NCBI RefSeq assembly: GCF_000012325.1
Contig: NC_003910.7
Span: forward strand, 2,418,001 to 2,482,000
DNA: 64,000 nucleotides
Direction of reading: 5' to 3'
Source of the DNA: Colwellia psychrerythraea 34H
Lineage (GTDB): Bacteria; Pseudomonadota; Gammaproteobacteria; Enterobacterales; Alteromonadaceae
A program made the position numbers and the translations under genes. Numbering within the stretch: the stretch's first letter is position 1; every line of letters begins with the position of its first letter. A model generated the notes under the pieces. That model was not told the DNA's origin, searched no databases, and saw only the letters and a list, made by a program, of their open reading frames with translations. This document shows, piece after piece, positions 1 through 64,000 of this stretch.

Positions 1-1
1 T

Positions 2-82
2 ATTACTTTGCATACCGGGTTTATTTTGATCGGCATGTTAAACTTATCTCGTGCAATGGCGAAAAAACTGCCTCTTTTTTAA
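2..82 (+). CDS. possible 3' end of a gene cut by the window edge
   Basis: Frame 2 is open from the window edge to a TAA at 80-82. Its last residues include a hydrophobic stretch (HTGFILIGMLNLS) followed by a basic end, as in the C-terminus of a membrane protein. Frame 1 is also open to about 201, so the choice of frame is uncertain. The family is not recognised. Nothing else gene-like is seen before 273. Confidence 0.25.
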   Translation: MTLHTGFILIGMLNLSRAMAKKLPLF

Positions 83-272
83 TTCCTCGTTATTCGCTTA
101 TCCCCACAAACCTTACTTTATCGTTACGCTCAAAAAAGAGCGTATTGAAATCCGAAAAAAGTTTAGAGCTACCTTACTTGGCTACACGCAGATAAAAATA
201 TCCGATAGTGTGCAAGACCACTTCTTTTCACTGACCCCATTTTAAATTTTGATAAAGCAAAATAACTTTCTG

Positions 273-321
273 TTGACCCATATCACGGCAAAGAGCCATT
301 TTATTGATACAATATAACTAC
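273..321 (+). promoter_or_regulatory. probable FNR/DNR-type activated promoter of norD
   Basis: TTGAC-CCAT-ATCAC at 273-286 matches the FNR/DNR consensus TTGAT-N4-ATCAA at 8 of 10 positions. A -10-like TACAAT lies at 308-313. A start site near 321 would put the centre of the box (279.5) at -41.5, the classical class II activator position. FNR-family control is known for nor genes in denitrifiers, which fits the gene downstream. The start site is inferred. Confidence 0.5.
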
Positions 322-349
322 TATTTATTTAAATGAATGTATTACGGTT

Positions 350-2206
350 ATGGAAGAGTGGGTTGGTGGACTTTGGCATAAATATATTACTCGTAAAGCA
401 AACCCCGAGTTTGATGACGCACGCGTAAATTTCGATCAAGTAAGTAAATCAGTCTCGATGGTGTTTCGCGCACTAGGTGGTGATGTTGTTAAACGTGTCG
501 AAGCGGCTACAGGAAGAGAGTATTTAACGCGTAAAAGCTTTTTGCAAAAAATATCGGGTGATAACCAACTGGTAAGTCTTGCTTGGCAAGATGAAGAAAG
601 CCTACGCTTACCTGAGTCATTAGCAGTATTTAATGAAAAAGCACTTAATTATGATCTTTATATTTGGTTAGCTGTTCTAGCTGCCCATCATAGTGGCAGT
701 TTTCGTCATTGGGCTAAAGACAATCAAGCATTAGTCGTCGCCGTATTAGAAAAATTCCCCGCGCTACATAATCGATATCGCCGTTTAGCCAAAGCATTTG
801 TTGATATGCGTCCATCGCTAGATCAAATGCCCGCGGTAGAAAGAACGATGGAGCAATCAATCAGGGATGCCATCCTAATTCCTGGTTCCGTTAACGAATT
901 CCCAGTGGTAAATTTTGCCCCACAAGCGGTATATTTGTGGCTTTATCCTTCTGCTAGTAGTGATGATGTACTTATGGCAGATATTGATGAAGATGAGCTA
1001 TCAGATGAAAACGAAGATCAAGATGGGGAGAAGAAATCAGCTAAAAAAGCGCAGAGTTCAAGGAAAAAAGCCGAACGTGTAGATTCTGATGATAGTCGCG
1101 GTGGTATGATGATCTTTCGTCTTGAAAGCTTGTTCTCTTGGAGCGAGTTTTCAAAAATGGATCGTGGTAAAGATGACAGTGATGAAGATGAAGAAGATTA
1201 TCAAAGCACTATTGATGATTTAGATAAAATTACCTTAACCAAGAAACAAGAACATCAAAAAAGTGGTCAGATAAAAATAGATTTAGACTTACCTTCGGCA
1301 TCTGAAGATGATATTCCGCTAGGTGAGGGCATAAAGTTACCGGAATGGAATTATAAAACGCAAACGTTGCAAGAAGATCGTTGTTTATTGCAACCTATGT
1401 TACCTCGTGATGCCACGCCAACAAAATTACCAGTGAAATTGCAAAAAACCGCAAGAATGATTCAAGCACAGTTTGAACAGTTACGCAGTGTTAAATATTG
1501 GTTAAAAGCTCAACCTCAAGGCGAAGAGCTTGATTTAAATGCTTGGCTCGATTTTCATGTTGAGAGTAAAACGGCAGCGACAGCGGAAAAAGGATTATTT
1601 CAATCATATAGAGGCAATAATCGTGATTTGTCTTGTTTATTATTAGCCGATTTATCAATGTCGACAGATTCCCATTTAGATAATGACAATCGTGTTATTG
1701 ACGTAGTACAAGACAGCCTATTGCTTTTTGGTGAAGCATTACAGTCGGTTGGTGATAATTTTGCTATGTATGGATTTTCTTCAGTAAAACGAAGCAATAT
1801 TCGCTTCACTATGTTGAAAAACTTTAATGAAAAATATAATGACCATGTAAGAGGACGCATACAAGCGATTACGCCTGGGTTTTACACCAGAATGGGCGCG
1901 GCAATTCGTCAAGCGACAAAGGTTATTAGTGAACAAAAAACGGCAGACAAACTTTTGCTTATTTTAACTGATGGTAAACCCAATGATATCGACCACTATG
2001 AAGGTCGCTTTGGCATTGAAGATACTCATCAAGCAATTAACGAAGCAAAACGACTAGGTATCAAACCTTTTTGTATAACGATTGATGTTGATGCACAAGA
2101 ATACTTACCTTATTTATTTGGTAATGACGGTTTTACACAAATATTAAGACCAGCTCAATTGCCATTACGTTTACCGCAATTGTATCATCAGTTGACCTCA
2201 CAGTAG
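350..2206 (+). CDS. norD: NorD, nitric oxide reductase activation protein with VWA domain
   Basis: 618 aa. The N-terminus (MEEWVGGLWHKYITR) and overall length match NorD, a cytosolic protein that with the AAA+ ATPase NorQ is needed to assemble active nitric oxide reductase NorBC. The middle is highly acidic (about residues 205-310, many D/E). The C-terminal von Willebrand A domain carries a MIDAS motif, DLSMS, near residue 432, and a later TDG motif (LILTDGKPND). norQ and norCB are not in the window and may lie to the left, although about 270 bases without a clear gene precede norD. That gap and the FNR-type box suggest norD has its own promoter. dnrP follows 33 bp downstream. Family assignment is firm; function is inferred from the family. 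Confidence 0.85.
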   Translation: MEEWVGGLWHKYITRKANPEFDDARVNFDQVSKSVSMVFRALGGDVVKRVEAATGREYLTRKSFLQKISGDNQLVSLAWQDEESLRLPESLAVFNEKALNYDLYIWLAVLAAHHSGSFRHWAKDNQALVVAVLEKFPALHNRYRRLAKAFVDMRPSLDQMPAVERTMEQSIRDAILIPGSVNEFPVVNFAPQAVYLWLYPSASSDDVLMADIDEDELSDENEDQDGEKKSAKKAQSSRKKAERVDSDDSRGGMMIFRLESLFSWSEFSKMDRGKDDSDEDEEDYQSTIDDLDKITLTKKQEHQKSGQIKIDLDLPSASEDDIPLGEGIKLPEWNYKTQTLQEDRCLLQPMLPRDATPTKLPVKLQKTARMIQAQFEQLRSVKYWLKAQPQGEELDLNAWLDFHVESKTAATAEKGLFQSYRGNNRDLSCLLLADLSMSTDSHLDNDNRVIDVVQDSLLLFGEALQSVGDNFAMYGFSSVKRSNIRFTMLKNFNEKYNDHVRGRIQAITPGFYTRMGAAIRQATKVISEQKTADKLLLILTDGKPNDIDHYEGRFGIEDTHQAINEAKRLGIKPFCITIDVDAQEYLPYLFGNDGFTQILRPAQLPLRLPQLYHQLTSQ

Positions 2207-2239
2207 CTGTGCACAAATGAATATTAAAAGGGAACTCGT

Positions 2240-2440
2240 ATGAGCCAAACAACTAAAACGTGTTTGTTTTGTCAAACTGAAAATACCTGTGAAGGTGAAA
2301 AAAATCAATGTCAGCATTGTGGTATGGAATTGCCCGATAAACACCCAAATGATAGAAATACAGGGGTAAGGTTTTTTTTTAAAGCTTTCTGGCTTATCGC
2401 GTTATTCTGTATTGTGATGGTCTTTTATTTACCACGCTAA
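2240..2440 (+). CDS. dnrP: DnrP-like small zinc-ribbon membrane protein
   Basis: 66 aa. Two CxxC pairs (CLFC at about 9-12 and CQHC at about 24-27) form a likely zinc ribbon. They are followed by GMELP and one C-terminal membrane segment (about 45-62) ending in LPR. This layout matches the small DnrP proteins of denitrifying pseudomonads, whose gene is under DNR control and commonly sits next to norD. A Shine-Dalgarno-like AAGGGAA precedes the ATG, and the gene is 33 bp behind norD, so co-transcription is likely. Its biochemical role is unknown; regulation of, or assembly for, denitrification is only suggested by context. Confidence 0.65.
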   Translation: MSQTTKTCLFCQTENTCEGEKNQCQHCGMELPDKHPNDRNTGVRFFFKAFWLIALFCIVMVFYLPR

Positions 2441-2491
2441 AATGTTTATAGACTGGTTTTAGTGTTAAAGAAGCCCAATCGATGACATGTT

Positions 2492-2530
2492 AAAAAGCGT
2501 AAGTAAAATTATTTTCTTACGCTTTTTTCT
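2492..2530 (+). terminator. rho-independent terminator after dnrP
   Basis: A perfect 12-bp stem, AAAAAGCGTAAG (2492-2503) with CTTACGCTTTTT (2516-2527), is followed by more T residues. The A-rich 5' arm means it could also act on the opposite strand. Confidence 0.8.
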
Positions 2531-2852
2531 TATATAAAAAAACAGCCTTTTCACTACGACACCTAAAGTCGAACGTGCTGAGAGATAACATGGTAAAACT
2601 TAGCCTCAGTGATGCTATTTTATTGCAATACATAATGGATTGAAGTTGCTTGGGCTAGTCAAGGCTATGTAAACGTATTGTGCATGCCACAGAATGGTTG
2701 CATAGTAAGTTTGTCTAGTATCTTATTTACAGTGACTAAAATTTTTTATAGGGAGCTTTAAGACAATAAGTCGGATGGTATATTAGTGGCTTTTTTCGTT
2801 ATCACCAGAGCTAAGCCACGGGTGATGAAAGTATTAGTATGAGGAGTTAGTA
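2531..2852. other. intergenic stretch between converging genes, no gene seen
   Basis: About 320 bp between the dnrP terminator and the 3' end of yfaE. No open frame with coding character was found. A weak hairpin (ATCACC near 2800 with GGTGAT near 2820) has no T-run. Confidence 0.6.
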
Positions 2853-3173
2853 CTATTCTTCTATTAACAAGGTAATATCAGTTACAGGTACGCAGCAGCA
2901 AGGTAAAATTTCATTGTCACCGACATAAGCTAAAGGCTCACCTAACGGGTAGTTAATTTCACCTTCTACTAACGTAACTCTGCATGCACCACAAAATCCA
3001 TCACGACAATGGTAATGCACTTCTACATTGGACGACTCTAAACAATCAAGTAACGTTTGTTCATTATTATCATAATGAACAACCTTACTTTGAACGTTAA
3101 TTTTTAGCTGCAATCTGACGGTATCCTTCACATCTTGATTCGTATTTTCTACTTTTATACACTTTGAAAGCAC
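2853..3173 (-). CDS. yfaE: YfaE-type 2Fe-2S ferredoxin, NrdB cofactor maintenance
   Basis: Up to 106 aa from a GTG. Plant-type ferredoxin fold with the cluster ligands CRDGFCGAC followed by LPCCC near the C-terminus. YfaE of E. coli (84 aa) reduces the diferric centre of NrdB to regenerate the tyrosyl radical. The first 15-18 residues do not resemble the family, so an internal GTG near 3131 may be the real start. It is the last gene of nrdA-nrdB-yfaE, 32 bp behind nrdB, the same order as in E. coli. Confidence 0.85.
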   Translation of the reverse strand: MLSKCIKVENTNQDVKDTVRLQLKINVQSKVVHYDNNEQTLLDCLESSNVEVHYHCRDGFCGACRVTLVEGEINYPLGEPLAYVGDNEILPCCCVPVTDITLLIEE

Positions 3174-3205
3174 TCAATTAAGGCAAGTGCCATCAGTATA
3201 CTTGC

Positions 3206-4336
3206 CTACAAATCAAAATCGTCAAAGTCATCTGCATCAACGGAAGAATCTACTTGGCCGACTAAATAACTCGATATTTCAGTCTCTTGTGGCGCAACCT
3301 GCACGTTATCGCTGACAAGATAAGCATTCATCCATGGTAACGGGTTACTCTTAATGTCAAAAGGTGCACCAAAACCGATGGCGGTTAAACGCTGATTAGA
3401 AATATATTCAATATATTGATTTAAAATATCGGCATTCAGTCCAATCATTGAGCCATCTTTAAATAAATACTGGGCCCATTCTTTTTCCTGCTCGACAACA
3501 TCTAAGAAGATTTGTAAACCTTCATCACGAAGTTCTTCACTAATAATCTTCATTTCAGGATCATCTTTACCTGATCTCCAATTATTAAGAATATGTTGAG
3601 TACCCGTTAAATGAAGTGCTTCATCGCGTGCAATCAATTTTATAATTTTGGCATTGCCTTCAAGTAATTCACGTTCTGCAAAAGCAAATGAGCAAGCAAA
3701 ACTTACATAAAATCGAATAGCTTCTAATGCATTAACAGAACAAACAGCAAGGAATAAACGTTCTTTAAGTTTTCTGGTTGATACTTCAACTGTTTTACCT
3801 TCAACTTCATAAGTTCCTTCACCTTGTGATTGAAGTAACTGAGTGGTCAGAATGACGTCATCAAAAAACTTAGCAATACTTGAAGCACGTTTTAAAATGG
3901 CTGGATTAACGATTATATCGTCAAATATTTCACCTGGTTCAGTAAATAAGTTACGAAGAATATGGGTGTAAGAACGTGAATGAATGGTTTCACTAAAAGC
4001 CCATGTTTCTACCCAAGTTTCTACTTCAGGTAAAGAAACCAAAGGAAGTAATACTGCATTAACAGAACGTGCAGCCATTGAATCTAAAAGTGTTTGGTAC
4101 TTTAAGTTAGAAATAAATATGTGCTTTTCTGAATCGGTAAGGCTCTGCCAATCAGCTCTATCTTTAGATACATCTACTTCTTCTGGACGCCAAAAAAATG
4201 ATAATTGCTTTTCAATTAATTTTTCAAAAGCAATATAACGTTGCTGATCGTAGCGAGAAACGTTAACGCTATTACCTAAAAACATTGGCTCTAAAAGTGC
4301 ATTGTTAGGTACTTGATTAAACGTGGTATACGTCAT
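3206..4336 (-). CDS. nrdB: ribonucleoside-diphosphate reductase class Ia, beta subunit
   Basis: 376 aa, normal family length. Supplies the diiron-tyrosyl radical for deoxyribonucleotide synthesis by NrdA. Visible iron ligands include D85, E116 and H119 in [13 protein letters not shown], and the radical tyrosine is Y123 in the same motif. The C-terminal acidic tail (DDFDDFDL) is the part that docks on NrdA. The start is supported by AAAGGAATAAAAACATG. It lies 102 bp behind nrdA and 32 bp ahead of yfaE, so the three genes should form one operon controlled by the nrdA promoter. Confidence 0.97.
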
Positions 4337-4438
4337 GTTTTTATTCCTTTGGGACTACAGTGCTGTAGTAGCAAAAGCCTAGTACATTGCTAGGCTTTAT
4401 ATAGTAAGTTTGAGATATAAGAGGGTTAAGTAAAAAGA

Positions 4439-6709
4439 TTAAATTTTACAAGCTCCGCCAGCACAACTATCGTCTTCAATTTCAATATCATCGCTCGCAC
4501 CATCACGGGTGTTATGGTAATAAAGTGTTTTAACACCCAGTTTATAGGCCGTTAGTATATCTTTTAAGATTTGTTTAACGGGGACTTTACCGCCTTCAAA
4601 TTTATTCGGATCATAATTAGTATTTGCTGATATCGCTTGGTCGACAAACTTTTGCATAATACCAACCAATTCTAAATAGCCTTGGTTATCTGGAATATTC
4701 CAGAGTAACTCATAATTGCCTTTTAGTTTTTCATACTCAGGAACAACTTGTTTCAATACACCATCTTTACTGGCTTTAATGCTTATTAAACCACGAGGTG
4801 GCTCAATACCATTAGTTGCGTTAGATATCTGTGAAGATGTTTCAGATGGCATTAATGCAGAAACTGTTGAGTTTCTTACACCATGCTTTTTAATACTTTC
4901 ACGTAAACTTTCCCAATCTAAATGAAGTGGTTCACCGGTAATGTCATCGATTGTCTTTTTATAAGTATCAATCGGTAAAATTCCTTTAGATAAGAGTGTT
5001 TCATCAAATTTAGGACATGCACCTTGCTCTTTCGCTAATTCATTTGTCGCTTTGAGTAAGTAAAACTGAATAGCTTCAAAAGTGCGGTGAGTTAAGTTAT
5101 TTGCACTACCGTTTGAGTAGTAAAGTCCGTTTTTAGCAAGATAGTATGCATAGTTAATAACACCTATACCTAATGTTCTTCTCGCCATGCTAGCACTTTG
5201 TGCTGCAGCAATAGGGTAGTCTTGATAATCTAATAAACTATCTAAAGCGCGAACAGCGAGATCTGCTAATCCCTCTAGTTCATCTAATGAGTCGATAGCA
5301 CCTAAGTTAAATGCAGAAAGTGTACAAAGCGCAATTTCCCCATTCTCATCATTAATATCATTCATTGGCTTAGTTGGCAGGGCAATTTCTAAACACAAAT
5401 TACTCTGACGAATAGCCGCTTTACTTGAATCAAATGGACTATGAGTATTACAGTGATCTACGTTTTGTAAGTAGATACGGCCGGTGCTTGCGCGTTCTTG
5501 TGCAAACAGCGTGAATAACTCGATAGCTTTAATACGTTTTTTGCGAATTGAATCATCGTTTTCATACTGTACGTATAAACGCTCAAACTTTTCTTGGTCT
5601 TCAAAGAAAGCATCATATAGTCCCGGAACATCACTAGGACTGAATAAGGTAATAGAGCCACCTTTAATTAAACGTTGGTACATCAGCTTGTTAAATTGCA
5701 CACCATAATCTAAATGACGCACACGGTTTTCTTCAACACCACGGTTATTTTTAAGTACCAGTAAGCTTTCTACTTCAAGATGCCATAAAGGATAAAACAA
5801 TGTAGCAGCACCGCCGCGAACACCACCTTGTGAACAACTTTTAACTGCTGTTTGGAAATGCTTAAAGAATGGGATACAACCAGTATGAAATGCTTCACCA
5901 TTTCTTATCGTGCTACCTAAAGCACGAATACGACCAGCATTGACACCAATACCAGCACGTTGAGATACATATTTAACAATAGCGCTTGATGTAGCATTAA
6001 TTGAATCTAAACTATCGCCACACTCAATCAATACACAAGATGAGAATTGACGTGTTGGTGTACGAACACCGGCCATGATTGGAGTAGGCAATGATATTTT
6101 AAAGCGAGAGATAGCGTGATAAAAATCTTCTACGTAACGTAAGCGAGATTCAACAGGGTATTTAGCAAACAAACATGCCGAAACTAAAATATAGAGGAAT
6201 TGAGCACTTTCGTAAATTTCACCGCTAACACGGTTTTGTACTAAATACTTACCTTCAAGCTGCTTCATGGCAGCATAGCTGAAGTTTAGATCACGGCTAT
6301 GGTCCATAAAGCTGGACATGTGCTCAAAGTCATCTTTAGTATAATCAGCTAACAAATGCTGATCATATTTACCCGCTTCAACTAATTTCACTACGTGATC
6401 ATAAAGGGCCGGTGGCTCAAATTGTCCGTAGGCTTTTTTACGTAAATGAAATACTGCTAAACGAGCTGCCAAGTATTGATAATCTGGAGTCTCTTCAGAT
6501 ATCAAATCAGCAGCTGATTTAATAATAGTTTCATGAATATCTTCAGTTTTGATCCCGTCATAAAACTGAATGTGAGATTTTAATTCAACTTGAGAAACAG
6601 AAACTTGTTCTAAGCCATCCGCGGCCCAAGCAATGACACGGTGAATTTTTTCTAAATCAATGGTTTCTTTCTCACCATTTCGTTTAGTTACAAAGAGGTT
6701 GTTATTCAT
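4439..6709 (-). CDS. nrdA: ribonucleoside-diphosphate reductase class Ia, alpha subunit
   Basis: 756 aa. Reduces NDPs to dNDPs. An ATP-cone allosteric domain occupies about residues 1-95. The catalytic residues fall at the same numbers as in E. coli: C225 and C462 (redox pair), C439 (thiyl radical, in SNLCLE) with E441. The C-terminal tail ends DSCAGGACKI, whose two cysteines relay electrons from thioredoxin or glutaredoxin. First gene of the nrdA-nrdB-yfaE operon. The upstream region carries two NrdR-like boxes and, further out, a duplicated segment derived from the ubiG end. Confidence 0.98.
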   Translation of the reverse strand: MNNNLFVTKRNGEKETIDLEKIHRVIAWAADGLEQVSVSQVELKSHIQFYDGIKTEDIHETIIKSAADLISEETPDYQYLAARLAVFHLRKKAYGQFEPPALYDHVVKLVEAGKYDQHLLADYTKDDFEHMSSFMDHSRDLNFSYAAMKQLEGKYLVQNRVSGEIYESAQFLYILVSACLFAKYPVESRLRYVEDFYHAISRFKISLPTPIMAGVRTPTRQFSSCVLIECGDSLDSINATSSAIVKYVSQRAGIGVNAGRIRALGSTIRNGEAFHTGCIPFFKHFQTAVKSCSQGGVRGGAATLFYPLWHLEVESLLVLKNNRGVEENRVRHLDYGVQFNKLMYQRLIKGGSITLFSPSDVPGLYDAFFEDQEKFERLYVQYENDDSIRKKRIKAIELFTLFAQERASTGRIYLQNVDHCNTHSPFDSSKAAIRQSNLCLEIALPTKPMNDINDENGEIALCTLSAFNLGAIDSLDELEGLADLAVRALDSLLDYQDYPIAAAQSASMARRTLGIGVINYAYYLAKNGLYYSNGSANNLTHRTFEAIQFYLLKATNELAKEQGACPKFDETLLSKGILPIDTYKKTIDDITGEPLHLDWESLRESIKKHGVRNSTVSALMPSETSSQISNATNGIEPPRGLISIKASKDGVLKQVVPEYEKLKGNYELLWNIPDNQGYLELVGIMQKFVDQAISANTNYDPNKFEGGKVPVKQILKDILTAYKLGVKTLYYHNTRDGASDDIEIEDDSCAGGACKI

Positions 6710-6851
6710 GAAATACCTGTAAAGCGATTATTGTTATTGTTTTTTATTCCTAATAAAAGGATCTAAAACGTCCCTAATAAAAAATCCCACATACGTATTA
6801 GAAATAAATAACTTAATACGTAGTATTAAAAATAACAACTGAGCATCAAAT

Positions 6852-6897
6852 GCACAATATCTAGGGTTTTTTATAATTCTAGACACAAGATAGTGAG
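6852..6897 (-). promoter_or_regulatory. probable pair of NrdR boxes upstream of nrdA
   Basis: Two boxes, GCACAATATCTAGGG (6852-6866) and ACACAAGATAGTGAG (6883-6897), start 31 bp apart, about three helical turns. That is the known arrangement for NrdR, the ATP-cone repressor of nrd operons (consensus ACACWATATATWGTGT). The first is a good match and the second is degenerate. They lie about 140 bp upstream of the nrdA start codon. The distal box overlaps the edge of the duplicated segment described next. Confidence 0.45.
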
Positions 6898-7529
6898 GTT
6901 TGACCTGTTTTGCAAGTGATAAAATGAGTTGATCTTTGTGATTATTTTTGCCTTAATTTAAGGGTTAGTGATGACTAACCTAGTAAGACAATTTGATTTT
7001 GGAATTTACTAAAAGCAACGATTATTTTACTTTTTTTAAGATAAATTATTTTTATAAATTATTTTTGGTCAATATTTATGTTCGCTATAATAAATTAATA
7101 TAAATAAAATAAAATGTATATTTTACAAGTGGTTATGGTTTTAAGTTAAGCGCAGATTAATGTTTAAACAACTTGATTGTTTATACAACAATTATTCTGC
7201 AGGTACCTGAAGCATCGAATTTACCAAGTTTTTGAACTTTATGAACAGCTAGGGTCGTTATTTTTAAAGCTTACGACAGCACAATATATAATTAACAGCC
7301 AGTGAATAGTTGAATTTATGGTTTCCTGTAGTTGGATTGGGCTGAATTGAGCTTAATTGAGCTAGATTGTAAAGGATACCACTGTCATCAATGCACTTTA
7401 ATCTGTGTTCTTCTGCTGCGAGTATTGCAAGTAAATAAGATTTTACGCTTTTATTGAGCGTTAAAAAGAAAATCAAGTATCTCGGTTTAACTAAGGTAGA
7501 AAATGCTTGAATTATTGGGGCAGGGTCAG
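6890..7529. repeat. decayed duplicate (copy A) of the ubiG 3' end and flank
   Basis: This segment aligns with 7919-8609: from the shared ATAGTGAGG at one end to CAGGGTCAG at the other, with long stretches of near identity (for example around CAAGTGATAAAATGAGTTG). The offset between copies grows from 1029 to 1080 bp because copy A has lost about 50 bp net inside the ubiG part. Copy B is joined to the intact ubiG, so copy A is the duplicate. Confidence 0.85.
7264..7529 (-). pseudogene. ubiG 3' fragment inside copy A
   Basis: On the minus strand the frame reads DPAPIIQAFSTLVKP, then [16 protein letters not shown], then NYILCCRKL. These match the C-terminal third of UbiG encoded at 8293-8609. 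About 25 residues around the family segment [15 protein letters not shown] are missing and a short insertion follows. No SAM-binding domain remains, so it cannot be an active methyltransferase. The frame is still open, which suggests a recent duplication. Confidence 0.8.
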
Positions 7530-7554
7530 AATGGCTTCATTAGATCCTCAGACA

Positions 7555-7586
7555 TAAAAAAACCATTCAATGCAGTGAATGGTTTG
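7555..7586 (-). terminator. minus-strand terminator between the two duplicate copies
   Basis: ACCATTCA (7562-7569) and TGAATGGT (7575-7582) pair around a short GC-containing loop. On the minus strand the stem is followed by a run of T (the A-run at 7556-7560). It stands directly behind the orphan fragment at 7592-7765 and would terminate it. Confidence 0.65.
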
Positions 7587-7591
7587 TAGTA

Positions 7592-7765
7592 TTAAATAGT
7601 CTTAATTGCTATTACATTATCCAAAACTGAATAATATAAATCAGACTTGCTATCTTGAACTTGAATTTTATATTCAAATCTACTGATATCATATTGTGAT
7701 CTCCTATTTACTTCAAAGTTAAAATTCTGAAATAATCGAAAGAAAGACGACTCATAAAAGTTGAA
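7592..7765 (-). pseudogene. orphan C-terminal coding fragment, unknown family
   Basis: A 57-codon open frame with no start codon, ending in TAA at 7592-7594. It reads like protein rather than noise: segments FEVNRRSQYDISRFEYK and DLYYSVLDNVIAIKTI. A neighbouring frame continues upstream (RVTDSTFM), so a frameshift may have split it. The terminator at 7555-7586 follows at once. It is probably the tail of a lost gene stranded between the two copies of the duplication. Function not recognised. Confidence 0.35.
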
Positions 7766-7842
7766 TCAGTAACCCTAAAAATATATAGTGGCTTTGCAAA
7801 CATTTGTCATCTTTCGATTTACTTCGGTTATGCTGACTTTAG

Positions 7843-7880
7843 AAACCTTAAGCGCGTCAGAAACGCTTAAGGTTTTTTTG
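7843..7880 (+). terminator. orphan plus-strand terminator
   Basis: AAACCTTAAGCG (7843-7854) pairs with CGCTTAAGGTTT (7864-7875), followed by a T-run to 7879. No plus-strand gene lies upstream for several kilobases, so this looks like the remnant of a deleted gene. Confidence 0.7.
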
Positions 7881-7918
7881 TGCCTAAATATCCAGCTACG
7901 TCCTTAATTGATAAGAGA

Positions 7919-8609
7919 ATAGTGAGGTGTGACTTGTTTTGCAAGTGATAAAATGAGTTGATCTTTGTGATTGTTTTTGCCTTAATTTAAGGGTTAGTGA
8001 TGACTAACCTAGTAAGGCAATTTTATTTTGGAATTTACTAAAAGCAATGATTTCTTTACTTTTTTTACGATAAATTATTTTTATAAATTATTTTTGCTCA
8101 ATATTTATGTTCGCTATAATAAATTAATATAAACAAAATAAAATACATATTTTACAGTTGGTTATGATTTAAAGCTAAGCGCAGATTGTTGTATAAACAA
8201 CTTGATTGTTTATACAACAATTATTCTGCAGGTACCTGAAACATCGAATTTACCAAGTTTTTGAACTTAATGAACAGCTAGGGTCGTTATTTTTAAAGCT
8301 TACGACAACACAATATATAATTAACATCCAGTGAGTCATTGAGCTTATGGTTTCCTGTAATGGGATTGTAATGGATACCACTGGCATCAATACACTTTAA
8401 TCCGTGTTCTTCTGCCCAACCAATAAGTTGTGAAGGTCGAATAAACTTATCATGGTCATGAGTCCCATCAGGAACAATTTTGAGAAGTTTCTCTGCTGCA
8501 AGTATGGCAAGTAAATAAGATTTGATACTTTTATTGAGCGTTGAAAAGAAAATCAAGCCTCCTGGTTTAACCAAGGTAGAACATGCTTGAATCACCGAAG
8601 CAGGGTCAG
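7919..8609. repeat. copy B of the duplicated segment (original, joined to ubiG)
   Basis: Partner of 6890-7529. It includes the last third of ubiG (8293-8609) and about 370 bp of AT-rich DNA downstream of it. Between the two copies lie about 390 bp of unique sequence with the orphan fragment and two terminators. Confidence 0.85.
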
Positions 8610-9033
8610 GAACATGTTCTAACATTTCCATACAAGTAACGACATCAAAAGTACCTGGATTTTCCAGTGCTTTTTCTTCGGCAGTTATTTTTTGATAATT
8701 AATGGATACGCCAGTTTCTAACGCATGCAATTTTGCAACATTGAGTGGTTCGGTGCCCATATCAATACCCGTTACGTTGGCACCTAGTTTTGCTAGTGAT
8801 TCTGATAAAATACCGCCACCACAACCAACATCAATAATTTGCATATCATAAAAGCCATTCTTCGAATCAATACCTTCAACCTGAAGCGCAATATGCTGAC
8901 TTATAAATTGGACTCTTAATGGGTTAATTTGATGTAGAGGTTTAAAGTCACCGGTTAAATCCCACCATTGGCTAGCAACTTGTTCGAACTTTGCAATTTC
9001 ATCTTCATTTACGTTAAGGGGTTGGCTTGACAT
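8293..9033 (-). CDS. ubiG: UbiG, ubiquinone biosynthesis O-methyltransferase
   Basis: 246 aa, typical length. SAM-dependent methyltransferase that carries out both O-methylation steps of ubiquinone synthesis. The SAM-binding motif I is [12 protein letters not shown], followed by GIDMG; the post-motif [13 protein letters not shown] is characteristic of UbiG. The N-terminal [20 protein letters not shown] is also typical. Neighbouring gyrA and nrdAB is the E. coli arrangement. Its last third is duplicated downstream. It diverges from gyrA. Confidence 0.95.
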
Positions 9034-9345
9034 ACATTCACTACTTTAAATTGACTTTCAATCATTCGATTCTAAACGAAAGTCATTTTTAAGCAAAGGG
9101 GATAGATCAAATCTACGCTTTTTAGGTGCTTTTTTAAGCTGATTATTACCCCTAAAAAAACCTTTAAATAAAGCTGTATGGCATCAACAATTTTTATGCT
9201 AGTATGCTGCGTTGATTACTATTATTAGTGTCTATTAGATAACAATAAAATCTTTAAAATACCGTTTATTTACTACTAGAAATTAGCCTCGCTATATTGC
9301 TAGTATTATTAAGCAAAAGAATTAGTTAAGGGATACCATCGATTT
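9034..9345. other. divergent promoter region of ubiG and gyrA
   Basis: About 310 bp, AT-rich, without a gene. It must hold promoters for both genes, but no confident -35/-10 pair was assigned. Confidence 0.5.
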
Positions 9346-12072
9346 ATGTCCGATCTGGCCAAACAAATAGTTCCAGTTAATATTGAAGATGAACTAAAAA
9401 CCTCCTATTTAGATTATGCCATGAGTGTAATAGTTGGGCGCGCATTGCCTGACGTTCGTGATGGCTTAAAACCTGTACATCGTCGGGTGTTATTCGCCAT
9501 GGATGTATTAGGTAATGATTGGAATAAAGCCTATAAAAAATCAGCCCGTGTGGTTGGTGATGTAATAGGTAAGTATCACCCTCATGGTGATACTGCAGTT
9601 TACGATACAATAGTTCGTATGGCACAGCCATTCTCCTTACGTTACATGCTTGTCGATGGACAAGGTAACTTCGGCTCTGTTGATGGTGATAGCGCAGCTG
9701 CAATGCGTTATACCGAAATTAGAATGTCTAAAATTGCACATTCTATTCTAGCCGATTTAGATAAAGAAACCGTTGATTTTGTACCTAACTATGATGGTAC
9801 AGAACATATACCAGCGGTTATGCCTACCCGTGTACCTAACTTACTCGTTAATGGTACTTCAGGTATTGCTGTTGGTATGGCAACCAATATTCCTCCGCAT
9901 AATTTAACTGAAGTTATCAATGCTTGTTTAGCACTTATTGATAACAGTGAATTAACGTTTGAAGAAATTTTAGAACATATCCCTGGTCCTGACTTTCCAA
10001 CAGCAGGTATTATTAGTGGTCGTGCAGGTATCGAAGAAGCATACCGAACCGGTCGCGGTAAAATAAAAATTCGTGCACGTGCAAGTATTGATGTTCATGA
10101 AACCACGGGTAAAGAAACAATAATTGTTCACGAACTACCTTATCAAGTAAACAAAGCACGCTTAATTGAAAAAATGGCTGAGCTTGTTAAAGATAAACGT
10201 CTTGAAGGTATTTCTGCTTTACGTGATGAGTCTGATAAAGACGGCATGCGTATGGTTATTGAAATCAAACGCGGTGAAGTAGGTGAAGTTGTTTTAAATA
10301 ACTTATACAAACTGACGCAAATGCAGGTTTCTTTCGGTTTAAATATGGTGGCATTAACCAATGGCCAACCGAAAATATTTAATATCAAAGAGATGTTAGA
10401 AGCATTTGTTTTGCATCGCCGTGAAGTTGTTACTCGTCGTACTATTTTCGAATTAAGAAAAGCACGTGACCGTGCTCATATCTTAGAAGGTTTATCCATT
10501 GCATTAGCAAATATAGACCCTATCATCGAAATGATTAAAAATTCGAATAACAGAAAAGAATCTGAAGAAAAGCTTATTTCCCAAGGTTGGGAACTCGGTA
10601 ATGTTGCTAACATGCTCAGCGAAGCGGGTAATGATGCAGCACGTCCTGAGTGGTTAGAACCTGAATATGGTATTCGTGATGGTTTATATTACTTAACCGC
10701 CGAACAAGCAAAAGCAATCGTCGACCTACAGTTATATAAACTATCTGGCATGGAACACGATAAAATTCTAAGCGAGTACAAAGCGTTATTAGACCTTATT
10801 GCAGAATTAATGCATATTTTGGCTACACCTGCTCGTTTAATGGAAGTGATTTGTGAAGAACTTGTTGCTATTCGTGATGAGTTTGGTGATGAACGTAGAA
10901 CTGAAATTACTAACGCTTCACATGATTTGTCTTTAGAAGACTTAATCACTGAAGAAGATGTTGTAGTGACACTTTCACATGAAGGTTATGTTAAGTATCA
11001 AGTCTTAAGTGATTACGAAGCTCAGCGTCGCGGTGGTAAAGGTAAAGCAGCGACTAAGATGAAAGAAGAAGACTTCATCGAACGTTTACTCGTGGCTAAT
11101 ACACATGACACTATTTTATGTTTCTCAGACCGTGGTAAATTATATTGGTTGAAAGTTTTCCAATTACCATTAGCAAGTCGTACCGCAAGAGGTAGACCTA
11201 TTGTAAACATCTTGCCATTAGAAAGTGATGAACGTATCACTGCTATCTTACCAGTACGTGATTATGCCGATGATAAATATATCGTTATGGCAACAGCTTC
11301 TGGTACGGTGAAGAAAACGCGTTTAGATGCCTACTCTAATCAACGTGCTAACGGTATTATTGCCTTAAACCTTCGTGATGATGATACCTTAATCGGTGTT
11401 GATATTACCGACGGTACTAACGATGTTATGTTGTTCTCGGATGCGGGTAAAGTTGTCCGCTTTAACGAAAAAGTACGTGATAGCGAAACAGGTGAAATAA
11501 AACTTGATCCAGAAACGGGTGAACAACGATGGGCGTTAAAACCAATCGGTCGTACCGGTACTGGTGTACGTGGTATCAAGCTTGAAGGTGAGCAAAAAGT
11601 TGTTTCGCTTATTATACCTAAGAATGATGGTCCAATCTTAACCATTACTGAAAATGGTTTTGGTAAGCGTACTGATTTAGCTGAATATCCAGCTAAGAGT
11701 AGAGCAACGAAAGGTGTTGTTTCTATTAAAGTTAGTGAACGAAATGGTAAGGTTGTTGGTGCAGTTCAAGTAGAAGATCTTGATGAGATAATGCTAATTA
11801 CTGACAGTGGTACTCTAGTTCGTACTCGTGTCAATGAAGTGAGCGTTATTGGTCGTAATACTCAAGGTGTACGTTTGATACGTACTGCTGATGATGAACA
11901 TGTGGTAGCACTACAACGTATTGATGAAATTGAAGAGCCAGCAGAGCTTGAAGAAGTTGCTGAGGGTGATGAAGTCATTGAAACAAGTGTGGAGCCCAGC
12001 TCTGAAGATAATCCAGAGCATAGCGCTCAACAGGATGTTGCTGATACCTCACAAGACGACAATCAAGAGTAA
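9346..12072 (+). CDS. gyrA: DNA gyrase subunit A
   Basis: 908 aa. Cleaves and rejoins DNA for negative supercoiling with GyrB. The catalytic tyrosine is Y122 in AAMRYTEIR. The quinolone-resistance-determining region reads [10 protein letters not shown], with T83 and D87 in E. coli numbering. Threonine at 83 occurs naturally in some species, so this is not by itself evidence of selected resistance. The GyrA-box RRGGKGK begins the C-terminal beta-pinwheel near residue 560. The tail after about 860 is acidic and low-complexity (many E/D), as in other gammaproteobacteria. Monocistronic, ending at a strong terminator. Confidence 0.98.
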
Positions 12073-12087
12073 TTGTCGCATCAACAC

Positions 12088-12116
12088 TAAAAAGGCGGCT
12101 AATAACCGCCTTTTTT
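12088..12116 (+). terminator. rho-independent terminator of gyrA
   Basis: AAAGGCGG (12091-12098) pairs with CCGCCTTT (12106-12113), followed by T residues. Confidence 0.9.
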
Positions 12117-12175
12117 AATGTGTTTTTATAAGCAAATAAATATTTCAAATCGTAGTTAATAAAGTAGGAAAGATA

Positions 12176-13261
12176 ATGTCAGAAGTTTTTAATTTTTGTG
12201 CTGGTCCAGCTATGTTGCCGACACCTGTGATGGCAAAAGCACAACATGAGTTTTTAAATTGGCAAGGTACGGGTAGCTCTGTGATGGAATTAAGCCATCG
12301 TAGTGGTATTTACATTGCAATGGCTGAAAAAGCAGAAGCTGATTTACGTGAGCTTATGTCTATTCCTGATAATTATAAAGTTTTGTTTTGTCATGGTGGC
12401 GGACGTGGACAGTTTTCTGCTGTTCCATTGAATTTATTACCCACAGGACAAACTGCTGATTACATTGTTGATGGCTCATGGTCTAAAGCAGCAGCAGCCG
12501 AAGCAAAAAACTTTGGTGATATTAATGTTATTAACATCACCAAAGAAGATAATGGCAATATTAGTGTCCTTAACCCAACAGAATGGCCAATAAGTCCCAA
12601 CGCGGCTTATGTTCATTATTGCCCTAATGAAACCGTTAACGGTATCGAAATTAATGAAATACCAGAAACTAATGGTGTGCCTTTAGTTGCTGATATGTCA
12701 TCAACTATTTTATCCCATGAAGTCGACGTCAGTAAATTTGGCTTAATCTATGCTGGTGCTCAAAAAAATATCGGCCCATCAGGCTTAACCATTGTTATTG
12801 TTCGTGAAGACTTACTGGGTCATGCTCAAATAGCCACACCCTGTATTATGAATTACAAATTGGCTGCAGATAATGACTCAATGTATAATACTCCTCCAAC
12901 GTATGCTTGGTATCTTGCGGGTTTAGTATTCCAGTGGCTTAAAGATTTAGGTGGCGTAAAAGCTATTGCTAAAATTAATCAAACTAAAGCGGCGTTATTG
13001 TATCAAGCTATTGATGATAGTGACTTCTATCAAAATACTATTGATACCAAATATCGTAGCAAGATGAATATTCCTTTTTGGTTAAAAGATGAAAGCTTAA
13101 ATGATAAGTTTTTAAGTGAGTCTGAGGCTGCTGGTTTAACTGCACTCAAGGGCCATAGAATTGTAGGTGGCATGCGCGCAAGTATTTATAATGCAATGCC
13201 TATTGAAGGTGTACAAGCGCTTGTAGACTTTATGCAACAGTTTGAAAAGAGGAATAGATAA
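12176..13261 (+). CDS. serC: phosphoserine aminotransferase
   Basis: 361 aa, full length. PLP enzyme of serine biosynthesis that also acts in pyridoxal phosphate synthesis. The PLP lysine is K197 in [11 protein letters not shown]. The N-terminus [11 protein letters not shown] and HGGGRGQF are family signatures. AGGAAAG lies 5-6 bases before the ATG. aroA begins directly after the stop codon, so the two are one operon, the serC-aroA pairing common in gammaproteobacteria. Confidence 0.97.
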
Positions 13262-13262
13262 A

Positions 13263-14543
13263 GTGGAACAGTTAACATTAAATCCAATAGGTAAAATTAA
13301 TGGAGAAATATTTTTACCTGGTTCTAAAAGTTTATCTAACCGTGCCTTGTTAATTGCGGCGTTAGCTAATGGTGTTACAAAAATCACTAATTTATTAGTG
13401 AGTGATGACATCAACCATATGCTAAATGCGTTAAAAAGCCTTGGTATTGAATATACGTTAAGCGATTGTGGTACTGAGTGTACTGTTATCGGAAATGGTG
13501 GCTTTTTCAATGCTAAAAAACCATTGGAACTGTACTTAGGTAACGCAGGTACGGCGATGCGCCCATTGTGTGCTGCACTTGCGGCAAGCGAAGGTGAGTT
13601 TATCTTAACCGGTGAACCAAGAATGAAAGAGCGGCCGATTGGTCATTTAGTTGATGCTTTAGCACAACTTGATGCCGATATAGAATACTTGGAAAATAAA
13701 GATTACCCACCTGTAAAAATTAAAGGTAAAGCGTTAACTGGCAATACAGTGACCATTGATGGTTCTATATCGAGTCAGTTTTTAACTGCTATCTTGATGA
13801 TTGCACCTTTACTAGAAACCAATACCACAATAGAAATTGATGGTGAGTTAGTTTCCAAACCCTACATTGATATTACGCTTGATATTATGCGTAGATTTAA
13901 TGTCAGTGTTCAAAATAATGACTACAAGTCTTTCATCGTTAACGGTAAGCAGTCATATCAAGCGCTAGATAAATATATGGTGGAAGGTGATGCATCTTCT
14001 GCGTCATATTTCTTAGCAGCTGGCGCTATAAAAGGTGGTGAAGTTACTGTTCATGGTATTGGTAAGCTCAGTGTCCAGGGCGACAAACATTTTGCCGATG
14101 TTCTTGAAAAAATGGGTGCAGAAATTCATTGGAAGGATGAGTCAATCACTGTTATCGGTAAGCCGTTGACAGCAGTAGATATGGATATGAATCATATTCC
14201 TGATGCGGCAATGACTATTGCTACCACCGCACTTTTTGCGACAGGTACTACAACCATTAGAAATATATATAACTGGCGTGTAAAAGAAACAGACCGATTA
14301 AACGCAATGGCGACGGAACTAAGAAAGGTTGGAGCTGAGGTTGTTGAAGGCAAAGATTATATTTCAATTACTCCACCAAAATCACTGAAACATGCAGAAA
14401 TTGATACCTATAATGATCATAGAGTTGCTATGTGTTTCTCTCTTGTTGCTTTGAGTGATACCCCCGTTACTATTAATGATCCTAAGTGTACGGCGAAAAC
14501 ATTCCCAGACTATTTTGACAAGCTAGCACAAGTTTCTTGTTAA
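13263..14543 (+). CDS. aroA: EPSP synthase (3-phosphoshikimate 1-carboxyvinyltransferase)
   Basis: 426 aa from the GTG at 13263. An upstream TTG at 13242 lies inside serC, but the GTG is preferred because AGAGGA is about 10 bases ahead and the protein then begins [10 protein letters not shown], aligning with E. coli MESLTLQPIA. It makes 5-enolpyruvylshikimate-3-phosphate from shikimate-3-phosphate and PEP. Signatures are [24 protein letters not shown] and RVKETDRL. The [10 protein letters not shown] motif, with alanine after G, is that of the class I, glyphosate-sensitive enzymes. Second gene of serC-aroA. Confidence 0.96.
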
Positions 14544-14576
14544 TAATGTTATAGAAAAACATTTTTGCGCGATATT

Positions 14577-14852
14577 ATACCAAACAGATTAATTAATTAG
14601 TCAGCTTAGAGCTACAATAGCGAGCTTAAAACAAGTAAAATGAGTTAAACATAGTTAGTTCTATATTTCATTCATTTTATGATGTTATTAGTTTGCTAAT
14701 GAGCTCCCAAAGGGCGAGTACCTAATAAAAGGTAAAGGCTTACATGCGGCGTTATTGATTTTGACAAGGGATAACCATTCTCTTCAAGTAATGCCTTGCC
14801 TCTAAGCCTTTTAATTCTCGCTAAGTGATCAATAAATTAGTCCGATTGGTAT
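14577..14852. mobile_element. MITE-like element with ATACCAA / TTGGTAT ends
   Basis: The 276-bp interval starts ATACCAAACAGATTAATTAA and ends with the imperfect inverted copy (TAATTTATT... family end TCCGATTGGTAT). It codes for nothing obvious. The last 22 nt (14831-14852) recur exactly at 20317-20338, and a related element with the same ends lies at 63800-63955. No clear target duplication was found, so the exact ends are approximate. Confidence 0.55.
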
Positions 14853-14874
14853 TACTCTATAAATCCCGTATAAT
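14846..14874 (+). promoter_or_regulatory. promoter of cmk, -35 box inside the MITE-like end
   Basis: A perfect -10 TATAAT at 14869-14874 is preceded by exactly 17 bp and then TTGGTA at 14846-14851 (4 of 6 to TTGACA). TTGGTA is the terminal repeat of the adjacent element. The start of transcription would be near 14881, leaving a leader of about 26 nt with GGAG before the ATG at 14907. Confidence 0.6.
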
Positions 14875-14906
14875 TGCGCCGATTTTCGATGTTAGGAGAA
14901 AAAAGT

Positions 14907-15587
14907 ATGCAGGAAAGCACACCAGTTATAACCATTGATGGCCCAAGTGGGGCTGGTAAAGGAACCGTTGCAAGGATAGTTGCGGACCAATTAGGTTGGC
15001 ACCTTCTTGACAGTGGGGCTATTTACCGCGTCTTAGCTGTTGCCATTCAACATCACCAACTTTCATTAGATGATGAAGAGCCTCTTATCCCTATGGCTGC
15101 ACATTTAGATGTTCAATTTGAAATTAATAGTCAAGGTGAAGCTAAAGTTATTTTAGAAGGTGAAAATGTTACTGAAATTATTCGTACTGAAGAAGTTGGC
15201 GGATTAGCATCGAAAGTAGCAGCATTTCCACGTGTTAGAGAAGCGCTATTACGAAGACAACGTGCATTTAGCGTTAGCCCTGGCTTAATTGCAGATGGTC
15301 GCGACATGGGAACCGTTGTTTTTCCGAAAGCTCCAGTAAAAATATTTTTAACTGCTAGTGCTGAAGAACGAGCTGACCGAAGATTTAATCAGTTGAAAGA
15401 AAAAGGAATTGATGTTAACATCGGGCGCCTTTTGGATGACATACGTCAACGAGATGAGCGAGATCAAAACCGCAAGGTAGCTCCTCTTATCCCGGCAGAA
15501 GGAGCGTTAACTATTGATTCTACTGATATTTCTATTACAGAAGTCGTCAATAAAATCCTTATGTTTGCCAATGGCAAATTAACGTAA
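14907..15587 (+). CDS. cmk: cytidylate kinase
   Basis: 226 aa from the ATG at 14907, which has TTAGGAG 8-9 bases ahead; E. coli Cmk has 227 aa. An earlier in-frame codon at 14874 would overlap the -10 box and is rejected. It phosphorylates CMP and dCMP. P-loop GPSGAGKGT near the N-terminus; LLDSGAIYR and [11 protein letters not shown] are family motifs, and the lid region has [10 protein letters not shown]. It precedes rpsA as in most gammaproteobacteria. Confidence 0.96.
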
Positions 15588-15739
15588 AACACATACCTTT
15601 AAGTTAGCTAAATTTGTAATAACTGCTAGCATTAAAGAACTTTTAATAGAAAGCCTACTGTATGGATGCACTGGGCATACTTAACCACCCCATGAAACAA
15701 TGACGTTGAATGGATTAATAGCTGAGTTTATAACAAGTT

Positions 15740-17401
15740 ATGACTGAAAATTTTGCGCAACTTTTTGAAGAAAGTTTAAAAGAAATCGAAACACGTCCTG
15801 GATCAATCATCCGTGGAACAATCGTAGCCGTTAACAAAGACAATGTAATTGTTGATGCTGGCTTAAAATCTGAGAGTGTTATCTCAATTGATCAATTTAA
15901 AAACGCTGCTGGTGAAGTTGAAGTAGTTGTTGGCGATGAAATTGATGTAGCCTTAGATGCAACAGATGATGGTTTCGGTGAAACTATTCTTTCTCGTGAA
16001 AAAGCAAAACGTCACGAAGCATGGCAAGTGCTTGAAAAAGCATATGAAGAAAAAGAAACTGTTATCGGTGTTATCAACGGTAAAGTTAAAGGTGGTTTCA
16101 CTGTTGAAGTTAGCGATATCCGTGCTTTCTTACCAGGTTCATTAGTAGATGTTCGTCCAGTACGTGACACTGCTCACCTTGAAGGCAAGCCTCTAGAATT
16201 TAAAGTTATTAAGCTTGATCAAAAGCGTAATAACGTAGTTGTTTCACGTCGTGCTGTAATCGAAGCTGAAGGCAGTGCAGAACGTGATGAATTACTTGAG
16301 TCATTAGCAGAAGGCCAAGAAGTTAAAGGTATCGTTAAGAACCTTACTGACTACGGCGCATTTGTTGACTTAGGCGGCATTGATGGTTTATTACATATCA
16401 CAGATATGGCTTGGAAACGCGTTAAGCACCCAAGTGAAATCGTAAATGTTGGTGATGAAATACAAGTTAAAGTATTGAAATTCGACCGTGAGCGCACTCG
16501 TGTATCTCTAGGTATGAAGCAGTTAGGCGAAGATCCATGGGTAGCAATTGCTAACCGTTACCCAGAAGGTTCTAAACTTTCTGGTCGCGTAACTAACTTA
16601 ACTGACTACGGTTGTTTCGTTGAAATCCAAGAAGGCGTTGAAGGTTTAGTTCACGTTTCTGAAATGGATTGGACTAACAAAAACATCCACCCATCTAAAG
16701 TTGTTAACTTAGGTGACACAGTAGAAGTTCTAGTATTAGAAATTGACGAAGAACGTCGTCGTATTTCTTTAGGTCTTAAACAGTGTATTGCTAACCCTTG
16801 GGAAGAGTTTGCTAAAAACTTCAACAAAGGCGACAAAGTATCAGGTAAGATCAAGTCAATTACTGACTTCGGTATCTTCATCGGTCTTGACGGCGGCATT
16901 GATGGTTTAGTTCACTTATCTGATATTTCATGGGCTGGCGGTGAAGAAGCTGTTCGTGATTATAAGAAAGGCGATGAAATCGACGCTATCGTTCTTCAAG
17001 TTGACCCTGAACGTGAGCGTATCTCGTTAGGCGTTAAACAAGCTGAAGACGACCCGTTCAATATGTATCTTGCAGATAAGAAAAAAGGTGCTATTGTTAC
17101 TGGTAAGGTAACTGAAGTTGATGCTAAAGGCGCAACTATCTTGTTAGCTGAAAGTGTTGAAGGTTACCTACGTGTTAGCGACATTTCTGTAGAGCGTATC
17201 GAAGATGCATCTACAGTATTAAAAGTTGGTGACGACGTTGAAGCTAGATTTATGGGTGTGGATCGTAAGAACCGTACTATTAGTCTATCTATCAAAGCAA
17301 AAGATCAAGCTGATGAACGTGAAGCAATGGATAACCTAAACCAAGTAGAAGAAACTGGTTTAAGTGCTATGGCTGCTGCGTTTAAAAACGCTAAAAACTA
17401 A
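15740..17401 (+). CDS. rpsA: 30S ribosomal protein S1
   Basis: 553 aa. Six S1 RNA-binding repeats fill the protein, visible by recurring motifs such as [37 protein letters not shown] and [19 protein letters not shown]; the first two domains bind the 30S subunit. Needed for initiation on structured mRNAs. The 152-bp leader after cmk is the place where S1 autoregulates its own translation in E. coli; no obvious Shine-Dalgarno precedes this ATG, in keeping with that. Ends at a strong terminator. Confidence 0.98.
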
Positions 17402-17459
17402 TATTCCTTAACCGGATATAGTTTTACTTTGCAATGGTGCTGTAATTACTACAGCAGGT

Positions 17460-17506
17460 GAAAAGAGTATTTATCACTATCGTGGTGATACTCTTTTCTT
17501 ATTTTT
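17460..17506 (+). terminator. rho-independent terminator of rpsA
   Basis: GAAAAGAGTAT (17460-17470) pairs with ATACTCTTTTC (17488-17498) with an inner CAC/GTG stem, followed by a T-rich tract. Confidence 0.85.
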
Positions 17507-17594
17507 AACGCCATTGGCGGAGCCAATTTTTACTATAATTTTTATACTAATTAGTAATAATTGCGCGGTGCTAGGTAAATACTGAGAGGTCAGA

Positions 17595-17882
17595 ATGACT
17601 AAGTCAGAACTTATTGAAAAATTAGCCGATAAATTAAGTCATTTATCCGCTAAAGAAGTGGAAAAATCTATAAAAGAAATTTTAGAATTGATGGCGCAGT
17701 CCTTGTCAAAAGGAGAGCGTATTGAAATTCGAGGTTTTGGAAGTTTTTCATTGCATTATCGTGCTCCACGAGTTGGCAGAAATCCAAAAACTGGTGAATC
17801 GGTTGAGTTAAGCGGTAAATACGTTCCTCACTTTAAACCAGGCAAGGAGTTACGTGAAAGAGTTAATCTTTCTGTAGCATAA
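17595..17882 (+). CDS. ihfB: integration host factor subunit beta
   Basis: 95 aa, full length. DNA-bending nucleoid protein acting with IhfA. The signature [25 protein letters not shown] region holds the proline at the tip of the beta arm that intercalates DNA. AGAGGT lies 6-7 bases before the ATG. Placed between rpsA and lapA as in E. coli. Confidence 0.96.
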
Positions 17883-17913
17883 ATTGCAAAGCTAACTAAA
17901 AAATTAGATAATA

Positions 17914-17942
17914 AACGGCATGTTAACCATGCCGTTTTTTTT
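17914..17942 (+). terminator. rho-independent terminator of ihfB
   Basis: AAACGGCATG (17914-17923) pairs with CATGCCGTTT (17929-17938), with T residues to 17942. lapA starts only 22 bp later, so lapA must depend on readthrough or on a promoter overlapping this hairpin. Confidence 0.85.
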
Positions 17943-17963
17943 GGGCAGAATTTGATAAGGCTG

Positions 17964-18215
17964 ATGAAAGTGCGATTATATCTAACACTCTTTTTAATTT
18001 TAGTTTTACTTGCCGTAGCGTTTATTTTCGGTAGCCAAAACGATCAATTACTTACATTAAACTATTTGGTTGCGCGTACAGAAATAACTGTAGCTGCCGC
18101 CGTAAGTTTATTTACCGGATTAGGTTTTGCATTAGGCCTGCTTGTTACTATTCTTTGGCGTATAGTACGAAAAAGTAAAAAGGCACTCGCGAAAAATAAA
18201 TCCCAGGAAAAGTAG
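17964..18215 (+). CDS. lapA: LapA family inner-membrane protein
   Basis: 83 aa from the ATG at 17964, which has AAGG 4 bases ahead; an upstream TTG at 17952 is less likely. Two membrane segments (about residues 3-21 and 37-60) flank the conserved SQNDQLLTLNYL loop, and the tail is basic. LapA works with LapB in control of LPS amount through LpxC turnover. Pairs with lapB 49 bp downstream. Somewhat shorter than E. coli LapA (102 aa). Confidence 0.85.
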   Translation: MKVRLYLTLFLILVLLAVAFIFGSQNDQLLTLNYLVARTEITVAAAVSLFTGLGFALGLLVTILWRIVRKSKKALAKNKSQEK

Positions 18216-18264
18216 ATAATACTATTTGTCCTAATCCTCTTTATAACTTGTCTCAAGAGCGCTA

Positions 18265-19434
18265 ATGATTGAATTACTCTTTTTATTATTACCCGTTGCC
18301 ATGGCCTATGGCTGGTTTATGGGCCGTAATAGCATCAAACAAAACCAACAAATTGCAAAACAAGATTTATCGATAAAATACTCAACAGGGTTGAATTATT
18401 TATTATCTAATCAACAAGATAAGGCTATCGATTCACTGCTTGATGCTTTAAAAGTTGAGGACGATAGTGTTGAAGCCCATTTCGCTATGGCCAATTTATT
18501 CCGTAAACGTGGCGAATTAGACCGTGCATTAAAAGTTCATGAACATCTTGTTAGACTTAATCACTTGCCTACTAAAGATAAGCAGCAAGCGGTCTTTGAG
18601 TTAGGAAAAGACTTTTTAAGCGCAGGTTTATATGACCGTGCTGAAACCATGTTTATTAAATTATTAAAGTCAAAGGACTACGGTCTAAAATCTTTAACCT
18701 ATTTATTAAAAATATTTCAATCCACTAAAGATTGGCAGCAGGGCATAGATAGACAAAAGTTAATTGTTAAATATAACGATAAACGTTCACTGCATACGTT
18801 AGCTAATTTTTATTGTGAATTAGCAACAACGGCTTTTGAAAAAGATCAATTTATTGAGGTGATTGAATTACTAGAGCAAGCACTTTTACTCGATCCCAAT
18901 TCATGCCGCGCTAATTGGTTGATGGCAAAGATTTATGAAAACCACGAGCAATGTGAGTTAGCGGCTAAGTGTTACCAAGCCATCTATCATCAAGATAATG
19001 AGTTCTTTCCTGATGTTATTGACCCTATGTTAGCTTGTTATACTCGATTAGATGCACTGGATGAATTCTATAGTTTTATTAAAAAGGTTTATGACGAGAC
19101 AGCTAGCTCTAGTGCCTTAATTTGTTATCTTAGCCATGTTGAAAATAAACACGGTAAGAAGAAGGCACTAGATTTTATTCTGTCAGCATTAAAGCGTAGA
19201 CCGACTATTCGTGGCTTCGAACACTTTGTAAATATGCAAATGACTCCCTCTAATACTGATGTTAGCAATACTAGTTTAGATTTAATTAAAGAATTAATTA
19301 GTGAATATTTAAAAGTTAAGCATAGATACAGTTGTCGTACTTGTGGTTTTGACAGTTCAACCCATTATTGGTCATGCCCATCATGTCACGAGTGGGAACA
19401 GCTTAAACCAGTGCGTGGTCTCGAAGGCGAATAA
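18265..19434 (+). CDS. lapB: LapB, LPS assembly protein with TPR and rubredoxin domains
   Basis: 389 aa, the same length as E. coli LapB. An N-terminal membrane anchor (about 1-18) ends in GWFMGR. TPR helices fill about 35-320. A rubredoxin-type zinc site at the C-terminus is formed by C357, C360, C371 and C374 (CRTC and CPSC). LapB delivers LpxC to FtsH and so limits LPS synthesis. The order lapA-lapB-pyrF is as in E. coli. Confidence 0.95.
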   Translation: MIELLFLLLPVAMAYGWFMGRNSIKQNQQIAKQDLSIKYSTGLNYLLSNQQDKAIDSLLDALKVEDDSVEAHFAMANLFRKRGELDRALKVHEHLVRLNHLPTKDKQQAVFELGKDFLSAGLYDRAETMFIKLLKSKDYGLKSLTYLLKIFQSTKDWQQGIDRQKLIVKYNDKRSLHTLANFYCELATTAFEKDQFIEVIELLEQALLLDPNSCRANWLMAKIYENHEQCELAAKCYQAIYHQDNEFFPDVIDPMLACYTRLDALDEFYSFIKKVYDETASSSALICYLSHVENKHGKKKALDFILSALKRRPTIRGFEHFVNMQMTPSNTDVSNTSLDLIKELISEYLKVKHRYSCRTCGFDSSTHYWSCPSCHEWEQLKPVRGLEGE

Positions 19435-19614
19435 AAATTAGCTTCTTTGCTACTTTCATCAATATTTTTTGTCAACCGTACTCACTGACTACCGTCAGCT
19501 CCGTGCGCTTTCCTCAATATTGAAGAAACTAGCTGTGAATCTAGCATTTATTAATTTAACTTGAACAGTAATAGCGATTTAAATCGCGAGAAAGAATTGA
19601 GAATAGGAAAAACC

Positions 19615-20310
19615 ATGAACGATCCAAAAGTAGTTGTCGCCTTAGACTTTGATAGAAAACAAGATGCCTTATCTTTTGTTGATAAGATTCAGCCTACAGA
19701 TGCCCGCTTGAAAGTTGGCAAAGAAATGTTTACTTATTTCGGCCCTGAATTTGTTAAGCAATTAACAGGTAAGGGATTTGATGTTTTTCTTGATCTTAAA
19801 TTTCATGATATCCCTAACACGGTAGCAAAAGCGGTTACGGCTGCGGCAGACTTAGGTGTATGGATGGTGAATGTTCATGCCAGTGGTGGTAGTCAGATGA
19901 TGACTAAAGCAAAACAAGCATTAGATAATTATGGCAACGATGCGCCATTATTAATAGCGGTAACCGTACTTACAAGTATGGGTCAAGAAGACCTTCATGG
20001 CTTAGGTATTAATAAAACACCAGCAGAGCAAGTTAACTTTTTAGCTAACTTAACAAAACAAAGCGGCTTAGATGGCGTTGTTTGTTCAGCTTGGGAAGCA
20101 GAGCAATTAAAGGCTGACTTGGGTAAAGAGTTTAAACTGATTACGCCAGGAATTAGACCTGCGGGCTCAGCACAAGACGATCAACAACGTATTATGACTC
20201 CAAAACAGGCAATTGATGTTGGCGTAGACTATTTGGTGATCGGACGTCCAATTACCAAAGCTGTTGATCCTCAATTAGTATTACAACAAATTAACGGTAC
20301 CATCCGCTAA
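19615..20310 (+). CDS. pyrF: orotidine 5'-phosphate decarboxylase
   Basis: 231 aa from the ATG at 19615 (AGGAAAAA just ahead); the longer frame from a TTG at 19561 adds a non-family tail. Final step of UMP synthesis. Active-site residues D11, K33, and D60-x-K62-x-x-D65 (LDLKFHD) are present; the phosphate-binding TPGIRP is near residue 182. About 180 bp separate it from lapB, so it may have its own promoter. Confidence 0.96.
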
Positions 20311-20316
20311 GTCATT

Positions 20317-20338
20317 AATAAATTAGTCCGATTGGTAT
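20317..20338. repeat. solo copy of the MITE-like terminal sequence
   Basis: These 22 nt are identical to 14831-14852, the right end of the MITE-like element before cmk. No partner end was found nearby, so it seems to be a solo end or a small deletion relic. Confidence 0.7.
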
Positions 20339-20364
20339 CATTGAATTTTTACTATCGCGTAAAC

Positions 20365-20396
20365 AAAAAAAGCTAGGTCAATGACCTAGCTTTTTT
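20365..20396. terminator. bidirectional terminator between pyrF and gapA
   Basis: AGCTAGGTCA (20371-20380) pairs with TGACCTAGCT (20382-20391), flanked by an A-run on one side and a T-run on the other, so it can serve both converging genes. Confidence 0.9.
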
Positions 20397-20429
20397 ATTT
20401 ATATAGATTTGATTTATATAAAATATTAC

Positions 20430-21482
<1,053 letters not shown>

Positions 21483-21689
21483 TTAATACAAGGAAAAGAT
21501 GCTATTTATGACGGGTAATTTCAATTTTATGGTAATATTTTGACTAAATTACGAAAATACTATTATTGAGCTTATTTATTTATTCATTTTGTACAATACT
21601 TTTCAAAATAGATGGTAGAATGCGAAAAATTTTGAAGAATAGCCGATTAATTTAAGCTATTGACCTTATTTGATACAGGATAAACATTT

Positions 21690-23222
21690 ATGACACAAGA
21701 TAAAGTGTTGTGTGACATTGGCTTTATTGGCCTGGGCGTTATGGGTAAAAACCTGGTGCTTAATTTAGCTGATAATGGCTTTAATATTGCGGCATTCGAT
21801 TTAAGTGATGAAAAAGTTCAAGCGGTCATTGCTCAAGATGAAGCTGAAAATGCTACAGATACTCCACGTGTTTATGGATGTTCTTCTTATACTGAATTAT
21901 TGTCACAACTTAAAGCACCACACTTAATTGTGTTAAGTGTTCCTGCAGGAGCACCGGTTGATCAAGTATGTGAAAACCTTATTGGCGCAGGCATTCAACC
22001 GGATGACATTATCATTGATACAGGTAACAGTCTTTGGACCGATACCGTTGCTAGAGAAAAGAAGTACAAGAGTAACTTCTTATTGTTTTCTTCTGCAGTA
22101 TCAGGGGGCGAAGTTGGCGCTCGTTTTGGGCCATCTTTAATGCCAAGTGGGTCTCCTTATGCGTGGGCTAGAGTTAAACCTATTTGGGAAGCTATTGCCG
22201 CTAAAGTTGATGCTGAAACAGGTAAACCGATAGACCGTACTAAGCCAGGACAAGTTATCACTGAAGGCGAGCCTTGTGCTGCTTATATTGGACCAGCGGG
22301 AGCCGGTCATTATGTCAAGATGGTCCATAACGGTATTGAATATGCAGACATGCAAATTATCTGTGAAGCTTATCATGTATTAAAATCCGGGCTGAATTTA
22401 ACCTGTGATGAAATTGCGGATATTTTTGCTCAGTGGAATGACGGCCCATTAGACAGTTATTTGATGGAAATATCAGTTGAAGTATTACGTCACAAATCCA
22501 CTGATACCAATACGCCACTTGTTGAGTTGATTTTAGATAAAGCAGGGCAAAAAGGTACCGGACTTTGGACTGCAATGAGCAGTTTAGAAGTGGGCTGCCC
22601 AGCTCCTACTATTGCTCAAGCGGTATATGCACGTTCTATTTCTTCATTTAAAGAGTTGAGAACTCAAGCCTCTTCTTTATTGGAAGGACCTCAGCTAGCA
22701 CCTTTATCTGCAGCTGAGCAACAACAAGTTATTGAACAATTACATGATGCAATGTACTGCGCTAAAATTTGTGCTTACGCACAAGGTTTCCAGCTAATGA
22801 AACTTGCCGCTAAAGAACATGGTTGGGTATTAGATTTTGCAAGTATTGCAAAAATTTGGCGCGCCGGTTGTATTATTAGAGCTGCATTCTTACAATCAAT
22901 AACGAATGCATATGAGCGTAATGAAAACTTAGATAACTTACTGTTAGATGACTTTTTCGTTAAGGAACTTAATAAGCGTCAACTCAATTGGCGCAAGGCT
23001 ATTTGTCATGCAACAATGCAGGGTGTGCCTATTGGTGCACTGTCTTCATCACTTGCTTATTATGATTCTATGCGCAGTGAAACATTACCTGCTAATCTAT
23101 TACAAGGCCAACGAGATTTTTTTGGTGCTCACACTTTTGAACGCATAGACAAAACCGCTGGCAAAAAATATCATGTTCAGTGGTCAACAAAGGGCAAAGA
23201 AACCATCTTAGTTGATGGTTAA
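21690..23222 (+). CDS. gnd: 6-phosphogluconate dehydrogenase, decarboxylating
   Basis: 510 aa, longer than the usual 468-482. Oxidative pentose phosphate pathway, giving ribulose-5-phosphate, CO2 and NADPH. Dinucleotide motif GLGVMGKN; substrate-binding KMVHNGIEYADMQ; SAVSGGEVGAR; the C-terminal GAHTFERIDK is also conserved. The extra length is spread over small insertions. AGGAT lies 9-10 bases before the ATG. msrB follows after 11 bp, so they are probably co-transcribed. Confidence 0.93.
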   Translation: MTQDKVLCDIGFIGLGVMGKNLVLNLADNGFNIAAFDLSDEKVQAVIAQDEAENATDTPRVYGCSSYTELLSQLKAPHLIVLSVPAGAPVDQVCENLIGAGIQPDDIIIDTGNSLWTDTVAREKKYKSNFLLFSSAVSGGEVGARFGPSLMPSGSPYAWARVKPIWEAIAAKVDAETGKPIDRTKPGQVITEGEPCAAYIGPAGAGHYVKMVHNGIEYADMQIICEAYHVLKSGLNLTCDEIADIFAQWNDGPLDSYLMEISVEVLRHKSTDTNTPLVELILDKAGQKGTGLWTAMSSLEVGCPAPTIAQAVYARSISSFKELRTQASSLLEGPQLAPLSAAEQQQVIEQLHDAMYCAKICAYAQGFQLMKLAAKEHGWVLDFASIAKIWRAGCIIRAAFLQSITNAYERNENLDNLLLDDFFVKELNKRQLNWRKAICHATMQGVPIGALSSSLAYYDSMRSETLPANLLQGQRDFFGAHTFERIDKTAGKKYHVQWSTKGKETILVDG

Positions 23223-23233
23223 ACGTAACGACC

Positions 23234-23611
23234 ATGAAAAATAATGATGAATATAAAGATAAGTTAACCGATGCTGCTTTTAAAGTATGTCGGTTAGCGG
23301 CTACAGAACAGCCCTTCAGTGGTATTTATAACGATCACTGGCAACAGGGCTTATATCATTGTGCCTGCTGTGAACAACCTTTGTTTAGCAGCTACAGTAA
23401 ATTTGATGCTGGATGTGGTTGGCCTAGTTTTTTTGCTGCAATTGAAACTAAAGTCGCCTATAAGTCAGATGAATCACACAGTATGCAACGTGTCGAGATC
23501 CAGTGTGATAATTGTCAATCTCACCTTGGCCATGTCTTTGATGATGGACCAAAACCAACAGGTAAACGCTATTGTGTTAATTCACTTAGCTTGAAGTTCT
23601 ACTCAGAATAA
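23234..23611 (+). CDS. msrB: peptide-methionine (R)-S-oxide reductase MsrB
   Basis: 125 aa. Reduces the R epimer of methionine sulfoxide. Zinc ligands C43/C46 and C91/C94; catalytic C114 in RYCVNS; C61 in GCGWPSF is the likely resolving cysteine. 11 bp behind gnd, whose NADPH supply suits thioredoxin-dependent repair. Confidence 0.94.
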   Translation: MKNNDEYKDKLTDAAFKVCRLAATEQPFSGIYNDHWQQGLYHCACCEQPLFSSYSKFDAGCGWPSFFAAIETKVAYKSDESHSMQRVEIQCDNCQSHLGHVFDDGPKPTGKRYCVNSLSLKFYSE

Positions 23612-23624
23612 ACCTCAATATCGA

Positions 23625-23662
23625 GTAAAGAATAAGTATAAGTGCTTATTCTTTACCTTTCT
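23625..23662. terminator. terminator between msrB and the DUF2989 gene
   Basis: GTAAAGAATAAG (23625-23636) pairs with CTTATTCTTTAC (23645-23656), followed by CTTTCTCTT. Placed between converging genes. The T-run is interrupted. Confidence 0.6.
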
Positions 23663-23683
23663 CTTATCTTGTTTTTATAAACC

Positions 23684-24523
23684 TTAGTAACTCGGGCTTG
23701 TAAATTTCCCAGCCTCAATTTTAGCTAAGGTAGTGCTCGCTACTTTATCAAGAAAATCGGCATCTAATTTGTTTGCTTGTTGATAACCCTTCAAACTTGT
23801 CTCGATCATGTCATCTGGTTTATCTAATAAAAGTTGATAAGTACGTAACCAAATATATGCCTGCTTATATTGTTTTTTCTGAGTGAAGATTGTTGTCAGT
23901 GTTTGTAAAACTTCAGGAGATAGCTCTGTGCCTGGTTGATGAAGCTCTAAAGCTCGATATAATAATCCTAATGTTTTTTTCGTATTACGTTTTATATAAT
24001 ATGTCGCTAAATGATACTGTGCAGTTGAATTTTCAAGAATAGCCGAGCCTTCTAATTGTAGAAACTCTTCTAAAGCCAGCTCGTTAGACTCCCTTGACCA
24101 ATAATAATAGAGTAGGTGAGGGTGTTTAGAATTAGCACTTTGTTCAGACAGCAGCGATAAATTGGCTTTAGCTTGTAATAAATTGTTTTTTCTAAGGGTT
24201 GTTTTTTCTTTTAATTTTATATGTTGGATCTGTGAAGCCAGTGACATGCATTTTATGTAACCTTCATACGCAATAAGTAAGTTATATTTATCGGCATCAA
24301 GATTTTTGTCTTTAACTCCAATTCTATTTAACGCGACTTCTATCCGTTGGCTCTTACACCAACTATCTTGACCAAATTCATTACATATCTCTTCATTATC
24401 TTGGCAAAGTTGCGCTAAGTTAGCATTATCTCCACAACCAGTTAGAAATAGTGCTAATAAGGCTGTTCCACACTTCATGCCATAACGAGATTTTAGTTGC
24501 TTTATTTTTCGAAAATTAATCAT
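23684..24523 (-). CDS. DUF2989 family lipoprotein
   Basis: About 279 aa from the ATG at 24523; an upstream ATG at 24568 and an internal one at about 24481 are also possible, none with a good ribosome site. A lipobox LFLTGC ends the signal peptide, and CQDNEEICNEFGQDSWCKSQ follows, with the spaced cysteines of DUF2989. Later parts (YLATYYIKRNTKKTLGLLYR-like helices) look like TPR or SEL1 repeats. The family occurs in Vibrio, Shewanella and relatives; its role is unknown. Stands alone between msrB and a GAPDH gene. Confidence 0.75.
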   Translation of the reverse strand: MINFRKIKQLKSRYGMKCGTALLALFLTGCGDNANLAQLCQDNEEICNEFGQDSWCKSQRIEVALNRIGVKDKNLDADKYNLLIAYEGYIKCMSLASQIQHIKLKEKTTLRKNNLLQAKANLSLLSEQSANSKHPHLLYYYWSRESNELALEEFLQLEGSAILENSTAQYHLATYYIKRNTKKTLGLLYRALELHQPGTELSPEVLQTLTTIFTQKKQYKQAYIWLRTYQLLLDKPDDMIETSLKGYQQANKLDADFLDKVASTTLAKIEAGKFTSPSY

Positions 24524-24676
24524 GAAAATACCAAAAAGTTTTTTGTAGACTATAGAGAAATATTTCATACTGAATTACAATACGCCTGTAAATATACTCT
24601 CCACTAGCTATTATCGCTTTTAGTACCCTGAGATAATAGCCTAATGTTCAATTGACTGAAATAAAAGGTTTAAGTA

Positions 24677-26128
24677 ATGACTTCTCATCTTGAGGAAAAG
24701 TATCAAGCAAGCTGGCAAGAACGTCAAACGTTCGCTGAAAATATGCAACCAATTATTGGACAGCTTTTTCGCAACAAAGGCATTGAAATTTTAGTTTATG
24801 GTCGCCCATTATTAAATTCATCTTCTATTGATATCATTAAAGCGCATAAGTCTGTTGCTTTGCATGAAGAAAATAAATTGCGTTTACGTGAAAGTTACCC
24901 TTTTGTAGAAGCAATTAACAAAATGGATTTAGCCCCTGCACGCATCGATGTAGGTAAGTTAGCTTATAACTATTTATACCTTGGCCAAGCCAATGACCTT
25001 TCTATTGAACAATATTTAGATAAAGAATTATCAGCAGAGAGCCGCGAAAACTCAGATAAAAAAAGCCAAGACGTAGTACTTTACGGCTTTGGTAGAATCG
25101 GTCGTCTTTTAGCGCGTTTATTAATAGAACGAGCTGGACCGAATGCTAAATTAAATCTTCGTGCTATCGTTTTACGTCCAAGTAAAGGCGGTGATGACCT
25201 AGAGAAACGCGCAAGTTTATTACGTCGTGATTCAGTTCATGGTGCTTTTAACGGCAGCATTTCTATCGATAAAGAAAACAACGTAATTAAAGCTAACGGT
25301 GCTTTTATTAAAGTTATCTATGCAAAATCACCTGCTGAAGTAGATTACACTGAGCATGGTATTAAGGATGCATTAGTTGTTGATAATACAGGTATCTGGA
25401 CTGACGAAGATGGTTTAGGTCAGCATTTACAATCAAAAGGTGTTGCTAAAGTATTATTAACTGCTCCTGCTAAAGGCGATATCAAAAATATCGTTTATGG
25501 TGTTAACCAAGACATGATTTTAGCCACTGATAAAATCATCTCTGCAGCTAGCTGTACTACCAATGCGATTACGCCGGTATTAAAAGCGCTTAATGATGAA
25601 TATGGTATTCGCAATGGACATGTTGAAACGATTCACTCATACACTAATGATCAAAACTTAATTGATAATTACCATCCAGCGCCTCGTCGCGGACGTAGTG
25701 CTCCATTGAATATGGTTATCAGTACTACCGGTGCTGCAAAAGCAGTTGCTAAAGCATTACCTGAGCTTAAAGGCTTATTAACAGGTAACGCTATTCGTGT
25801 TCCAACGCCAAATGTTTCAATGGCTATCATGAACTTGAATTTGAAAAAATCTACTGATAAAGAAACATTGAATGATTATTTACGTAATATTTCATTGAAC
25901 TCTCCTTTGCAAAATCAAATTGATTACACTGCTTCAACTGAAATCGTTTCTACTGATTTAGTGGGTTCACGTTACGCAGGTGTTGTTGATTCACAAGCAA
26001 CAATTGTTGATGGTGATCGCGCAGTATTATACGTTTGGTATGACAACGAGTTTGGTTATAGCTGTCAAGTTGTTCAAGTTATGCTTGAAATGGCTGGAAT
26101 TACGGTTCCTAGCTTACCGTTAAAATAA
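24677..26128 (+). CDS. long-form glyceraldehyde-3-phosphate dehydrogenase
   Basis: 483 aa. A GAPDH core begins near residue 130 (VVLYGFGRIGRLLARLL) with catalytic C293 in AASCTTNAITP and the active-site histidine in VETIHSYTNDQ. It is preceded by about 125 residues not found in GapA, predicted mainly helical. Long GAPDHs of this type are common in marine gammaproteobacteria beside a normal GapA. SYTNDQ in place of HATTATQ resembles gluconeogenic or Epd-like members, so an anabolic or alternative-cofactor role is possible but unproven. Own promoter and a strong terminator. Confidence 0.85.
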   Translation: MTSHLEEKYQASWQERQTFAENMQPIIGQLFRNKGIEILVYGRPLLNSSSIDIIKAHKSVALHEENKLRLRESYPFVEAINKMDLAPARIDVGKLAYNYLYLGQANDLSIEQYLDKELSAESRENSDKKSQDVVLYGFGRIGRLLARLLIERAGPNAKLNLRAIVLRPSKGGDDLEKRASLLRRDSVHGAFNGSISIDKENNVIKANGAFIKVIYAKSPAEVDYTEHGIKDALVVDNTGIWTDEDGLGQHLQSKGVAKVLLTAPAKGDIKNIVYGVNQDMILATDKIISAASCTTNAITPVLKALNDEYGIRNGHVETIHSYTNDQNLIDNYHPAPRRGRSAPLNMVISTTGAAKAVAKALPELKGLLTGNAIRVPTPNVSMAIMNLNLKKSTDKETLNDYLRNISLNSPLQNQIDYTASTEIVSTDLVGSRYAGVVDSQATIVDGDRAVLYVWYDNEFGYSCQVVQVMLEMAGITVPSLPLK

Positions 26129-26155
26129 AGTTCGTTTAATTTAACGAAACGAATT

Positions 26156-26194
26156 AAAAAAGCGCATATTACTTAGTAATATGCGCTTTTTTGT
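26156..26194 (+). terminator. rho-independent terminator of the long GAPDH gene
   Basis: AAAAAGCGCATATTAC (26157-26172) pairs with GTAATATGCGCTTTTT (26176-26191) with a 3-base loop. Confidence 0.92.
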
Positions 26195-26336
26195 TTTTTA
26201 GATGGAAATTAAAAACTCTAGCACTTATTATTCTTTTTATTGAATGCTTAAAGTATTAGTGTTTACAGACTTAAGTTATTAATCATTTTGCCGATAAAGC
26301 TACATTGAAATTGGTATCACACGAAGAGTGAAGTTT

Positions 26337-26534
26337 ATGTCAGTTAGTTTAGAACAAAATAGTTCTGTAGCAGCGAAAGCAACGTCTGGAGCAGAATTTC
26401 TCAGCGCAGCTGTATCTAAAAGTCAGCAAGAGTTAGAAGGGCAAATGGCACTACAGCTTATTCAATCGGCAAATCCTACTAACTTACCTACACCTACAGG
26501 TAACAGTGGTTTTCAAGTTAATATTAAGGTGTAA
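26337..26534 (+). CDS. small hypothetical protein, possibly motility-family-like
   Basis: 65 aa from the ATG at 26337 (GAAGAG about 9 bases ahead; a GTG at 26328 is less likely). Rich in S, A and Q with a helical middle (SKSQQELEGQMALQLIQSA) and an end reading FQVNIKV. Length and the hydrophobic-then-IKV end resemble the small YjfB-type putative motility proteins, but the match is weak. Isolated, between a terminator and tusE. Confidence 0.5.
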   Translation: MSVSLEQNSSVAAKATSGAEFLSAAVSKSQQELEGQMALQLIQSANPTNLPTPTGNSGFQVNIKV

Positions 26535-26572
26535 AGTCTCGGTATACCGTTATCAGGGGATTTAGTTAACGG

Positions 26573-26911
26573 TTAAATACAGCGAGCAGGTTTTGGTAAA
26601 CCAGCGTATTTAGTTGCTTGTTTCGCGGGGCCTTCTGGAAATAACTTGTATAAATAACGACTGCTAGCTTTAGCTTCACCAAATTCGGCTTTCATTGCTT
26701 TAGTCAATGCACGGATAGCAGGCGAAGTGTTATAAGTTAGGTAAAACTGTCTAACAAAGTTTATAACTTCCCAATGTGCCTCTGTCAGTTCAAATTCATC
26801 ATTTTTTGCCATGACTAACGCTAAATCTTTCTGCCACAACAGGTGATCAAGTAAATAACCTTGCTTGTCTGTCGGGATTATAGTGTTTTCAAAAGTTAAT
26901 ATTATTGCCAT
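26573..26911 (-). CDS. tusE: TusE/DsrC-family sulfur carrier
   Basis: 112 aa. Sulfur-accepting partner of TusBCD in 2-thiouridine modification of tRNA wobble uridine. The conserved C-terminal cysteine is C111 in PARCI, preceded by the KLFPEGPAKQA segment of the DsrC/TusE family. Its ATG overlaps the end of tusB by 10 bp. Unlike in E. coli, where tusE is elsewhere, it is the last gene of tusD-tusC-tusB-tusE here. Confidence 0.92.
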   Translation of the reverse strand: MAIILTFENTIIPTDKQGYLLDHLLWQKDLALVMAKNDEFELTEAHWEVINFVRQFYLTYNTSPAIRALTKAMKAEFGEAKASSRYLYKLFPEGPAKQATKYAGLPKPARCI

Positions 26912-27198
26912 GTGATCACTTTATTATGGGTAAAGGTAAGTTCAACTAAATCCACCATCTCGATATGCTTTACCTCTGCCATCGTTTCAATCGCTCTAGC
27001 CTGTGCATGATTCGTAATAACTTTGATGGTGATCGTACTATCAGCTCGCTTGATTAAACTACTCATCAAAGAATGTTTAAGGTTATAACAACCATCATCC
27101 ATCAATACGATAGAGTCTTGTTGATCAAGCACACTTAAGCATTGTGCGAAGTCATTGGTGGTAAAAGCTGATTTCCTTACTAAATGTAATGTGCTCAT
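26902..27198 (-). CDS. tusB: TusB, sulfurtransferase complex subunit
   Basis: 98 aa; start MSTLHLVRKSAF and the segment DQQDSIVLMDDGCYNL are TusB/DsrH features. Part of the TusBCD heterohexamer. 11 bp behind tusC and overlapping tusE. Confidence 0.88.
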   Translation of the reverse strand: MSTLHLVRKSAFTTNDFAQCLSVLDQQDSIVLMDDGCYNLKHSLMSSLIKRADSTITIKVITNHAQARAIETMAEVKHIEMVDLVELTFTHNKVITWQ

Positions 27199-27209
27199 AT
27201 TAATTTTCC

Positions 27210-27608
27210 TTAAAACCTAAGTACATGTTGGTGACGATTAAGTGCTTTACCAAACTCAACACTCGCTAATACTTGCACATCATCAATATGAAATGCCTCG
27301 TCAAGCTGTCTATTCACTAACGACTGTTGGCATACGTAGATGTCTTCAATGTCGTAGAATTCAAACGCTGAAAATGTTTTTAAATAGTCTTTAATAGACA
27401 CCAAACTAGCATCTTGATTCGCAATTAATTGATAAACACCATCACCTTGGAAAAATAGCGAGACCTTCTGCTCAAATGAGCCAAAGATTAACGCAACATC
27501 AAGGGCATCTTTACCATAGTTACTACTAAATGGGGCTTTGCTATTTATAATTGCCAGGCCATTTACTTCCGACAAATTACTATCTTCTTGTTGATCTGAT
27601 GATGTCAT
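27210..27608 (-). CDS. tusC: TusC, sulfurtransferase complex subunit
   Basis: 132 aa. DsrF/TusC fold with APFSSNYGKDALDVALIFG and SLFFQGDGVYQLI. The first 15 residues are extra; the family usually starts near the NSKAPF strand. Its start overlaps the stop of tusD by one base, so translation is likely coupled. Confidence 0.88.
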   Translation of the reverse strand: MTSSDQQEDSNLSEVNGLAIINSKAPFSSNYGKDALDVALIFGSFEQKVSLFFQGDGVYQLIANQDASLVSIKDYLKTFSAFEFYDIEDIYVCQQSLVNRQLDEAFHIDDVQVLASVEFGKALNRHQHVLRF

Positions 27609-27976
27609 TAAAACTGTACCAAGCGTGTTGCTTTTGTAGTTAACTCAACCAATTCACCTAAACCGGATACGGTAAATGCTTCGTTTATTTGTTCGTTATC
27701 TATTGAATCACAGGCTATACCGCGCATTTCAGCGGCAGTAATACAAATGTGCAGGGGTAATTGATACTGTTGATTTAATCGCTGCCAGTGCGCTATTGCT
27801 TGATATTCATCACTGGCAATACTAATGTTTTCATTCGCATGCATTGCACCATCTTGGTAAAAGAAGACACCAATAACATTAATACCAGCGGCTAATGCTG
27901 TTTCAACATACGTTAATGCTGTGATGGTTAAATGGCTATAAGGGGGAGTAGTTACTACTACAGCAAGAGTTTTCAC
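27608..27976 (-). CDS. tusD: TusD, sulfurtransferase complex catalytic subunit
   Basis: 122 aa. Carries the persulfide cysteine at C78 in LHICITAAEMRGI, the same number as in E. coli. Accepts sulfur from TusA and passes it to TusE. First gene of the tusDCBE operon. Confidence 0.92.
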   Translation of the reverse strand: MKTLAVVVTTPPYSHLTITALTYVETALAAGINVIGVFFYQDGAMHANENISIASDEYQAIAHWQRLNQQYQLPLHICITAAEMRGIACDSIDNEQINEAFTVSGLGELVELTTKATRLVQF

Positions 27977-28021
27977 AACACATCCAAATTTTAAAAAGGC
28001 AATAAAGGGCTATAAAAGGTT

Positions 28022-28053
28022 AAAAAAAAGCCCCGCAATCGCGAGGCTTTTAT
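28022..28053 (-). terminator. terminator behind the yccA-like gene
   Basis: On the minus strand AAAAGCCTCGC pairs with GCGGGGCTTTT across ATT, followed by T residues (A-run 28022-28029 on the plus strand). A second AT-rich inverted repeat (about 28057-28086) lies just before it. Confidence 0.8.
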
Positions 28054-28107
28054 TATAAAACATTATAAATGATTATAATGTTTTTTAGCGTAAATTTTTA
28101 ATATTTA

Positions 28108-28776
28108 CTAATCATCGCTGCCGAATACGCCAAGTAACGATAATAAATGCACAAAAATGTTGTATATGTTTAAGTACAAAGAAACCGTAGCGCGAATGTA
28201 GTTACGTTCGCCACCATTAATTATACGGCTTGTATCATACAAAATTAAACCAGACATAATCATGATAACTGCAGCACTTACCGCTAATGAAAGAGCAGGG
28301 ATTTGAAAGAAGATGTTAGCAAGACTTGCAACAACAACAACAATCAAACCTACCATTAAAAAGCCACCCATAAATGAGAAGTCTTTTTTACTCGTAAGCG
28401 CATAACCTGACAGTGCGAAAAATATTAATGCGGTTCCACCAAGTGCTTGCATTATCATTGCCGGACCACCATCCATTGCAGCGTATGCGCTAAGCATAGG
28501 ACCCAATGATGCGCCCATTAAACCAGTAAAAGCAAAAATCCAATAAACACCACTAGCAGAATCAGCTTTTTTGTTTACTACAAACATTAAACCGAACGCG
28601 ACTAGCATCATAACAAGTGCAACACCGTGTGATAGGTTCATTGCCATTGAAACGCCAGCTGTTACGGCACTAAATGCAAGTGTCATTGATAACAGCATGT
28701 AAGTATTTCTCAATACTTTATTAATTTCTATCGCCGAACTTTTACTCGCCGTTTGAAAACTCATATTAGATTGCAT
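28108..28776 (-). CDS. yccA: Bax inhibitor-1/YccA family membrane protein
   Basis: 222 aa with seven predicted membrane segments and little else. YccA of E. coli is an FtsH substrate and modulator. Family marks are the NKVLRNTYMLLSMTLAFSA start and SLYLNIYNIFVHLLSLLG end. AAGGAAG lies before the ATG. Transcribed in the same direction as tusDCBE, but separated by a terminator. Confidence 0.9.
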   Translation of the reverse strand: MQSNMSFQTASKSSAIEINKVLRNTYMLLSMTLAFSAVTAGVSMAMNLSHGVALVMMLVAFGLMFVVNKKADSASGVYWIFAFTGLMGASLGPMLSAYAAMDGGPAMIMQALGGTALIFFALSGYALTSKKDFSFMGGFLMVGLIVVVVASLANIFFQIPALSLAVSAAVIMIMSGLILYDTSRIINGGERNYIRATVSLYLNIYNIFVHLLSLLGVFGSDD

Positions 28777-29157
28777 AAAACTTCCTTAAGAATGTAATTC
28801 TATTTACTTGTTATAAACTAAGATAAGGTCATTTTAGATAAGTTCAAGTCTTTCTTACTTTTCATACATAACTGACTTACGCTAACTTAGTTCCTTATGA
28901 CATATTATGGCATGGTGATTTTTAAAATACTACGTTTAGCTTTGTTTAAAAGGGGCTATTATTTGTTATCTTTTGTAACAAGCAATTAAAATAGTTTTTC
29001 CTATTTACCATGTAGAGTAGCAAAAGAGCGTTAAGTCAGTAATGAAATTATAAGTATTAACAACACTTTAACTCTAGTACTCTGCATGTTTATACTTTCT
29101 TACTTTACATAGTACAGCCATCAGCCTGATCGTTTGTAAAAATATGCGGTTTATCAT
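28777..29157. other. intergenic stretch between tag and yccA, no gene seen
   Basis: 380 bp, AT-rich. It must hold the yccA promoter. No RNA gene or repeat recognised. Confidence 0.5.
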
Positions 29158-29742
29158 TTACAAGAGTTTAAAGGCATTCTTTCTAAAACAACTGTTTGAA
29201 TGATCGTTGATTAAACCTGTTGCTTGTAAGTGTGAGTACAGTGTCGTTGGACCGAGAAACTTAAAGCCACGTTTTTTTAAATCTTTAGCTAACGCATCAC
29301 TAATAGGCGAAGTAGCGACATAATCTTTAATCGTATCAAGGTTATTTACAATAGTCTCGTTGTTTACGTATGACCAAATAAACTTGGTGAAACTACCAAA
29401 TTCATTCTGTATTTCAATAAATCTATTCGCATTATTAATCGCTGCTTCAATTTTACGTCGGTAACGTACTATTGAAGCATCTTGCATTAAGCGCTCTACA
29501 TCATCATCAGTGAACTTTGCTACCTTGGTTACCTCAAAGTCTGCAAACAACTTACGATAACCCTCACGCTTCTTTAAGATGGTATACCAGCTTAAACCAG
29601 CCTGCGCTGATTCTAATACCAATGATTCAAACATCTTTTTGTCTTCATATACTGGCACACCCCATTCTTCATCATGGTATTTAACATAATCTAACTTTGA
29701 TGTGTCTAACCAGGGGCAACGGCAGGTGTTTTTTTCTGACAT
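29158..29742 (-). CDS. tag: DNA-3-methyladenine glycosylase I
   Basis: 194 aa from the ATG at 29742, which has AAGGA 8 bases ahead; a longer frame to 29826 adds a tail without family character. Removes 3-methyladenine from DNA. Zinc ligands are recognisable: C9 in CRCPW, H23 in YHDEEWG, and the pair in NDHSNSC. The catalytic glutamate is in LVLESAQAGLSW. Confidence 0.94.
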   Translation of the reverse strand: MSEKNTCRCPWLDTSKLDYVKYHDEEWGVPVYEDKKMFESLVLESAQAGLSWYTILKKREGYRKLFADFEVTKVAKFTDDDVERLMQDASIVRYRRKIEAAINNANRFIEIQNEFGSFTKFIWSYVNNETIVNNLDTIKDYVATSPISDALAKDLKKRGFKFLGPTTLYSHLQATGLINDHSNSCFRKNAFKLL

Positions 29743-29927
29743 GGTGTCATTCCTTCTTCTAACTTTTATAAATTGCTGAAAAACAAAGCAAGCTGACTGT
29801 TTTTTTAGCAAACAAACTGAAAACAAGCATAAAAGCTAAAATAGTGCTTTACAACTTATTAGAGAGACTTTAGTATTCGCCTCGTTCTCAAGCAAGCATT
29901 GTTTTACAAGCTTATTTGTTAACTTCA

Positions 29928-30018
29928 GGTGAGATGGCTGAGTGGTCGAAAGCACCGGTCTTGAAAACCGGCAAGGGTTTGTAGCCCTTCTAGAGTTCAA
30001 ATCTCTATCTCACCGCCA
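29928..30018 (+). tRNA. tRNA-Ser(UGA), copy 1
   Basis: 91 nt including CCA. Acceptor GGTGAGA/TCTCACC; anticodon stem CCGGT/ACCGG with loop CTTGAAA, giving anticodon TGA; long variable arm with AAGGG/CCCTT; T arm TAGAG-TTCAAAT-CTCTA. The class II shape with a UGA anticodon means serine. Confidence 0.97.
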
Positions 30019-30025
30019 CATTAAG

Positions 30026-30058
30026 AAAAACTGCTAATTGAAAAATTAGCGGTTTTTT
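30026..30058 (+). terminator. terminator of tRNA-Ser copy 1
   Basis: AAAAACTGCTAATT (30026-30039) pairs with AATTAGCGGTTTTT (30044-30057). Confidence 0.85.
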
Positions 30059-30123
30059 GCTTTTAATTATTTTAAAAGCAAATTAAAGGATGTAGTTTAT
30101 CTCCTTTATACTTGAAAACTTCA

Positions 30124-30214
30124 GGTGAGATGGCTGAGTGGTCGAAAGCACCGGTCTTGAAAACCGGCAAGGGTTTGTAGCCCTTCTAGAGTTCAAATCT
30201 CTATCTCACCGCCA
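30124..30214 (+). tRNA. tRNA-Ser(UGA), copy 2, likely integration site
   Basis: Identical in all 91 nt to copy 1 and preceded by the same AACTTCA. The 3' end is 84 bp from the end of the integrase gene, the usual position for an att site within a tRNA. The second copy arose by tandem duplication or was restored by the incoming element. Confidence 0.97.
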
Positions 30215-30220
30215 CATTTT

Positions 30221-30255
30221 AAAGGGCTGCCGTAAGGCGGCCCTTTCTCGTTTTT
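30221..30255 (+). terminator. terminator of tRNA-Ser copy 2
   Basis: AAAGGGCTGCC (30221-30231) pairs with GGCGGCCCTTT (30236-30246); T-run 30251-30255. Confidence 0.8.
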
Positions 30256-30297
30256 AGGCTGAAAAGTATCGAGGGTAACTGAAAGGTAACTCAATTG

Positions 30298-31302
30298 CTA
30301 ATTTCGACTTTTGACAGTGGGAACAATGTGAGTTTTTCTGTCGTAATCAGCAGTTTGTTTTATAGTTGTATGGCCAGCAGCGTTTCTTTTTTCTTCTAAA
30401 TTGCCTTCAAAATCGCTTATCCCTTTGGCTTTTAGATCGTGAAAGGTGAAATCCATTAAATAACCAGTTGATTTTCTTGCGCGTTCCATCGTTGATACCC
30501 AACGATCACGAAAACCATTAGTACCATAACCTGAACCGTTAAACTGATGAATGACATACATTGAACTAATTGATGGGTTCACTTTGTTTGCGTGAGAAAT
30601 AGCTTTTTTGAGACGTGGAGACCATTCTTTTATTTGTTTCTTGCCAGTTTTACCTTGTTTGATATAAATACCGTCAGCAATAAGTTGTTCTTTTCGTAAT
30701 CTCTCAACGTCACCACGCCTAGCCATACAAAGGTAAGATATTTCAGCAGCGGCATAGATGACGGGACAAGCGTGATTTAGCAACGCTTGATATTCTACAT
30801 CTGTGACGTAACGGTCACGCGCTTTTTCGGTAAACTTCTTTACACCGACACAAGGATTCACCTTTATTTTTCCGCGTTCATACGCCCATGAAAATATGGA
30901 TTGTAATGCAGATTTGTGACGGTTTGCTTGACTAATCCCAGACTTAACAGCTTTCTTATCCATGAACATGCGTACATGCTTAGGTTCAACCTTGTTGATG
31001 TCCATCTTGCCAAAAGCTATCAACAAATCCTTTTTGTAACCTAGATAATCCTTTTGAGTACGGGGTGCTTTGTCGATGAATGATGCGCTGAGAAAGAACT
31101 TTTCAAACAAACTAGCAACCGAATTGAAATTATCCAATGATGCACATTCTTTTTCGTATAACATCCAAACAAGCGACTTAGCAACGTCCAATCCACACAA
31201 ACGAATTTTCCCGCCAGATTTTGGTTGAAATACATATGCCACTTTTGTTTTATAAACCCGAGGTGGCATCCATTTTTCTTCAGCTTTGCGTTGTTGAGTC
31301 AC
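30298..31302 (-). CDS. tyrosine recombinase (phage/island integrase)
   Basis: 334 aa from a GTG at 31302 with AAGG 8 bases ahead. Arm-type N-terminal part, SAM-like core-binding domain (about 60-165) and C-terminal catalytic domain. Catalytic residues: arginine in CMARRGDVERL, lysine in KTGKKQIK, FHDLKAKG where family box II has H-x-x-R/K, AGHTTIKQTADYDRK with histidine and the tyrosine nucleophile. The gene reads toward tRNA-Ser copy 2, so that tRNA is the likely attachment site. The short DUF4224 gene lies 10 bp upstream. It appears intact. Confidence 0.93.
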   Translation of the reverse strand: MTQQRKAEEKWMPPRVYKTKVAYVFQPKSGGKIRLCGLDVAKSLVWMLYEKECASLDNFNSVASLFEKFFLSASFIDKAPRTQKDYLGYKKDLLIAFGKMDINKVEPKHVRMFMDKKAVKSGISQANRHKSALQSIFSWAYERGKIKVNPCVGVKKFTEKARDRYVTDVEYQALLNHACPVIYAAAEISYLCMARRGDVERLRKEQLIADGIYIKQGKTGKKQIKEWSPRLKKAISHANKVNPSISSMYVIHQFNGSGYGTNGFRDRWVSTMERARKSTGYLMDFTFHDLKAKGISDFEGNLEEKRNAAGHTTIKQTADYDRKTHIVPTVKSRN

Positions 31303-31312
31303 AGTCTACACC

Positions 31313-31513
31313 TTAAAAATCTAGGTCAAATCCGTCATCTTTAGTTATTCGGTTCTGTCCTGCTTGCTCTATCCATTTGTTAGTTGTACGTACTTGGCCG
31401 TCCTTACCCTCAACATAGTAAATTTTATGCTTTCTGAGACATTTTGCGACATCCGAAGGCTGAACATAACCAGTCAATTGCCTAAGATCTTCTTTATCCA
31501 ATATAGACAACAT
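31313..31513 (-). CDS. DUF4224 domain protein, integrase partner
   Basis: 66 aa. LDKEDLRQLTGYVQPSDVAK followed by CLRKHKIYYVEGKDGQV matches DUF4224, a small predicted DNA-binding family usually coded directly upstream of phage-type integrases. AAGGAG lies 9 bases before the ATG. By position it could act as a directionality factor or repressor; not shown. Confidence 0.75.
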   Translation of the reverse strand: MLSILDKEDLRQLTGYVQPSDVAKCLRKHKIYYVEGKDGQVRTTNKWIEQAGQNRITKDDGFDLDF

Positions 31514-32538
31514 CAGTGATGTCTCCTTTTATCAATTGGTTCAAACAACGATATTTATGACTATAGGTTTGCGTTAAGTTAAGAGCTAATGTTTGATGGC
31601 TCATATTCATTACCTTTAATTAATTGGATGAATAACTTCTATTGAGGTTTTATACTCAATCCGTAATAGCATAGTGCTAATTTTTTCTTACGATTAGTTA
31701 CTCGATTTAAAGTAAATATAATGCATTACAATACTTCACACAAGGCCTGATATCTCTACACCCCTTTGTCTTAGCGGGCTGCGCACCATTAAGGCCTGCG
31801 GCGCAGTGCTTTTCATTTGTGCAGAAAATCTAGTTTTTTTTAAATGACAGGACTCTAGGAATGTTTTTCTTTAATAAATGCTGTTTAAATGTACAAATTG
31901 CGTATTACCACGATATAGATCGGTATAAGGTGATAGCTGATGCCTGTTAATATGAATATACTTAGGATGAAGTAACTGATGCCTTCATGGATAATTACAT
32001 CAGTTATGCCACCTAATTACATCAGTTATGCCAGTCATTATCATCTAATACTGCCACCTAATAACATTGGCTGCGGCCAATGAATAACATAAGGTTTGCC
32101 ACTAATAAATATGATCACTTTGTGCGCAAAGGGGAAGCTATGAGTGAATTAACTGATACTTCGGCTACTTAGCCAAAAGCTGACATTAGATTTTGAGTCA
32201 CTGACGGCATCTCAGAGCGTTTTGCTGACATTAGACTGGTCATGTGTTTTTAGTTTTCTAACTCGTTAAGGGGCACTTAGCGCCATAGAGCTTATGATTT
32301 TTTTTCCGAATTAACAAGATCAATAAATGACAAGATGCCAATTTTAACAAAAGGCATTTAGTGGTGTTATGACAAGATTTATTTGAATCGAAGAAGAAAA
32401 TAAAGCGTAGTTTTTCTGCTGCATAATATAGTCGCTTACATGAAGATGGTTAATATGTCTCTCCATTTGCTGTTATCCCTAGTTGTATTTTATTTAAGAA
32501 CATTATTATAAATCAGGATGACTTGAATATCAGTATTG
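31514..32538. other. gene-poor island junction region
   Basis: About 1 kb with no convincing gene on either strand. It contains a small GC-rich inverted repeat (CTGCGC/GCGCAG near 31783-31810), degenerate 22-23 bp repeats at 31981-32112, and a direct repeat GCTGACATTAGA at 32179-32190 and 32224-32235. The patchwork suggests decayed mobile DNA. Confidence 0.6.
31981..32112. repeat. degenerate 22-23 bp tandem repeats
   Basis: Six units each begin GCC(A) and continue with AT-rich text resembling ACCTAATTACATCAGTTAT. The first two share 20 identical nt (31992-32011 and 32014-32033). Later units diverge, one carrying the palindrome CATTGGC-TGCG-GCCAATG (near 32064-32081). Confidence 0.6.
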
Positions 32539-32539
32539 T

Positions 32540-32553
32540 TGACAACGTTATCA
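32540..32553. promoter_or_regulatory. LacI-type operator, site 1 (sulfatase at 32599)
   Basis: TGACAACGTTATCA, 46 bp before the ATG at 32599. With the preceding T it gives TTGACA, a perfect -35 hexamer, inside the site. A longer reading of the sulfatase would run through this operator, supporting the shorter start. Confidence 0.7.
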
Positions 32554-32598
32554 TGTTGTTGCAATATGCCTGTAGTCAAAGTTAACTGTTGGAATAAT

Positions 32599-34035
32599 AT
32601 GAAAGTACAAATTAAGAGCATAACTCAATGGGGCGGGGTGCTTCTACTGAGCTTTTCCTCATGTTATGTCAATGCAAATAAGCTCATTAAGCCAAATATA
32701 CTTTTTATTGCGGTTGATGATTTAAAGCCGCTTATTCGTGATTATGGAACAGCTAAAGTTCAGACGCCTAATATTGATAAATTGGCAAGTCAAAGTACTG
32801 TCTTTACCCGTGCTTATTCTCAATATCCGGTATGTGGGCCTTCTCGGATGAGCATTCTTACCGGATTGCGACCAGAATCAAATGGCATTATGAATTTGAA
32901 AGATAAGATTCGTGATGTTAACCCCAGCGTTATAACACTACCTCAATTTTTTAAAAATAATGGTTATGAAACAGCGGCAACAGGGAAAATTTTTGATCCA
33001 AGGAACACCACGAGTCGCAGTGAAGAAGAAGTATTATCTTGGTCAATTCCCTATCAAAGGCCTAAACACGGATTAAAGGGAAAAACACGTTTAGCGGTTG
33101 AGTCTATTGATGAACCGGATGAAAAATTTGTTGATGGCGGTATTCTTAAACGTGGCAAAAAGCTACTTAAACAAATGGCAAATAAAAACAAACCCTTCTT
33201 TTTAGCCGTTGGTTTTAAGAAGCCTCACTTACCATTTGTAGCACCAAAAAAATATTATGATTTATATAGCAGAGAAAGTTTTGACTTAGCAAGTTACCAA
33301 AGTGCCCCAGAAGATGCTGATACAACTTACTTATTTCATAAAAATCAAGAGTTAAGAGGGTATAAACCAACGCCTATTAAAGGTGGAGAAATAAAGCCTT
33401 ATCCAAAAGGTAAACTATCTTCTGCCCACCAAAAAGAGTTATTACATGGCTACTTTGCCTCGGTAAGCTTTATTGATAGCCTTGTTGGTGAATTACTCGA
33501 AGAGCTTGAAAAAACAGGTCAAGCTGAAAATACGGTAATTGTTTTTTGGGGGGACCACGGTTTTCATTTAGGTGATCATGGATTATGGGGGAAGCACACT
33601 ACTATGGAGCAAGCTAACCATGTTCCATTAATTATTAAAATCCCAGGTAGTAAAGCTAATCGTTATGCTAAGCCTGTTGAATTACTTGATGTTTTCCCTT
33701 CACTAACCGAAGCCGCAGGACTTTCAATACCGAATAACTTACAAGGAACAAGTTTAGTTTCTCTTGTAACAGGAAAGCTAAAATCAATTGATAAAGTCGC
33801 TATTAGCCAGTACAAGCGAAAAGGAGCGTATGGCTATTCAATGCGTACAGAGCAATATCGATATACCCAGTGGGTTACTCCAAGTGGTAAAGTCGTTTAT
33901 CGTGACTTGTATGATCTTATTAACGACCCCCTAGAAACCAAAAACATCATTAATACACCAGAAGGTAAATTGTTAGAGGTTGAGTTGAACAAACAACTTC
34001 ATACCAACAGTGCAGGTTTAAAAAGATTGAAATAA
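32599..34035 (+). CDS. formylglycine sulfatase, iduronate-2-sulfatase-like
   Basis: 478 aa from the ATG at 32599; the longer frame from 32536 covers the operator and is rejected. Signal peptide about residues 1-27. Type I sulfatase: metal ligands D40-D41 (IAVDDLKP), the cysteine converted to formylglycine is C79 in VCGPSRMSILTG, later metal ligands in WGDHGFHLGDHG. The closest shape is the iduronate-2-sulfatase group (SulfAtlas S1_7-like), which in marine bacteria acts on various algal polysaccharides. Paralogue of 59827-61335. First unit of the utilisation locus, with its own operator and terminator. Confidence 0.9.
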   Translation: MKVQIKSITQWGGVLLLSFSSCYVNANKLIKPNILFIAVDDLKPLIRDYGTAKVQTPNIDKLASQSTVFTRAYSQYPVCGPSRMSILTGLRPESNGIMNLKDKIRDVNPSVITLPQFFKNNGYETAATGKIFDPRNTTSRSEEEVLSWSIPYQRPKHGLKGKTRLAVESIDEPDEKFVDGGILKRGKKLLKQMANKNKPFFLAVGFKKPHLPFVAPKKYYDLYSRESFDLASYQSAPEDADTTYLFHKNQELRGYKPTPIKGGEIKPYPKGKLSSAHQKELLHGYFASVSFIDSLVGELLEELEKTGQAENTVIVFWGDHGFHLGDHGLWGKHTTMEQANHVPLIIKIPGSKANRYAKPVELLDVFPSLTEAAGLSIPNNLQGTSLVSLVTGKLKSIDKVAISQYKRKGAYGYSMRTEQYRYTQWVTPSGKVVYRDLYDLINDPLETKNIINTPEGKLLEVELNKQLHTNSAGLKRLK

Positions 34036-34063
34036 TTGGGACTTGAAAAAATTAGTGTGAATG

Positions 34064-34102
34064 AAAAGCCATTATCTATTTTATAGATAATGGCTTTTCT
34101 TT
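34064..34102 (+). terminator. terminator of the first sulfatase gene
   Basis: AAAAGCCATTATCTAT (34064-34079) pairs with ATAGATAATGGCTTTT (34083-34098) across TTT. Confidence 0.92.
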
Positions 34103-34455
34103 ATTTCAAATACAGATTACACACAACATGTTTGATAACGATGTTTTACTTCTCTATTTTGTGTTGACTTCCGTATGGCTCTCTATTGATATGATAACTG
34201 ATTAACGAGCTAGCTCTAAGTCGCTTTATTGTTAATTTGTTCGGGGTGTAAGCCCTCAGTTCAAACGTCATACTTCATTAATTCAATTAGATGAAAGTCT
34301 TATTTAAGTATTCGTTATCAGTTGTTTACGTGTATTTCGTCGCCTTGTTTCTGTTGTTTAATTGACCTTCTTTTCACTTGTACCATATATAACCTTTCAT
34401 CATAAAAATAGATTTTAGATTATTATAGATGTAATAAAAGTGTATTAAATTGTAT
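34103..34455. other. long leader region before the TonB receptor, no gene
   Basis: About 350 bp without coding signs. A half operator, TGATAACGATGTTT (34133-34146), lies far upstream and may be an auxiliary site. Confidence 0.4.
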
Positions 34456-34469
34456 TGACAACGATATCA
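34456..34469. promoter_or_regulatory. LacI-type operator, site 2 (TonB receptor)
   Basis: TGACAACGATATCA; with the preceding T it forms TTGACA at 34455-34460. A -10-like TATTGT sits 16 bp later (34477-34482). A repressor bound here would cover the -35 box. About 95 bp before the receptor ATG. Confidence 0.75.
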
Positions 34470-34564
34470 ATTGGTGTATTGTTAAGCTATCTAATAATAA
34501 AAATAATATTGCACAAAGTAATTATTATGAATATAACTATGTCACTAAGAGAAAGGGTTTAAAG

Positions 34565-37312
34565 ATGAAACGAACTTTTAATAAAACACTATTAAGTGTA
34601 AGTATTCTCGCTATTCTTAGCGGAGCCACTATCGTTCAAGCGGCCGAAACTAGCACAACAGTTGAAGTTGAAAAGAAAGCGAGTGCTAAAAAAGCTAAAA
34701 AGAAAGATGACAAAGGAATTGAAGTCATTGAAGTTGTCGGTACCCGTGGCAGCTTAAAACGCTCTATGAATGCGAAGCGCTTTTCTGATCAAGTAATGGA
34801 TGGTGTTTCTGCTGAAGATATCGGTAAGCTACCTGATAATAATATTGCCGAAGCACTTTCTCGTGTTGTTGGTGTATCAATGTCCCGTGCTGATGGTGAA
34901 GGTGAGTTTGTAAGTATTCGCGGTATGGCGCCAGGGCTAAGCCAAGTTACTTTAAATGGTCAATCAATGGCCAATAGTAATAGTAAATCTATTACCAGTA
35001 ATGGTGCATCAAGTCGTAGCTTTAATTTAAATAATATCGCCAGTGAAATGGTTGCGGGTATAGAAGTCTTTAAAAGCCCAATTGCAAGTATGGTAGAAGG
35101 CTCTGTTGGTGGTACGGTTAATTTGAAAAGCCGTAGCCCTATTGATTCCGGTAATAAAGCAACCATAACAGCTCGTGCTGATTATAATGAAAATGCGGCT
35201 GCGGCAGGTGGCGGTTTAAATTTATTCTTAAATGGCGTCAATGATGATGAAACCTTTGGTTCCTCTGTTGCTGTAAGTTATTTTGACAGAACTACGCAGC
35301 GTAATAGTTTTGAAAGTCGCGGTTGGGCACTACAAAAAAAAGCGCCTTATGTAAACGAATATAACGAAGATGGTACGCTAAATAAAGCAGGTGTTAGTGA
35401 TACACCTGTCTATCGTATTGAAGATATCCGTGCCAACTTTAGACACGATGAGCGAGAACGCATCAATGTTAATGCTAAAGCACAATGGCTAATTTCAGAT
35501 GAGTTAGATTTTAGTGTTGATGCTCTCTATAGCCGTCAGCAACGTAATTTTATTTCAACAAACTGGGATGTTGATTTTAGAGATAATGATAAACTGATTG
35601 TTGACATGGACAGTATTGTAATTGATGGCGAAAATGTTGTATCACAAATTGCCAGCGCAAATGACAAGGCAGGTAAAAACTATAATCATGAACAAACAGG
35701 TTTTGATCGCTCTTATGATGATGAAACCATTGCGGTAAACTTTACACTTGATTACATGCTAAATGACAATTGGACCATAACACCTAAAATTGGCTATAGC
35801 CAAGCGACAGGTTTACGTGATGATATTAATCCTTTATTCAGTACCAAAGTTCAAAATTTAGGATACAGTTTACCTAATGGTAGTTACATGCCAGAAATTA
35901 TTTACCCAACTGACCCTGATGAATTAGCGGCAATGAACCCTGAAAATCTCCAACTCGATGTAATGAACTATAAAAGTTTTGAAGTAGAAGATCAGCAAGG
36001 TTACGTACAATTAGATTTATCTACTGATTTAGACAATGAATATATCAGCTCAATTGAATTTGGTGCTCGTTATAATGAAATTCAAAAAACTAACCAAGTA
36101 TTTCAAGATAAAATCCAAGCTGATATTTTAGAGGCTAATGGTGGCACACAAATTATTTTATCAGATTATTCAAATTATACAGTAACGGATGGCATGTTAG
36201 ACAACGCCCCTGTAGATGCTTGGTATGTGCCTGACTTTGACAAAATCGATCAAGAGTTTGGCCACCTTGTTGAAAAGCTGGAAGTTCAAAGAGAAAATTA
36301 TGAAATAACTGAAAGTGTTACTGCTGCTTATGTTCAAGCCAATATTGATACTGAACTCTTGACTATTCCTGTACGCGGTAATCTTGGGGTTAGGTATGTA
36401 GACACAAAGATAGAGTCGACAGCTTATAAATTCTTAGCAGGTGAAGATCCAGCTTTAACTGAATCAGACAAAGATTATCAAGATGTACTGCCAAGTATTA
36501 ATTTAGCCTTTAACCTTAAAGATGACTTAATTTTACGTACTGCTGCCGCTAAAGTAATGGCGCGGCCTAACCATGCTGACATTGCACCAGTATTTAGAGA
36601 AATACGTTCATGGGATGCAGAGGATGGCGGCAAGTATATCATCGGAAATCCAGACTTAGACCCATACCGTGCAAATCAGTTTGATTTAAGTGCTGAATGG
36701 TATTTTGACAGTGAAGGTTTATTATCTACAGGTATCTTTTATAAAGACATAGAATCCTTCATTACCACTAGAACTGAATCAACAACATTGCCAGGTATTG
36801 GTGATGGTACACCATATGAAGTCACTCAACCTATTAATGGTGAAGGTGGTGTTGTACAAGGTTTTGAAGTTAGTTTTCAACAAGCATTCTATATGTTACC
36901 AGAGCCGTTTGATGGCCTAGGTACCGCAATAAACTATACCTATAATGACAGTGAAACGGAATTAATTAACAACGTTACTGGTGAGTTTATGAGCTTACCT
37001 GGCTTGTCACAAGATACAGCTAACTTTATGGTTTATTATGAAAAATATGGCTTTAGTACTCGTTTGGCATGGAACTATCGTAGCGAATACTTTAATCAGT
37101 TCTCTTGGTCTGAAGAGGCGCTGTATATAGAAGCTTATGATCAGTTAGATTTCCAATTGGGTTATGACTTTACTAAGAAAATGTCTATTAATTTTGAAGC
37201 GAAAAATATTACAGATGAGACAGTATATGAGTATGTTGGTAACCCTTCTCGCGCATATGCGGTTCGTGATAACGGCAGAACATTTAGCTTAAGCTTTAAG
37301 TACGCACTTTAA
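34565..37312 (+). CDS. TonB-dependent receptor for oligosaccharide import
   Basis: 915 aa. Signal peptide about 1-26, a Lys/Ala-rich linker (about 36-47), a TonB box-like IEVIEVVGTRGSLKR, then the plug domain (IAEALSRVVGVSMSR, VSIRGMAPGLSQVTLNG) and a 22-strand barrel ending in the aromatic-type terminus FSLSFKYAL. The plug style matches the TonB receptor subfamily first defined in Xanthomonas and Caulobacter and used for carbohydrates. As in other gammaproteobacterial loci there is no SusD partner. It is the only outer-membrane importer in the locus and has its own operator. Confidence 0.93.
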   Translation: MKRTFNKTLLSVSILAILSGATIVQAAETSTTVEVEKKASAKKAKKKDDKGIEVIEVVGTRGSLKRSMNAKRFSDQVMDGVSAEDIGKLPDNNIAEALSRVVGVSMSRADGEGEFVSIRGMAPGLSQVTLNGQSMANSNSKSITSNGASSRSFNLNNIASEMVAGIEVFKSPIASMVEGSVGGTVNLKSRSPIDSGNKATITARADYNENAAAAGGGLNLFLNGVNDDETFGSSVAVSYFDRTTQRNSFESRGWALQKKAPYVNEYNEDGTLNKAGVSDTPVYRIEDIRANFRHDERERINVNAKAQWLISDELDFSVDALYSRQQRNFISTNWDVDFRDNDKLIVDMDSIVIDGENVVSQIASANDKAGKNYNHEQTGFDRSYDDETIAVNFTLDYMLNDNWTITPKIGYSQATGLRDDINPLFSTKVQNLGYSLPNGSYMPEIIYPTDPDELAAMNPENLQLDVMNYKSFEVEDQQGYVQLDLSTDLDNEYISSIEFGARYNEIQKTNQVFQDKIQADILEANGGTQIILSDYSNYTVTDGMLDNAPVDAWYVPDFDKIDQEFGHLVEKLEVQRENYEITESVTAAYVQANIDTELLTIPVRGNLGVRYVDTKIESTAYKFLAGEDPALTESDKDYQDVLPSINLAFNLKDDLILRTAAAKVMARPNHADIAPVFREIRSWDAEDGGKYIIGNPDLDPYRANQFDLSAEWYFDSEGLLSTGIFYKDIESFITTRTESTTLPGIGDGTPYEVTQPINGEGGVVQGFEVSFQQAFYMLPEPFDGLGTAINYTYNDSETELINNVTGEFMSLPGLSQDTANFMVYYEKYGFSTRLAWNYRSEYFNQFSWSEEALYIEAYDQLDFQLGYDFTKKMSINFEAKNITDETVYEYVGNPSRAYAVRDNGRTFSLSFKYAL

Positions 37313-37402
37313 GTTTCTAGTTTGAGTAGTATGACGTGAATCAGATAAATGGTTCTTCTCTTGTAGGAGCCTTTTTAAAATTAGAATTTTAGGAGAATAG
37401 TG

Positions 37403-37675
37403 ATGAAGAAACTTAATTTAATTCCCTTTGCTTTGTTTTTAATCGTTAGCTTTAATAGCCAAGCAGGTAAACAAGAGTATTTTAATAAAATAGATATTGA
37501 TCAAAACCAGGTGTTAGATAAATCTGAGTTTAGCAAACATATGAAGAAATACCTTGCTAAACAATCTATTACAGATAAAACAATACAAAATAAAAAAGTT
37601 AATAACGGCTTTAAACGTAAAGATAGTAACAGTGATGGTCAACTAAATTTTGCTGAATTTTCAAGTCAAAAATAA
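37403..37675 (+). CDS. small secreted EF-hand protein
   Basis: 90 aa from the ATG at 37403 with AGGAG 7 bases ahead. Signal peptide about 1-22 ending in NSQAG. Two EF-hand loops: DIDQNQVLDKSEF and DSNSDGQLNFAEF, both with the acidic residues for calcium. It lies 90 bp behind the TonB receptor, probably in the same unit. Small periplasmic EF-hand proteins occur beside marine polysaccharide genes, where many enzymes need calcium; the role here is unknown. Confidence 0.8.
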   Translation: MKKLNLIPFALFLIVSFNSQAGKQEYFNKIDIDQNQVLDKSEFSKHMKKYLAKQSITDKTIQNKKVNNGFKRKDSNSDGQLNFAEFSSQK

Positions 37676-37683
37676 TATTAATT

Positions 37684-38051
37684 TGTCCCGTCCTAAAGTA
37701 AGTTGGCGGTTTTAATAGAAGGTCAGTAGCTTTGCTCCTGGCCTTTTTTGTGCTCTTGGATTGGTAGTTTTATAGGGAAACTCAAATATGGCCTAATTTC
37801 ATTGTTTTTTTTAGCTTGAAATGTGCTTTCAATAGCAAACCTATGACATGGTCTAATTGATAATACTACTACCCAGTTAAGACATAATTGGCTTAACTGG
37901 GATACAAATGAAAAACCGTAAAACATATTAAAAAGAATTCAAATTAGCTGTAACTGTACTCGTTAGAGAGCATAAAAACGCTTTAGCAGAAGCCGTTAGA
38001 AATTTAGACATTAGTGCTAGCTCAGGTAAAGTGCCTAGAAATGGACCTTGA
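37684..38051 (+). pseudogene. IS3-family left end and OrfA remnant
   Basis: TGTCCCGTCCTAAAG at 37684 looks like an IS terminal repeat. A frame from ATG 37918 reads MKNRKTY, an in-frame stop, then KEFKLAVTVLVREHKNALAE, an IS3 OrfA N-terminus. A second frame near 38041 reads MDLEILKKTAYLMTQ, an OrfA C-terminus. Stops and frameshifts make it non-functional. A perfect hairpin CCCAGTTAAG/CTTAACTGGG (37872-37901) precedes the ATG. Confidence 0.65.
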
Positions 38052-38139
38052 GATATTAAAAAAACAGCTTATCTTATGACTCAGCCCCCATCAAAATAGA
38101 AACACGAGAATTATCCTAAACTTTATTTTAATCTGGAAA

Positions 38140-38396
38140 GTAGTCGTTCACCTTTTGATACGCTGACAATGGCAATGTGGTAACGAAAACCCAAGGCAGG
38201 ATTGAGAGTTCATTCAGATCAAAGTGTTCAATATGCGAGTTATCAATATAGGCGAGTATTCAGGTTACATAGCTTTATTGGTAATATGAGTAAGAAAGGT
38301 TGTTGCTGGGATAATTCGGTAGCTGATAGCTTCTATGGTACCCTAAAATTAGGGTTACAGAGTCTAAATGATCTATTGCATAATACGTATGTTTAG
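38140..38396 (+). pseudogene. IS3-family OrfB (transposase) C-terminal remnant
   Basis: Reads (LTMAMW, stop) RKPKAGLRVHSDQSVQYASY, then FIGNMSKKGCCWDNSVADSFYGTLK. These are IS3 OrfB motifs around the second aspartate and the catalytic glutamate, but the glutamate of ESFF is D here and the N-terminal half is missing. Together with 37684-38051 this is an internally deleted IS3 element between the receptor and the GH5-like gene. Confidence 0.75.
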
Positions 38397-38485
38397 CTGT
38401 TCTTTACCAAAGCTAATAATGAAGAGTTGAATATCAATGTGTGCTTTTAATAAGGCTAGTATTGTTAGCATGACTTCTTATATAA

Positions 38486-38520
38486 CAAAAAGTGCCTATT
38501 AACATAAGTTAATAGGCATT
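38486..38520 (-). terminator. terminator of the GH5-like gene
   Basis: TGCCTATTAAC (38493-38503) pairs with GTTAATAGGCA (38508-38518); on the minus strand it is followed by T residues. Confidence 0.8.
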
Positions 38521-38542
38521 TATTAACGTTTACTTATTAAGC

Positions 38543-40018
38543 TTATTCACCAGTAATAATTACATTATCAATATATGCATTTTCACTATTTTTATTAGCC
38601 TTTAGCACCAATTTAATAACCAAATTATCAAGTCCTAACGCATCACTAGGTAAAGTAAATGAATAATCTTCCCATTCACTCACCGTTGTTTCACCCAAGG
38701 TAATAAACAAGCTACCACCATCAATAGAATATTCAGCTTTCAATGATTCACCTGAATCTAGACCATTAGTTTTAACACTAAATGATAACGTTGCTGCAGA
38801 ATAGGCTGCAGTAGAAATAGTGGTTTTCATTCGGCTGGTATTAGTAAGTTTTGCACCATAAGAGCCTTCAAAAGCAGATGATAAGGTAGCATCACCCGAA
38901 ACACCTGATACAGCCCAATCACTCAGCGTTCCACTTTCAAAATCATCACTAAATATAATCTGTTCAACAATATCAGCAGGAACTAATGCAATTATTGCAT
39001 CAGCAACGGGTTCCAATGTAGTCCATTCATTGATTGATACATCATAGAATTTTTTAGTAGCATTTACTGCATGAGGAATATTCCTATCATTTAGTACACC
39101 AACAAAATCTTTAACAAAAGCAATTTGACGGGCATTATCATAATCATCACCTTTGTTATAATTACCTGCCATCCAAGCACCTTCCCAAATAGGGATACCT
39201 GTATCTACACTCCAAGCTACAGCCGCATCAGCTCTCTCAGTCATTAACGTAATTTCAGCTGCACCACCATCCCAATAATAATGAGGGTTAGTTGGATCTG
39301 TACTTGGACCTGAAGCATAACCTTCGTGGAATTCGCCAATTAAATAGTCATTGCCAGCGGTTGGAATATCAAGTTGGTCCATACGGGTTGGATCTGAACG
39401 TTTATGAGCACTAAAGATCACGATACGTTCATCATTTTTACCGCCAGTACCACGTATCGCGGTAACTGCTTGTTCATAGGCTTCATTTAATTGGTTAATA
39501 GGCTCATCTGAAAGCGGACTACTCGCCGCAATTTCAACAATCAAATCAAACATTAATTCATAAGGGTAATCTTTATAATGAACAGCGATATCTTCCCACC
39601 ACTGTACCCAAGCAGCTTGAGTTGACTCGGTGGGGTTATCTTCAAAGGTATGTGATTGGTTGGCGATAATTGGAATCATCCCATTATCTAATGCATCTTG
39701 AATTTGTTCATCTAAAAATGTAAATACAGCTGTTGGTGAATCATTAGCAATACGCAAACGAATATGTTTGAAGCCTTTATCAGCAAACTCAACGGTAGCA
39801 ACGGCAGTATAATCCTCTATCTTATTGGGCACTTCTGACCAAGTTGAATCTACCCCGGCTTTCATTAATTTCACCATATCTTGTGGTGTAATAGGTGTTT
39901 GTGAATTAAGCACTTCCCCGTGGCTTAACGTGCCATAACTGGCTAATAATACGAATGAAATTGCTTTTGTTGTTAAAGATAGTTTTTTAGTGAATCTGCT
40001 TTTTTGTACGTTAGTCAT
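38543..40018 (-). CDS. GH5-like secreted glycoside hydrolase with C-terminal jelly-roll
   Basis: 491 aa from the second ATG (40018), which has AGAGG 7 bases ahead. Signal peptide about 1-35 (LSHGE). A TIM-barrel catalytic domain (about 38-350) resembles cellulase-like GH5, but the usual N-E-P is replaced: the strand-4 candidate acid is E162 in DLIVEIAASSP and the candidate nucleophile E279 in IPIWEGAWM. GEFHEGYASGP is strictly shared with the paralogue at 58172-59830. The last 120 residues form a beta-sandwich like a carbohydrate-binding module (DDFESGTLSDW). Own operator and terminator. Substrate unknown. Confidence 0.75.
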   Translation of the reverse strand: MTNVQKSRFTKKLSLTTKAISFVLLASYGTLSHGEVLNSQTPITPQDMVKLMKAGVDSTWSEVPNKIEDYTAVATVEFADKGFKHIRLRIANDSPTAVFTFLDEQIQDALDNGMIPIIANQSHTFEDNPTESTQAAWVQWWEDIAVHYKDYPYELMFDLIVEIAASSPLSDEPINQLNEAYEQAVTAIRGTGGKNDERIVIFSAHKRSDPTRMDQLDIPTAGNDYLIGEFHEGYASGPSTDPTNPHYYWDGGAAEITLMTERADAAVAWSVDTGIPIWEGAWMAGNYNKGDDYDNARQIAFVKDFVGVLNDRNIPHAVNATKKFYDVSINEWTTLEPVADAIIALVPADIVEQIIFSDDFESGTLSDWAVSGVSGDATLSSAFEGSYGAKLTNTSRMKTTISTAAYSAATLSFSVKTNGLDSGESLKAEYSIDGGSLFITLGETTVSEWEDYSFTLPSDALGLDNLVIKLVLKANKNSENAYIDNVIITGE

Positions 40019-40114
40019 AATCATACCTCTTTTGTTATTATTATAATTTTTATAGAGATATATCTAAAACTTTGTCCTAGTGATAAATATTCTCGCTATA
40101 AAAAGTACCATAAT

Positions 40115-40128
40115 TGATATCGTTGTCA
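40115..40128. promoter_or_regulatory. LacI-type operator, site 3 (GH5-like gene)
   Basis: On the minus strand, reading toward the gene, it is TTGACAACGATATCAA, identical over 16 nt to site 2. About 97 bp before the start codon; TTGACA again lies in the upstream half. Confidence 0.75.
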
Positions 40129-40325
40129 ACTTTATTGTAACGATAAATATAGCAAAACTTACAAGTTGTTCAGTTTTAATTAAATTTATTATTTAATTTT
40201 TACCAGATTATAATTTTAATGGTAGCAAATACCACTTTAACGACTTGCCTAAGGTAAACGCTGACGGCATCAATGGTGCCAAAGAACAGTTACTTGAATT
40301 CAATTAACTTATATTGGCTATCTAG

Positions 40326-40433
40326 CGATATTGTAGACAACACTTTTGGGTAATAGGATACTTCTGTGTTACAGCTGAAGAGTTAACGAAAAAGGTGATT
40401 ACGGAATATTTAGCCCATCATTTTGGTAAATAA
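40326..40433 (+). pseudogene. IS200/IS605-family TnpA remnant
   Basis: The frame reads RYCRQHFWVIGYFCVTAEEL, then TKKVITEYLAHHFGK and a stop. This is the C-terminal part of the small IS200/IS605 Y1 transposase (HFWxxGYF...VTxxxIxxYL). No catalytic HUH or tyrosine region remains. Lies in the gap between the GH5-like gene and the solute-binding gene. Confidence 0.6.
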
Positions 40434-40538
40434 AGTGACAGCTTAGAAGTGTAATAATTGTTTTAGCGGAAATGATAGGCTTTCAAACTGAAGTTTTAAT
40501 TTGTTGTTTTTAGACGGTTTTTCTTTGTTTTATTTGGT

Positions 40539-41405
40539 TTAATTAATTCTATTTGATGATAAATCTATCCATAACTCTTTACGCATTAATGGCGTACTTG
40601 CTGGCATGAGTGGGTTATCTAAAGCAAAAACTTTTCGATTTTGTTTTTTTACTTTGTTAATAAGATGTCCATAATAAGTCGTAAATATCTTGTCAAAGCT
40701 ACCATCTGTTAATGCTTTTTCTAAGCCAGATTTAATATCTGATGCTAAGTCATTATTGCCCTTTTGAACATAGAAATAATAAGCTGTAGGGTAATGAATC
40801 ATGCTACTTTTTTCTATCATGATATTAAGTGTAGGGTAGTTTTTTATTTCGTTAAACACTTGCAAAATGGAACGTGGAAAATAATCAAATCGGTTTTTAT
40901 CTAGCATTAACCATAGTCCGTTAAAACTGCTACCTGTTTCTACGTATATGTTATTTCTTTGCATTATTTCGGTATCACTCCAAAGGTGAAATAAACCAGG
41001 CGTTAATTTTTTAAAGTCGTCTAGCGTTGTTAAAGACTTAAAAATATCTTTATTTTTTGTATTTACCACCGGAATGCGCCAACCGTTAAGTCCTTTGAGT
41101 AAAGGAAATTCTATCGCTAAATGATTTTCTAAACGGTATGTTGTTGCACCAGCAAAAATAACATCAAACAATTCATCTTGCTCCATATATGCAAAAGCAC
41201 GATCTTTAGGGATTTTTTCAGTAAAAGGCACTAGTTGATAATTTTTTTTTGAATTATAACTAAGTACATGTTGTAAGAGTTCAACGCTGTATTTGTTTTT
41301 ACTACCAAAGTAATGAATGTCTTTAATTGGTTCCTTAGCGGTAGCAGAAATTGAAAATATGAGTAATACGTAGATAAAACACCGTATTTTTGAAGTCCTT
41401 TTCAT
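40539..41405 (-). CDS. periplasmic solute-binding-like protein, no transporter partner
   Basis: 288 aa with a signal peptide (about 1-23, ending SATAK). The fold is that of type 2 periplasmic binding proteins of the SBP_bac_3 kind: DVIFAGATTYRLENHLAIEF near the first lobe hinge and GLEKALTDGSFDKIFTTYYG at the end. No permease or ATPase is nearby, so it is probably not an ABC transporter part; related lone proteins serve as sensors or have unknown roles. GAGAG lies before the ATG. Behind the sulfatase at 41489-42967 on the same strand. Confidence 0.7.
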   Translation of the reverse strand: MKRTSKIRCFIYVLLIFSISATAKEPIKDIHYFGSKNKYSVELLQHVLSYNSKKNYQLVPFTEKIPKDRAFAYMEQDELFDVIFAGATTYRLENHLAIEFPLLKGLNGWRIPVVNTKNKDIFKSLTTLDDFKKLTPGLFHLWSDTEIMQRNNIYVETGSSFNGLWLMLDKNRFDYFPRSILQVFNEIKNYPTLNIMIEKSSMIHYPTAYYFYVQKGNNDLASDIKSGLEKALTDGSFDKIFTTYYGHLINKVKKQNRKVFALDNPLMPASTPLMRKELWIDLSSNRIN

Positions 41406-41424
41406 ATTACTCTCTTTATATATT

Positions 41425-41458
41425 GTGCCAATAAAAGTTAAATTGCTTTTACTGGCAC
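41425..41458. other. intercistronic hairpin
   Basis: GTGCCAATAAAAG pairs with CTTTTACTGGCAC apart from one mismatch. It has no T-run, so mRNA processing or stability is likelier than termination. Confidence 0.4.
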
Positions 41459-41488
41459 GTTAGTTATAAGGTTATTTCTAATAACAGC

Positions 41489-42967
41489 TTAATGCGATTT
41501 AGATTTTTTCTTACTTTTTTTATTTTTCTTTTTTACAGTATGGGCGTCAATATCGTCTTTCCAATTAGTGAGTTTAGCAAGCATTTCAGCTGTTTTTTCT
41601 GGCATTAATTTGGCTAAGTTGTTCGCCTCACTTTTATCATCTTTTAAGTTATATAATTCAACTTTTCCTGTAGACCAAAAATCTAACAGCTTCCATTCGC
41701 CTTCAATTATTGCAGAGCTATTGGTATCACCTGTTTTACTGGGGCGAGCTGCAGGAGAGTGCCAAAACATAGCTTTTCTAGGTGTTTCATCACTGTTTAA
41801 AGCGGCTAAGTAGCTTACACCATCTTGATGATCTTTTGGTGAAAGTGATAAGCCAGCCATTTGTAATATAGTCGGGTAATGATCTGTTCCGGTAACTTGT
41901 ACTTGGCTAATTGAACCAGCTTTTACTTTTTCAGGCCATTTAACAATAAGTGGTACACGAGTGCCTCCATCATAAATCCAGCCTTTACCGTGGCGGTAGG
42001 GATTGTTGCTAGTAGCAAGCACACGGTTAGATTTTAAACCTCGGCTTGATAATCCACCGTGATCTGAAGTTAAAATAATAATAGTATTATCTTCAAGTCC
42101 TAATCTTTTTAACTGCTGTTCAATACGCCCGACACTAATATCAACACTTTCAACCATCGCAGCGTAATCTGGATTGTTTTGAATGGTTTTATGATAGCCA
42201 GTGCTATCTTTAATTAAATCGGCATCACTCTTAGGACCCGCATTGGCAATACCTAGCTTTTTCATTTTAGTTTTATATTTTTTAACTAAAGCAGGCTTAC
42301 CTTCAATAGGTGTATGAACAGCATAATGCGCTAAAACTAATAAAAATGGCTGATCTTTTTTCTGTTCAATAAACGTTAACGCTTCATCGGTTAGGCGATC
42401 CGTTAAGTATTCTTCTTCGGAGCCTTCTACTTTAGCAAAACCTTTATTTTTTCCTGATTTACTCATTTTAGTGTAAGGAAAATAATAACTCGGTGGCGCG
42501 CCCCAATGACCAGCCATAATACTGCTATCAAAACCTTGCTTGGTTGGATCTCCGCCTTCTTTACCTAAATGCCACTTACCGATATAACCCGTTTGATAAC
42601 CAGCCTCTTTTAGATGTTCACCAAAAGTAACTGCAGATAAAGGTAAGTGATGTTTACCGACACGTTCACCTTGCGGTACACCATAGCGCGTAGGGTAACT
42701 ACCACTAAATATTGCAACGCGAGAAGGCACACAGCGAGGGTGTGCGGCATAAGCGTTATCAAACTTCATGCCATCTGCGGCCAGCTGGTCTATGTTAGGT
42801 GTTTCGTAGAAGTTGCTACCGTAGGTGCTTAAATCTTGACGACCAAAATCATCAACCAATAACATCACTACATTAGGTTTACTCGTGCTTTTATCAGGAG
42901 TAGCAACAGCTTGGCTACAGGTAAATAAACTCAGTCCTGAGAATAATAAAAATAATGAATTTTTCAT
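41489..42967 (-). CDS. formylglycine sulfatase, arylsulfatase A-like
   Basis: 492 aa from the ATG at 42967; an upstream TTG (42979) overlaps the ribosome site TTGGAA. Signal peptide about 1-22. D39-D40 (LVDDFG) bind the metal, C79 in HPRCVPSRVAIFSG is the formylglycine site, and GKWHLGK and SDHGG complete the active site. General arylsulfatase A group. The end is a basic tail, KKKNKKSKKKSKSH. No operator was seen directly upstream; it may be read through from the GH3 gene, though a terminator intervenes. Confidence 0.9.
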   Translation of the reverse strand: MKNSLFLLFSGLSLFTCSQAVATPDKSTSKPNVVMLLVDDFGRQDLSTYGSNFYETPNIDQLAADGMKFDNAYAAHPRCVPSRVAIFSGSYPTRYGVPQGERVGKHHLPLSAVTFGEHLKEAGYQTGYIGKWHLGKEGGDPTKQGFDSSIMAGHWGAPPSYYFPYTKMSKSGKNKGFAKVEGSEEEYLTDRLTDEALTFIEQKKDQPFLLVLAHYAVHTPIEGKPALVKKYKTKMKKLGIANAGPKSDADLIKDSTGYHKTIQNNPDYAAMVESVDISVGRIEQQLKRLGLEDNTIIILTSDHGGLSSRGLKSNRVLATSNNPYRHGKGWIYDGGTRVPLIVKWPEKVKAGSISQVQVTGTDHYPTILQMAGLSLSPKDHQDGVSYLAALNSDETPRKAMFWHSPAARPSKTGDTNSSAIIEGEWKLLDFWSTGKVELYNLKDDKSEANNLAKLMPEKTAEMLAKLTNWKDDIDAHTVKKKNKKSKKKSKSH

Positions 42968-43085
42968 AACATATTCCAATTTATATTGATAAATAATAGT
43001 TAAATTAATAGCTAGTAGGAAGTTAACTGATGTTTATATGCAACAGCCACTTTTTGTTGGGCGCTACTATCCTTTAATAGCTAAG

Positions 43086-43126
43086 TAAAATTTGGCTCAA
43101 TCAAATATTGCTAGAAAGAGCCAAAC
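43086..43126 (-). terminator. terminator behind the GH3 gene
   Basis: TTTGGCTC (43091-43098) pairs with GAGCCAAA (43118-43125); on the minus strand T residues follow (43087-43090). Confidence 0.65.
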
Positions 43127-43155
43127 AGGTTGGGACTGGTAACTAAAATCAAAGG

Positions 43156-45435
43156 TTAAAATTGATAGTGAAAGTTTATTTTTTCACTGCCAATAGCAAG
43201 GGTAAACTCGCCCGCTTCAACAATACGCTTTAGCTCAGGGTTAACAAAAGTTAAGTCATCTTTACTGATAGTAAAGTTAACTTTTTTGCTCTGTCCTGCT
43301 TTTAAGTTGATTTTTTTAAAGGCTTTTAAACGTTTAACTGCTGGGCTAACAGAGGCGAATAAATCGCTAACATAAAGTTCTACTGATTCTTTGCCTTCAA
43401 ATTTTCCTGTGTTGGTAACCTTTACCGAAATATTAAGTTTATTGTCACCTTTCAGCGTTTTACTGCTCAATTTAATATTTGAATAAGCAAAGTTGGTATA
43501 ACTTAAACCATGCCCAAATGGCCATTGTGGTTTGTAACCGTTATAACTCATGTCACCAGGGGTTAATTGTTGAATATCACTTAAATAAACACGGTCGTAA
43601 TTAGCAAAATCACCAGTAAACTGTGGGTAACTGTAAGGTAATTTACCATTAGGATTATAATCACCAAAAATAACGTCGCTAATAGCTTGTGCGCCTTGAC
43701 TACCCGGTATATAAGCTTGCACTATTGCTTTTGTGGCGCCAACAATGTCTTTGATAATACGTGGACGCCCTTCGGCTAAAACAACTATGACGGGTTTACC
43801 TGTTGATAAAGCTGCTTGTGCTAAAGCCATCTGATTTTTTGCTAGGTTTAAGTCATCAAGTGCACCTGGAGATTCAGCATAGGCGTTTTCACCTAAGGCA
43901 AGTACAATGTAATCTGCTTTTTTCGCTTTTTTAATTAAACCATTAACGTCATAATTTTTCTCGTTATTAAAACCAGCGTAGGTGTGAGTGATTAAGTTCT
44001 TTTTACCAACAGCTCTTTGAAAAGCATCTAAAATAGTTTTTTCATTTTCGGGATAGTTAGCCTCAACATCACCTTGCCATGAGTATGACCAGCTACCATT
44101 TAATGGCGCATGAGAATTTCCTGTAGGGCCGGCTAATAATATTTTAGCGTTTTTAGGTAAAGGTAAAATATCATTGTCATTCTTTAATAACGTAATAGAT
44201 TCACGTGCCGCTTTTAGTGCTAAGTTTTTATACTCAGCTTTACCAAAGTTTTGGGCTGCCTCAGATTCGTGGTAGGCGTTATCAAATAAACCTAATTGAT
44301 ATTTAAGCTTTAAAATAATACTTACAGACTTATCAATACGTTCTTCTGATATATCACCAGATTTTACTAAATCGACTAATAGCTCATAGAATGAAAAATC
44401 TTTTGGCACCATACTCATATCAATACCCGCATCAACAGCTTGTTTAACTGCTTCGCGTGGTGATTCAGCGACCATGTGGCGAGTATGCAAACGAATAACA
44501 TCTTCCCAGTCTGTAACCACTAAGCCTTTAAAGCCAAGCTCGCCTCTCAGAAGATCTGTTAATAGACGCTTGCTGCCGTGAACAGGAATACCATTTACTG
44601 AGGCTGAATTGATCATTATTGATGATGAGCCTGCATTAACAGCGGCTTTAAATTGAGGTAAATATTTTTCCCACAAAACAATATCAGGAATATAAGCAGG
44701 TGTTCTATCTTTGCCATTAGCGGGATCAGAATAACCAATAAAGTGTTTCATGGTAGAAGCGACTGCGGTGGTATTTTCAAGCCCATCTTCTTCATATGCC
44801 TGAATTACACCAACACCCATTTGAGTCGTTAGGTAAGTATCTTCACCATAGGTTTCAGAAAAACGAGACCAAATTGGATTAACACCTAAATCAAGTACTG
44901 GATCAAAATTCCAACGAACGCCTGTGGCACGTAGTTCTTTACCTGTCGCTTTAGCGGTAGCTTTAGCCAGTTTAAGATTACGAGTAGCGGCTAGCCCAAT
45001 GTTATGAGGATAAAGGGTTGAGCCTTTAGTGTAAGTAACACCGTGAATTGCATCAACGCCATAAATTACTGGTATTTCATTAGGAGTCTGCAGTGCCTCA
45101 TCTTGAATTTCTTTAATCAATCGATTCCATTGCTTTACCGTTAATGCTGTGGCTGTTGAGTTCAAAATTGATCCTACTTTGTAGGTATGAATAGCTTTTT
45201 TAAGTTTCTCTTTATCAATAACTAAACCATCACCTGTTTCACGGCTACCTTTATCTAAAATTACCGCTAAAGTAATTTGGGTCATTTGGCCTACTTTTTC
45301 TTCAATAGTCATTTTTGAAAGCAGATGGGAGACTTCCTTGTCGATATCCTGATCGGAACGTTTTATAGGGGTTGCTAGCAGACTTTGGCTAATTAGTGTA
45401 AGTGAAGCTAGCAATAAAAATGGCTTTTTAAGCAT
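43156..45435 (-). CDS. GH3 family beta-glycosidase (beta-glucosidase/xylosidase type)
   Basis: 759 aa with signal peptide about 1-21. BglX-like layout: GH3 TIM barrel (about 40-370), alpha/beta sandwich (about 400-610) and fibronectin-like C-terminal domain (about 660-755). The nucleophile is D309 in GLVVTDWEDV, with KHFIGY before it. The sandwich carries the likely acid/base loop near GENAYAESPG. GGAG lies before the ATG. In the locus it should release terminal sugars from oligosaccharides in the periplasm. Glucose versus xylose preference cannot be read from sequence. Confidence 0.92.
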   Translation of the reverse strand: MLKKPFLLLASLTLISQSLLATPIKRSDQDIDKEVSHLLSKMTIEEKVGQMTQITLAVILDKGSRETGDGLVIDKEKLKKAIHTYKVGSILNSTATALTVKQWNRLIKEIQDEALQTPNEIPVIYGVDAIHGVTYTKGSTLYPHNIGLAATRNLKLAKATAKATGKELRATGVRWNFDPVLDLGVNPIWSRFSETYGEDTYLTTQMGVGVIQAYEEDGLENTTAVASTMKHFIGYSDPANGKDRTPAYIPDIVLWEKYLPQFKAAVNAGSSSIMINSASVNGIPVHGSKRLLTDLLRGELGFKGLVVTDWEDVIRLHTRHMVAESPREAVKQAVDAGIDMSMVPKDFSFYELLVDLVKSGDISEERIDKSVSIILKLKYQLGLFDNAYHESEAAQNFGKAEYKNLALKAARESITLLKNDNDILPLPKNAKILLAGPTGNSHAPLNGSWSYSWQGDVEANYPENEKTILDAFQRAVGKKNLITHTYAGFNNEKNYDVNGLIKKAKKADYIVLALGENAYAESPGALDDLNLAKNQMALAQAALSTGKPVIVVLAEGRPRIIKDIVGATKAIVQAYIPGSQGAQAISDVIFGDYNPNGKLPYSYPQFTGDFANYDRVYLSDIQQLTPGDMSYNGYKPQWPFGHGLSYTNFAYSNIKLSSKTLKGDNKLNISVKVTNTGKFEGKESVELYVSDLFASVSPAVKRLKAFKKINLKAGQSKKVNFTISKDDLTFVNPELKRIVEAGEFTLAIGSEKINFHYQF

Positions 45436-45493
45436 TTCTATACTCCGGTATAGGTTGATTCAAATAATATGATTGTTATAAGCATACACCGGC

Positions 45494-45507
45494 TGATAAC
45501 GATGTCA
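45494..45507. promoter_or_regulatory. LacI-type operator, site 4 (GH3 gene)
   Basis: TGATAACGATGTCA; read toward the GH3 gene it is TTGACATCGTTATCAG. About 60 bp before the start codon. Confidence 0.7.
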
Positions 45508-45570
45508 ATTATGGATTTGTCGCTAATTGTCGCAAAATACATCAAGTATGTTTTTCACTTTGATTAGCGG

Positions 45571-46713
45571 TTAATGATTAAAGAGAGTGATTAACTTATC
45601 AGCAAACAACTTAGCGCCTTCAACACCTAAGTGCACTGGATCAGCGAGCTTGTCAGTGCGAAGATTATTAACTGAACTAATAGTATCACCATGAACTATA
45701 TGTAGTTTATTCCTACCTGATTGTTGCTTTTCTTTAACTAAATCAATGATGACGTTACGGTAGGCTTGAATAGATAATTTGCTATGTTTGGCTTTACTAC
45801 GACGAGTAAACAGTGGAGTAATGCAATATAAGTCGGCTTTTGGATGTAAATTTAACGCTGTATCGATGACCTTACTGTATTTTTCTTTAAAAGTGGCTAA
45901 ATCGGCATTAGGCGCATTCCAGTCATTGTAGCCAATTAGCAGACTTATTAATTTTACGTTATTAAAATCAGTTAACATTTGTGCCGTGGGTATGGAAATT
46001 TGCGCACCACCAACGGCTAAGTTAAACAATTCTAAATCAAGAGCTTGAGCAACTTGGTAAGGGTAGGTTAGGTAACTTGCTGAGCCTTGACCAACACCAT
46101 GACTGATGGAGTCACCCATTACTATGTATTTAGCTTTACGTGGAGTGACAAGCGTTGTTAACTCACTGTCATAATCAAGGTCTAGTCCAATTAAAGCAAG
46201 GTTCGCTAAGCTGGGTAGTAATACTTTATATTCCGATAATTGATTAATGTTTTTTGATTGAAAAGTAACGTTAAAATTTTCTTTTTTAGGCGAAAACTTT
46301 ACCGTTTTAATTAATTGCTCACCCAGACTAGTTACTTGATAAACAGCAATGTCTGAGCCGCGATTAATTTTTGGCAGCGCTTTAAAAGTTAACACAACAT
46401 TATTACTAGCGGTTGCAAAGTTAATAGCAATGCTAGCATTCGTTTGTGCTTTGTCACTGTTAAAGTTAGTGTCTTTTTTAGGTAGGGCAAGTACCGATTT
46501 TGCATGTCGCGTAAAGCTTACCTGCGGCTTGTTATCAATGTTAGTTTTATAGATATACGATGTACCTAAGTATCGGATTTTATCACTATGTACATCAATA
46601 CTTTTTAATTGACTCTCAGTAGCATAACTTCCTAGCGGGAAAGTACTTAATAACACTAATAATACTTTTAACTGTTTGAGTTTTTTCATGGCTTTTATCA
46701 TAGTATTTCTCAT
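45571..46713 (-). CDS. SGNH/GDSL esterase with N-terminal beta domain (CE2-like)
   Basis: 380 aa. Its ATG directly follows the stop of the upstream sulfatase; a second ATG at 46701 is also possible. Signal peptide ends about residue 32 (GSYATES). A beta-sandwich of about 150 residues precedes an SGNH hydrolase: block I VMGDSISHG (serine), AVGG, block III GYNDWN, and the DPVHLG catalytic D-H pair. The two-domain form resembles CE2 acetyl-xylan or acetyl-glucomannan esterases. It would remove acetyl groups from the polymer. In one operon with the two sulfatases upstream. Confidence 0.85.
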   Translation of the reverse strand: MRNTMIKAMKKLKQLKVLLVLLSTFPLGSYATESQLKSIDVHSDKIRYLGTSYIYKTNIDNKPQVSFTRHAKSVLALPKKDTNFNSDKAQTNASIAINFATASNNVVLTFKALPKINRGSDIAVYQVTSLGEQLIKTVKFSPKKENFNVTFQSKNINQLSEYKVLLPSLANLALIGLDLDYDSELTTLVTPRKAKYIVMGDSISHGVGQGSASYLTYPYQVAQALDLELFNLAVGGAQISIPTAQMLTDFNNVKLISLLIGYNDWNAPNADLATFKEKYSKVIDTALNLHPKADLYCITPLFTRRSKAKHSKLSIQAYRNVIIDLVKEKQQSGRNKLHIVHGDTISSVNNLRTDKLADPVHLGVEGAKLFADKLITLFNH

Positions 46714-48390
46714 CTAAAAGATTCTGATAGTTTTTTCACTGGTTTTATAACCATAACGAACGGCCTTAGCGATAATTTTCATGCCTTTTTCAACCGCGAA
46801 AGGTTGATTATAAACGCGAATTTTACTCGTTATCCATTTACCTTTTTTGTTTAAGTTACTAGTTTGGTAGCCAATAGATGAGCCTTGAGTATTGCCTTTA
46901 ATGGCGATGAGGCCACTCTCATCTAAATAAATACTAGGCTTAGCTGTAATCGGTTGTTGACCGTTCGGCCAAAACTCATTAGCAAGCTCTATTTCTGGGC
47001 GATCACTTAAATCATCTACATGAGACTGCCATTCTTTTAATGCATTACGCATAATGTTGAGCTGTTGTTGATATTCTACTTTTTCGGCTAAATTATTTAC
47101 CTCTTCAGGATCGTTAATAATGTCGTACAGCTCTTCACCTGGTCGATTGTTAAACCAGAAAGCTTGTTGCTTATTCATTCTACCCGCTTCAAATTCACGC
47201 CATAAATCTTGCATTAATATCATTTGATCGCGGTAAGCTAAATGGGTAGCGCCTGGTTTATTGGGCAAATAGTTTTTAATGTATTTAAACTTATTATTAC
47301 GCACAGCTCTTTCTCTAAAAGGAAACTCATCCAGCCTGTCTTTAGACGCATAAATGTATTCGCGTTTAGCTATCTTGTTTGTGGCATTATTATTTGGGAT
47401 ACGCGCCTTACCTTGGATGTAGGCTGGTGTATTAATATTTGCCATAGCTAAAATTGATGGGGCAATATCAACAAAACTTAATAGCTGGCTATCAATGCTG
47501 CCATTTACTGTTTTACTTGGACGATACTTGTCTGGCCAATGAATGATCATGGGCACCTTTAAACCGCTGTCATACACTTCACGTTTACCTCGAGGAAGAG
47601 AGTCGCCATGATCTGTTGTCCAAATAACGATGGTGTTATCGCTTAAGCCATCTTTTTTTAATTCTGCTAATAACTTACCTACCTGGGTATCCATGGCATG
47701 AATATTATTATAATGCAGTGCTATACCCTCACGAATAAGTTGTGTATCAGGGTAATAAGCCGGAATAACTACCCGTTCAGGTGTAATCCAATTTTTAACT
47801 AAACCACTTTTTTTATTCTTCGTTGATTTTTTGGGAAACAACTGACTTTCATGAGTAATATCTAAATGATACATACCAAAGAAGGGTTGGTCTTTTTCTC
47901 GCCCTCGCCATGTTGGTTTTTTACCTTCGTAATTCCAGATGGTAAATGGACCTGTGTGCGGTGAAGTATTACTAAATTGATAATCTAGTTTTGATGAAAC
48001 ATAGGTGTAATAACCACTTTTTCGTAATAACTCAGGAAAAGCTTTAACGTCAGGTGCGGGTACAGCTCTGTAATTTGATGCTTTAAACGAACGAGTTCTC
48101 ATATGCTGGCCACCAACCGTTATTTGATGAACCCCGGTAATCAGCGATGTTCTGCTAGGGGCACAAACACCTGCGGTGGTAAAGGTATTAGGGTAACGAA
48201 CGCTACTCTTTGCTAATTCGTCTAATACCGGCGTTTTAGCTACAGTATCACCAAATGCGCCTACTTTTGCGCTCATGTCTTCTGCGACAATTAATAGTAT
48301 GTTGGGACGTTGTTCTTTTGCAAAACTTGTTACAGAGCTTAAAGCGAGTGCTAAACATAAAGCAACCTTTATAGAGTTAAACTGTTTCAT
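46714..48390 (-). CDS. formylglycine sulfatase, heparan-N-sulfatase-like
   Basis: 558 aa from the second ATG (48390), 7 bases behind AGGA. Signal peptide about 1-24. The metal pair is E-D (VAEDMS) instead of D-D; C76 in GVCAPSRTSLITG is the formylglycine site. GVHQITVGGQHMRTR and WTTDHGDSLPRGKREVYDSG resemble the sulfamidase/S1_8-type group. The last 90 residues (about 470-558) are an added beta-rich domain. Between another sulfatase and the esterase. Confidence 0.88.
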   Translation of the reverse strand: MKQFNSIKVALCLALALSSVTSFAKEQRPNILLIVAEDMSAKVGAFGDTVAKTPVLDELAKSSVRYPNTFTTAGVCAPSRTSLITGVHQITVGGQHMRTRSFKASNYRAVPAPDVKAFPELLRKSGYYTYVSSKLDYQFSNTSPHTGPFTIWNYEGKKPTWRGREKDQPFFGMYHLDITHESQLFPKKSTKNKKSGLVKNWITPERVVIPAYYPDTQLIREGIALHYNNIHAMDTQVGKLLAELKKDGLSDNTIVIWTTDHGDSLPRGKREVYDSGLKVPMIIHWPDKYRPSKTVNGSIDSQLLSFVDIAPSILAMANINTPAYIQGKARIPNNNATNKIAKREYIYASKDRLDEFPFRERAVRNNKFKYIKNYLPNKPGATHLAYRDQMILMQDLWREFEAGRMNKQQAFWFNNRPGEELYDIINDPEEVNNLAEKVEYQQQLNIMRNALKEWQSHVDDLSDRPEIELANEFWPNGQQPITAKPSIYLDESGLIAIKGNTQGSSIGYQTSNLNKKGKWITSKIRVYNQPFAVEKGMKIIAKAVRYGYKTSEKTIRIF

Positions 48391-48417
48391 CATATTTCCT
48401 AATATTTGTCACAATCA

Positions 48418-48446
48418 AAAAGACCAACAATAATTGTTGGTCTTTA
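48418..48446 (-). terminator. intercistronic hairpin between two sulfatase genes
   Basis: AAAGACCAACAAT (48419-48431) pairs with ATTGTTGGTCTTT (48433-48445). On the minus strand TTTTGATTG follows, so it may attenuate rather than fully stop. Confidence 0.6.
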
Positions 48447-48468
48447 TAATTTAATACCAACTTAATTA

Positions 48469-50082
48469 TTAATGTTTAGCTGATTTTTTCTTGTCATCTT
48501 TTTTATCTTTAATAGGCTTTATTCGTAAGAACGTTCTTAAACCATCATCACCCTCTTTTTTCAACCAGTTATCTGGAAAGTCAGCTGTTTCGCCACGGTC
48601 ACGTTCACGGTAAACCGCACCAGGAGTATACTTTTCAGTGTAAGGGATAACATTATCACCTTTTTTATTCACTAAAAGGTTGAATAAATCATGACGCATT
48701 TGCGCTATAAGTGGTTGATGTTTAGGTGTATTGATTAAGTTGTTCATTTCTTTAGGATCATTTTTTAAGTCATAAAGCTCTTCAGTGTCCCAAACACCGT
48801 GATATTGAATTAGTTTGTAGTTGTCAGTACGCAAAGCAAAAGTAGTTGGGGTAGAAGGGTAGTTAAATTCCCAATAATATTCATATAAAAAGTTCTCACG
48901 CCATTGATTTACTTCTTTGTTTTTAGCAAGAGGTAACCAACTGTCGCCATCAAAGTGAGCTGGTTTTTTAGCGCCTGCAATTTCTAATATTGTAGGGGCT
49001 ATGTCTAGGTTAGCAACCATTTCGTCTACTACGGTGCCGGGTTTGAAATAACCGGGAGCATAAGCAAGTAACGGTACACGCATAGACTCTTCATAAGCAT
49101 TACGCTTGTCAATTAAACCGTGTTCGCCAAACATAAAGCCGTTATCGCCCATTAACATCACAATAGTATCATTTTCTAAGTTATTATCTTTTAGCCACTT
49201 TAATACACGACCTAAACTATCATCCACGGCAGATAGTGCTCTATGGTATTGACGCTTATATTCTTGAACGTCCATTTCACTATGGTAAGGAAAGTCGACC
49301 CCATGCCAGCTATTACGTTGATTCTTCACCCACATAGGCTTGCCTGCATAGTTTTCTGGAGTATCGGCTTGGCTTTCAGGGACTTCAATTGCTACATCGC
49401 TATATTGATCTTTATGGCGTGGAGCAGGATCAAAATTAGAATGTACTGCTTTATGAGATAAATACATAAAAAATGGTTTGTCTGAATCACGTTTGTCTAA
49501 CCAATCCACCGCGTAATCAGTCAACTCATCGGTAATATAGCCCTTTTGGTCAACTCTTTCGCCATTGATATTAATTTTGTTTGTTCGACCTTTTTTATCT
49601 TTTTTGGGATAGTAATGTCCTTGACCCGCAAAACTTAACCAATGATCAAACCCCGGTTGAGGAGAGTCACCGTGACCACCCATATGCCATTTGCCGAAGA
49701 AACTTGTTTCATAACCCACCTCTTGTAGATAGGAAGGGAAATATACAGAGCTTTCTTTTGCTGGGTTATTATTATCAACTACTCCATGATTATGCATGTA
49801 CTGACCAGTTAATATCGTTGCACGACTAGGTGAGCAAAGGGCGGTAGTAACAAAAGCATTTTTGAAATAAACACCGCCAGCAGCAAGTTTATCCATATTT
49901 GGTGTATCAATACGCGGGTTTAAAAAGCCTACTTCATCATAGCGTTGGTCATCAGTTAAAATGTAGATGACATTTTTCTTTTGTTTTACTGTTTTGTTTA
50001 CGGTTGCTGATAACGATGATACTGAAAAGCATAAACTTAAACTTAGCACTGTTATTTTTAACGCATCTATTTTTGAAGACAT
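48469..50082 (-). CDS. formylglycine sulfatase, N-acetylglucosamine-6-sulfatase-like
   Basis: 537 aa; AAGGGA lies before the ATG. Signal peptide about 1-26. D44-D45 (ILTDDQRYDEVG), C83 in ALCSPSRATILTG, GKWHMGGHGD and MGDNGFMFGEHG. The ELYDLKNDPKEMNNL stretch near the end and the DDQR start fit the S1_11-like glucosamine-6-sulfatase group, whose marine members have wider substrates. The C-terminus is lysine-rich (DKKDDKKKSAKH). First gene of the sulfatase-sulfatase-esterase operon. Confidence 0.9.
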   Translation of the reverse strand: MSSKIDALKITVLSLSLCFSVSSLSATVNKTVKQKKNVIYILTDDQRYDEVGFLNPRIDTPNMDKLAAGGVYFKNAFVTTALCSPSRATILTGQYMHNHGVVDNNNPAKESSVYFPSYLQEVGYETSFFGKWHMGGHGDSPQPGFDHWLSFAGQGHYYPKKDKKGRTNKININGERVDQKGYITDELTDYAVDWLDKRDSDKPFFMYLSHKAVHSNFDPAPRHKDQYSDVAIEVPESQADTPENYAGKPMWVKNQRNSWHGVDFPYHSEMDVQEYKRQYHRALSAVDDSLGRVLKWLKDNNLENDTIVMLMGDNGFMFGEHGLIDKRNAYEESMRVPLLAYAPGYFKPGTVVDEMVANLDIAPTILEIAGAKKPAHFDGDSWLPLAKNKEVNQWRENFLYEYYWEFNYPSTPTTFALRTDNYKLIQYHGVWDTEELYDLKNDPKEMNNLINTPKHQPLIAQMRHDLFNLLVNKKGDNVIPYTEKYTPGAVYRERDRGETADFPDNWLKKEGDDGLRTFLRIKPIKDKKDDKKKSAKH

Positions 50083-50140
50083 GTTATCCCTTTTATTTTC
50101 ATGTTTGGATGTGTGTTTATAGATATAAATTAGCAGTAAT

Positions 50141-50154
50141 TGATATCGTTATCA
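50141..50154. promoter_or_regulatory. LacI-type operator, site 5 (sulfatase operon)
   Basis: TGATATCGTTATCA, about 60 bp before the start codon of the sulfatase at 50082. Site 6 lies about 200 bp away for the divergent gene. Confidence 0.7.
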
Positions 50155-50339
50155 ATAAAGATATAAATTTAAAATGTTTAAAGTTGTTTAAAGTTTCGTT
50201 ATTCACATGCTTCTTAAGGAGGTATTTTCACTTTAGCTAAATGATAGAGATAGTGCAATCTCTTTATATTCAAATACTTAACGTGTTTTTGTTGAGATAT
50301 ATATCAAGGTTTAATGTAGATAACTTTTATAAATTAAAT

Positions 50340-50353
50340 TGACAACGTTATCA
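50340..50353. promoter_or_regulatory. LacI-type operator, site 6 (GH10 lipoprotein)
   Basis: TGACAACGTTATCA, 53 bp before the ATG at 50407; TTGACA at 50339-50344 overlaps it. Confidence 0.75.
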
Positions 50354-50406
50354 ATTGATTGTAGCTTCAGCATGAATATAACCCTAACAAAAAATGGTAA
50401 CTAATA

Positions 50407-53400
50407 ATGAAAAACTATAAATGTACCTTTGCCCTTATGCTTATTTTCTGTTTGGGAGTACAAGGTTGTGGCTCTGAAGAGCAAGTAATAGAAGAACTAC
50501 CAATACTTGAAATTCCAGTTGAGGATGCTCCAGTAGAGGATGTTCCAGTTGAGGAAATTCCAGTTGAGGAAGCTCCAGCTGAGGAAGTTCCAGTTGAGGA
50601 AGATCCAGTTGAGGAAGTTCCAGTTGAGGAAGCTCCAGCTGAGGAAGATGTTGAACTTTCTGCATTTGAACTAGCGATGGCAAAATGTAATAACCCTTGG
50701 AATGAGCTAGGTGTAGCGTTAAATGATAATAGTGAGTTGCTAAATGACCCATTATTATCGACATGTTATCGTGTGTCAGGGGTTGTTGATGGCTTAATTG
50801 ATGACAATATTGACTTGTCAATTAATGGTGCTGAAACGCTAGCGGTGGCAAGTGAGGGGCAATTTGAATTTGTTACTCCTTTTATCAGTGATGAAACGTT
50901 TATATTGAGCGTAAAAACTGCAGCAACAAAACATCAATGTAATTTGATTAATAACAGCGGCACAATTAATGATGAGCAAGCCAATAACCTTATTGTTCAT
51001 TGTATAGCTACTACCAGCCAATGTGATAAAACCACAGAAAATATTACTGATGATAAAAACTTCTCAGGTAATAATATTGAAGGAATTGAGAGTCTTGTTA
51101 GTGATATTGAATGTGGTGTAGAACCATGGCGAGAAGCAGCTAACGAACGTATCAATAACATTCGTAAAACGTCAGGTACTATTACTATTGTTGATAAAAA
51201 TGGTGAGCCAGTAACTAACGCTAAAGTGAACTTAACCCTTAACCGTCATAACTTTAAGTTTGGGGGAATTGCTCAGGCAAAATTATGGCATGGTGAAGCC
51301 GATGATGTTGCAGATCTATATAAAGCGGCTTATTTAGATTTTGGTTTTAATAAAGGTGGTTTTCAAAACGCTTTAAAATATAAATTAAGAGCAGGTTTAG
51401 AGCCTTTAGTACCAGCTATGCTTACTTGGTTTAAAGCGCATGATATCCCTGTGCGTGGGCATGCGTTGATCTGGCCAAAATGGACGAATATGGAAACAAC
51501 AGTATCAGCACAAGATGCATTAGATATGGGCATTACCCAAGGAGATGTTGCGAACCTTCCCAGTGATGAACTGAAAATTTATGTTGATACCACGATTAGA
51601 AATTGGGCGAGTAAGTGGGATGTTGTTGAGTGGGATGTTGCTAACGAATTACGAGGTCACTACGATGTGCAAGATATTCTAGGCTATCAAGAAGAAGCAC
51701 ATTGGTACAAATTAGCTAAGGCCAATGTTCAAAATTCGGCGACATTATTTATTAATGATAATCGAATTATATCAGATAGCAGTGAAACTGTGGTTTCAGA
51801 TAAAGTTGCAGGCTATAAAAGTAATGTTGAAAGTATTCTTGCAGACGATACGTTAAATGAAGGTCATGTTGAAGCGCTTGGATTTCAAAGTCGCTTTGGT
51901 TCGATGTTATCTGCGGATACTATTTATCAACGTTTATCCTATTTTGATGACTTAAATCTGCCAATTTCAGCGACGGAATTTGAGATTAAAGATGACTTGA
52001 TAACCACAGAGATTGACCGCGCTGTTTTAACTGAACGAGTGATGACTGTTTACTTTAGTAAAGAAAGTGTCAGTGATATTTTAGTCTGGACATTTTTTGA
52101 AAGCTCTAGCCGAAGTGATGCTCGCCATTTAGTCGACTTAGAAGGCAATGCTAATTTACGAGGAAAAACGTGGTTGTATTTAGTTAAGAAACATTGGAAT
52201 ACCGATGTTACCACTTGGTTAGATAGGCAGGGGGAAACACAGCTAAACGGCTTTAAAGGTGAATATACTGCAACGGTATCTTTTACAAATTACCCTGATG
52301 AGCAGGTTGACTTCTCTTGGATTGATGGCACAAAGGGTAAAACAATTCAGTTACTTAATTACGCCAATGGTAGCGACAGTGCAACACCTGCTAGTTTCAG
52401 TATTGATAGTTTTGAAAATACTGAAGTAGAGGAAGGCGTTATGTTTACTAGTACAGTACCGACCCTGTCAGGTGATGATAATATTGGCGCTATTACTTGG
52501 ACTGTAACCGGTGATGATGCCAACTTATTTAACCTTAACTCTATAACTGGCGTTTTAAGCCTTACAGCACAAGACTTTGAATCACCAGCTGATACTGATA
52601 TTGATAATAACTATGCGGTTATTTTAACTGCGACGGATGCTGTTGGTAATTTTGCAGAATTAGCTTTAGAGCTCGTTGTAACTGATAATCTTGCCGATAA
52701 CCAAGTACTAGTAAACTTCACTATTGATGAATTCATTACCACAACAATTGCTGAAAATGTAATTTATAGCAGTGAGCTGCCAAACCTTTCTGGTGATGAA
52801 GCAGTTGGTAGTGTTATTTGGACTGTTGAAGGCGATGATGCTAATTTATTTGTTGTCGATTCATCGACAGGTGCATTAACTTTAGCGGCTCAAGATTTTG
52901 AAAATGCTAATGATTTAGCTGGAGATAATGACTATCTAGTAACACTTGTCGCGACTGATTCAGAAGATAATTTCGCCCAACTAGCATTAGTTATTTCAGT
53001 AACCAATGTTGATGAAGTTGTTGTTTATTCACCACCTGAGATTAGTGGTGACAATGGTGATATTTCGAGTGTTATCAATGCTGGTGATTTAGTTTTTACT
53101 CGTCCAGCCCTGGCGACGGAAACGACACTTGATGGTGGCGCTGCCACAGTTGAAGGTAATAAATGGAAGTTATTCAATTGGAGTGAAGCCGAAGCTTACT
53201 GTAGTGATATTGGTGCAAGATTACCAACTAAAACAGAGTTATCAGATAACTTATTAACGTTAGTTAATGATGCCGACTTGGTTAGCAATGGCAGTTTCTC
53301 CGCTACCGAGCATTGGCCTGTAAATAAAGGTTACTGGGCTAGCACTTTTCCTGAGGATGGTAAACATCACTTAATGAAAACAAGCATAGATCCGGCAAAA

Positions 53401-53451
53401 ATGTCAGCTTTAGCTGATACCAACCGTCAATATGTAACTTGTGTTAGATAA
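50407..53451 (+). CDS. multidomain GH10-type lipoprotein with cadherin-like repeats
   Basis: 1014 aa. Lipobox VQGC with acylated C21. Then an acidic P/V/E repeat stalk (about 27-82), a beta domain (about 95-200), a carbohydrate-binding-like strand region (about 245-285), and a GH10 barrel (about 300-600). Catalytic acid/base E414 in WDVANE and nucleophile E524 in SATEFEI; GH10 xylanases usually show WDVVNE and ITELD. Two cadherin-like repeats follow (about 663-760 and 770-865; GDDANLF in both), then a DUF1566-like domain (WKLFNWSEAEAYC). Probably surface-anchored. Xylan is the family substrate; a sulfated or modified one is inferred. Confidence 0.85.
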   Translation: MKNYKCTFALMLIFCLGVQGCGSEEQVIEELPILEIPVEDAPVEDVPVEEIPVEEAPAEEVPVEEDPVEEVPVEEAPAEEDVELSAFELAMAKCNNPWNELGVALNDNSELLNDPLLSTCYRVSGVVDGLIDDNIDLSINGAETLAVASEGQFEFVTPFISDETFILSVKTAATKHQCNLINNSGTINDEQANNLIVHCIATTSQCDKTTENITDDKNFSGNNIEGIESLVSDIECGVEPWREAANERINNIRKTSGTITIVDKNGEPVTNAKVNLTLNRHNFKFGGIAQAKLWHGEADDVADLYKAAYLDFGFNKGGFQNALKYKLRAGLEPLVPAMLTWFKAHDIPVRGHALIWPKWTNMETTVSAQDALDMGITQGDVANLPSDELKIYVDTTIRNWASKWDVVEWDVANELRGHYDVQDILGYQEEAHWYKLAKANVQNSATLFINDNRIISDSSETVVSDKVAGYKSNVESILADDTLNEGHVEALGFQSRFGSMLSADTIYQRLSYFDDLNLPISATEFEIKDDLITTEIDRAVLTERVMTVYFSKESVSDILVWTFFESSSRSDARHLVDLEGNANLRGKTWLYLVKKHWNTDVTTWLDRQGETQLNGFKGEYTATVSFTNYPDEQVDFSWIDGTKGKTIQLLNYANGSDSATPASFSIDSFENTEVEEGVMFTSTVPTLSGDDNIGAITWTVTGDDANLFNLNSITGVLSLTAQDFESPADTDIDNNYAVILTATDAVGNFAELALELVVTDNLADNQVLVNFTIDEFITTTIAENVIYSSELPNLSGDEAVGSVIWTVEGDDANLFVVDSSTGALTLAAQDFENANDLAGDNDYLVTLVATDSEDNFAQLALVISVTNVDEVVVYSPPEISGDNGDISSVINAGDLVFTRPALATETTLDGGAATVEGNKWKLFNWSEAEAYCSDIGARLPTKTELSDNLLTLVNDADLVSNGSFSATEHWPVNKGYWASTFPEDGKHHLMKTSIDPAKMSALADTNRQYVTCVR
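50510..50648 (+). repeat. in-frame 15-bp tandem repeats coding the P/V/E stalk
   Basis: Repeats of CCAGTTGAGGAA with GTT/GAT/GCT variation encode VPVEE/APAEE units. Unit number is likely to vary by slippage. Confidence 0.9.
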
Positions 53452-53501
53452 GTTTATTGTTGGTTAGTAATGCTTGTTCAGCTGTATTAGTTAGATAAAT
53501 T

Positions 53502-53532
53502 AAAGCCGTATCATGTTGATACGGCTTTTTTA
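53502..53532. terminator. bidirectional terminator between two GH10 genes
   Basis: AAAGCCGTATCA (53502-53513) pairs with TGATACGGCTTT (53517-53528), then T residues. Placed between converging genes. Confidence 0.9.
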
Positions 53533-53548
53533 TTGGAGATAAATATTC

Positions 53549-54922
53549 TTAAAAGGAAAGGGCTATCTCGTTAGTATTTTTATCAATGTTAATCGTATGC
53601 ACAATATTACTGTCACCTTGGCTTACAGTAACTTGATACTTGCCATGGAAAGCACTGACATCAATTTTTCCAGCGCTATTCGTTTGTTTAGTTTCATTTG
53701 TTTGCCAGTGGTTATTGATAAGATATAGCCAAATTTTACCATTAAGGGGCAAACTCATATCCCAGTTTAATAGTCCTCTGGTTTCTTTTTCATTGGTAGT
53801 TGATTTATCATTAGCTGAAGAGCGACTTGTTAAATTATTTAATACCGTCCATGCAACGATGCCATCTACATTAGGGTGGGAGAAAAGCACTTGCATGTAC
53901 TCTTCAGTCATTTGAGCGCGCCTCAAGTGTGTTGGCTTGAAGTTGTAGCGTGGTGTATTTACTATTTCAAACTCAGTAGCAACGATAGGGAGGTTGAACT
54001 CATTAAATTGTTCAAGGCGCTGATAGACCATTTCAGGGGTAATGGAGTCAACTCTAAATCGTGCTTGTACACCAATAGCTTCAATAGGACCGCCGTCAGC
54101 AATTATTTCTTTAATAATTTTTTTGTATTCTACAATCCGATCAATATTGGCTGGTGGGGCTGAAATAATTCTATTTTCATTAATAAATAAACGAGCATCT
54201 TTATTTCTAACGTGTTTTTGTGCTTGCTTGAACCAATCAGCCATAATATCTCGACCTAAAAGGTTAGCAATTTCAAGATTGTCTAACGGTTCATTCATTA
54301 CATCCCATTCGACAACATCCCAACGCTTTGCATAGTCATATAGTTGAGCTTCTATAAAGTTTTTTAACTGCTCAGGATTGTTCTTTAATTTTTTGGCGTC
54401 TTTGTGCATAAACTGCCAGCCAGGGTAAACAAGTACATGACCGCGAGCGCTGATATCGTGTTGTTTTGCCCAATCTATTATTGGTTCTACAGTATCCGCT
54501 AATCTTTCTTTATGTTTGTATTTTAGCCCGTTGTTGAAGCCAATTTGATTAATGAAGTTTGGTAATACCTCTGCTTGTTTCGCAAATTTCTTAGTAGAGA
54601 TTACTCCACCGAAGTTGAATTTATGGTTAAGTTGCTTTAACTCGACCTTAGCATTAGGTAAAGGAATGCCATTCTTGTCCTTTACCTCAACAGTGATTTG
54701 GGACTTACGGTATTTATTAATTCGCTGCTGAGCGTCAATGCGCCATTGTTGCTCACTCGTTCCATTTTTTTGTAATTCAATTTCAGCAATTATTTTTTCA
54801 ATGCCGGTAATATTAGTACCGTCGTAAGTTTCTGCAAGATTTGTTTGTGCGTGTAGCGATAGTGATAATAACCAAAAGGCAGCAGGTACAATTATCGGTA
54901 ATGTTTTTAGTGGATAGTTCAT
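53549..54922 (-). CDS. GH10-type endo-glycosidase, secreted
   Basis: 457 aa, signal peptide about 1-25 (SLHAQT). An N-terminal beta module (about 60-110, SQITVEVKDKNGIPLPNAKVEL) precedes the GH10 barrel. Acid/base E211 in WDVMNEP and nucleophile E317 in VATEFEI, the same TEFE variant as the 1014-aa protein; INENRII is shared as well. It is coded 153 bp behind the LacI gene at 55076-56089 and probably transcribed with it. Confidence 0.87.
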   Translation of the reverse strand: MNYPLKTLPIIVPAAFWLLSLSLHAQTNLAETYDGTNITGIEKIIAEIELQKNGTSEQQWRIDAQQRINKYRKSQITVEVKDKNGIPLPNAKVELKQLNHKFNFGGVISTKKFAKQAEVLPNFINQIGFNNGLKYKHKERLADTVEPIIDWAKQHDISARGHVLVYPGWQFMHKDAKKLKNNPEQLKNFIEAQLYDYAKRWDVVEWDVMNEPLDNLEIANLLGRDIMADWFKQAQKHVRNKDARLFINENRIISAPPANIDRIVEYKKIIKEIIADGGPIEAIGVQARFRVDSITPEMVYQRLEQFNEFNLPIVATEFEIVNTPRYNFKPTHLRRAQMTEEYMQVLFSHPNVDGIVAWTVLNNLTSRSSANDKSTTNEKETRGLLNWDMSLPLNGKIWLYLINNHWQTNETKQTNSAGKIDVSAFHGKYQVTVSQGDSNIVHTINIDKNTNEIALSF

Positions 54923-55075
54923 AGTACATTTACTTATTAAGTTTGGTATATGAAATTAAAATAACACTGAAGAATAACAGAGGTAAGGAAAACCTTGTTT
55001 AAAAGTGTTTAAAAATTATAAAATATTTGGCTGTTATGGAATAAAACAGACAAATATTTTATTGAAAATCGAAAT

Positions 55076-56089
55076 TTAAGAACAGGGACTGGTAGAGTTT
55101 CTAATAATTAATTCACAGTCGAACACAGTATCAAACTCTTCAAAAGGTTGTTTTTTAATTCTTTTAATAAGTTTTTTTACGACGGTATTAGCCATTTGAT
55201 TTATTGGTTGTTTAACAGTGGTGATAGATGGCCATATTTGTTGAGATACAGGAGCGTCATCATAACCAACCACAGATAAATCGGCTGGAATGTTAATTTT
55301 CATTTGCGCCGCTACTTTAAGAATTGCCGCTGCCATATAATCATTACTGGCAAAAATAGCCGTAGGTCTACTTTCTTGATTAAGTAGTTGTCTTGCGCAG
55401 CTTTCACCGGTTTCAAAAGTAAACATGCCCTGTTTTACATAATCTTCATCAAGTGTTAATCCCATATTTTCAAGTGCTCTTTGGTAGCCCTTATAACGTT
55501 TATGGGTGGCACCAAAGTCAGGGTGGCCTTTGATAAAACCAATTTTAGTATGACCAAGGGATATTAGATATTTGGTCATTTCAAAAGAAGCCTCTTCGTC
55601 ATTACTCATAACATATGGAGAATCATGCTCACGTACAAAAGGGGAAATACGTGCAAACGGTATGTTTTTTTCATCAAGTAGAGCGATAAGCTCTTTATTA
55701 TCACAAAGTGGATGAGTAAGAATAAAGCCATCTTGAGTTGAGTATTGGGTTATCGACTCGACACTTTTAATTAAATCAGGGCTGTTGTGATCACAAGGGT
55801 GAATTTGTAAGTTATAACCTTGCTCAATACATTGGGAGAGGGCCCCGTTTTGTAATTCAAGGATATAGCCCGGATTAGGATTAGAGTAGAGTAGGGTGAT
55901 AATAAAAGACTGTTGACCTCTAAGCCCTCTTGCTAATGGGTTACGCTTAAAATCTAATGCTTTAACTGCTGCATGTACCTTTTCTTGTAATACAGGTCTG
56001 ACATTAGGTTCATCATTAAGCACCCTTGATACTGTTTTAACCGAAACTTCGGCAACAAGAGCAACATCTTTAATAGTAGCTTTAGCCAA
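55076..56089 (-). CDS. LacI-family transcriptional regulator, paralogue 1
   Basis: 337 aa from a TTG start at 56089 with AAAGGAAT 5 bases ahead; the start is fixed by alignment to the paralogue at 61359-62378 (ITIKDVA). Helix-turn-helix about 4-25 with recognition helix VSVKTVSRV and hinge helix NPLARGLRG. Periplasmic-binding-type effector domain follows (SNDYMAAAILKVAAQ, SVVGYDD). Operators 7 and 8 lie in its upstream region, so it probably controls itself. The recognition helix equals that of paralogue 2, so both should read the same sites. Confidence 0.93.
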   Translation of the reverse strand: MAKATIKDVALVAEVSVKTVSRVLNDEPNVRPVLQEKVHAAVKALDFKRNPLARGLRGQQSFIITLLYSNPNPGYILELQNGALSQCIEQGYNLQIHPCDHNSPDLIKSVESITQYSTQDGFILTHPLCDNKELIALLDEKNIPFARISPFVREHDSPYVMSNDEEASFEMTKYLISLGHTKIGFIKGHPDFGATHKRYKGYQRALENMGLTLDEDYVKQGMFTFETGESCARQLLNQESRPTAIFASNDYMAAAILKVAAQMKINIPADLSVVGYDDAPVSQQIWPSITTVKQPINQMANTVVKKLIKRIKKQPFEEFDTVFDCELIIRNSTSPCS

Positions 56090-56174
56090 GGTATTCCTTT
56101 AATTGTTATCAGCTATAATTTATTAAAATCATAGCATTAACCTTGAAGCCCCGCAATCTAAAGAAAACTGTTTT

Positions 56175-56188
56175 AGACACCGTTATCA
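56175..56188. promoter_or_regulatory. degenerate LacI-type operator, site 7
   Basis: AGACACCGTTATCA; the right half is perfect and the left half differs. Lies in the divergent region between LacI paralogue 1 and the isomerase gene, 35 bp from site 8. Confidence 0.45.
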
Positions 56189-56209
56189 ATTTGATGTTAC
56201 TATTGGTTG

Positions 56210-56223
56210 TGACAACGTTATCA
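56210..56223. promoter_or_regulatory. LacI-type operator, site 8 (divergent region)
   Basis: TGACAACGTTATCA, same 14 nt as sites 1 and 6. About 40 bp before the isomerase-like gene and 120 bp from the LacI start. Confidence 0.75.
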
Positions 56224-56264
56224 GTTTTATTTTAATCGTTGATATATTAATTGTGAGCTTTCAA

Positions 56265-57308
56265 ATGAATTATAAACAAGAAAAGCGTAGGGCAGCTATT
56301 AAAAAAATTGCTTTTGTTGTTGGTGGGATAGCTATTGCACCAACATTAATCTCTCAATCATTAGCAAAACCCTTTTTAGCCAGTAATCCCATTTTGCCCT
56401 TTCAAATATCTTTATCTCAATGGGCGTTTGAAAGTGAAATTTTTGGCAAAGGACGTGATAACTACAAATGGTTTAAAAAAATGTTAGAGGAGGATCCTCA
56501 GGCTGTTTTGCAAGGCTCTATGGATACAACTGACATTGTTGTTAAAGCACAGAAGCTTGGTTTACATGGCGTTGATTTAGTCACCTCGATGATTTATGGA
56601 CATAGAAATAATACGAAGTGGTTACGTAACTTTAAGCAAAAAGGCAAAGACCATGATGTTTCATTTATTTGTTTAATGGCTGATACCGCTACAAAAATTG
56701 GGGCAAGTGATTTATTAGCGCGCAAAAAAGCAGTAGATGATCACAAGCATTGGATAGAAGCGGCAGTAGAGTTAGGGTGTGAGCATATCAGAGTAAATCC
56801 TTTTGGTGATGGCACCTATTTACAGCAAATGAACCAATGTTCAGAGTCTTTATATGAATTAAGTGAGTTTGCTAGCAATGTTGGCATGCAACTTACCGTT
56901 GAAAATCATGGCCACCCTTCAAGTAATGGCGCATGGTTGAACATGTTAATAGAATTAACTAATCATAGTAATTTAGGTCTTTTTCTAGATTTTGGTAATT
57001 TCTTTATGGGTGGTTTTAATGCTAAACCTAGACGCTGGTATGATTTAAAACAAGGTGTAATCGACTTAGCTCCATTTACGGTTGGAATAAGCGGTAAAGC
57101 ACGAAGTTTCTTACCTAATGGTGATATTGAAATGATTGATTATGATTGGAATATGGAGCAGGTATTGGCATCAGGCTTTAATGGTTGGGTTAGTGCTGAA
57201 TATGCTGGAAAAGAGTATTCAAATACTCAAGGAGCCCAAATGATTATTGATAAATTGAGAAAGCTTCAAGAAAAACATAAACAAAGTCGAACTAATTTAA
57301 TGACTTAG
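56265..57308 (+). CDS. exported sugar phosphate isomerase/epimerase-like protein
   Basis: 347 aa from the ATG at 56265; a GTG at 56253 is the alternative. The N-terminus has a twin-arginine-type motif, KRRAAIKKIAFVVGG, followed by a hydrophobic stretch and SLAKP, so export by Tat is likely. The rest is an AP-endonuclease-2/xylose-isomerase-like TIM barrel: TVENHGHPSSNG and LFLDFGNFFMGG supply metal-binding E, H and D. Members convert or cut sugars; the substrate is unknown. Operator 8 controls it. Confidence 0.75.
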   Translation: MNYKQEKRRAAIKKIAFVVGGIAIAPTLISQSLAKPFLASNPILPFQISLSQWAFESEIFGKGRDNYKWFKKMLEEDPQAVLQGSMDTTDIVVKAQKLGLHGVDLVTSMIYGHRNNTKWLRNFKQKGKDHDVSFICLMADTATKIGASDLLARKKAVDDHKHWIEAAVELGCEHIRVNPFGDGTYLQQMNQCSESLYELSEFASNVGMQLTVENHGHPSSNGAWLNMLIELTNHSNLGLFLDFGNFFMGGFNAKPRRWYDLKQGVIDLAPFTVGISGKARSFLPNGDIEMIDYDWNMEQVLASGFNGWVSAEYAGKEYSNTQGAQMIIDKLRKLQEKHKQSRTNLMT

Positions 57309-57328
57309 TATTTAATTTTGATTTTTGT

Positions 57329-57342
57329 TGATAACGTTGTCA
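57329..57342. promoter_or_regulatory. LacI-type operator, site 9 (PEP-CTERM gene)
   Basis: TGATAACGTTGTCA, 90 bp before the ATG at 57432 and 20 bp behind the isomerase-like gene. Confidence 0.7.
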
Positions 57343-57431
57343 ATAGTGTTCTATTATTTAAGTAGATTGTTAACCGAGATAAGGCTAGCAACTAAAAAGT
57401 CATCTTTGAAGTAGGAATGAGAGAGTAAACA

Positions 57432-58064
57432 ATGAAAAATAAAATAATGAAGTTTGTTCAAAGTAGTATTCTACTGTTATCAATAATTTTTTCTTATCAG
57501 GCGACAGCCGGATTAATAATGCGCGATCAAGGCATGGTATATGATGATGTTTTAAACATCACTTGGCTGCTTGATGCTAACTATGCCAAAACCAGTGGTG
57601 CAATTGACGCTGATTCAAGTGGTAAAATGACTTGGACAAATGCCAATGCTTGGGTCGACTCAATAAATGTGGGTGGTTTTTCTGATTGGCGCTTAGCTAC
57701 AGTAGATACTGTTAATAGCGATAAATCAGAACTTGCCCATATGTTTATGGTTAATTTAACTAATACCGATAGCTTAATAAATAAAAGCTTCTCTGATGTA
57801 AATACCGGCGAAAAATATAATTTTAGTAACCTTTTTGGCAGTAGGTATTGGACTGACACATCGGTTAATGACACTAAAGCATGGTCTTTTAGTTTTAGTA
57901 ATGGCAGTGAAAATGGTAATAAATTAAAATCTGAGACTTTTAAAGCATGGGCAGTTAGAGAGGGTGATGTAATGTCATTTTCTGTGCCAGAGCCGACGAA
58001 CATAGCAATATTTATTATAGGTATTATGGGCTTAATTCATGTTAGGCGTATTAGTAAAAAATAA
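57432..58064 (+). CDS. PEP-CTERM protein with DUF1566-like domain
   Basis: 210 aa. Signal peptide about 1-26 (QATAG). The middle has DVLNITWLLDANYAK, MTWTNANAWVDS and GFSDWRLATVD, the DUF1566-like pattern also seen at the end of the 1014-aa GH10 protein. The C-terminus is a PEP-CTERM sorting signal: VPEP, then a hydrophobic segment and a basic end (RRISKK), the substrate form for exosortase. No exosortase is in the window. It is presumably an exported surface protein of the locus, possibly a glycan binder. Confidence 0.82.
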   Translation: MKNKIMKFVQSSILLLSIIFSYQATAGLIMRDQGMVYDDVLNITWLLDANYAKTSGAIDADSSGKMTWTNANAWVDSINVGGFSDWRLATVDTVNSDKSELAHMFMVNLTNTDSLINKSFSDVNTGEKYNFSNLFGSRYWTDTSVNDTKAWSFSFSNGSENGNKLKSETFKAWAVREGDVMSFSVPEPTNIAIFIIGIMGLIHVRRISKK

Positions 58065-58106
58065 ATATTAACGGTGTATTGATAAGGTCATTTTTTTATT
58101 TGGGTA

Positions 58107-58120
58107 TGATAACGTTATCA
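58107..58120. promoter_or_regulatory. LacI-type operator, site 10 (GH5-like/sulfatase/LacI operon)
   Basis: TGATAACGTTATCA, a perfect palindrome, 51 bp before the GTG at 58172. Confidence 0.78.
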
Positions 58121-58171
58121 ATACTGTGGAAGAATTACTTTATAATCATTACAAGGATTTTGGATTAAAAA

Positions 58172-59830
58172 GTGTTTAATAAAATGCAGACAATAAGCAT
58201 TAATAAAGATAGAGCAACAGCCATGATTAAAACGAATAAGATCATAAACCCATATATGAAAATTGCAATAGCACTCTCATCGGTACTTATAGCAACTGTT
58301 TCAAATCTGAGTTACGCCGAGCTACTTAACTCAAAAACACCTATTACGCCGCAAGAGATGGTTAAAAAAATGGGTTCAGGGGTCGACTCTACTTGGTCTG
58401 AAGTGCCTAATAAAATAGCTGAATATACTACGGATGCTAGTGTTGCTTTTGCTAACAAGGGCTTTAAACATATACGTTTACGTCTTGCTCAAGATCCCGC
58501 GGCGGATACGTGGACGTATTTAGATGAACAAATTCAAGATGCTCTAGACAATGGCATGATCCCTATAATTGCTAATCAATCTCATGCCTTTGAAGACAAT
58601 CCTACAGCACAAACTCAAGCCGACTGGGTACAGTGGTGGCAAGATATGGCCGTACATTATAAGGATTACCCATACGAGCTAATGTTTGATTTGATCGTTG
58701 AAATAGCGGCGAGTAGCCCGTTATCAAATGAGCCTATTGATCAATTAAATGAAGCTTATGAACAAGCAGTTACCGCTATACGTGGTGCTGGTGGCTACAA
58801 TGATAAACGTATCGTAATTTTTAGTGCACACAAGCGATCTGATGCAACAAGAATGAATCAGCTTGATATTCCAACGCAAGGTAATAACTTTCTAATTGGC
58901 GAGTTTCATGAAGGGTATGCGTCAGGACCAAGTACAGATTCAACTAATCCTCATTATTATTGGGATGGCGGAGAAGATGAAATTCAGTTAATGACTGACC
59001 GAGCTGATGCTGCTGTAGCTTGGAGTGAATCAACAGGTATACCCATATGGGAAGGTGCGTGGATGCCGGGTAACTATAACAAAGGTAATGATTATGATAT
59101 TGCTAGACAAATTAACTTTGTAGAAGATTTTGTTAAAGTGCTTAACGATAGAAATATTCCACACGCGGTCAATGCGACCAAGAAGTTTTATGATGTTGCC
59201 ACTAATCAATGGAATGAGTTAGAAGAAGTCGTTGATGCTATTATGATGCTTCGTCTTGGGCTTGAAGGTGAAGACCCTGACGTTGATAAGCAAGCGCCTG
59301 TATGGACAAACACTACTTTTACTTTACCTGATGCTGAACAAGGTGACATTTACAGTTATGACCTTTCAGTTGATGTTAGTGGACCCGAAGGTGGAGCCCT
59401 TATTTTTGCTAAAGTCTCAGGCTCTGATTGGTTAAATGTTAGTGAGTTAGGAGTGATTACTGGAACTCCTTTATCTACCGATACGGGTGAAAATATTTTT
59501 ATTATGAGTACATCTGATGGGATAAACAACTCAGCAGGTGCTGTTAATGCTAGTTTTATTATTGATGTGATTCCAACATCTGACCTAGAGCCAATAACTG
59601 CGCCAGAGCCGATAACTGAGCCAGAGCTAATAACTGAGCCAGAGCTAATAACTGAGCCAGAGCCAATAACTGATCCAGAGCCAATACCTGAAATAGTATC
59701 AGAGCCTCAACCAGAAAGGCTTGAATCTTCATCTGCGGGTAGTCCAGGTTTATCTTTATTTGCAATACTTTTTGTTTATTTATTAAAAAGTATTATTACA
59801 AAAAAAACATATAGGAAAAATTCATTGTGA
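58172..59830 (+). CDS. GH5-like glycoside hydrolase with C-terminal sorting signal
   Basis: 552 aa from the GTG at 58172 (GGA 8 bases ahead); ATG codons at 58184 and 58223 are alternatives. Signal peptide ends at about 50 (NLSYAE). The TIM barrel (about 52-365) is closely related to 38543-40018, sharing DLIVEIAASSPLS, GEFHEGYASGPSTD and IPIWEGAWM. Here it is followed by an Ig-like domain, a T/E/P repeat stalk (about 470-505), and SSSAGSPGLSLFAILF with a hydrophobic stretch and basic end, resembling a GlyGly-CTERM sorting signal. Start of an operon with a sulfatase and LacI 2. Confidence 0.78.
   Translation: MFNKMQTISINKDRATAMIKTNKIINPYMKIAIALSSVLIATVSNLSYAELLNSKTPITPQEMVKKMGSGVDSTWSEVPNKIAEYTTDASVAFANKGFKHIRLRLAQDPAADTWTYLDEQIQDALDNGMIPIIANQSHAFEDNPTAQTQADWVQWWQDMAVHYKDYPYELMFDLIVEIAASSPLSNEPIDQLNEAYEQAVTAIRGAGGYNDKRIVIFSAHKRSDATRMNQLDIPTQGNNFLIGEFHEGYASGPSTDSTNPHYYWDGGEDEIQLMTDRADAAVAWSESTGIPIWEGAWMPGNYNKGNDYDIARQINFVEDFVKVLNDRNIPHAVNATKKFYDVATNQWNELEEVVDAIMMLRLGLEGEDPDVDKQAPVWTNTTFTLPDAEQGDIYSYDLSVDVSGPEGGALIFAKVSGSDWLNVSELGVITGTPLSTDTGENIFIMSTSDGINNSAGAVNASFIIDVIPTSDLEPITAPEPITEPELITEPELITEPEPITDPEPIPEIVSEPQPERLESSSAGSPGLSLFAILFVYLLKSIITKKTYRKNSL
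59586..59690 (+). repeat. in-frame 18-bp repeats coding a T/E/P stalk
   Basis: Units resembling GAGCCAGAGCTAATAACT encode repeated EPELIT/EPEPIT. They lie just before the sorting signal of the GH5-like protein. Confidence 0.85.
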
Positions 59831-61335
59831 AAAAACAGTCATTAGTCGCAACTAGCCTCTTAGCCGCTTTTATAACAGGTGCTTGTACAGCCGATACAAA
59901 TATCCAAGCAAAGCCAATTGTTAGCCAGGTCAAAGCAAAAAAACTTATTAAACCTAACGTATTATTTATCGCAGTAGATGATTTGCGTGTGCAATATGGA
60001 CCCTATGATTTTGACAAAGCTATAACTCCTAATATTGACCGTTTGGTCAATCAAGGGGTCGCCTTTACTCAGGCTTATAGCAATGTGCCTGTGTGTGGTG
60101 CCTCGCGCGCTTCGATGTTAACAGGTGTTCGTCCAACGATTAATCGCTTTGTTGCTTTTGAAAGCGCTGATAAAGTGGCTCCTTGGGCACCATCTATTGC
60201 CAAAGTTTTTTCTGACAATGGTTATACAACCTACAGTTTGGGAAAAATATTTAATAACTTAACTGATCATGCAAATGATTGGAGTGAATTTCCTTGGCGC
60301 CCTGAAGGGGCTAAAAATGAAGATTCAACTAGCGGTAATAAAAAACAAGCAAGCTTATTATCACGGCATGATTATGTAACCTCAGATGGTGTTGCAATGG
60401 CTAAAAAAGGTATTAAAAATCATCCCGCTTTTGAAAAAGCAGATGTCGTGGATGATGCTTATAAAAATGGCAAGATAGCAAAACGTGCCATTAGTGATTT
60501 AAAACGATTGAAAAAAGCAGGGAAACCATTCTTTTTAGCCGTTGGTTTGAAAAAACCACATTTACCTTTTAATGCGCCAAGTAAATATTGGGACCTGTAT
60601 GATGAAAGCACAATTGAACTTACGAAAATACCCTTAAAAGCTAAGGATTCTCCAAGTCAATCCGATCATAATTGGAATGAGCTAAGAAACTATGGCCATG
60701 ATGGGGCTATGCCAAAAAAGGGCAAAATGTCTGATGAAATGGCACGAAAACTTATCCATGGTTATCATGCCGCTACCAGCTATAGTGATGCATTAATTGG
60801 CAATATTTTAACTGAGTTGGAAAGTTTAGGTTTAGAAGAAAATACTATTGTTGTTTTATGGGGGGATCATGGCTGGAGCTTAGGTGAACATACTCATTGG
60901 GCTAAACACTCTTCTTATGATGTCACTAATCATATTCCATTAATTATCAAAGTGCCGGGCATGACTAATGGAGAATTTTCCAAAGGTTTAGTTGAGTCAG
61001 TAGATATATTTCCTACCTTAACCCAGTTGGCTGGATTACCTGCACCAAGTTCATTACAAGGTGACTCCCTTGTACCGATGTTGAAAAATCCACAGGCTAC
61101 AGTCAATGACGCTGTTTATCCTCGATGGAAAAATGCTGACAGTATTCGTACCCCAAATTATATGTATACCGAATGGCGAAATAAGAAAAATAACAAAGTG
61201 ATAGCAAGAATGTTATTTGATCACCGTGTTGACCCTAGAGAGACAATTAACGTCGCTGAAAATTTTAAATATGCTCAAGTGGTAGTTGATTTACATAATC
61301 AGTTAGCTGCCCATATTGCGCAGGTTGAAAAATAA
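59827..61335 (+). CDS. formylglycine sulfatase with CGASR motif, likely lipoprotein
   Basis: 502 aa from a GTG whose bases overlap the stop of the GH5-like gene (GTGA), so translation is coupled. Signal peptide with a likely lipobox, ITGAC (C20). Iduronate-2-sulfatase-like, paralogue of 32599-34035: D51-D52 in IAVDDLRV and WGDHGWSLGEHTHW. The formylglycine cysteine is C90 in VCGASRASMLTG, so proline of the usual CxPxR is alanine; CxAxR is an accepted variant for the anaerobic-type maturase. No maturase gene is in the window. Confidence 0.88.
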   Translation: MKKQSLVATSLLAAFITGACTADTNIQAKPIVSQVKAKKLIKPNVLFIAVDDLRVQYGPYDFDKAITPNIDRLVNQGVAFTQAYSNVPVCGASRASMLTGVRPTINRFVAFESADKVAPWAPSIAKVFSDNGYTTYSLGKIFNNLTDHANDWSEFPWRPEGAKNEDSTSGNKKQASLLSRHDYVTSDGVAMAKKGIKNHPAFEKADVVDDAYKNGKIAKRAISDLKRLKKAGKPFFLAVGLKKPHLPFNAPSKYWDLYDESTIELTKIPLKAKDSPSQSDHNWNELRNYGHDGAMPKKGKMSDEMARKLIHGYHAATSYSDALIGNILTELESLGLEENTIVVLWGDHGWSLGEHTHWAKHSSYDVTNHIPLIIKVPGMTNGEFSKGLVESVDIFPTLTQLAGLPAPSSLQGDSLVPMLKNPQATVNDAVYPRWKNADSIRTPNYMYTEWRNKKNNKVIARMLFDHRVDPRETINVAENFKYAQVVVDLHNQLAAHIAQVEK

Positions 61336-61358
61336 TAAATATTTCTAAGGGTGATTTG

Positions 61359-62378
61359 ATGACAAAAATAACAATCAAAGATGTAGCACTAAGGGCTGGG
61401 GTTTCTGTTAAAACTGTGTCACGAGTGATAAATAATGAAGTTAACGTTCGTGCCGAGATGCAAGAGAAAGTTAAAAAAGCGGTAAATGAATTAGGTTTTC
61501 GTAGAAACCCCTTAGCGAGGGCACTACGGAATCAACAGACGTCTATTTTAAGTTTACTGTATTCAAATCCCAACCCTGGTTATATTCTAGAAGTACAAAA
61601 CGGTATTCAAGCGCAATGTGATCTTGATAATTATAATTTGCAAATATTGCCTTGTGATCATAACGATGAACATTTTTTTGAAAAGATAGAATCGTTATTG
61701 CAACGTTCATCGACCGATGGGGTATTATTGATAGAGCCACTTTGTGATATGCCAGAGGTCATTGATTTATTGGATAAATATAAATTACCTTATGCGCTGA
61801 TATCTCCAGCAACTTCAAAGCCTAAAGCACCTTTTGCTCGCTCTAACGATGAGCAAGCCTCATATCAAATGACAGAATACTTGATATCTCAAGGGCATAA
61901 AGATATTGCTTTTATTATGGGTGACCCAAGCCATGGTGATAGTCATCAGCGGTTAAAAGGTTACCAAAATGCTTTAGCTGAATATAATATTTCAGTAGAT
62001 GATACATTTTTTGAGCAAGGCTATTTTACTTTTGAATCAGGTGAAATATCAGCTAGACGATTATTGTCACTTAAAAATAGGCCTTCGGCCATTTTTGCTA
62101 GTAATGATTATATGGCTGCAGCGGTATTAAAAGTTGCCGCACAAAAGCAGATTAAAGTACCACAAGAGCTCTCTATTGTTGGTTATGATGACACCCCTGT
62201 ATCAAAACAAATATGGCCTGCACTAACAACGGTTAGACAACCAATACGAGATATATCTTCACACGCGACAAAAAAACTCATTGCTCAACTTAATAAATGC
62301 TCATTTGATGAGGTAAAAACCTTGTTTGAATGTCAACTAGTGGTGCGAGAGTCAACCAGTGTTTGGGCAAGTGATTAA
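61359..62378 (+). CDS. LacI-family transcriptional regulator, paralogue 2
   Basis: 339 aa from the ATG at 61359 with AAGGGTGA ahead; a TTG three bases upstream is less likely. Helix-turn-helix with recognition helix VSVKTVSRV, the same as paralogue 1; hinge helix NPLARALRN. Effector domain with SNDYMAAAVLKVAAQ and SIVGYDDTPV. 23 bp behind the sulfatase, in the operon controlled by operator 10, so it is likely self-regulated. Similarity to paralogue 1 runs the whole length, pointing to duplication. Confidence 0.93.
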   Translation: MTKITIKDVALRAGVSVKTVSRVINNEVNVRAEMQEKVKKAVNELGFRRNPLARALRNQQTSILSLLYSNPNPGYILEVQNGIQAQCDLDNYNLQILPCDHNDEHFFEKIESLLQRSSTDGVLLIEPLCDMPEVIDLLDKYKLPYALISPATSKPKAPFARSNDEQASYQMTEYLISQGHKDIAFIMGDPSHGDSHQRLKGYQNALAEYNISVDDTFFEQGYFTFESGEISARRLLSLKNRPSAIFASNDYMAAAVLKVAAQKQIKVPQELSIVGYDDTPVSKQIWPALTTVRQPIRDISSHATKKLIAQLNKCSFDEVKTLFECQLVVRESTSVWASD

Positions 62379-62435
62379 GGTGTATGACGGTCGTATTAGT
62401 GTGTCTTTAATTGTTAAGTGGTCAGGCGGCCTCTG

Positions 62436-62471
62436 TTACCTATTGTTAGTTACGATGATACGCCAGTATTT
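62436..62471 (+). pseudogene. possible scrap of a third LacI-type gene
   Basis: The frame here reads LPIVSYDDTPVF. Paralogue 2 has SIVGYDDTPV and paralogue 1 SVVGYDD. About ten residues only, between LacI 2 and the last GH10 gene, so chance is not excluded. Confidence 0.3.
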
Positions 62472-62538
62472 TACAAGGAATTGAAAAAACGCCTTTATTA
62501 CTCCGCGCATCAATAAATTTCAAATAAGAAGCAAAATT

Positions 62539-63699
62539 ATGAAACGAATAAAACTACTTTCTATTTATACTGTGCTGATTTTATTAGGGTGCTCCTCTAC
62601 TAATGAGTCGGTTAATCATTATGTCTATACCGAAGAGCCTACCGGTCGTCGATTAAAAGATATCGTTGCTGATAAGTACCCAAGCAATGTTTATATTGGC
62701 GGAACCATTCAATACCGAGAATTGAATGGTGCTAAAGGGGAGTTATTGAATAATGAATTTAGCTATATAACCCCTGCGAATATTTACAAACAATCACACA
62801 TCCATTCAAAACCGAACAAGTGGAAATGGCAAGCGCCAGATGACTGGATTCAACAGGCTAAAAAAAATAATCAACTAGTACGACTGCATGCTCCTATTAG
62901 TCCTCAAAGCTCAAAATGGGTTAGAGATGACGCTAGAACGGCACAAGAATTGGAGCTAATGTTGGTTGAATTTATGACCGCTTTAGCAAAACGTTATAAT
63001 AATGAACCTCATGTAAAATGGCTCGATGTGGTTAATGAAACTATTACCGAACAAGGTACATGGTTTGGTCCAAAACCTGGGGTGACTGCATGGGAAAACC
63101 CTTGGACTAAAATAGGTTTTATTACTGATATTTCGGATAAATTCCCTTTGCTTCAAAAGCTAGGTGTGCCGAAATACATTGTTCAGGCATTTGAAATTGC
63201 CAATGAACATGCCCCTAATTTAACCTTGGTGCTTAATCAACACCGAATGACCTCTCCAAAATCTATTGCATTAATGAAAGAGTTAGTCATGTATTTACGA
63301 GATAGGAATCTACGTATTGATGCAATAGGCTGGCAGGCGCACCTTCGTGAAGAATATGTCGACTTTGCCAATATTGATAGCCAAGCAATTAAAAACCTGG
63401 ATAACTTAATTAAATGGGCTCATCAGAATGATTTTGAGTTTCATGTCACAGAAAATAATATTCATATTAAAAATAATAAACCTTATAAGGCAGATATAGT
63501 TGCTAAAGCTTTTGGAAACATCACTGAAACGTTACTTGAAAATCATCAAGCAGGAGTGGTGGGATGGAGTTTATGGACATTGGCTAATGCTCCTCATTTT
63601 AAAGCTAAAAATATAGAAATATTAGGTTTATGGGATGAGCAATTTAAGCCTCAAAAAGCTTATTATGAAGTGCAAAGAGTATTGGAAAATACTAAGTGA
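62539..63699 (+). CDS. GH10-type lipoprotein
   Basis: 386 aa. Lipobox LLGC with C18. A single GH10 barrel: acid/base E167 in WLDVVNET, close to the canonical form, and nucleophile E305 in FHVTENNI. IDAIGWQAHLR and GVVGWSLWTLAN are further GH10 strands. It differs from the two TEFE-type GH10 proteins and probably acts on another linkage or chain length. Behind LacI 2 at a distance of 160 bp; no operator seen in that gap. Confidence 0.87.
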   Translation: MKRIKLLSIYTVLILLGCSSTNESVNHYVYTEEPTGRRLKDIVADKYPSNVYIGGTIQYRELNGAKGELLNNEFSYITPANIYKQSHIHSKPNKWKWQAPDDWIQQAKKNNQLVRLHAPISPQSSKWVRDDARTAQELELMLVEFMTALAKRYNNEPHVKWLDVVNETITEQGTWFGPKPGVTAWENPWTKIGFITDISDKFPLLQKLGVPKYIVQAFEIANEHAPNLTLVLNQHRMTSPKSIALMKELVMYLRDRNLRIDAIGWQAHLREEYVDFANIDSQAIKNLDNLIKWAHQNDFEFHVTENNIHIKNNKPYKADIVAKAFGNITETLLENHQAGVVGWSLWTLANAPHFKAKNIEILGLWDEQFKPQKAYYEVQRVLENTK

Positions 63700-63752
63700 T
63701 AAACGTTCAGGTTACTTAAGGCTACTTTAGTGATTTATGTTTGAGTATTGTT

Positions 63753-63788
63753 ACAGCCTATTGTTAATTCAATAGGCTGTTTTCATTT
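63753..63788 (+). terminator. terminator of the last GH10 gene
   Basis: ACAGCCTATTG (63753-63763) pairs with CAATAGGCTGT (63770-63780), followed by TTTCATTTT. Confidence 0.82.
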
Positions 63789-63799
63789 TAGTTGTTCGT

Positions 63800-63955
63800 A
63801 TACCAATTGCACTAACTAAGTGATCGTTTACAAATGGCTTAAATATCCAATAACATCGTTACTTTCAATCCTAATAGCCAGCTATTGGGATTGAAAGCGC
63901 CTTGTTCTTTAAAATTTATTCTCATTAAATTATACAAGCTTAATCAAAATGGTAT
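63800..63955. mobile_element. small MITE-like element with long internal hairpin
   Basis: Starts ATACCAATTGCACTAA and ends TTAATCAAAATGGTAT, which match as inverted repeats at 12 of 16 positions. It shares the ATACCA ends with the element at 14577-14852. Inside lies a stem of 15 matched pairs in 16, CTTTCAATCCTAATAG (63861-63876) with CTATTGGGATTGAAAG (63881-63896). No gene. The last 45 bases of the window show nothing more. Confidence 0.5.
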
Positions 63956-64000
63956 TACTGTTGATACTGCGCCATGTAAAACTGTACTTTTTTTATGTCT

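Follow-up and report, generated by a model that had tools for sequence, protein, structure and literature searches.

Gene content of the locus

The window analyzed here, 64,000 nucleotides in length, contains a locus in which degradative enzymes are co-located with outer-membrane uptake, as in a polysaccharide utilization locus. Including the part past the window end, it holds six sulfatases, three GH10 enzymes, GH5-like enzymes, two GH3 enzymes, and one TonB receptor. Copies of a predicted operator, TGAYAWCGWTRTCA, stand before its gene blocks. On the + strand, one copy (32540..32553; kept in the close relative G135) precedes sulfatase S1a (32599..34035; PF00884, 2.4e-44), whose open reading frame (ORF) runs from TTG 32536 with a likely start at ATG 32599, and another (34456..34469) precedes the TonB-dependent receptor (34565..37312; PF00593 and TIGR01782). 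On the - strand, the copy at 40115..40128 lies before GH5-like enzyme a (GH5a, 38543..40024; PF00150, 8e-16), and the copy at 45494..45507 heads a block of GH3 enzyme a (43156..45435; PF00933, 1.4e-71), sulfatase S1b (41489..42979; PF00884, 5.5e-59), and a 288-aa protein (40539..41405). The last had no Pfam or NCBIfam match, resembles periplasmic binding proteins by eye only, and is assumed to be the final gene of the block. A further - strand block, headed by the copy at 50141..50154, consists of sulfatases S1d (48469..50082; PF00884, 1.4e-63) and S1c (46714..48393; PF00884, 1.8e-41) and a GDSL hydrolase (45571..46713; PF13472, 1.6e-15).

The + strand copy at 50340..50353 precedes GH10 enzyme a (50407..53451; PF00331, 2.3e-13). 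The candidate repressor LacI1 is encoded on the - strand (55076..56089; PF00356, 2e-14; PF13377, 2.7e-34), with GH10 enzyme b behind it (53549..54922, - strand; PF00331, 5.9e-28). Its upstream region contains a weaker second site (56175..56188, - strand) and a copy at 56210..56223 that is shared with the divergent gene for a xylose-isomerase-like TIM barrel protein (56253..57308, + strand; PF01261, 4.7e-22). The remaining features are all on the + strand. The copy at 57329..57342 precedes the gene for an Lcl_C/PEP-CTERM-like surface protein (57432..58064; PF07603 and TIGR02595), and a perfect palindrome at 58107..58120 precedes GH5-like enzyme b (GH5b, 58172..59830), sulfatase S1e (59827..61335; PF00884, 7.4e-44), and LacI2, the second candidate repressor (61356..62378; PF00356, 5.2e-18; PF13377, 3e-34). 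No GH5 Pfam model matched GH5b itself, which was assigned as a paralogue of GH5a from cross-matches between the homologues of both families. GH10 enzyme c (GH10c, 62539..63699; PF00331, 1.8e-36) lies behind lacI2.

Several observations bear on the substrate. When compared with solved structures, GH10c, the only one of the three GH10 enzymes so compared, matched xylanases, and GH5a gave weak matches to cellulases. The xylose isomerase model TIGR02630, the one model searched, had no match in the genome. The co-regulated transporter and kinase scored as glucose/galactose types. In the rearranged relative G003, an xylB-xylA cluster adjoins the locus. In addition, a pair of identical tRNA-Ser genes and an integrase-like ORF at 29.9 to 31.3 kb raised the possibility of an integrated island; a search as far as coordinate 104,000 gave no additional copy of the tRNA end.

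Distribution and placement of the predicted operator motif

In the one-contig genome of 5,373,180 bp, TGAYAWCGWTRTCA matched 12 times, all within 52.8 kb. Chance expectation was 0.61 (assuming the window's base composition throughout), and the reversed pattern gave two matches genome-wide. Nine of the matches lie in the window, where 100 dinucleotide shuffles gave none in any case. They are exactly the nine good copies that the earlier note on this DNA had placed, each with zero mismatches to TGAYAACGWTRTCA on at least one strand. Its remark that no copy was noticed in the core genes at 1 to 30,000 also held, as positions 1 to 32539 contained no TGAYAACGWTRTCA match at two or fewer mismatches. 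The site at 56175, which it had called degraded, does carry two mismatches to TGAYAACGWTRTCA, yet it has the same sequence in the relatives L044 and L046/G135. Three extra two-mismatch matches inside the locus (34133, 48645, and 50008) each fall within coding sequence.

The other three genome matches lie at window coordinates 68941, 76899, and 85334. The first two are less than 13 kb beyond the window end; the third, another 8 kb further, is upstream of glucose/galactose-type transporter and glucokinase genes. The regulon had been drawn as ending at 58120 and instead extends as far as window coordinate 88,000 or so. One proposed reason to give up the idea, a motif just as dense in other parts of the genome, did not apply. 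When one mismatch to the originally noted pattern was allowed on the + strand, 14 places were found outside the locus, compared with 11 for the backwards control, so that outside the locus the genome stays close to background. Of these 14, the places at 1.043 and 1.053 Mb adjoin a NagR-like gene cluster. C and T are mixed at position 4 in 9 of the 12 sites, and both halves of site 85334 carry C.

The gap between site and likely start codon was 41 to 95 bp in nine window site-gene pairs, in agreement with the 40 to 100 bp noted earlier; on the divergent lacI1 side the gaps were 120 and 85 bp. The sequence TTGACA was present in the promoter-side (upstream) half of five of the nine window sites (32540, 34456, 40115, 45494, and 50340) and of 7 of the 12 overall, where binding would cover the -35 box. 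Among these five, only 34456 and 45494 add a -10-like hexamer (at least 4 of 6 bases) at 16 to 18 bp. The other three have none at the right distance, which counts against the regulon model and leaves the proposed promoter overlap only partly borne out.

Conservation in relatives

In G135, all 13 sites (12 exact plus 56175) were kept. Only 1 of 182 site bases had changed, whereas the flanks differed at 82 of 777 bases (Fisher p = 2.4e-7). Gap columns were left out of this comparison, in which sites 56175 and 56210 each overlap the flank of the other. In G003, all nine exact sites precede homologues (51 to 84% identity) of site-bearing genes, although the genes are in another order. One of these sites is upstream of the homologue of the 85334 transporter, and Thalassomonas M1454 (L047) has a near-match, TGACAACGTTATCT, between the homologues of LacI1 and the transporter. 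Both observations support the distant 85334 site.

Across 196 genomes of the family, LacI1 homologues were counted among the matches listed, which are ordered by E-value and reach far below the values given here. Five genomes carried a homologue above 55% identity, and their exact-site counts were 12, 12, 9, 9, and 1; the four site-richest genomes of the survey are therefore four of the five carriers. The other 191 had at most 6 exact sites, and 126 of them held a more distant homologue (E of 1e-60 or better).

In general, the association of sites with genes was conserved in relatives, with the exception of G158 and part of G178. G158, whose LacI1 homologue is 61% identical, had a single exact site, inside an ORF, and a weaker match close to its LacI gene; no such locus was present in the stretches fetched, which counts against the regulon model. 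In G178, three of the nine exact sites precede genes without a homologue in this locus and two precede genes with only weak homologues. A parallel locus in G178 (L134), which encodes related enzymes and a sister LacI, lacks the motif TGAYAWCGWTRTCA, and this also counts against the model.

Predicted DNA-reading residues of LacI1 and LacI2

PF00356 matched seven times in the genome, twice in the locus. Both LacI1 and LacI2 combine a LacI helix-turn-helix with a periplasmic-binding-type ligand domain, all scoring over the cutoff. Their DNA-binding parts are alike at 39 of 58 residues and their ligand domains are 54% identical (151/279). The base-reading residues V15, K16, T17, V18, S19, R20, L54, and R55 (numbered as in PMC2978694) are identical in the two proteins.

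In the code given there for the TVSR subgroup, AA-15/16 pair with NT-5/4, AA-20 with NT-6, and AA-55 with NT-2 (PMC2978694). The pairs seen at the locus follow these links. We infer that positions 15/16 would fit the A-C/T pair, Arg20 the outer G, Leu54 the central CG, and Arg55 the neighboring A/T. Fifty-seven LacI genes were used for a count of residue 55 (none was recognized in the fetched loci L068, L070, and L110, and the duplicates L085 and L086 were dropped). All eight Arg55 loci with a TGA-type palindrome nearby had only A/T beside the CG, compared with 0 of 38 Ala55 loci; only the form TGA...CG...TCA was scanned, and a nearby palindrome need not be the operator of that LacI. Ala55 goes mostly with C/G, but 9 of the 114 half-sites in that group had A beside the CG. 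Five of the eight Arg55 loci are this locus or its kin, and only L059, L060, and L097 are outside. Nine genes had no such palindrome within 1.5 kb (five Arg55, including both Colwellia LacI2 copies and L047; three Ala55; one Val55).

Comparison with known systems

The local LacI sugar regulons described in PMC4052901 are alike in their even palindrome, central CG, autoregulation, regulator among the targets, and catabolic genes. Here, by contrast, about 13 operators in 53 kb, two paralogous regulators, sulfatases, and a TonB receptor are involved. The words Alteromonadales, Colwellia, and xylan are absent from the main text of that paper. In the same paper, GluR of Caulobacter is predicted to control central glucose metabolism, whereas the genes here encode polysaccharide enzymes. 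A putative GluR counterpart, the 42% LacI1 homologue from Asticcacaulis (L064), is encoded next to a glucokinase-like gene and 6 kb from a copy of TGACAACGTTGTCA, and its residue 55 is Ala instead of the Arg of the locus LacIs. Among the scanned ORFs, no zwf-pgl-edd-glk operon was found beside the regulator; only glk was present, at window coordinate 86902, 24.5 kb from lacI2.

NagR, the N-acetylglucosamine regulator, is listed as a LacI-family member in PMC5343134. The gene at 1.04 Mb was called NagR-like by eye from neighboring ORFs. Its product shares the TVSR recognition helix, the lysine at AA-16, and an operator of the form TGA.A.CG.T.TCA, but it has Ala55 with TGACARCGYTGTCA, whereas the locus LacIs have Arg55 with TGAYAWCGWTRTCA. 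None of the 12 sites is of the TGACARCGYTGTCA type, and the scanned targets are sulfatases and GH10, GH5, and GH3 enzymes. The carrageenan cluster of Colwellia echini, compared by its description in PMC6952198, is also a polysaccharide locus of this genus, but with carrageenan enzymes; a word count of that paper's text gave no whole word LacI.

Regulon model and alternatives

The sites are confined to one part of the genome, are retained through rearrangement, co-occur with LacI1 in four of the five carriers, and agree with the residues that would read them. The LacI-type operator regulon proposed earlier is therefore supported. The palindrome is even with a central CG, precedes a regulator and its neighbors, and is rare elsewhere, as in a local autoregulated LacI regulon. 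On these sequence-based grounds, we consider it highly likely that TGAYAWCGWTRTCA serves LacI1 as operator in an autoregulated local regulon repressed by promoter occlusion, and very probable that it serves LacI2 as well. LacI2 is included because its DNA-reading residues are identical to those of LacI1; lacI2 itself enters the regulon solely through its place further down the predicted block behind site 58107.

Other readings of the sites were weighed. Palindromes may spread as repeats, but a structural or mobile element, or chance, has a negligible probability here: little sequence is common to the sites outside the 14-bp core, and site position and core were held through rearrangement. Together with the shuffles, the genome scan and the flank comparison rule this reading out. 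Ownership or sharing of the sites by the NagR-like regulator at 1.04 Mb is very improbable. Its VSIKTVSRV is close to VSVKTVSRV, TGACAGCGCTGTCA and TGACAACGCTGTCA sites lie near its gene, and TGACAACGTTGTCA, which fits the searched pattern, adjoins such LacI genes elsewhere (e.g., four of the six sites of G033). However, the TGACARCGYTGTCA form is missing at the locus, where position 4 is mixed in most sites, and genomes without a close LacI1 homologue are poor in exact sites, even those that hold a distant one among the matches listed. Site form and residue 55 led us to reject this regulator as the owner.

DNA binding without a ligand usually means repression. Most LacI-family regulators bind in this way, according to PMC4052901, and TTGACA inside the operator at 7 of the 12 sites is where binding would block polymerase. 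Activation or mixed regulation by LacI1/LacI2 is thus unlikely, although a clear -35/-10 frame is missing at some sites. It is possible, but doubtful, that LacI1 alone reads the sites and that LacI2, a paralogue that has diverged, has some other target or no target. In G003 the motif is kept with the LacI1 homologue as the only LacI above 40% identity (among the matches listed), and 39 of the 58 DNA-binding residues are common; against this, the base-reading residues named in PMC2978694 are the same in both proteins, and lacI2 sits behind site 58107.

Under the preferred model of repression by both proteins, LacI dimers would occupy the sites without inducer, covering or crowding the promoters. 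The repressed set would comprise the sulfatase, GH10/GH5/GH3, TonB-receptor, and transporter-glucokinase blocks plus lacI1 and lacI2; sites upstream of both regulators' blocks fit autoregulation. The sulfated polysaccharide would probably yield the inducer, a mono- or oligosaccharide that frees the sites. More tentatively, the paralogues might share the 13 operators as a two-input switch, in which both are released, or mixed dimers form, before expression. G178 has two close homologues by its split locus (among the matches listed), and the tree does not group them with LacI2, at a weakly supported fork (84/64). The C/T mixing of half-sites is not claimed as a sign of heterodimers, since much of this mixing follows from the TTGACA within the operator.

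Implications

This kind of system is well known, and the present instance is an unusually clear new one. No published description of this regulon, or of one like it, was found in titles and abstract openings, with few subscription papers covered. A common control sequence before essentially every gene block indicates that the LacI pair very probably switches the whole set together. A large locus for a sulfated polysaccharide in a marine gammaproteobacterium is thus given a regulon that is cleanly defined and can be tested. Such co-regulation would place the otherwise unconnected TIM-barrel, PEP-CTERM-like, 1002-aa, and 929-aa proteins, as well as the distant transporter and glucokinase, in one pathway with the rest of the locus. 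In addition, if the link between Arg55 and A/T holds in more lineages, it would help to guess the operators of other LacI proteins.

Operator motif and its distribution in the genome

The sulfated-polysaccharide locus is covered by a conserved local LacI regulon with the palindromes described here as its predicted operators. This type of regulon is already known; the present instance is new. A pattern scan recovered all nine palindromes of the earlier note, together with the degraded tenth (56175), at the stated positions. In its best symmetric form, TGAYAWCGWTRTCA, the motif matched 9 times in the window and in none of 100 shuffles. Across the genome (5,373,180 bp, one contig), which the earlier note had proposed to scan, 12 exact matches were found, the additional three being at 68941, 76899, and 85334, and all were confined to window coordinates 32540-85347. 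From the window's base composition, 0.61 matches would be expected in the whole genome and 0.006 in the site-bearing stretch, and the pattern read backwards, as a control, matched twice in the genome. When the pattern as first proposed was allowed up to one mismatch on the + strand, it occurred at 14 places beyond the locus, compared with 11 when read backwards.

Genes behind the sites

Sites were assigned to genes from Pfam results and site-to-gene distances, with operon boundaries inferred from spacing. Sites precede sulfatase S1a (32540), a TonB receptor (34456), the glycoside hydrolase GH5a (40115), the GH3a-S1b-288aa block (45494), the S1d-S1c-GDSL block (50141), GH10a (50340), and a PEP-CTERM-like gene (57329). 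Sites 56210 and 56175 lie between the divergent lacI1-GH10b and a TIM-barrel gene, and 58107 precedes GH5b-S1e-lacI2 and probably also GH10c. Further on, 68941 precedes GH3b and the divergent sulfatase S1f (267 bp off), 76899 the genes for 929-aa and 1002-aa proteins, and 85334 a transporter (gluP subfamily) and a glucokinase, both of which exceed their NCBIfam cut-offs. The claim of a site before nearly every transcription unit was borne out: all inferred polysaccharide gene blocks carry one. Genes of the RND and two-component types, located from 77 to 83-85 kb, lack a site of their own.

GH5a (38543-40024) and GH5b (58172-59830) are paralogues with different C-terminal parts, and GH5a showed only weak similarity to solved cellulases. 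Immediately after GH3b, within the locus, a multihaem-cytochrome and TPR protein is encoded at 63955-66186 (running past the window end; L071 63-2186), with homologues in Colwellia sp. 75C3 and Thalassomonas M1454. Just ahead of the locus (29928-31302) lies a pair of identical tRNA-Ser(TGA) genes together with an integrase-like ORF; a search as far as coordinate 104,000 gave no repeat of the tRNA-Ser end.

As to the effector, the presence of the transporter and the glucokinase suggests a hexose, and that of the GH10 family suggests xylan-like linkages. No match to xylose isomerase (TIGR02630) was found in the window's own genome, which speaks against xylose use by the xylose isomerase route.

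Conservation with LacI1

The genome has seven matches to the LacI domain PF00356. A homologue of LacI1 (55076..56089, - strand) above 55% identity occurred in 5 of 196 family genomes, the best elsewhere among the matches listed being 49%. Exact sites numbered 12, 12, 9, and 9 in four of these carriers. In the fifth (G158), the only exact site was inside an ORF; a weaker match lay near the LacI gene, and the stretches fetched contained no comparable polysaccharide locus. The remaining 191 genomes had at most 6 each, and in G033 four of the six were of the NagR type, TGACAACGTTGTCA. If genomes were independent, which near relatives are not, the probability of all four top counts belonging to the five carriers would be 8e-8.

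In Colwellia sp. 75C3 (G135, L046), with about 94% DNA identity across most of the shared stretch and a 98% identical LacI2, a matrix located a site at all 13 positions (13/13 kept); 1 of 182 site bases had changed, versus 82 of 777 aligned flanking bases (up to 30 bp each side). An Alteromonadaceae MAG (G003, L045) differs in gene order, and each of its nine exact sites lies before a homologue (51-84% identity) of a gene that bears a site in the window's own genome, namely a GH5-like enzyme, a PEP-CTERM-like protein, S1d, GH3a, the TonB receptor, S1a, GH3b/S1f, the 929-aa protein, and the transporter. An xylB-xylA-transaldolase-transketolase-pgi-epimerase cluster adjoins the locus there (L139 7980-18020). 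Thalassomonas M1454 (L047) had three matrix matches, before a transporter/LacI pair, an S1e-GH3b pair, and one unmatched gene. Of the nine exact sites in G178, four lie ahead of clear homologues (TonB receptor, transporter, S1b, and S1f [69%; 0.8 Mb away]), two ahead of weak ones (about 30%), and three ahead of genes with none.

Recognition residues and mode of action

LacI1 and LacI2 (61356..62378, + strand) share V15, K16, T17-V18-S19-R20, A51, L54, and R55. PMC2978694, whose numbering is used, links AA-15/16 to NT-5/4, AA-20 to NT-6, and AA-55 to NT-2, a role of AA-55 having been demonstrated, according to that paper, for the purine repressor. Of the recognised LacI genes, 46 had a TGA-type palindrome no more than 1.5 kb away; among these, NT-2 was only A or T at 8/8 Arg55 loci versus 0/38 Ala55 loci (24/24 versus 9/114 half-sites); because five of the eight Arg55 loci are the present locus or its kin, independent support comes from three (L059, L060, and L097).

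G178 also contains a parallel locus (L134 6232-18427) with a related receptor, GH3, and sulfatases, from which the motif is absent. Its sister LacI has different recognition residues (VSIATVSRV) and arginine at 55, and the single palindrome by the criterion used, TGTAAACGTTTACA, retains the A next to CG with altered outer bases, a single case. A second LacI-type cluster at 1.04-1.05 Mb (L077, L003, and L004), NagR-like by eye, has TGACAGCGCTGTCA-type sites. LacI relatives that combine K-K at AA-15/16 with Ala55 (L048-L056, L058, L061, L089-L095, L098, L100, and L111) are paired with TGACACCGGTGTCA-like sites (74 half-sites: CAC 63, TAC 9, and TAG 2), which make up a third type of operator in this wider group.

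Repression would most likely proceed by promoter occlusion at the sites. The proposal that TTGACA in the upstream half would place binding over the -35 box held in part: TTGACA lies within the promoter-side half of 7 of the 12 sites, and several sites, not all, have a correctly spaced -10-like hexamer. Identity between LacI1 and LacI2 is 39/58 residues for the DNA-binding part and 151/279 for the ligand part, and in the tree LacI2 forms a separate clade with two other Colwellia sequences. A possibility of more interest is that the two paralogues act together on a single set of operators.
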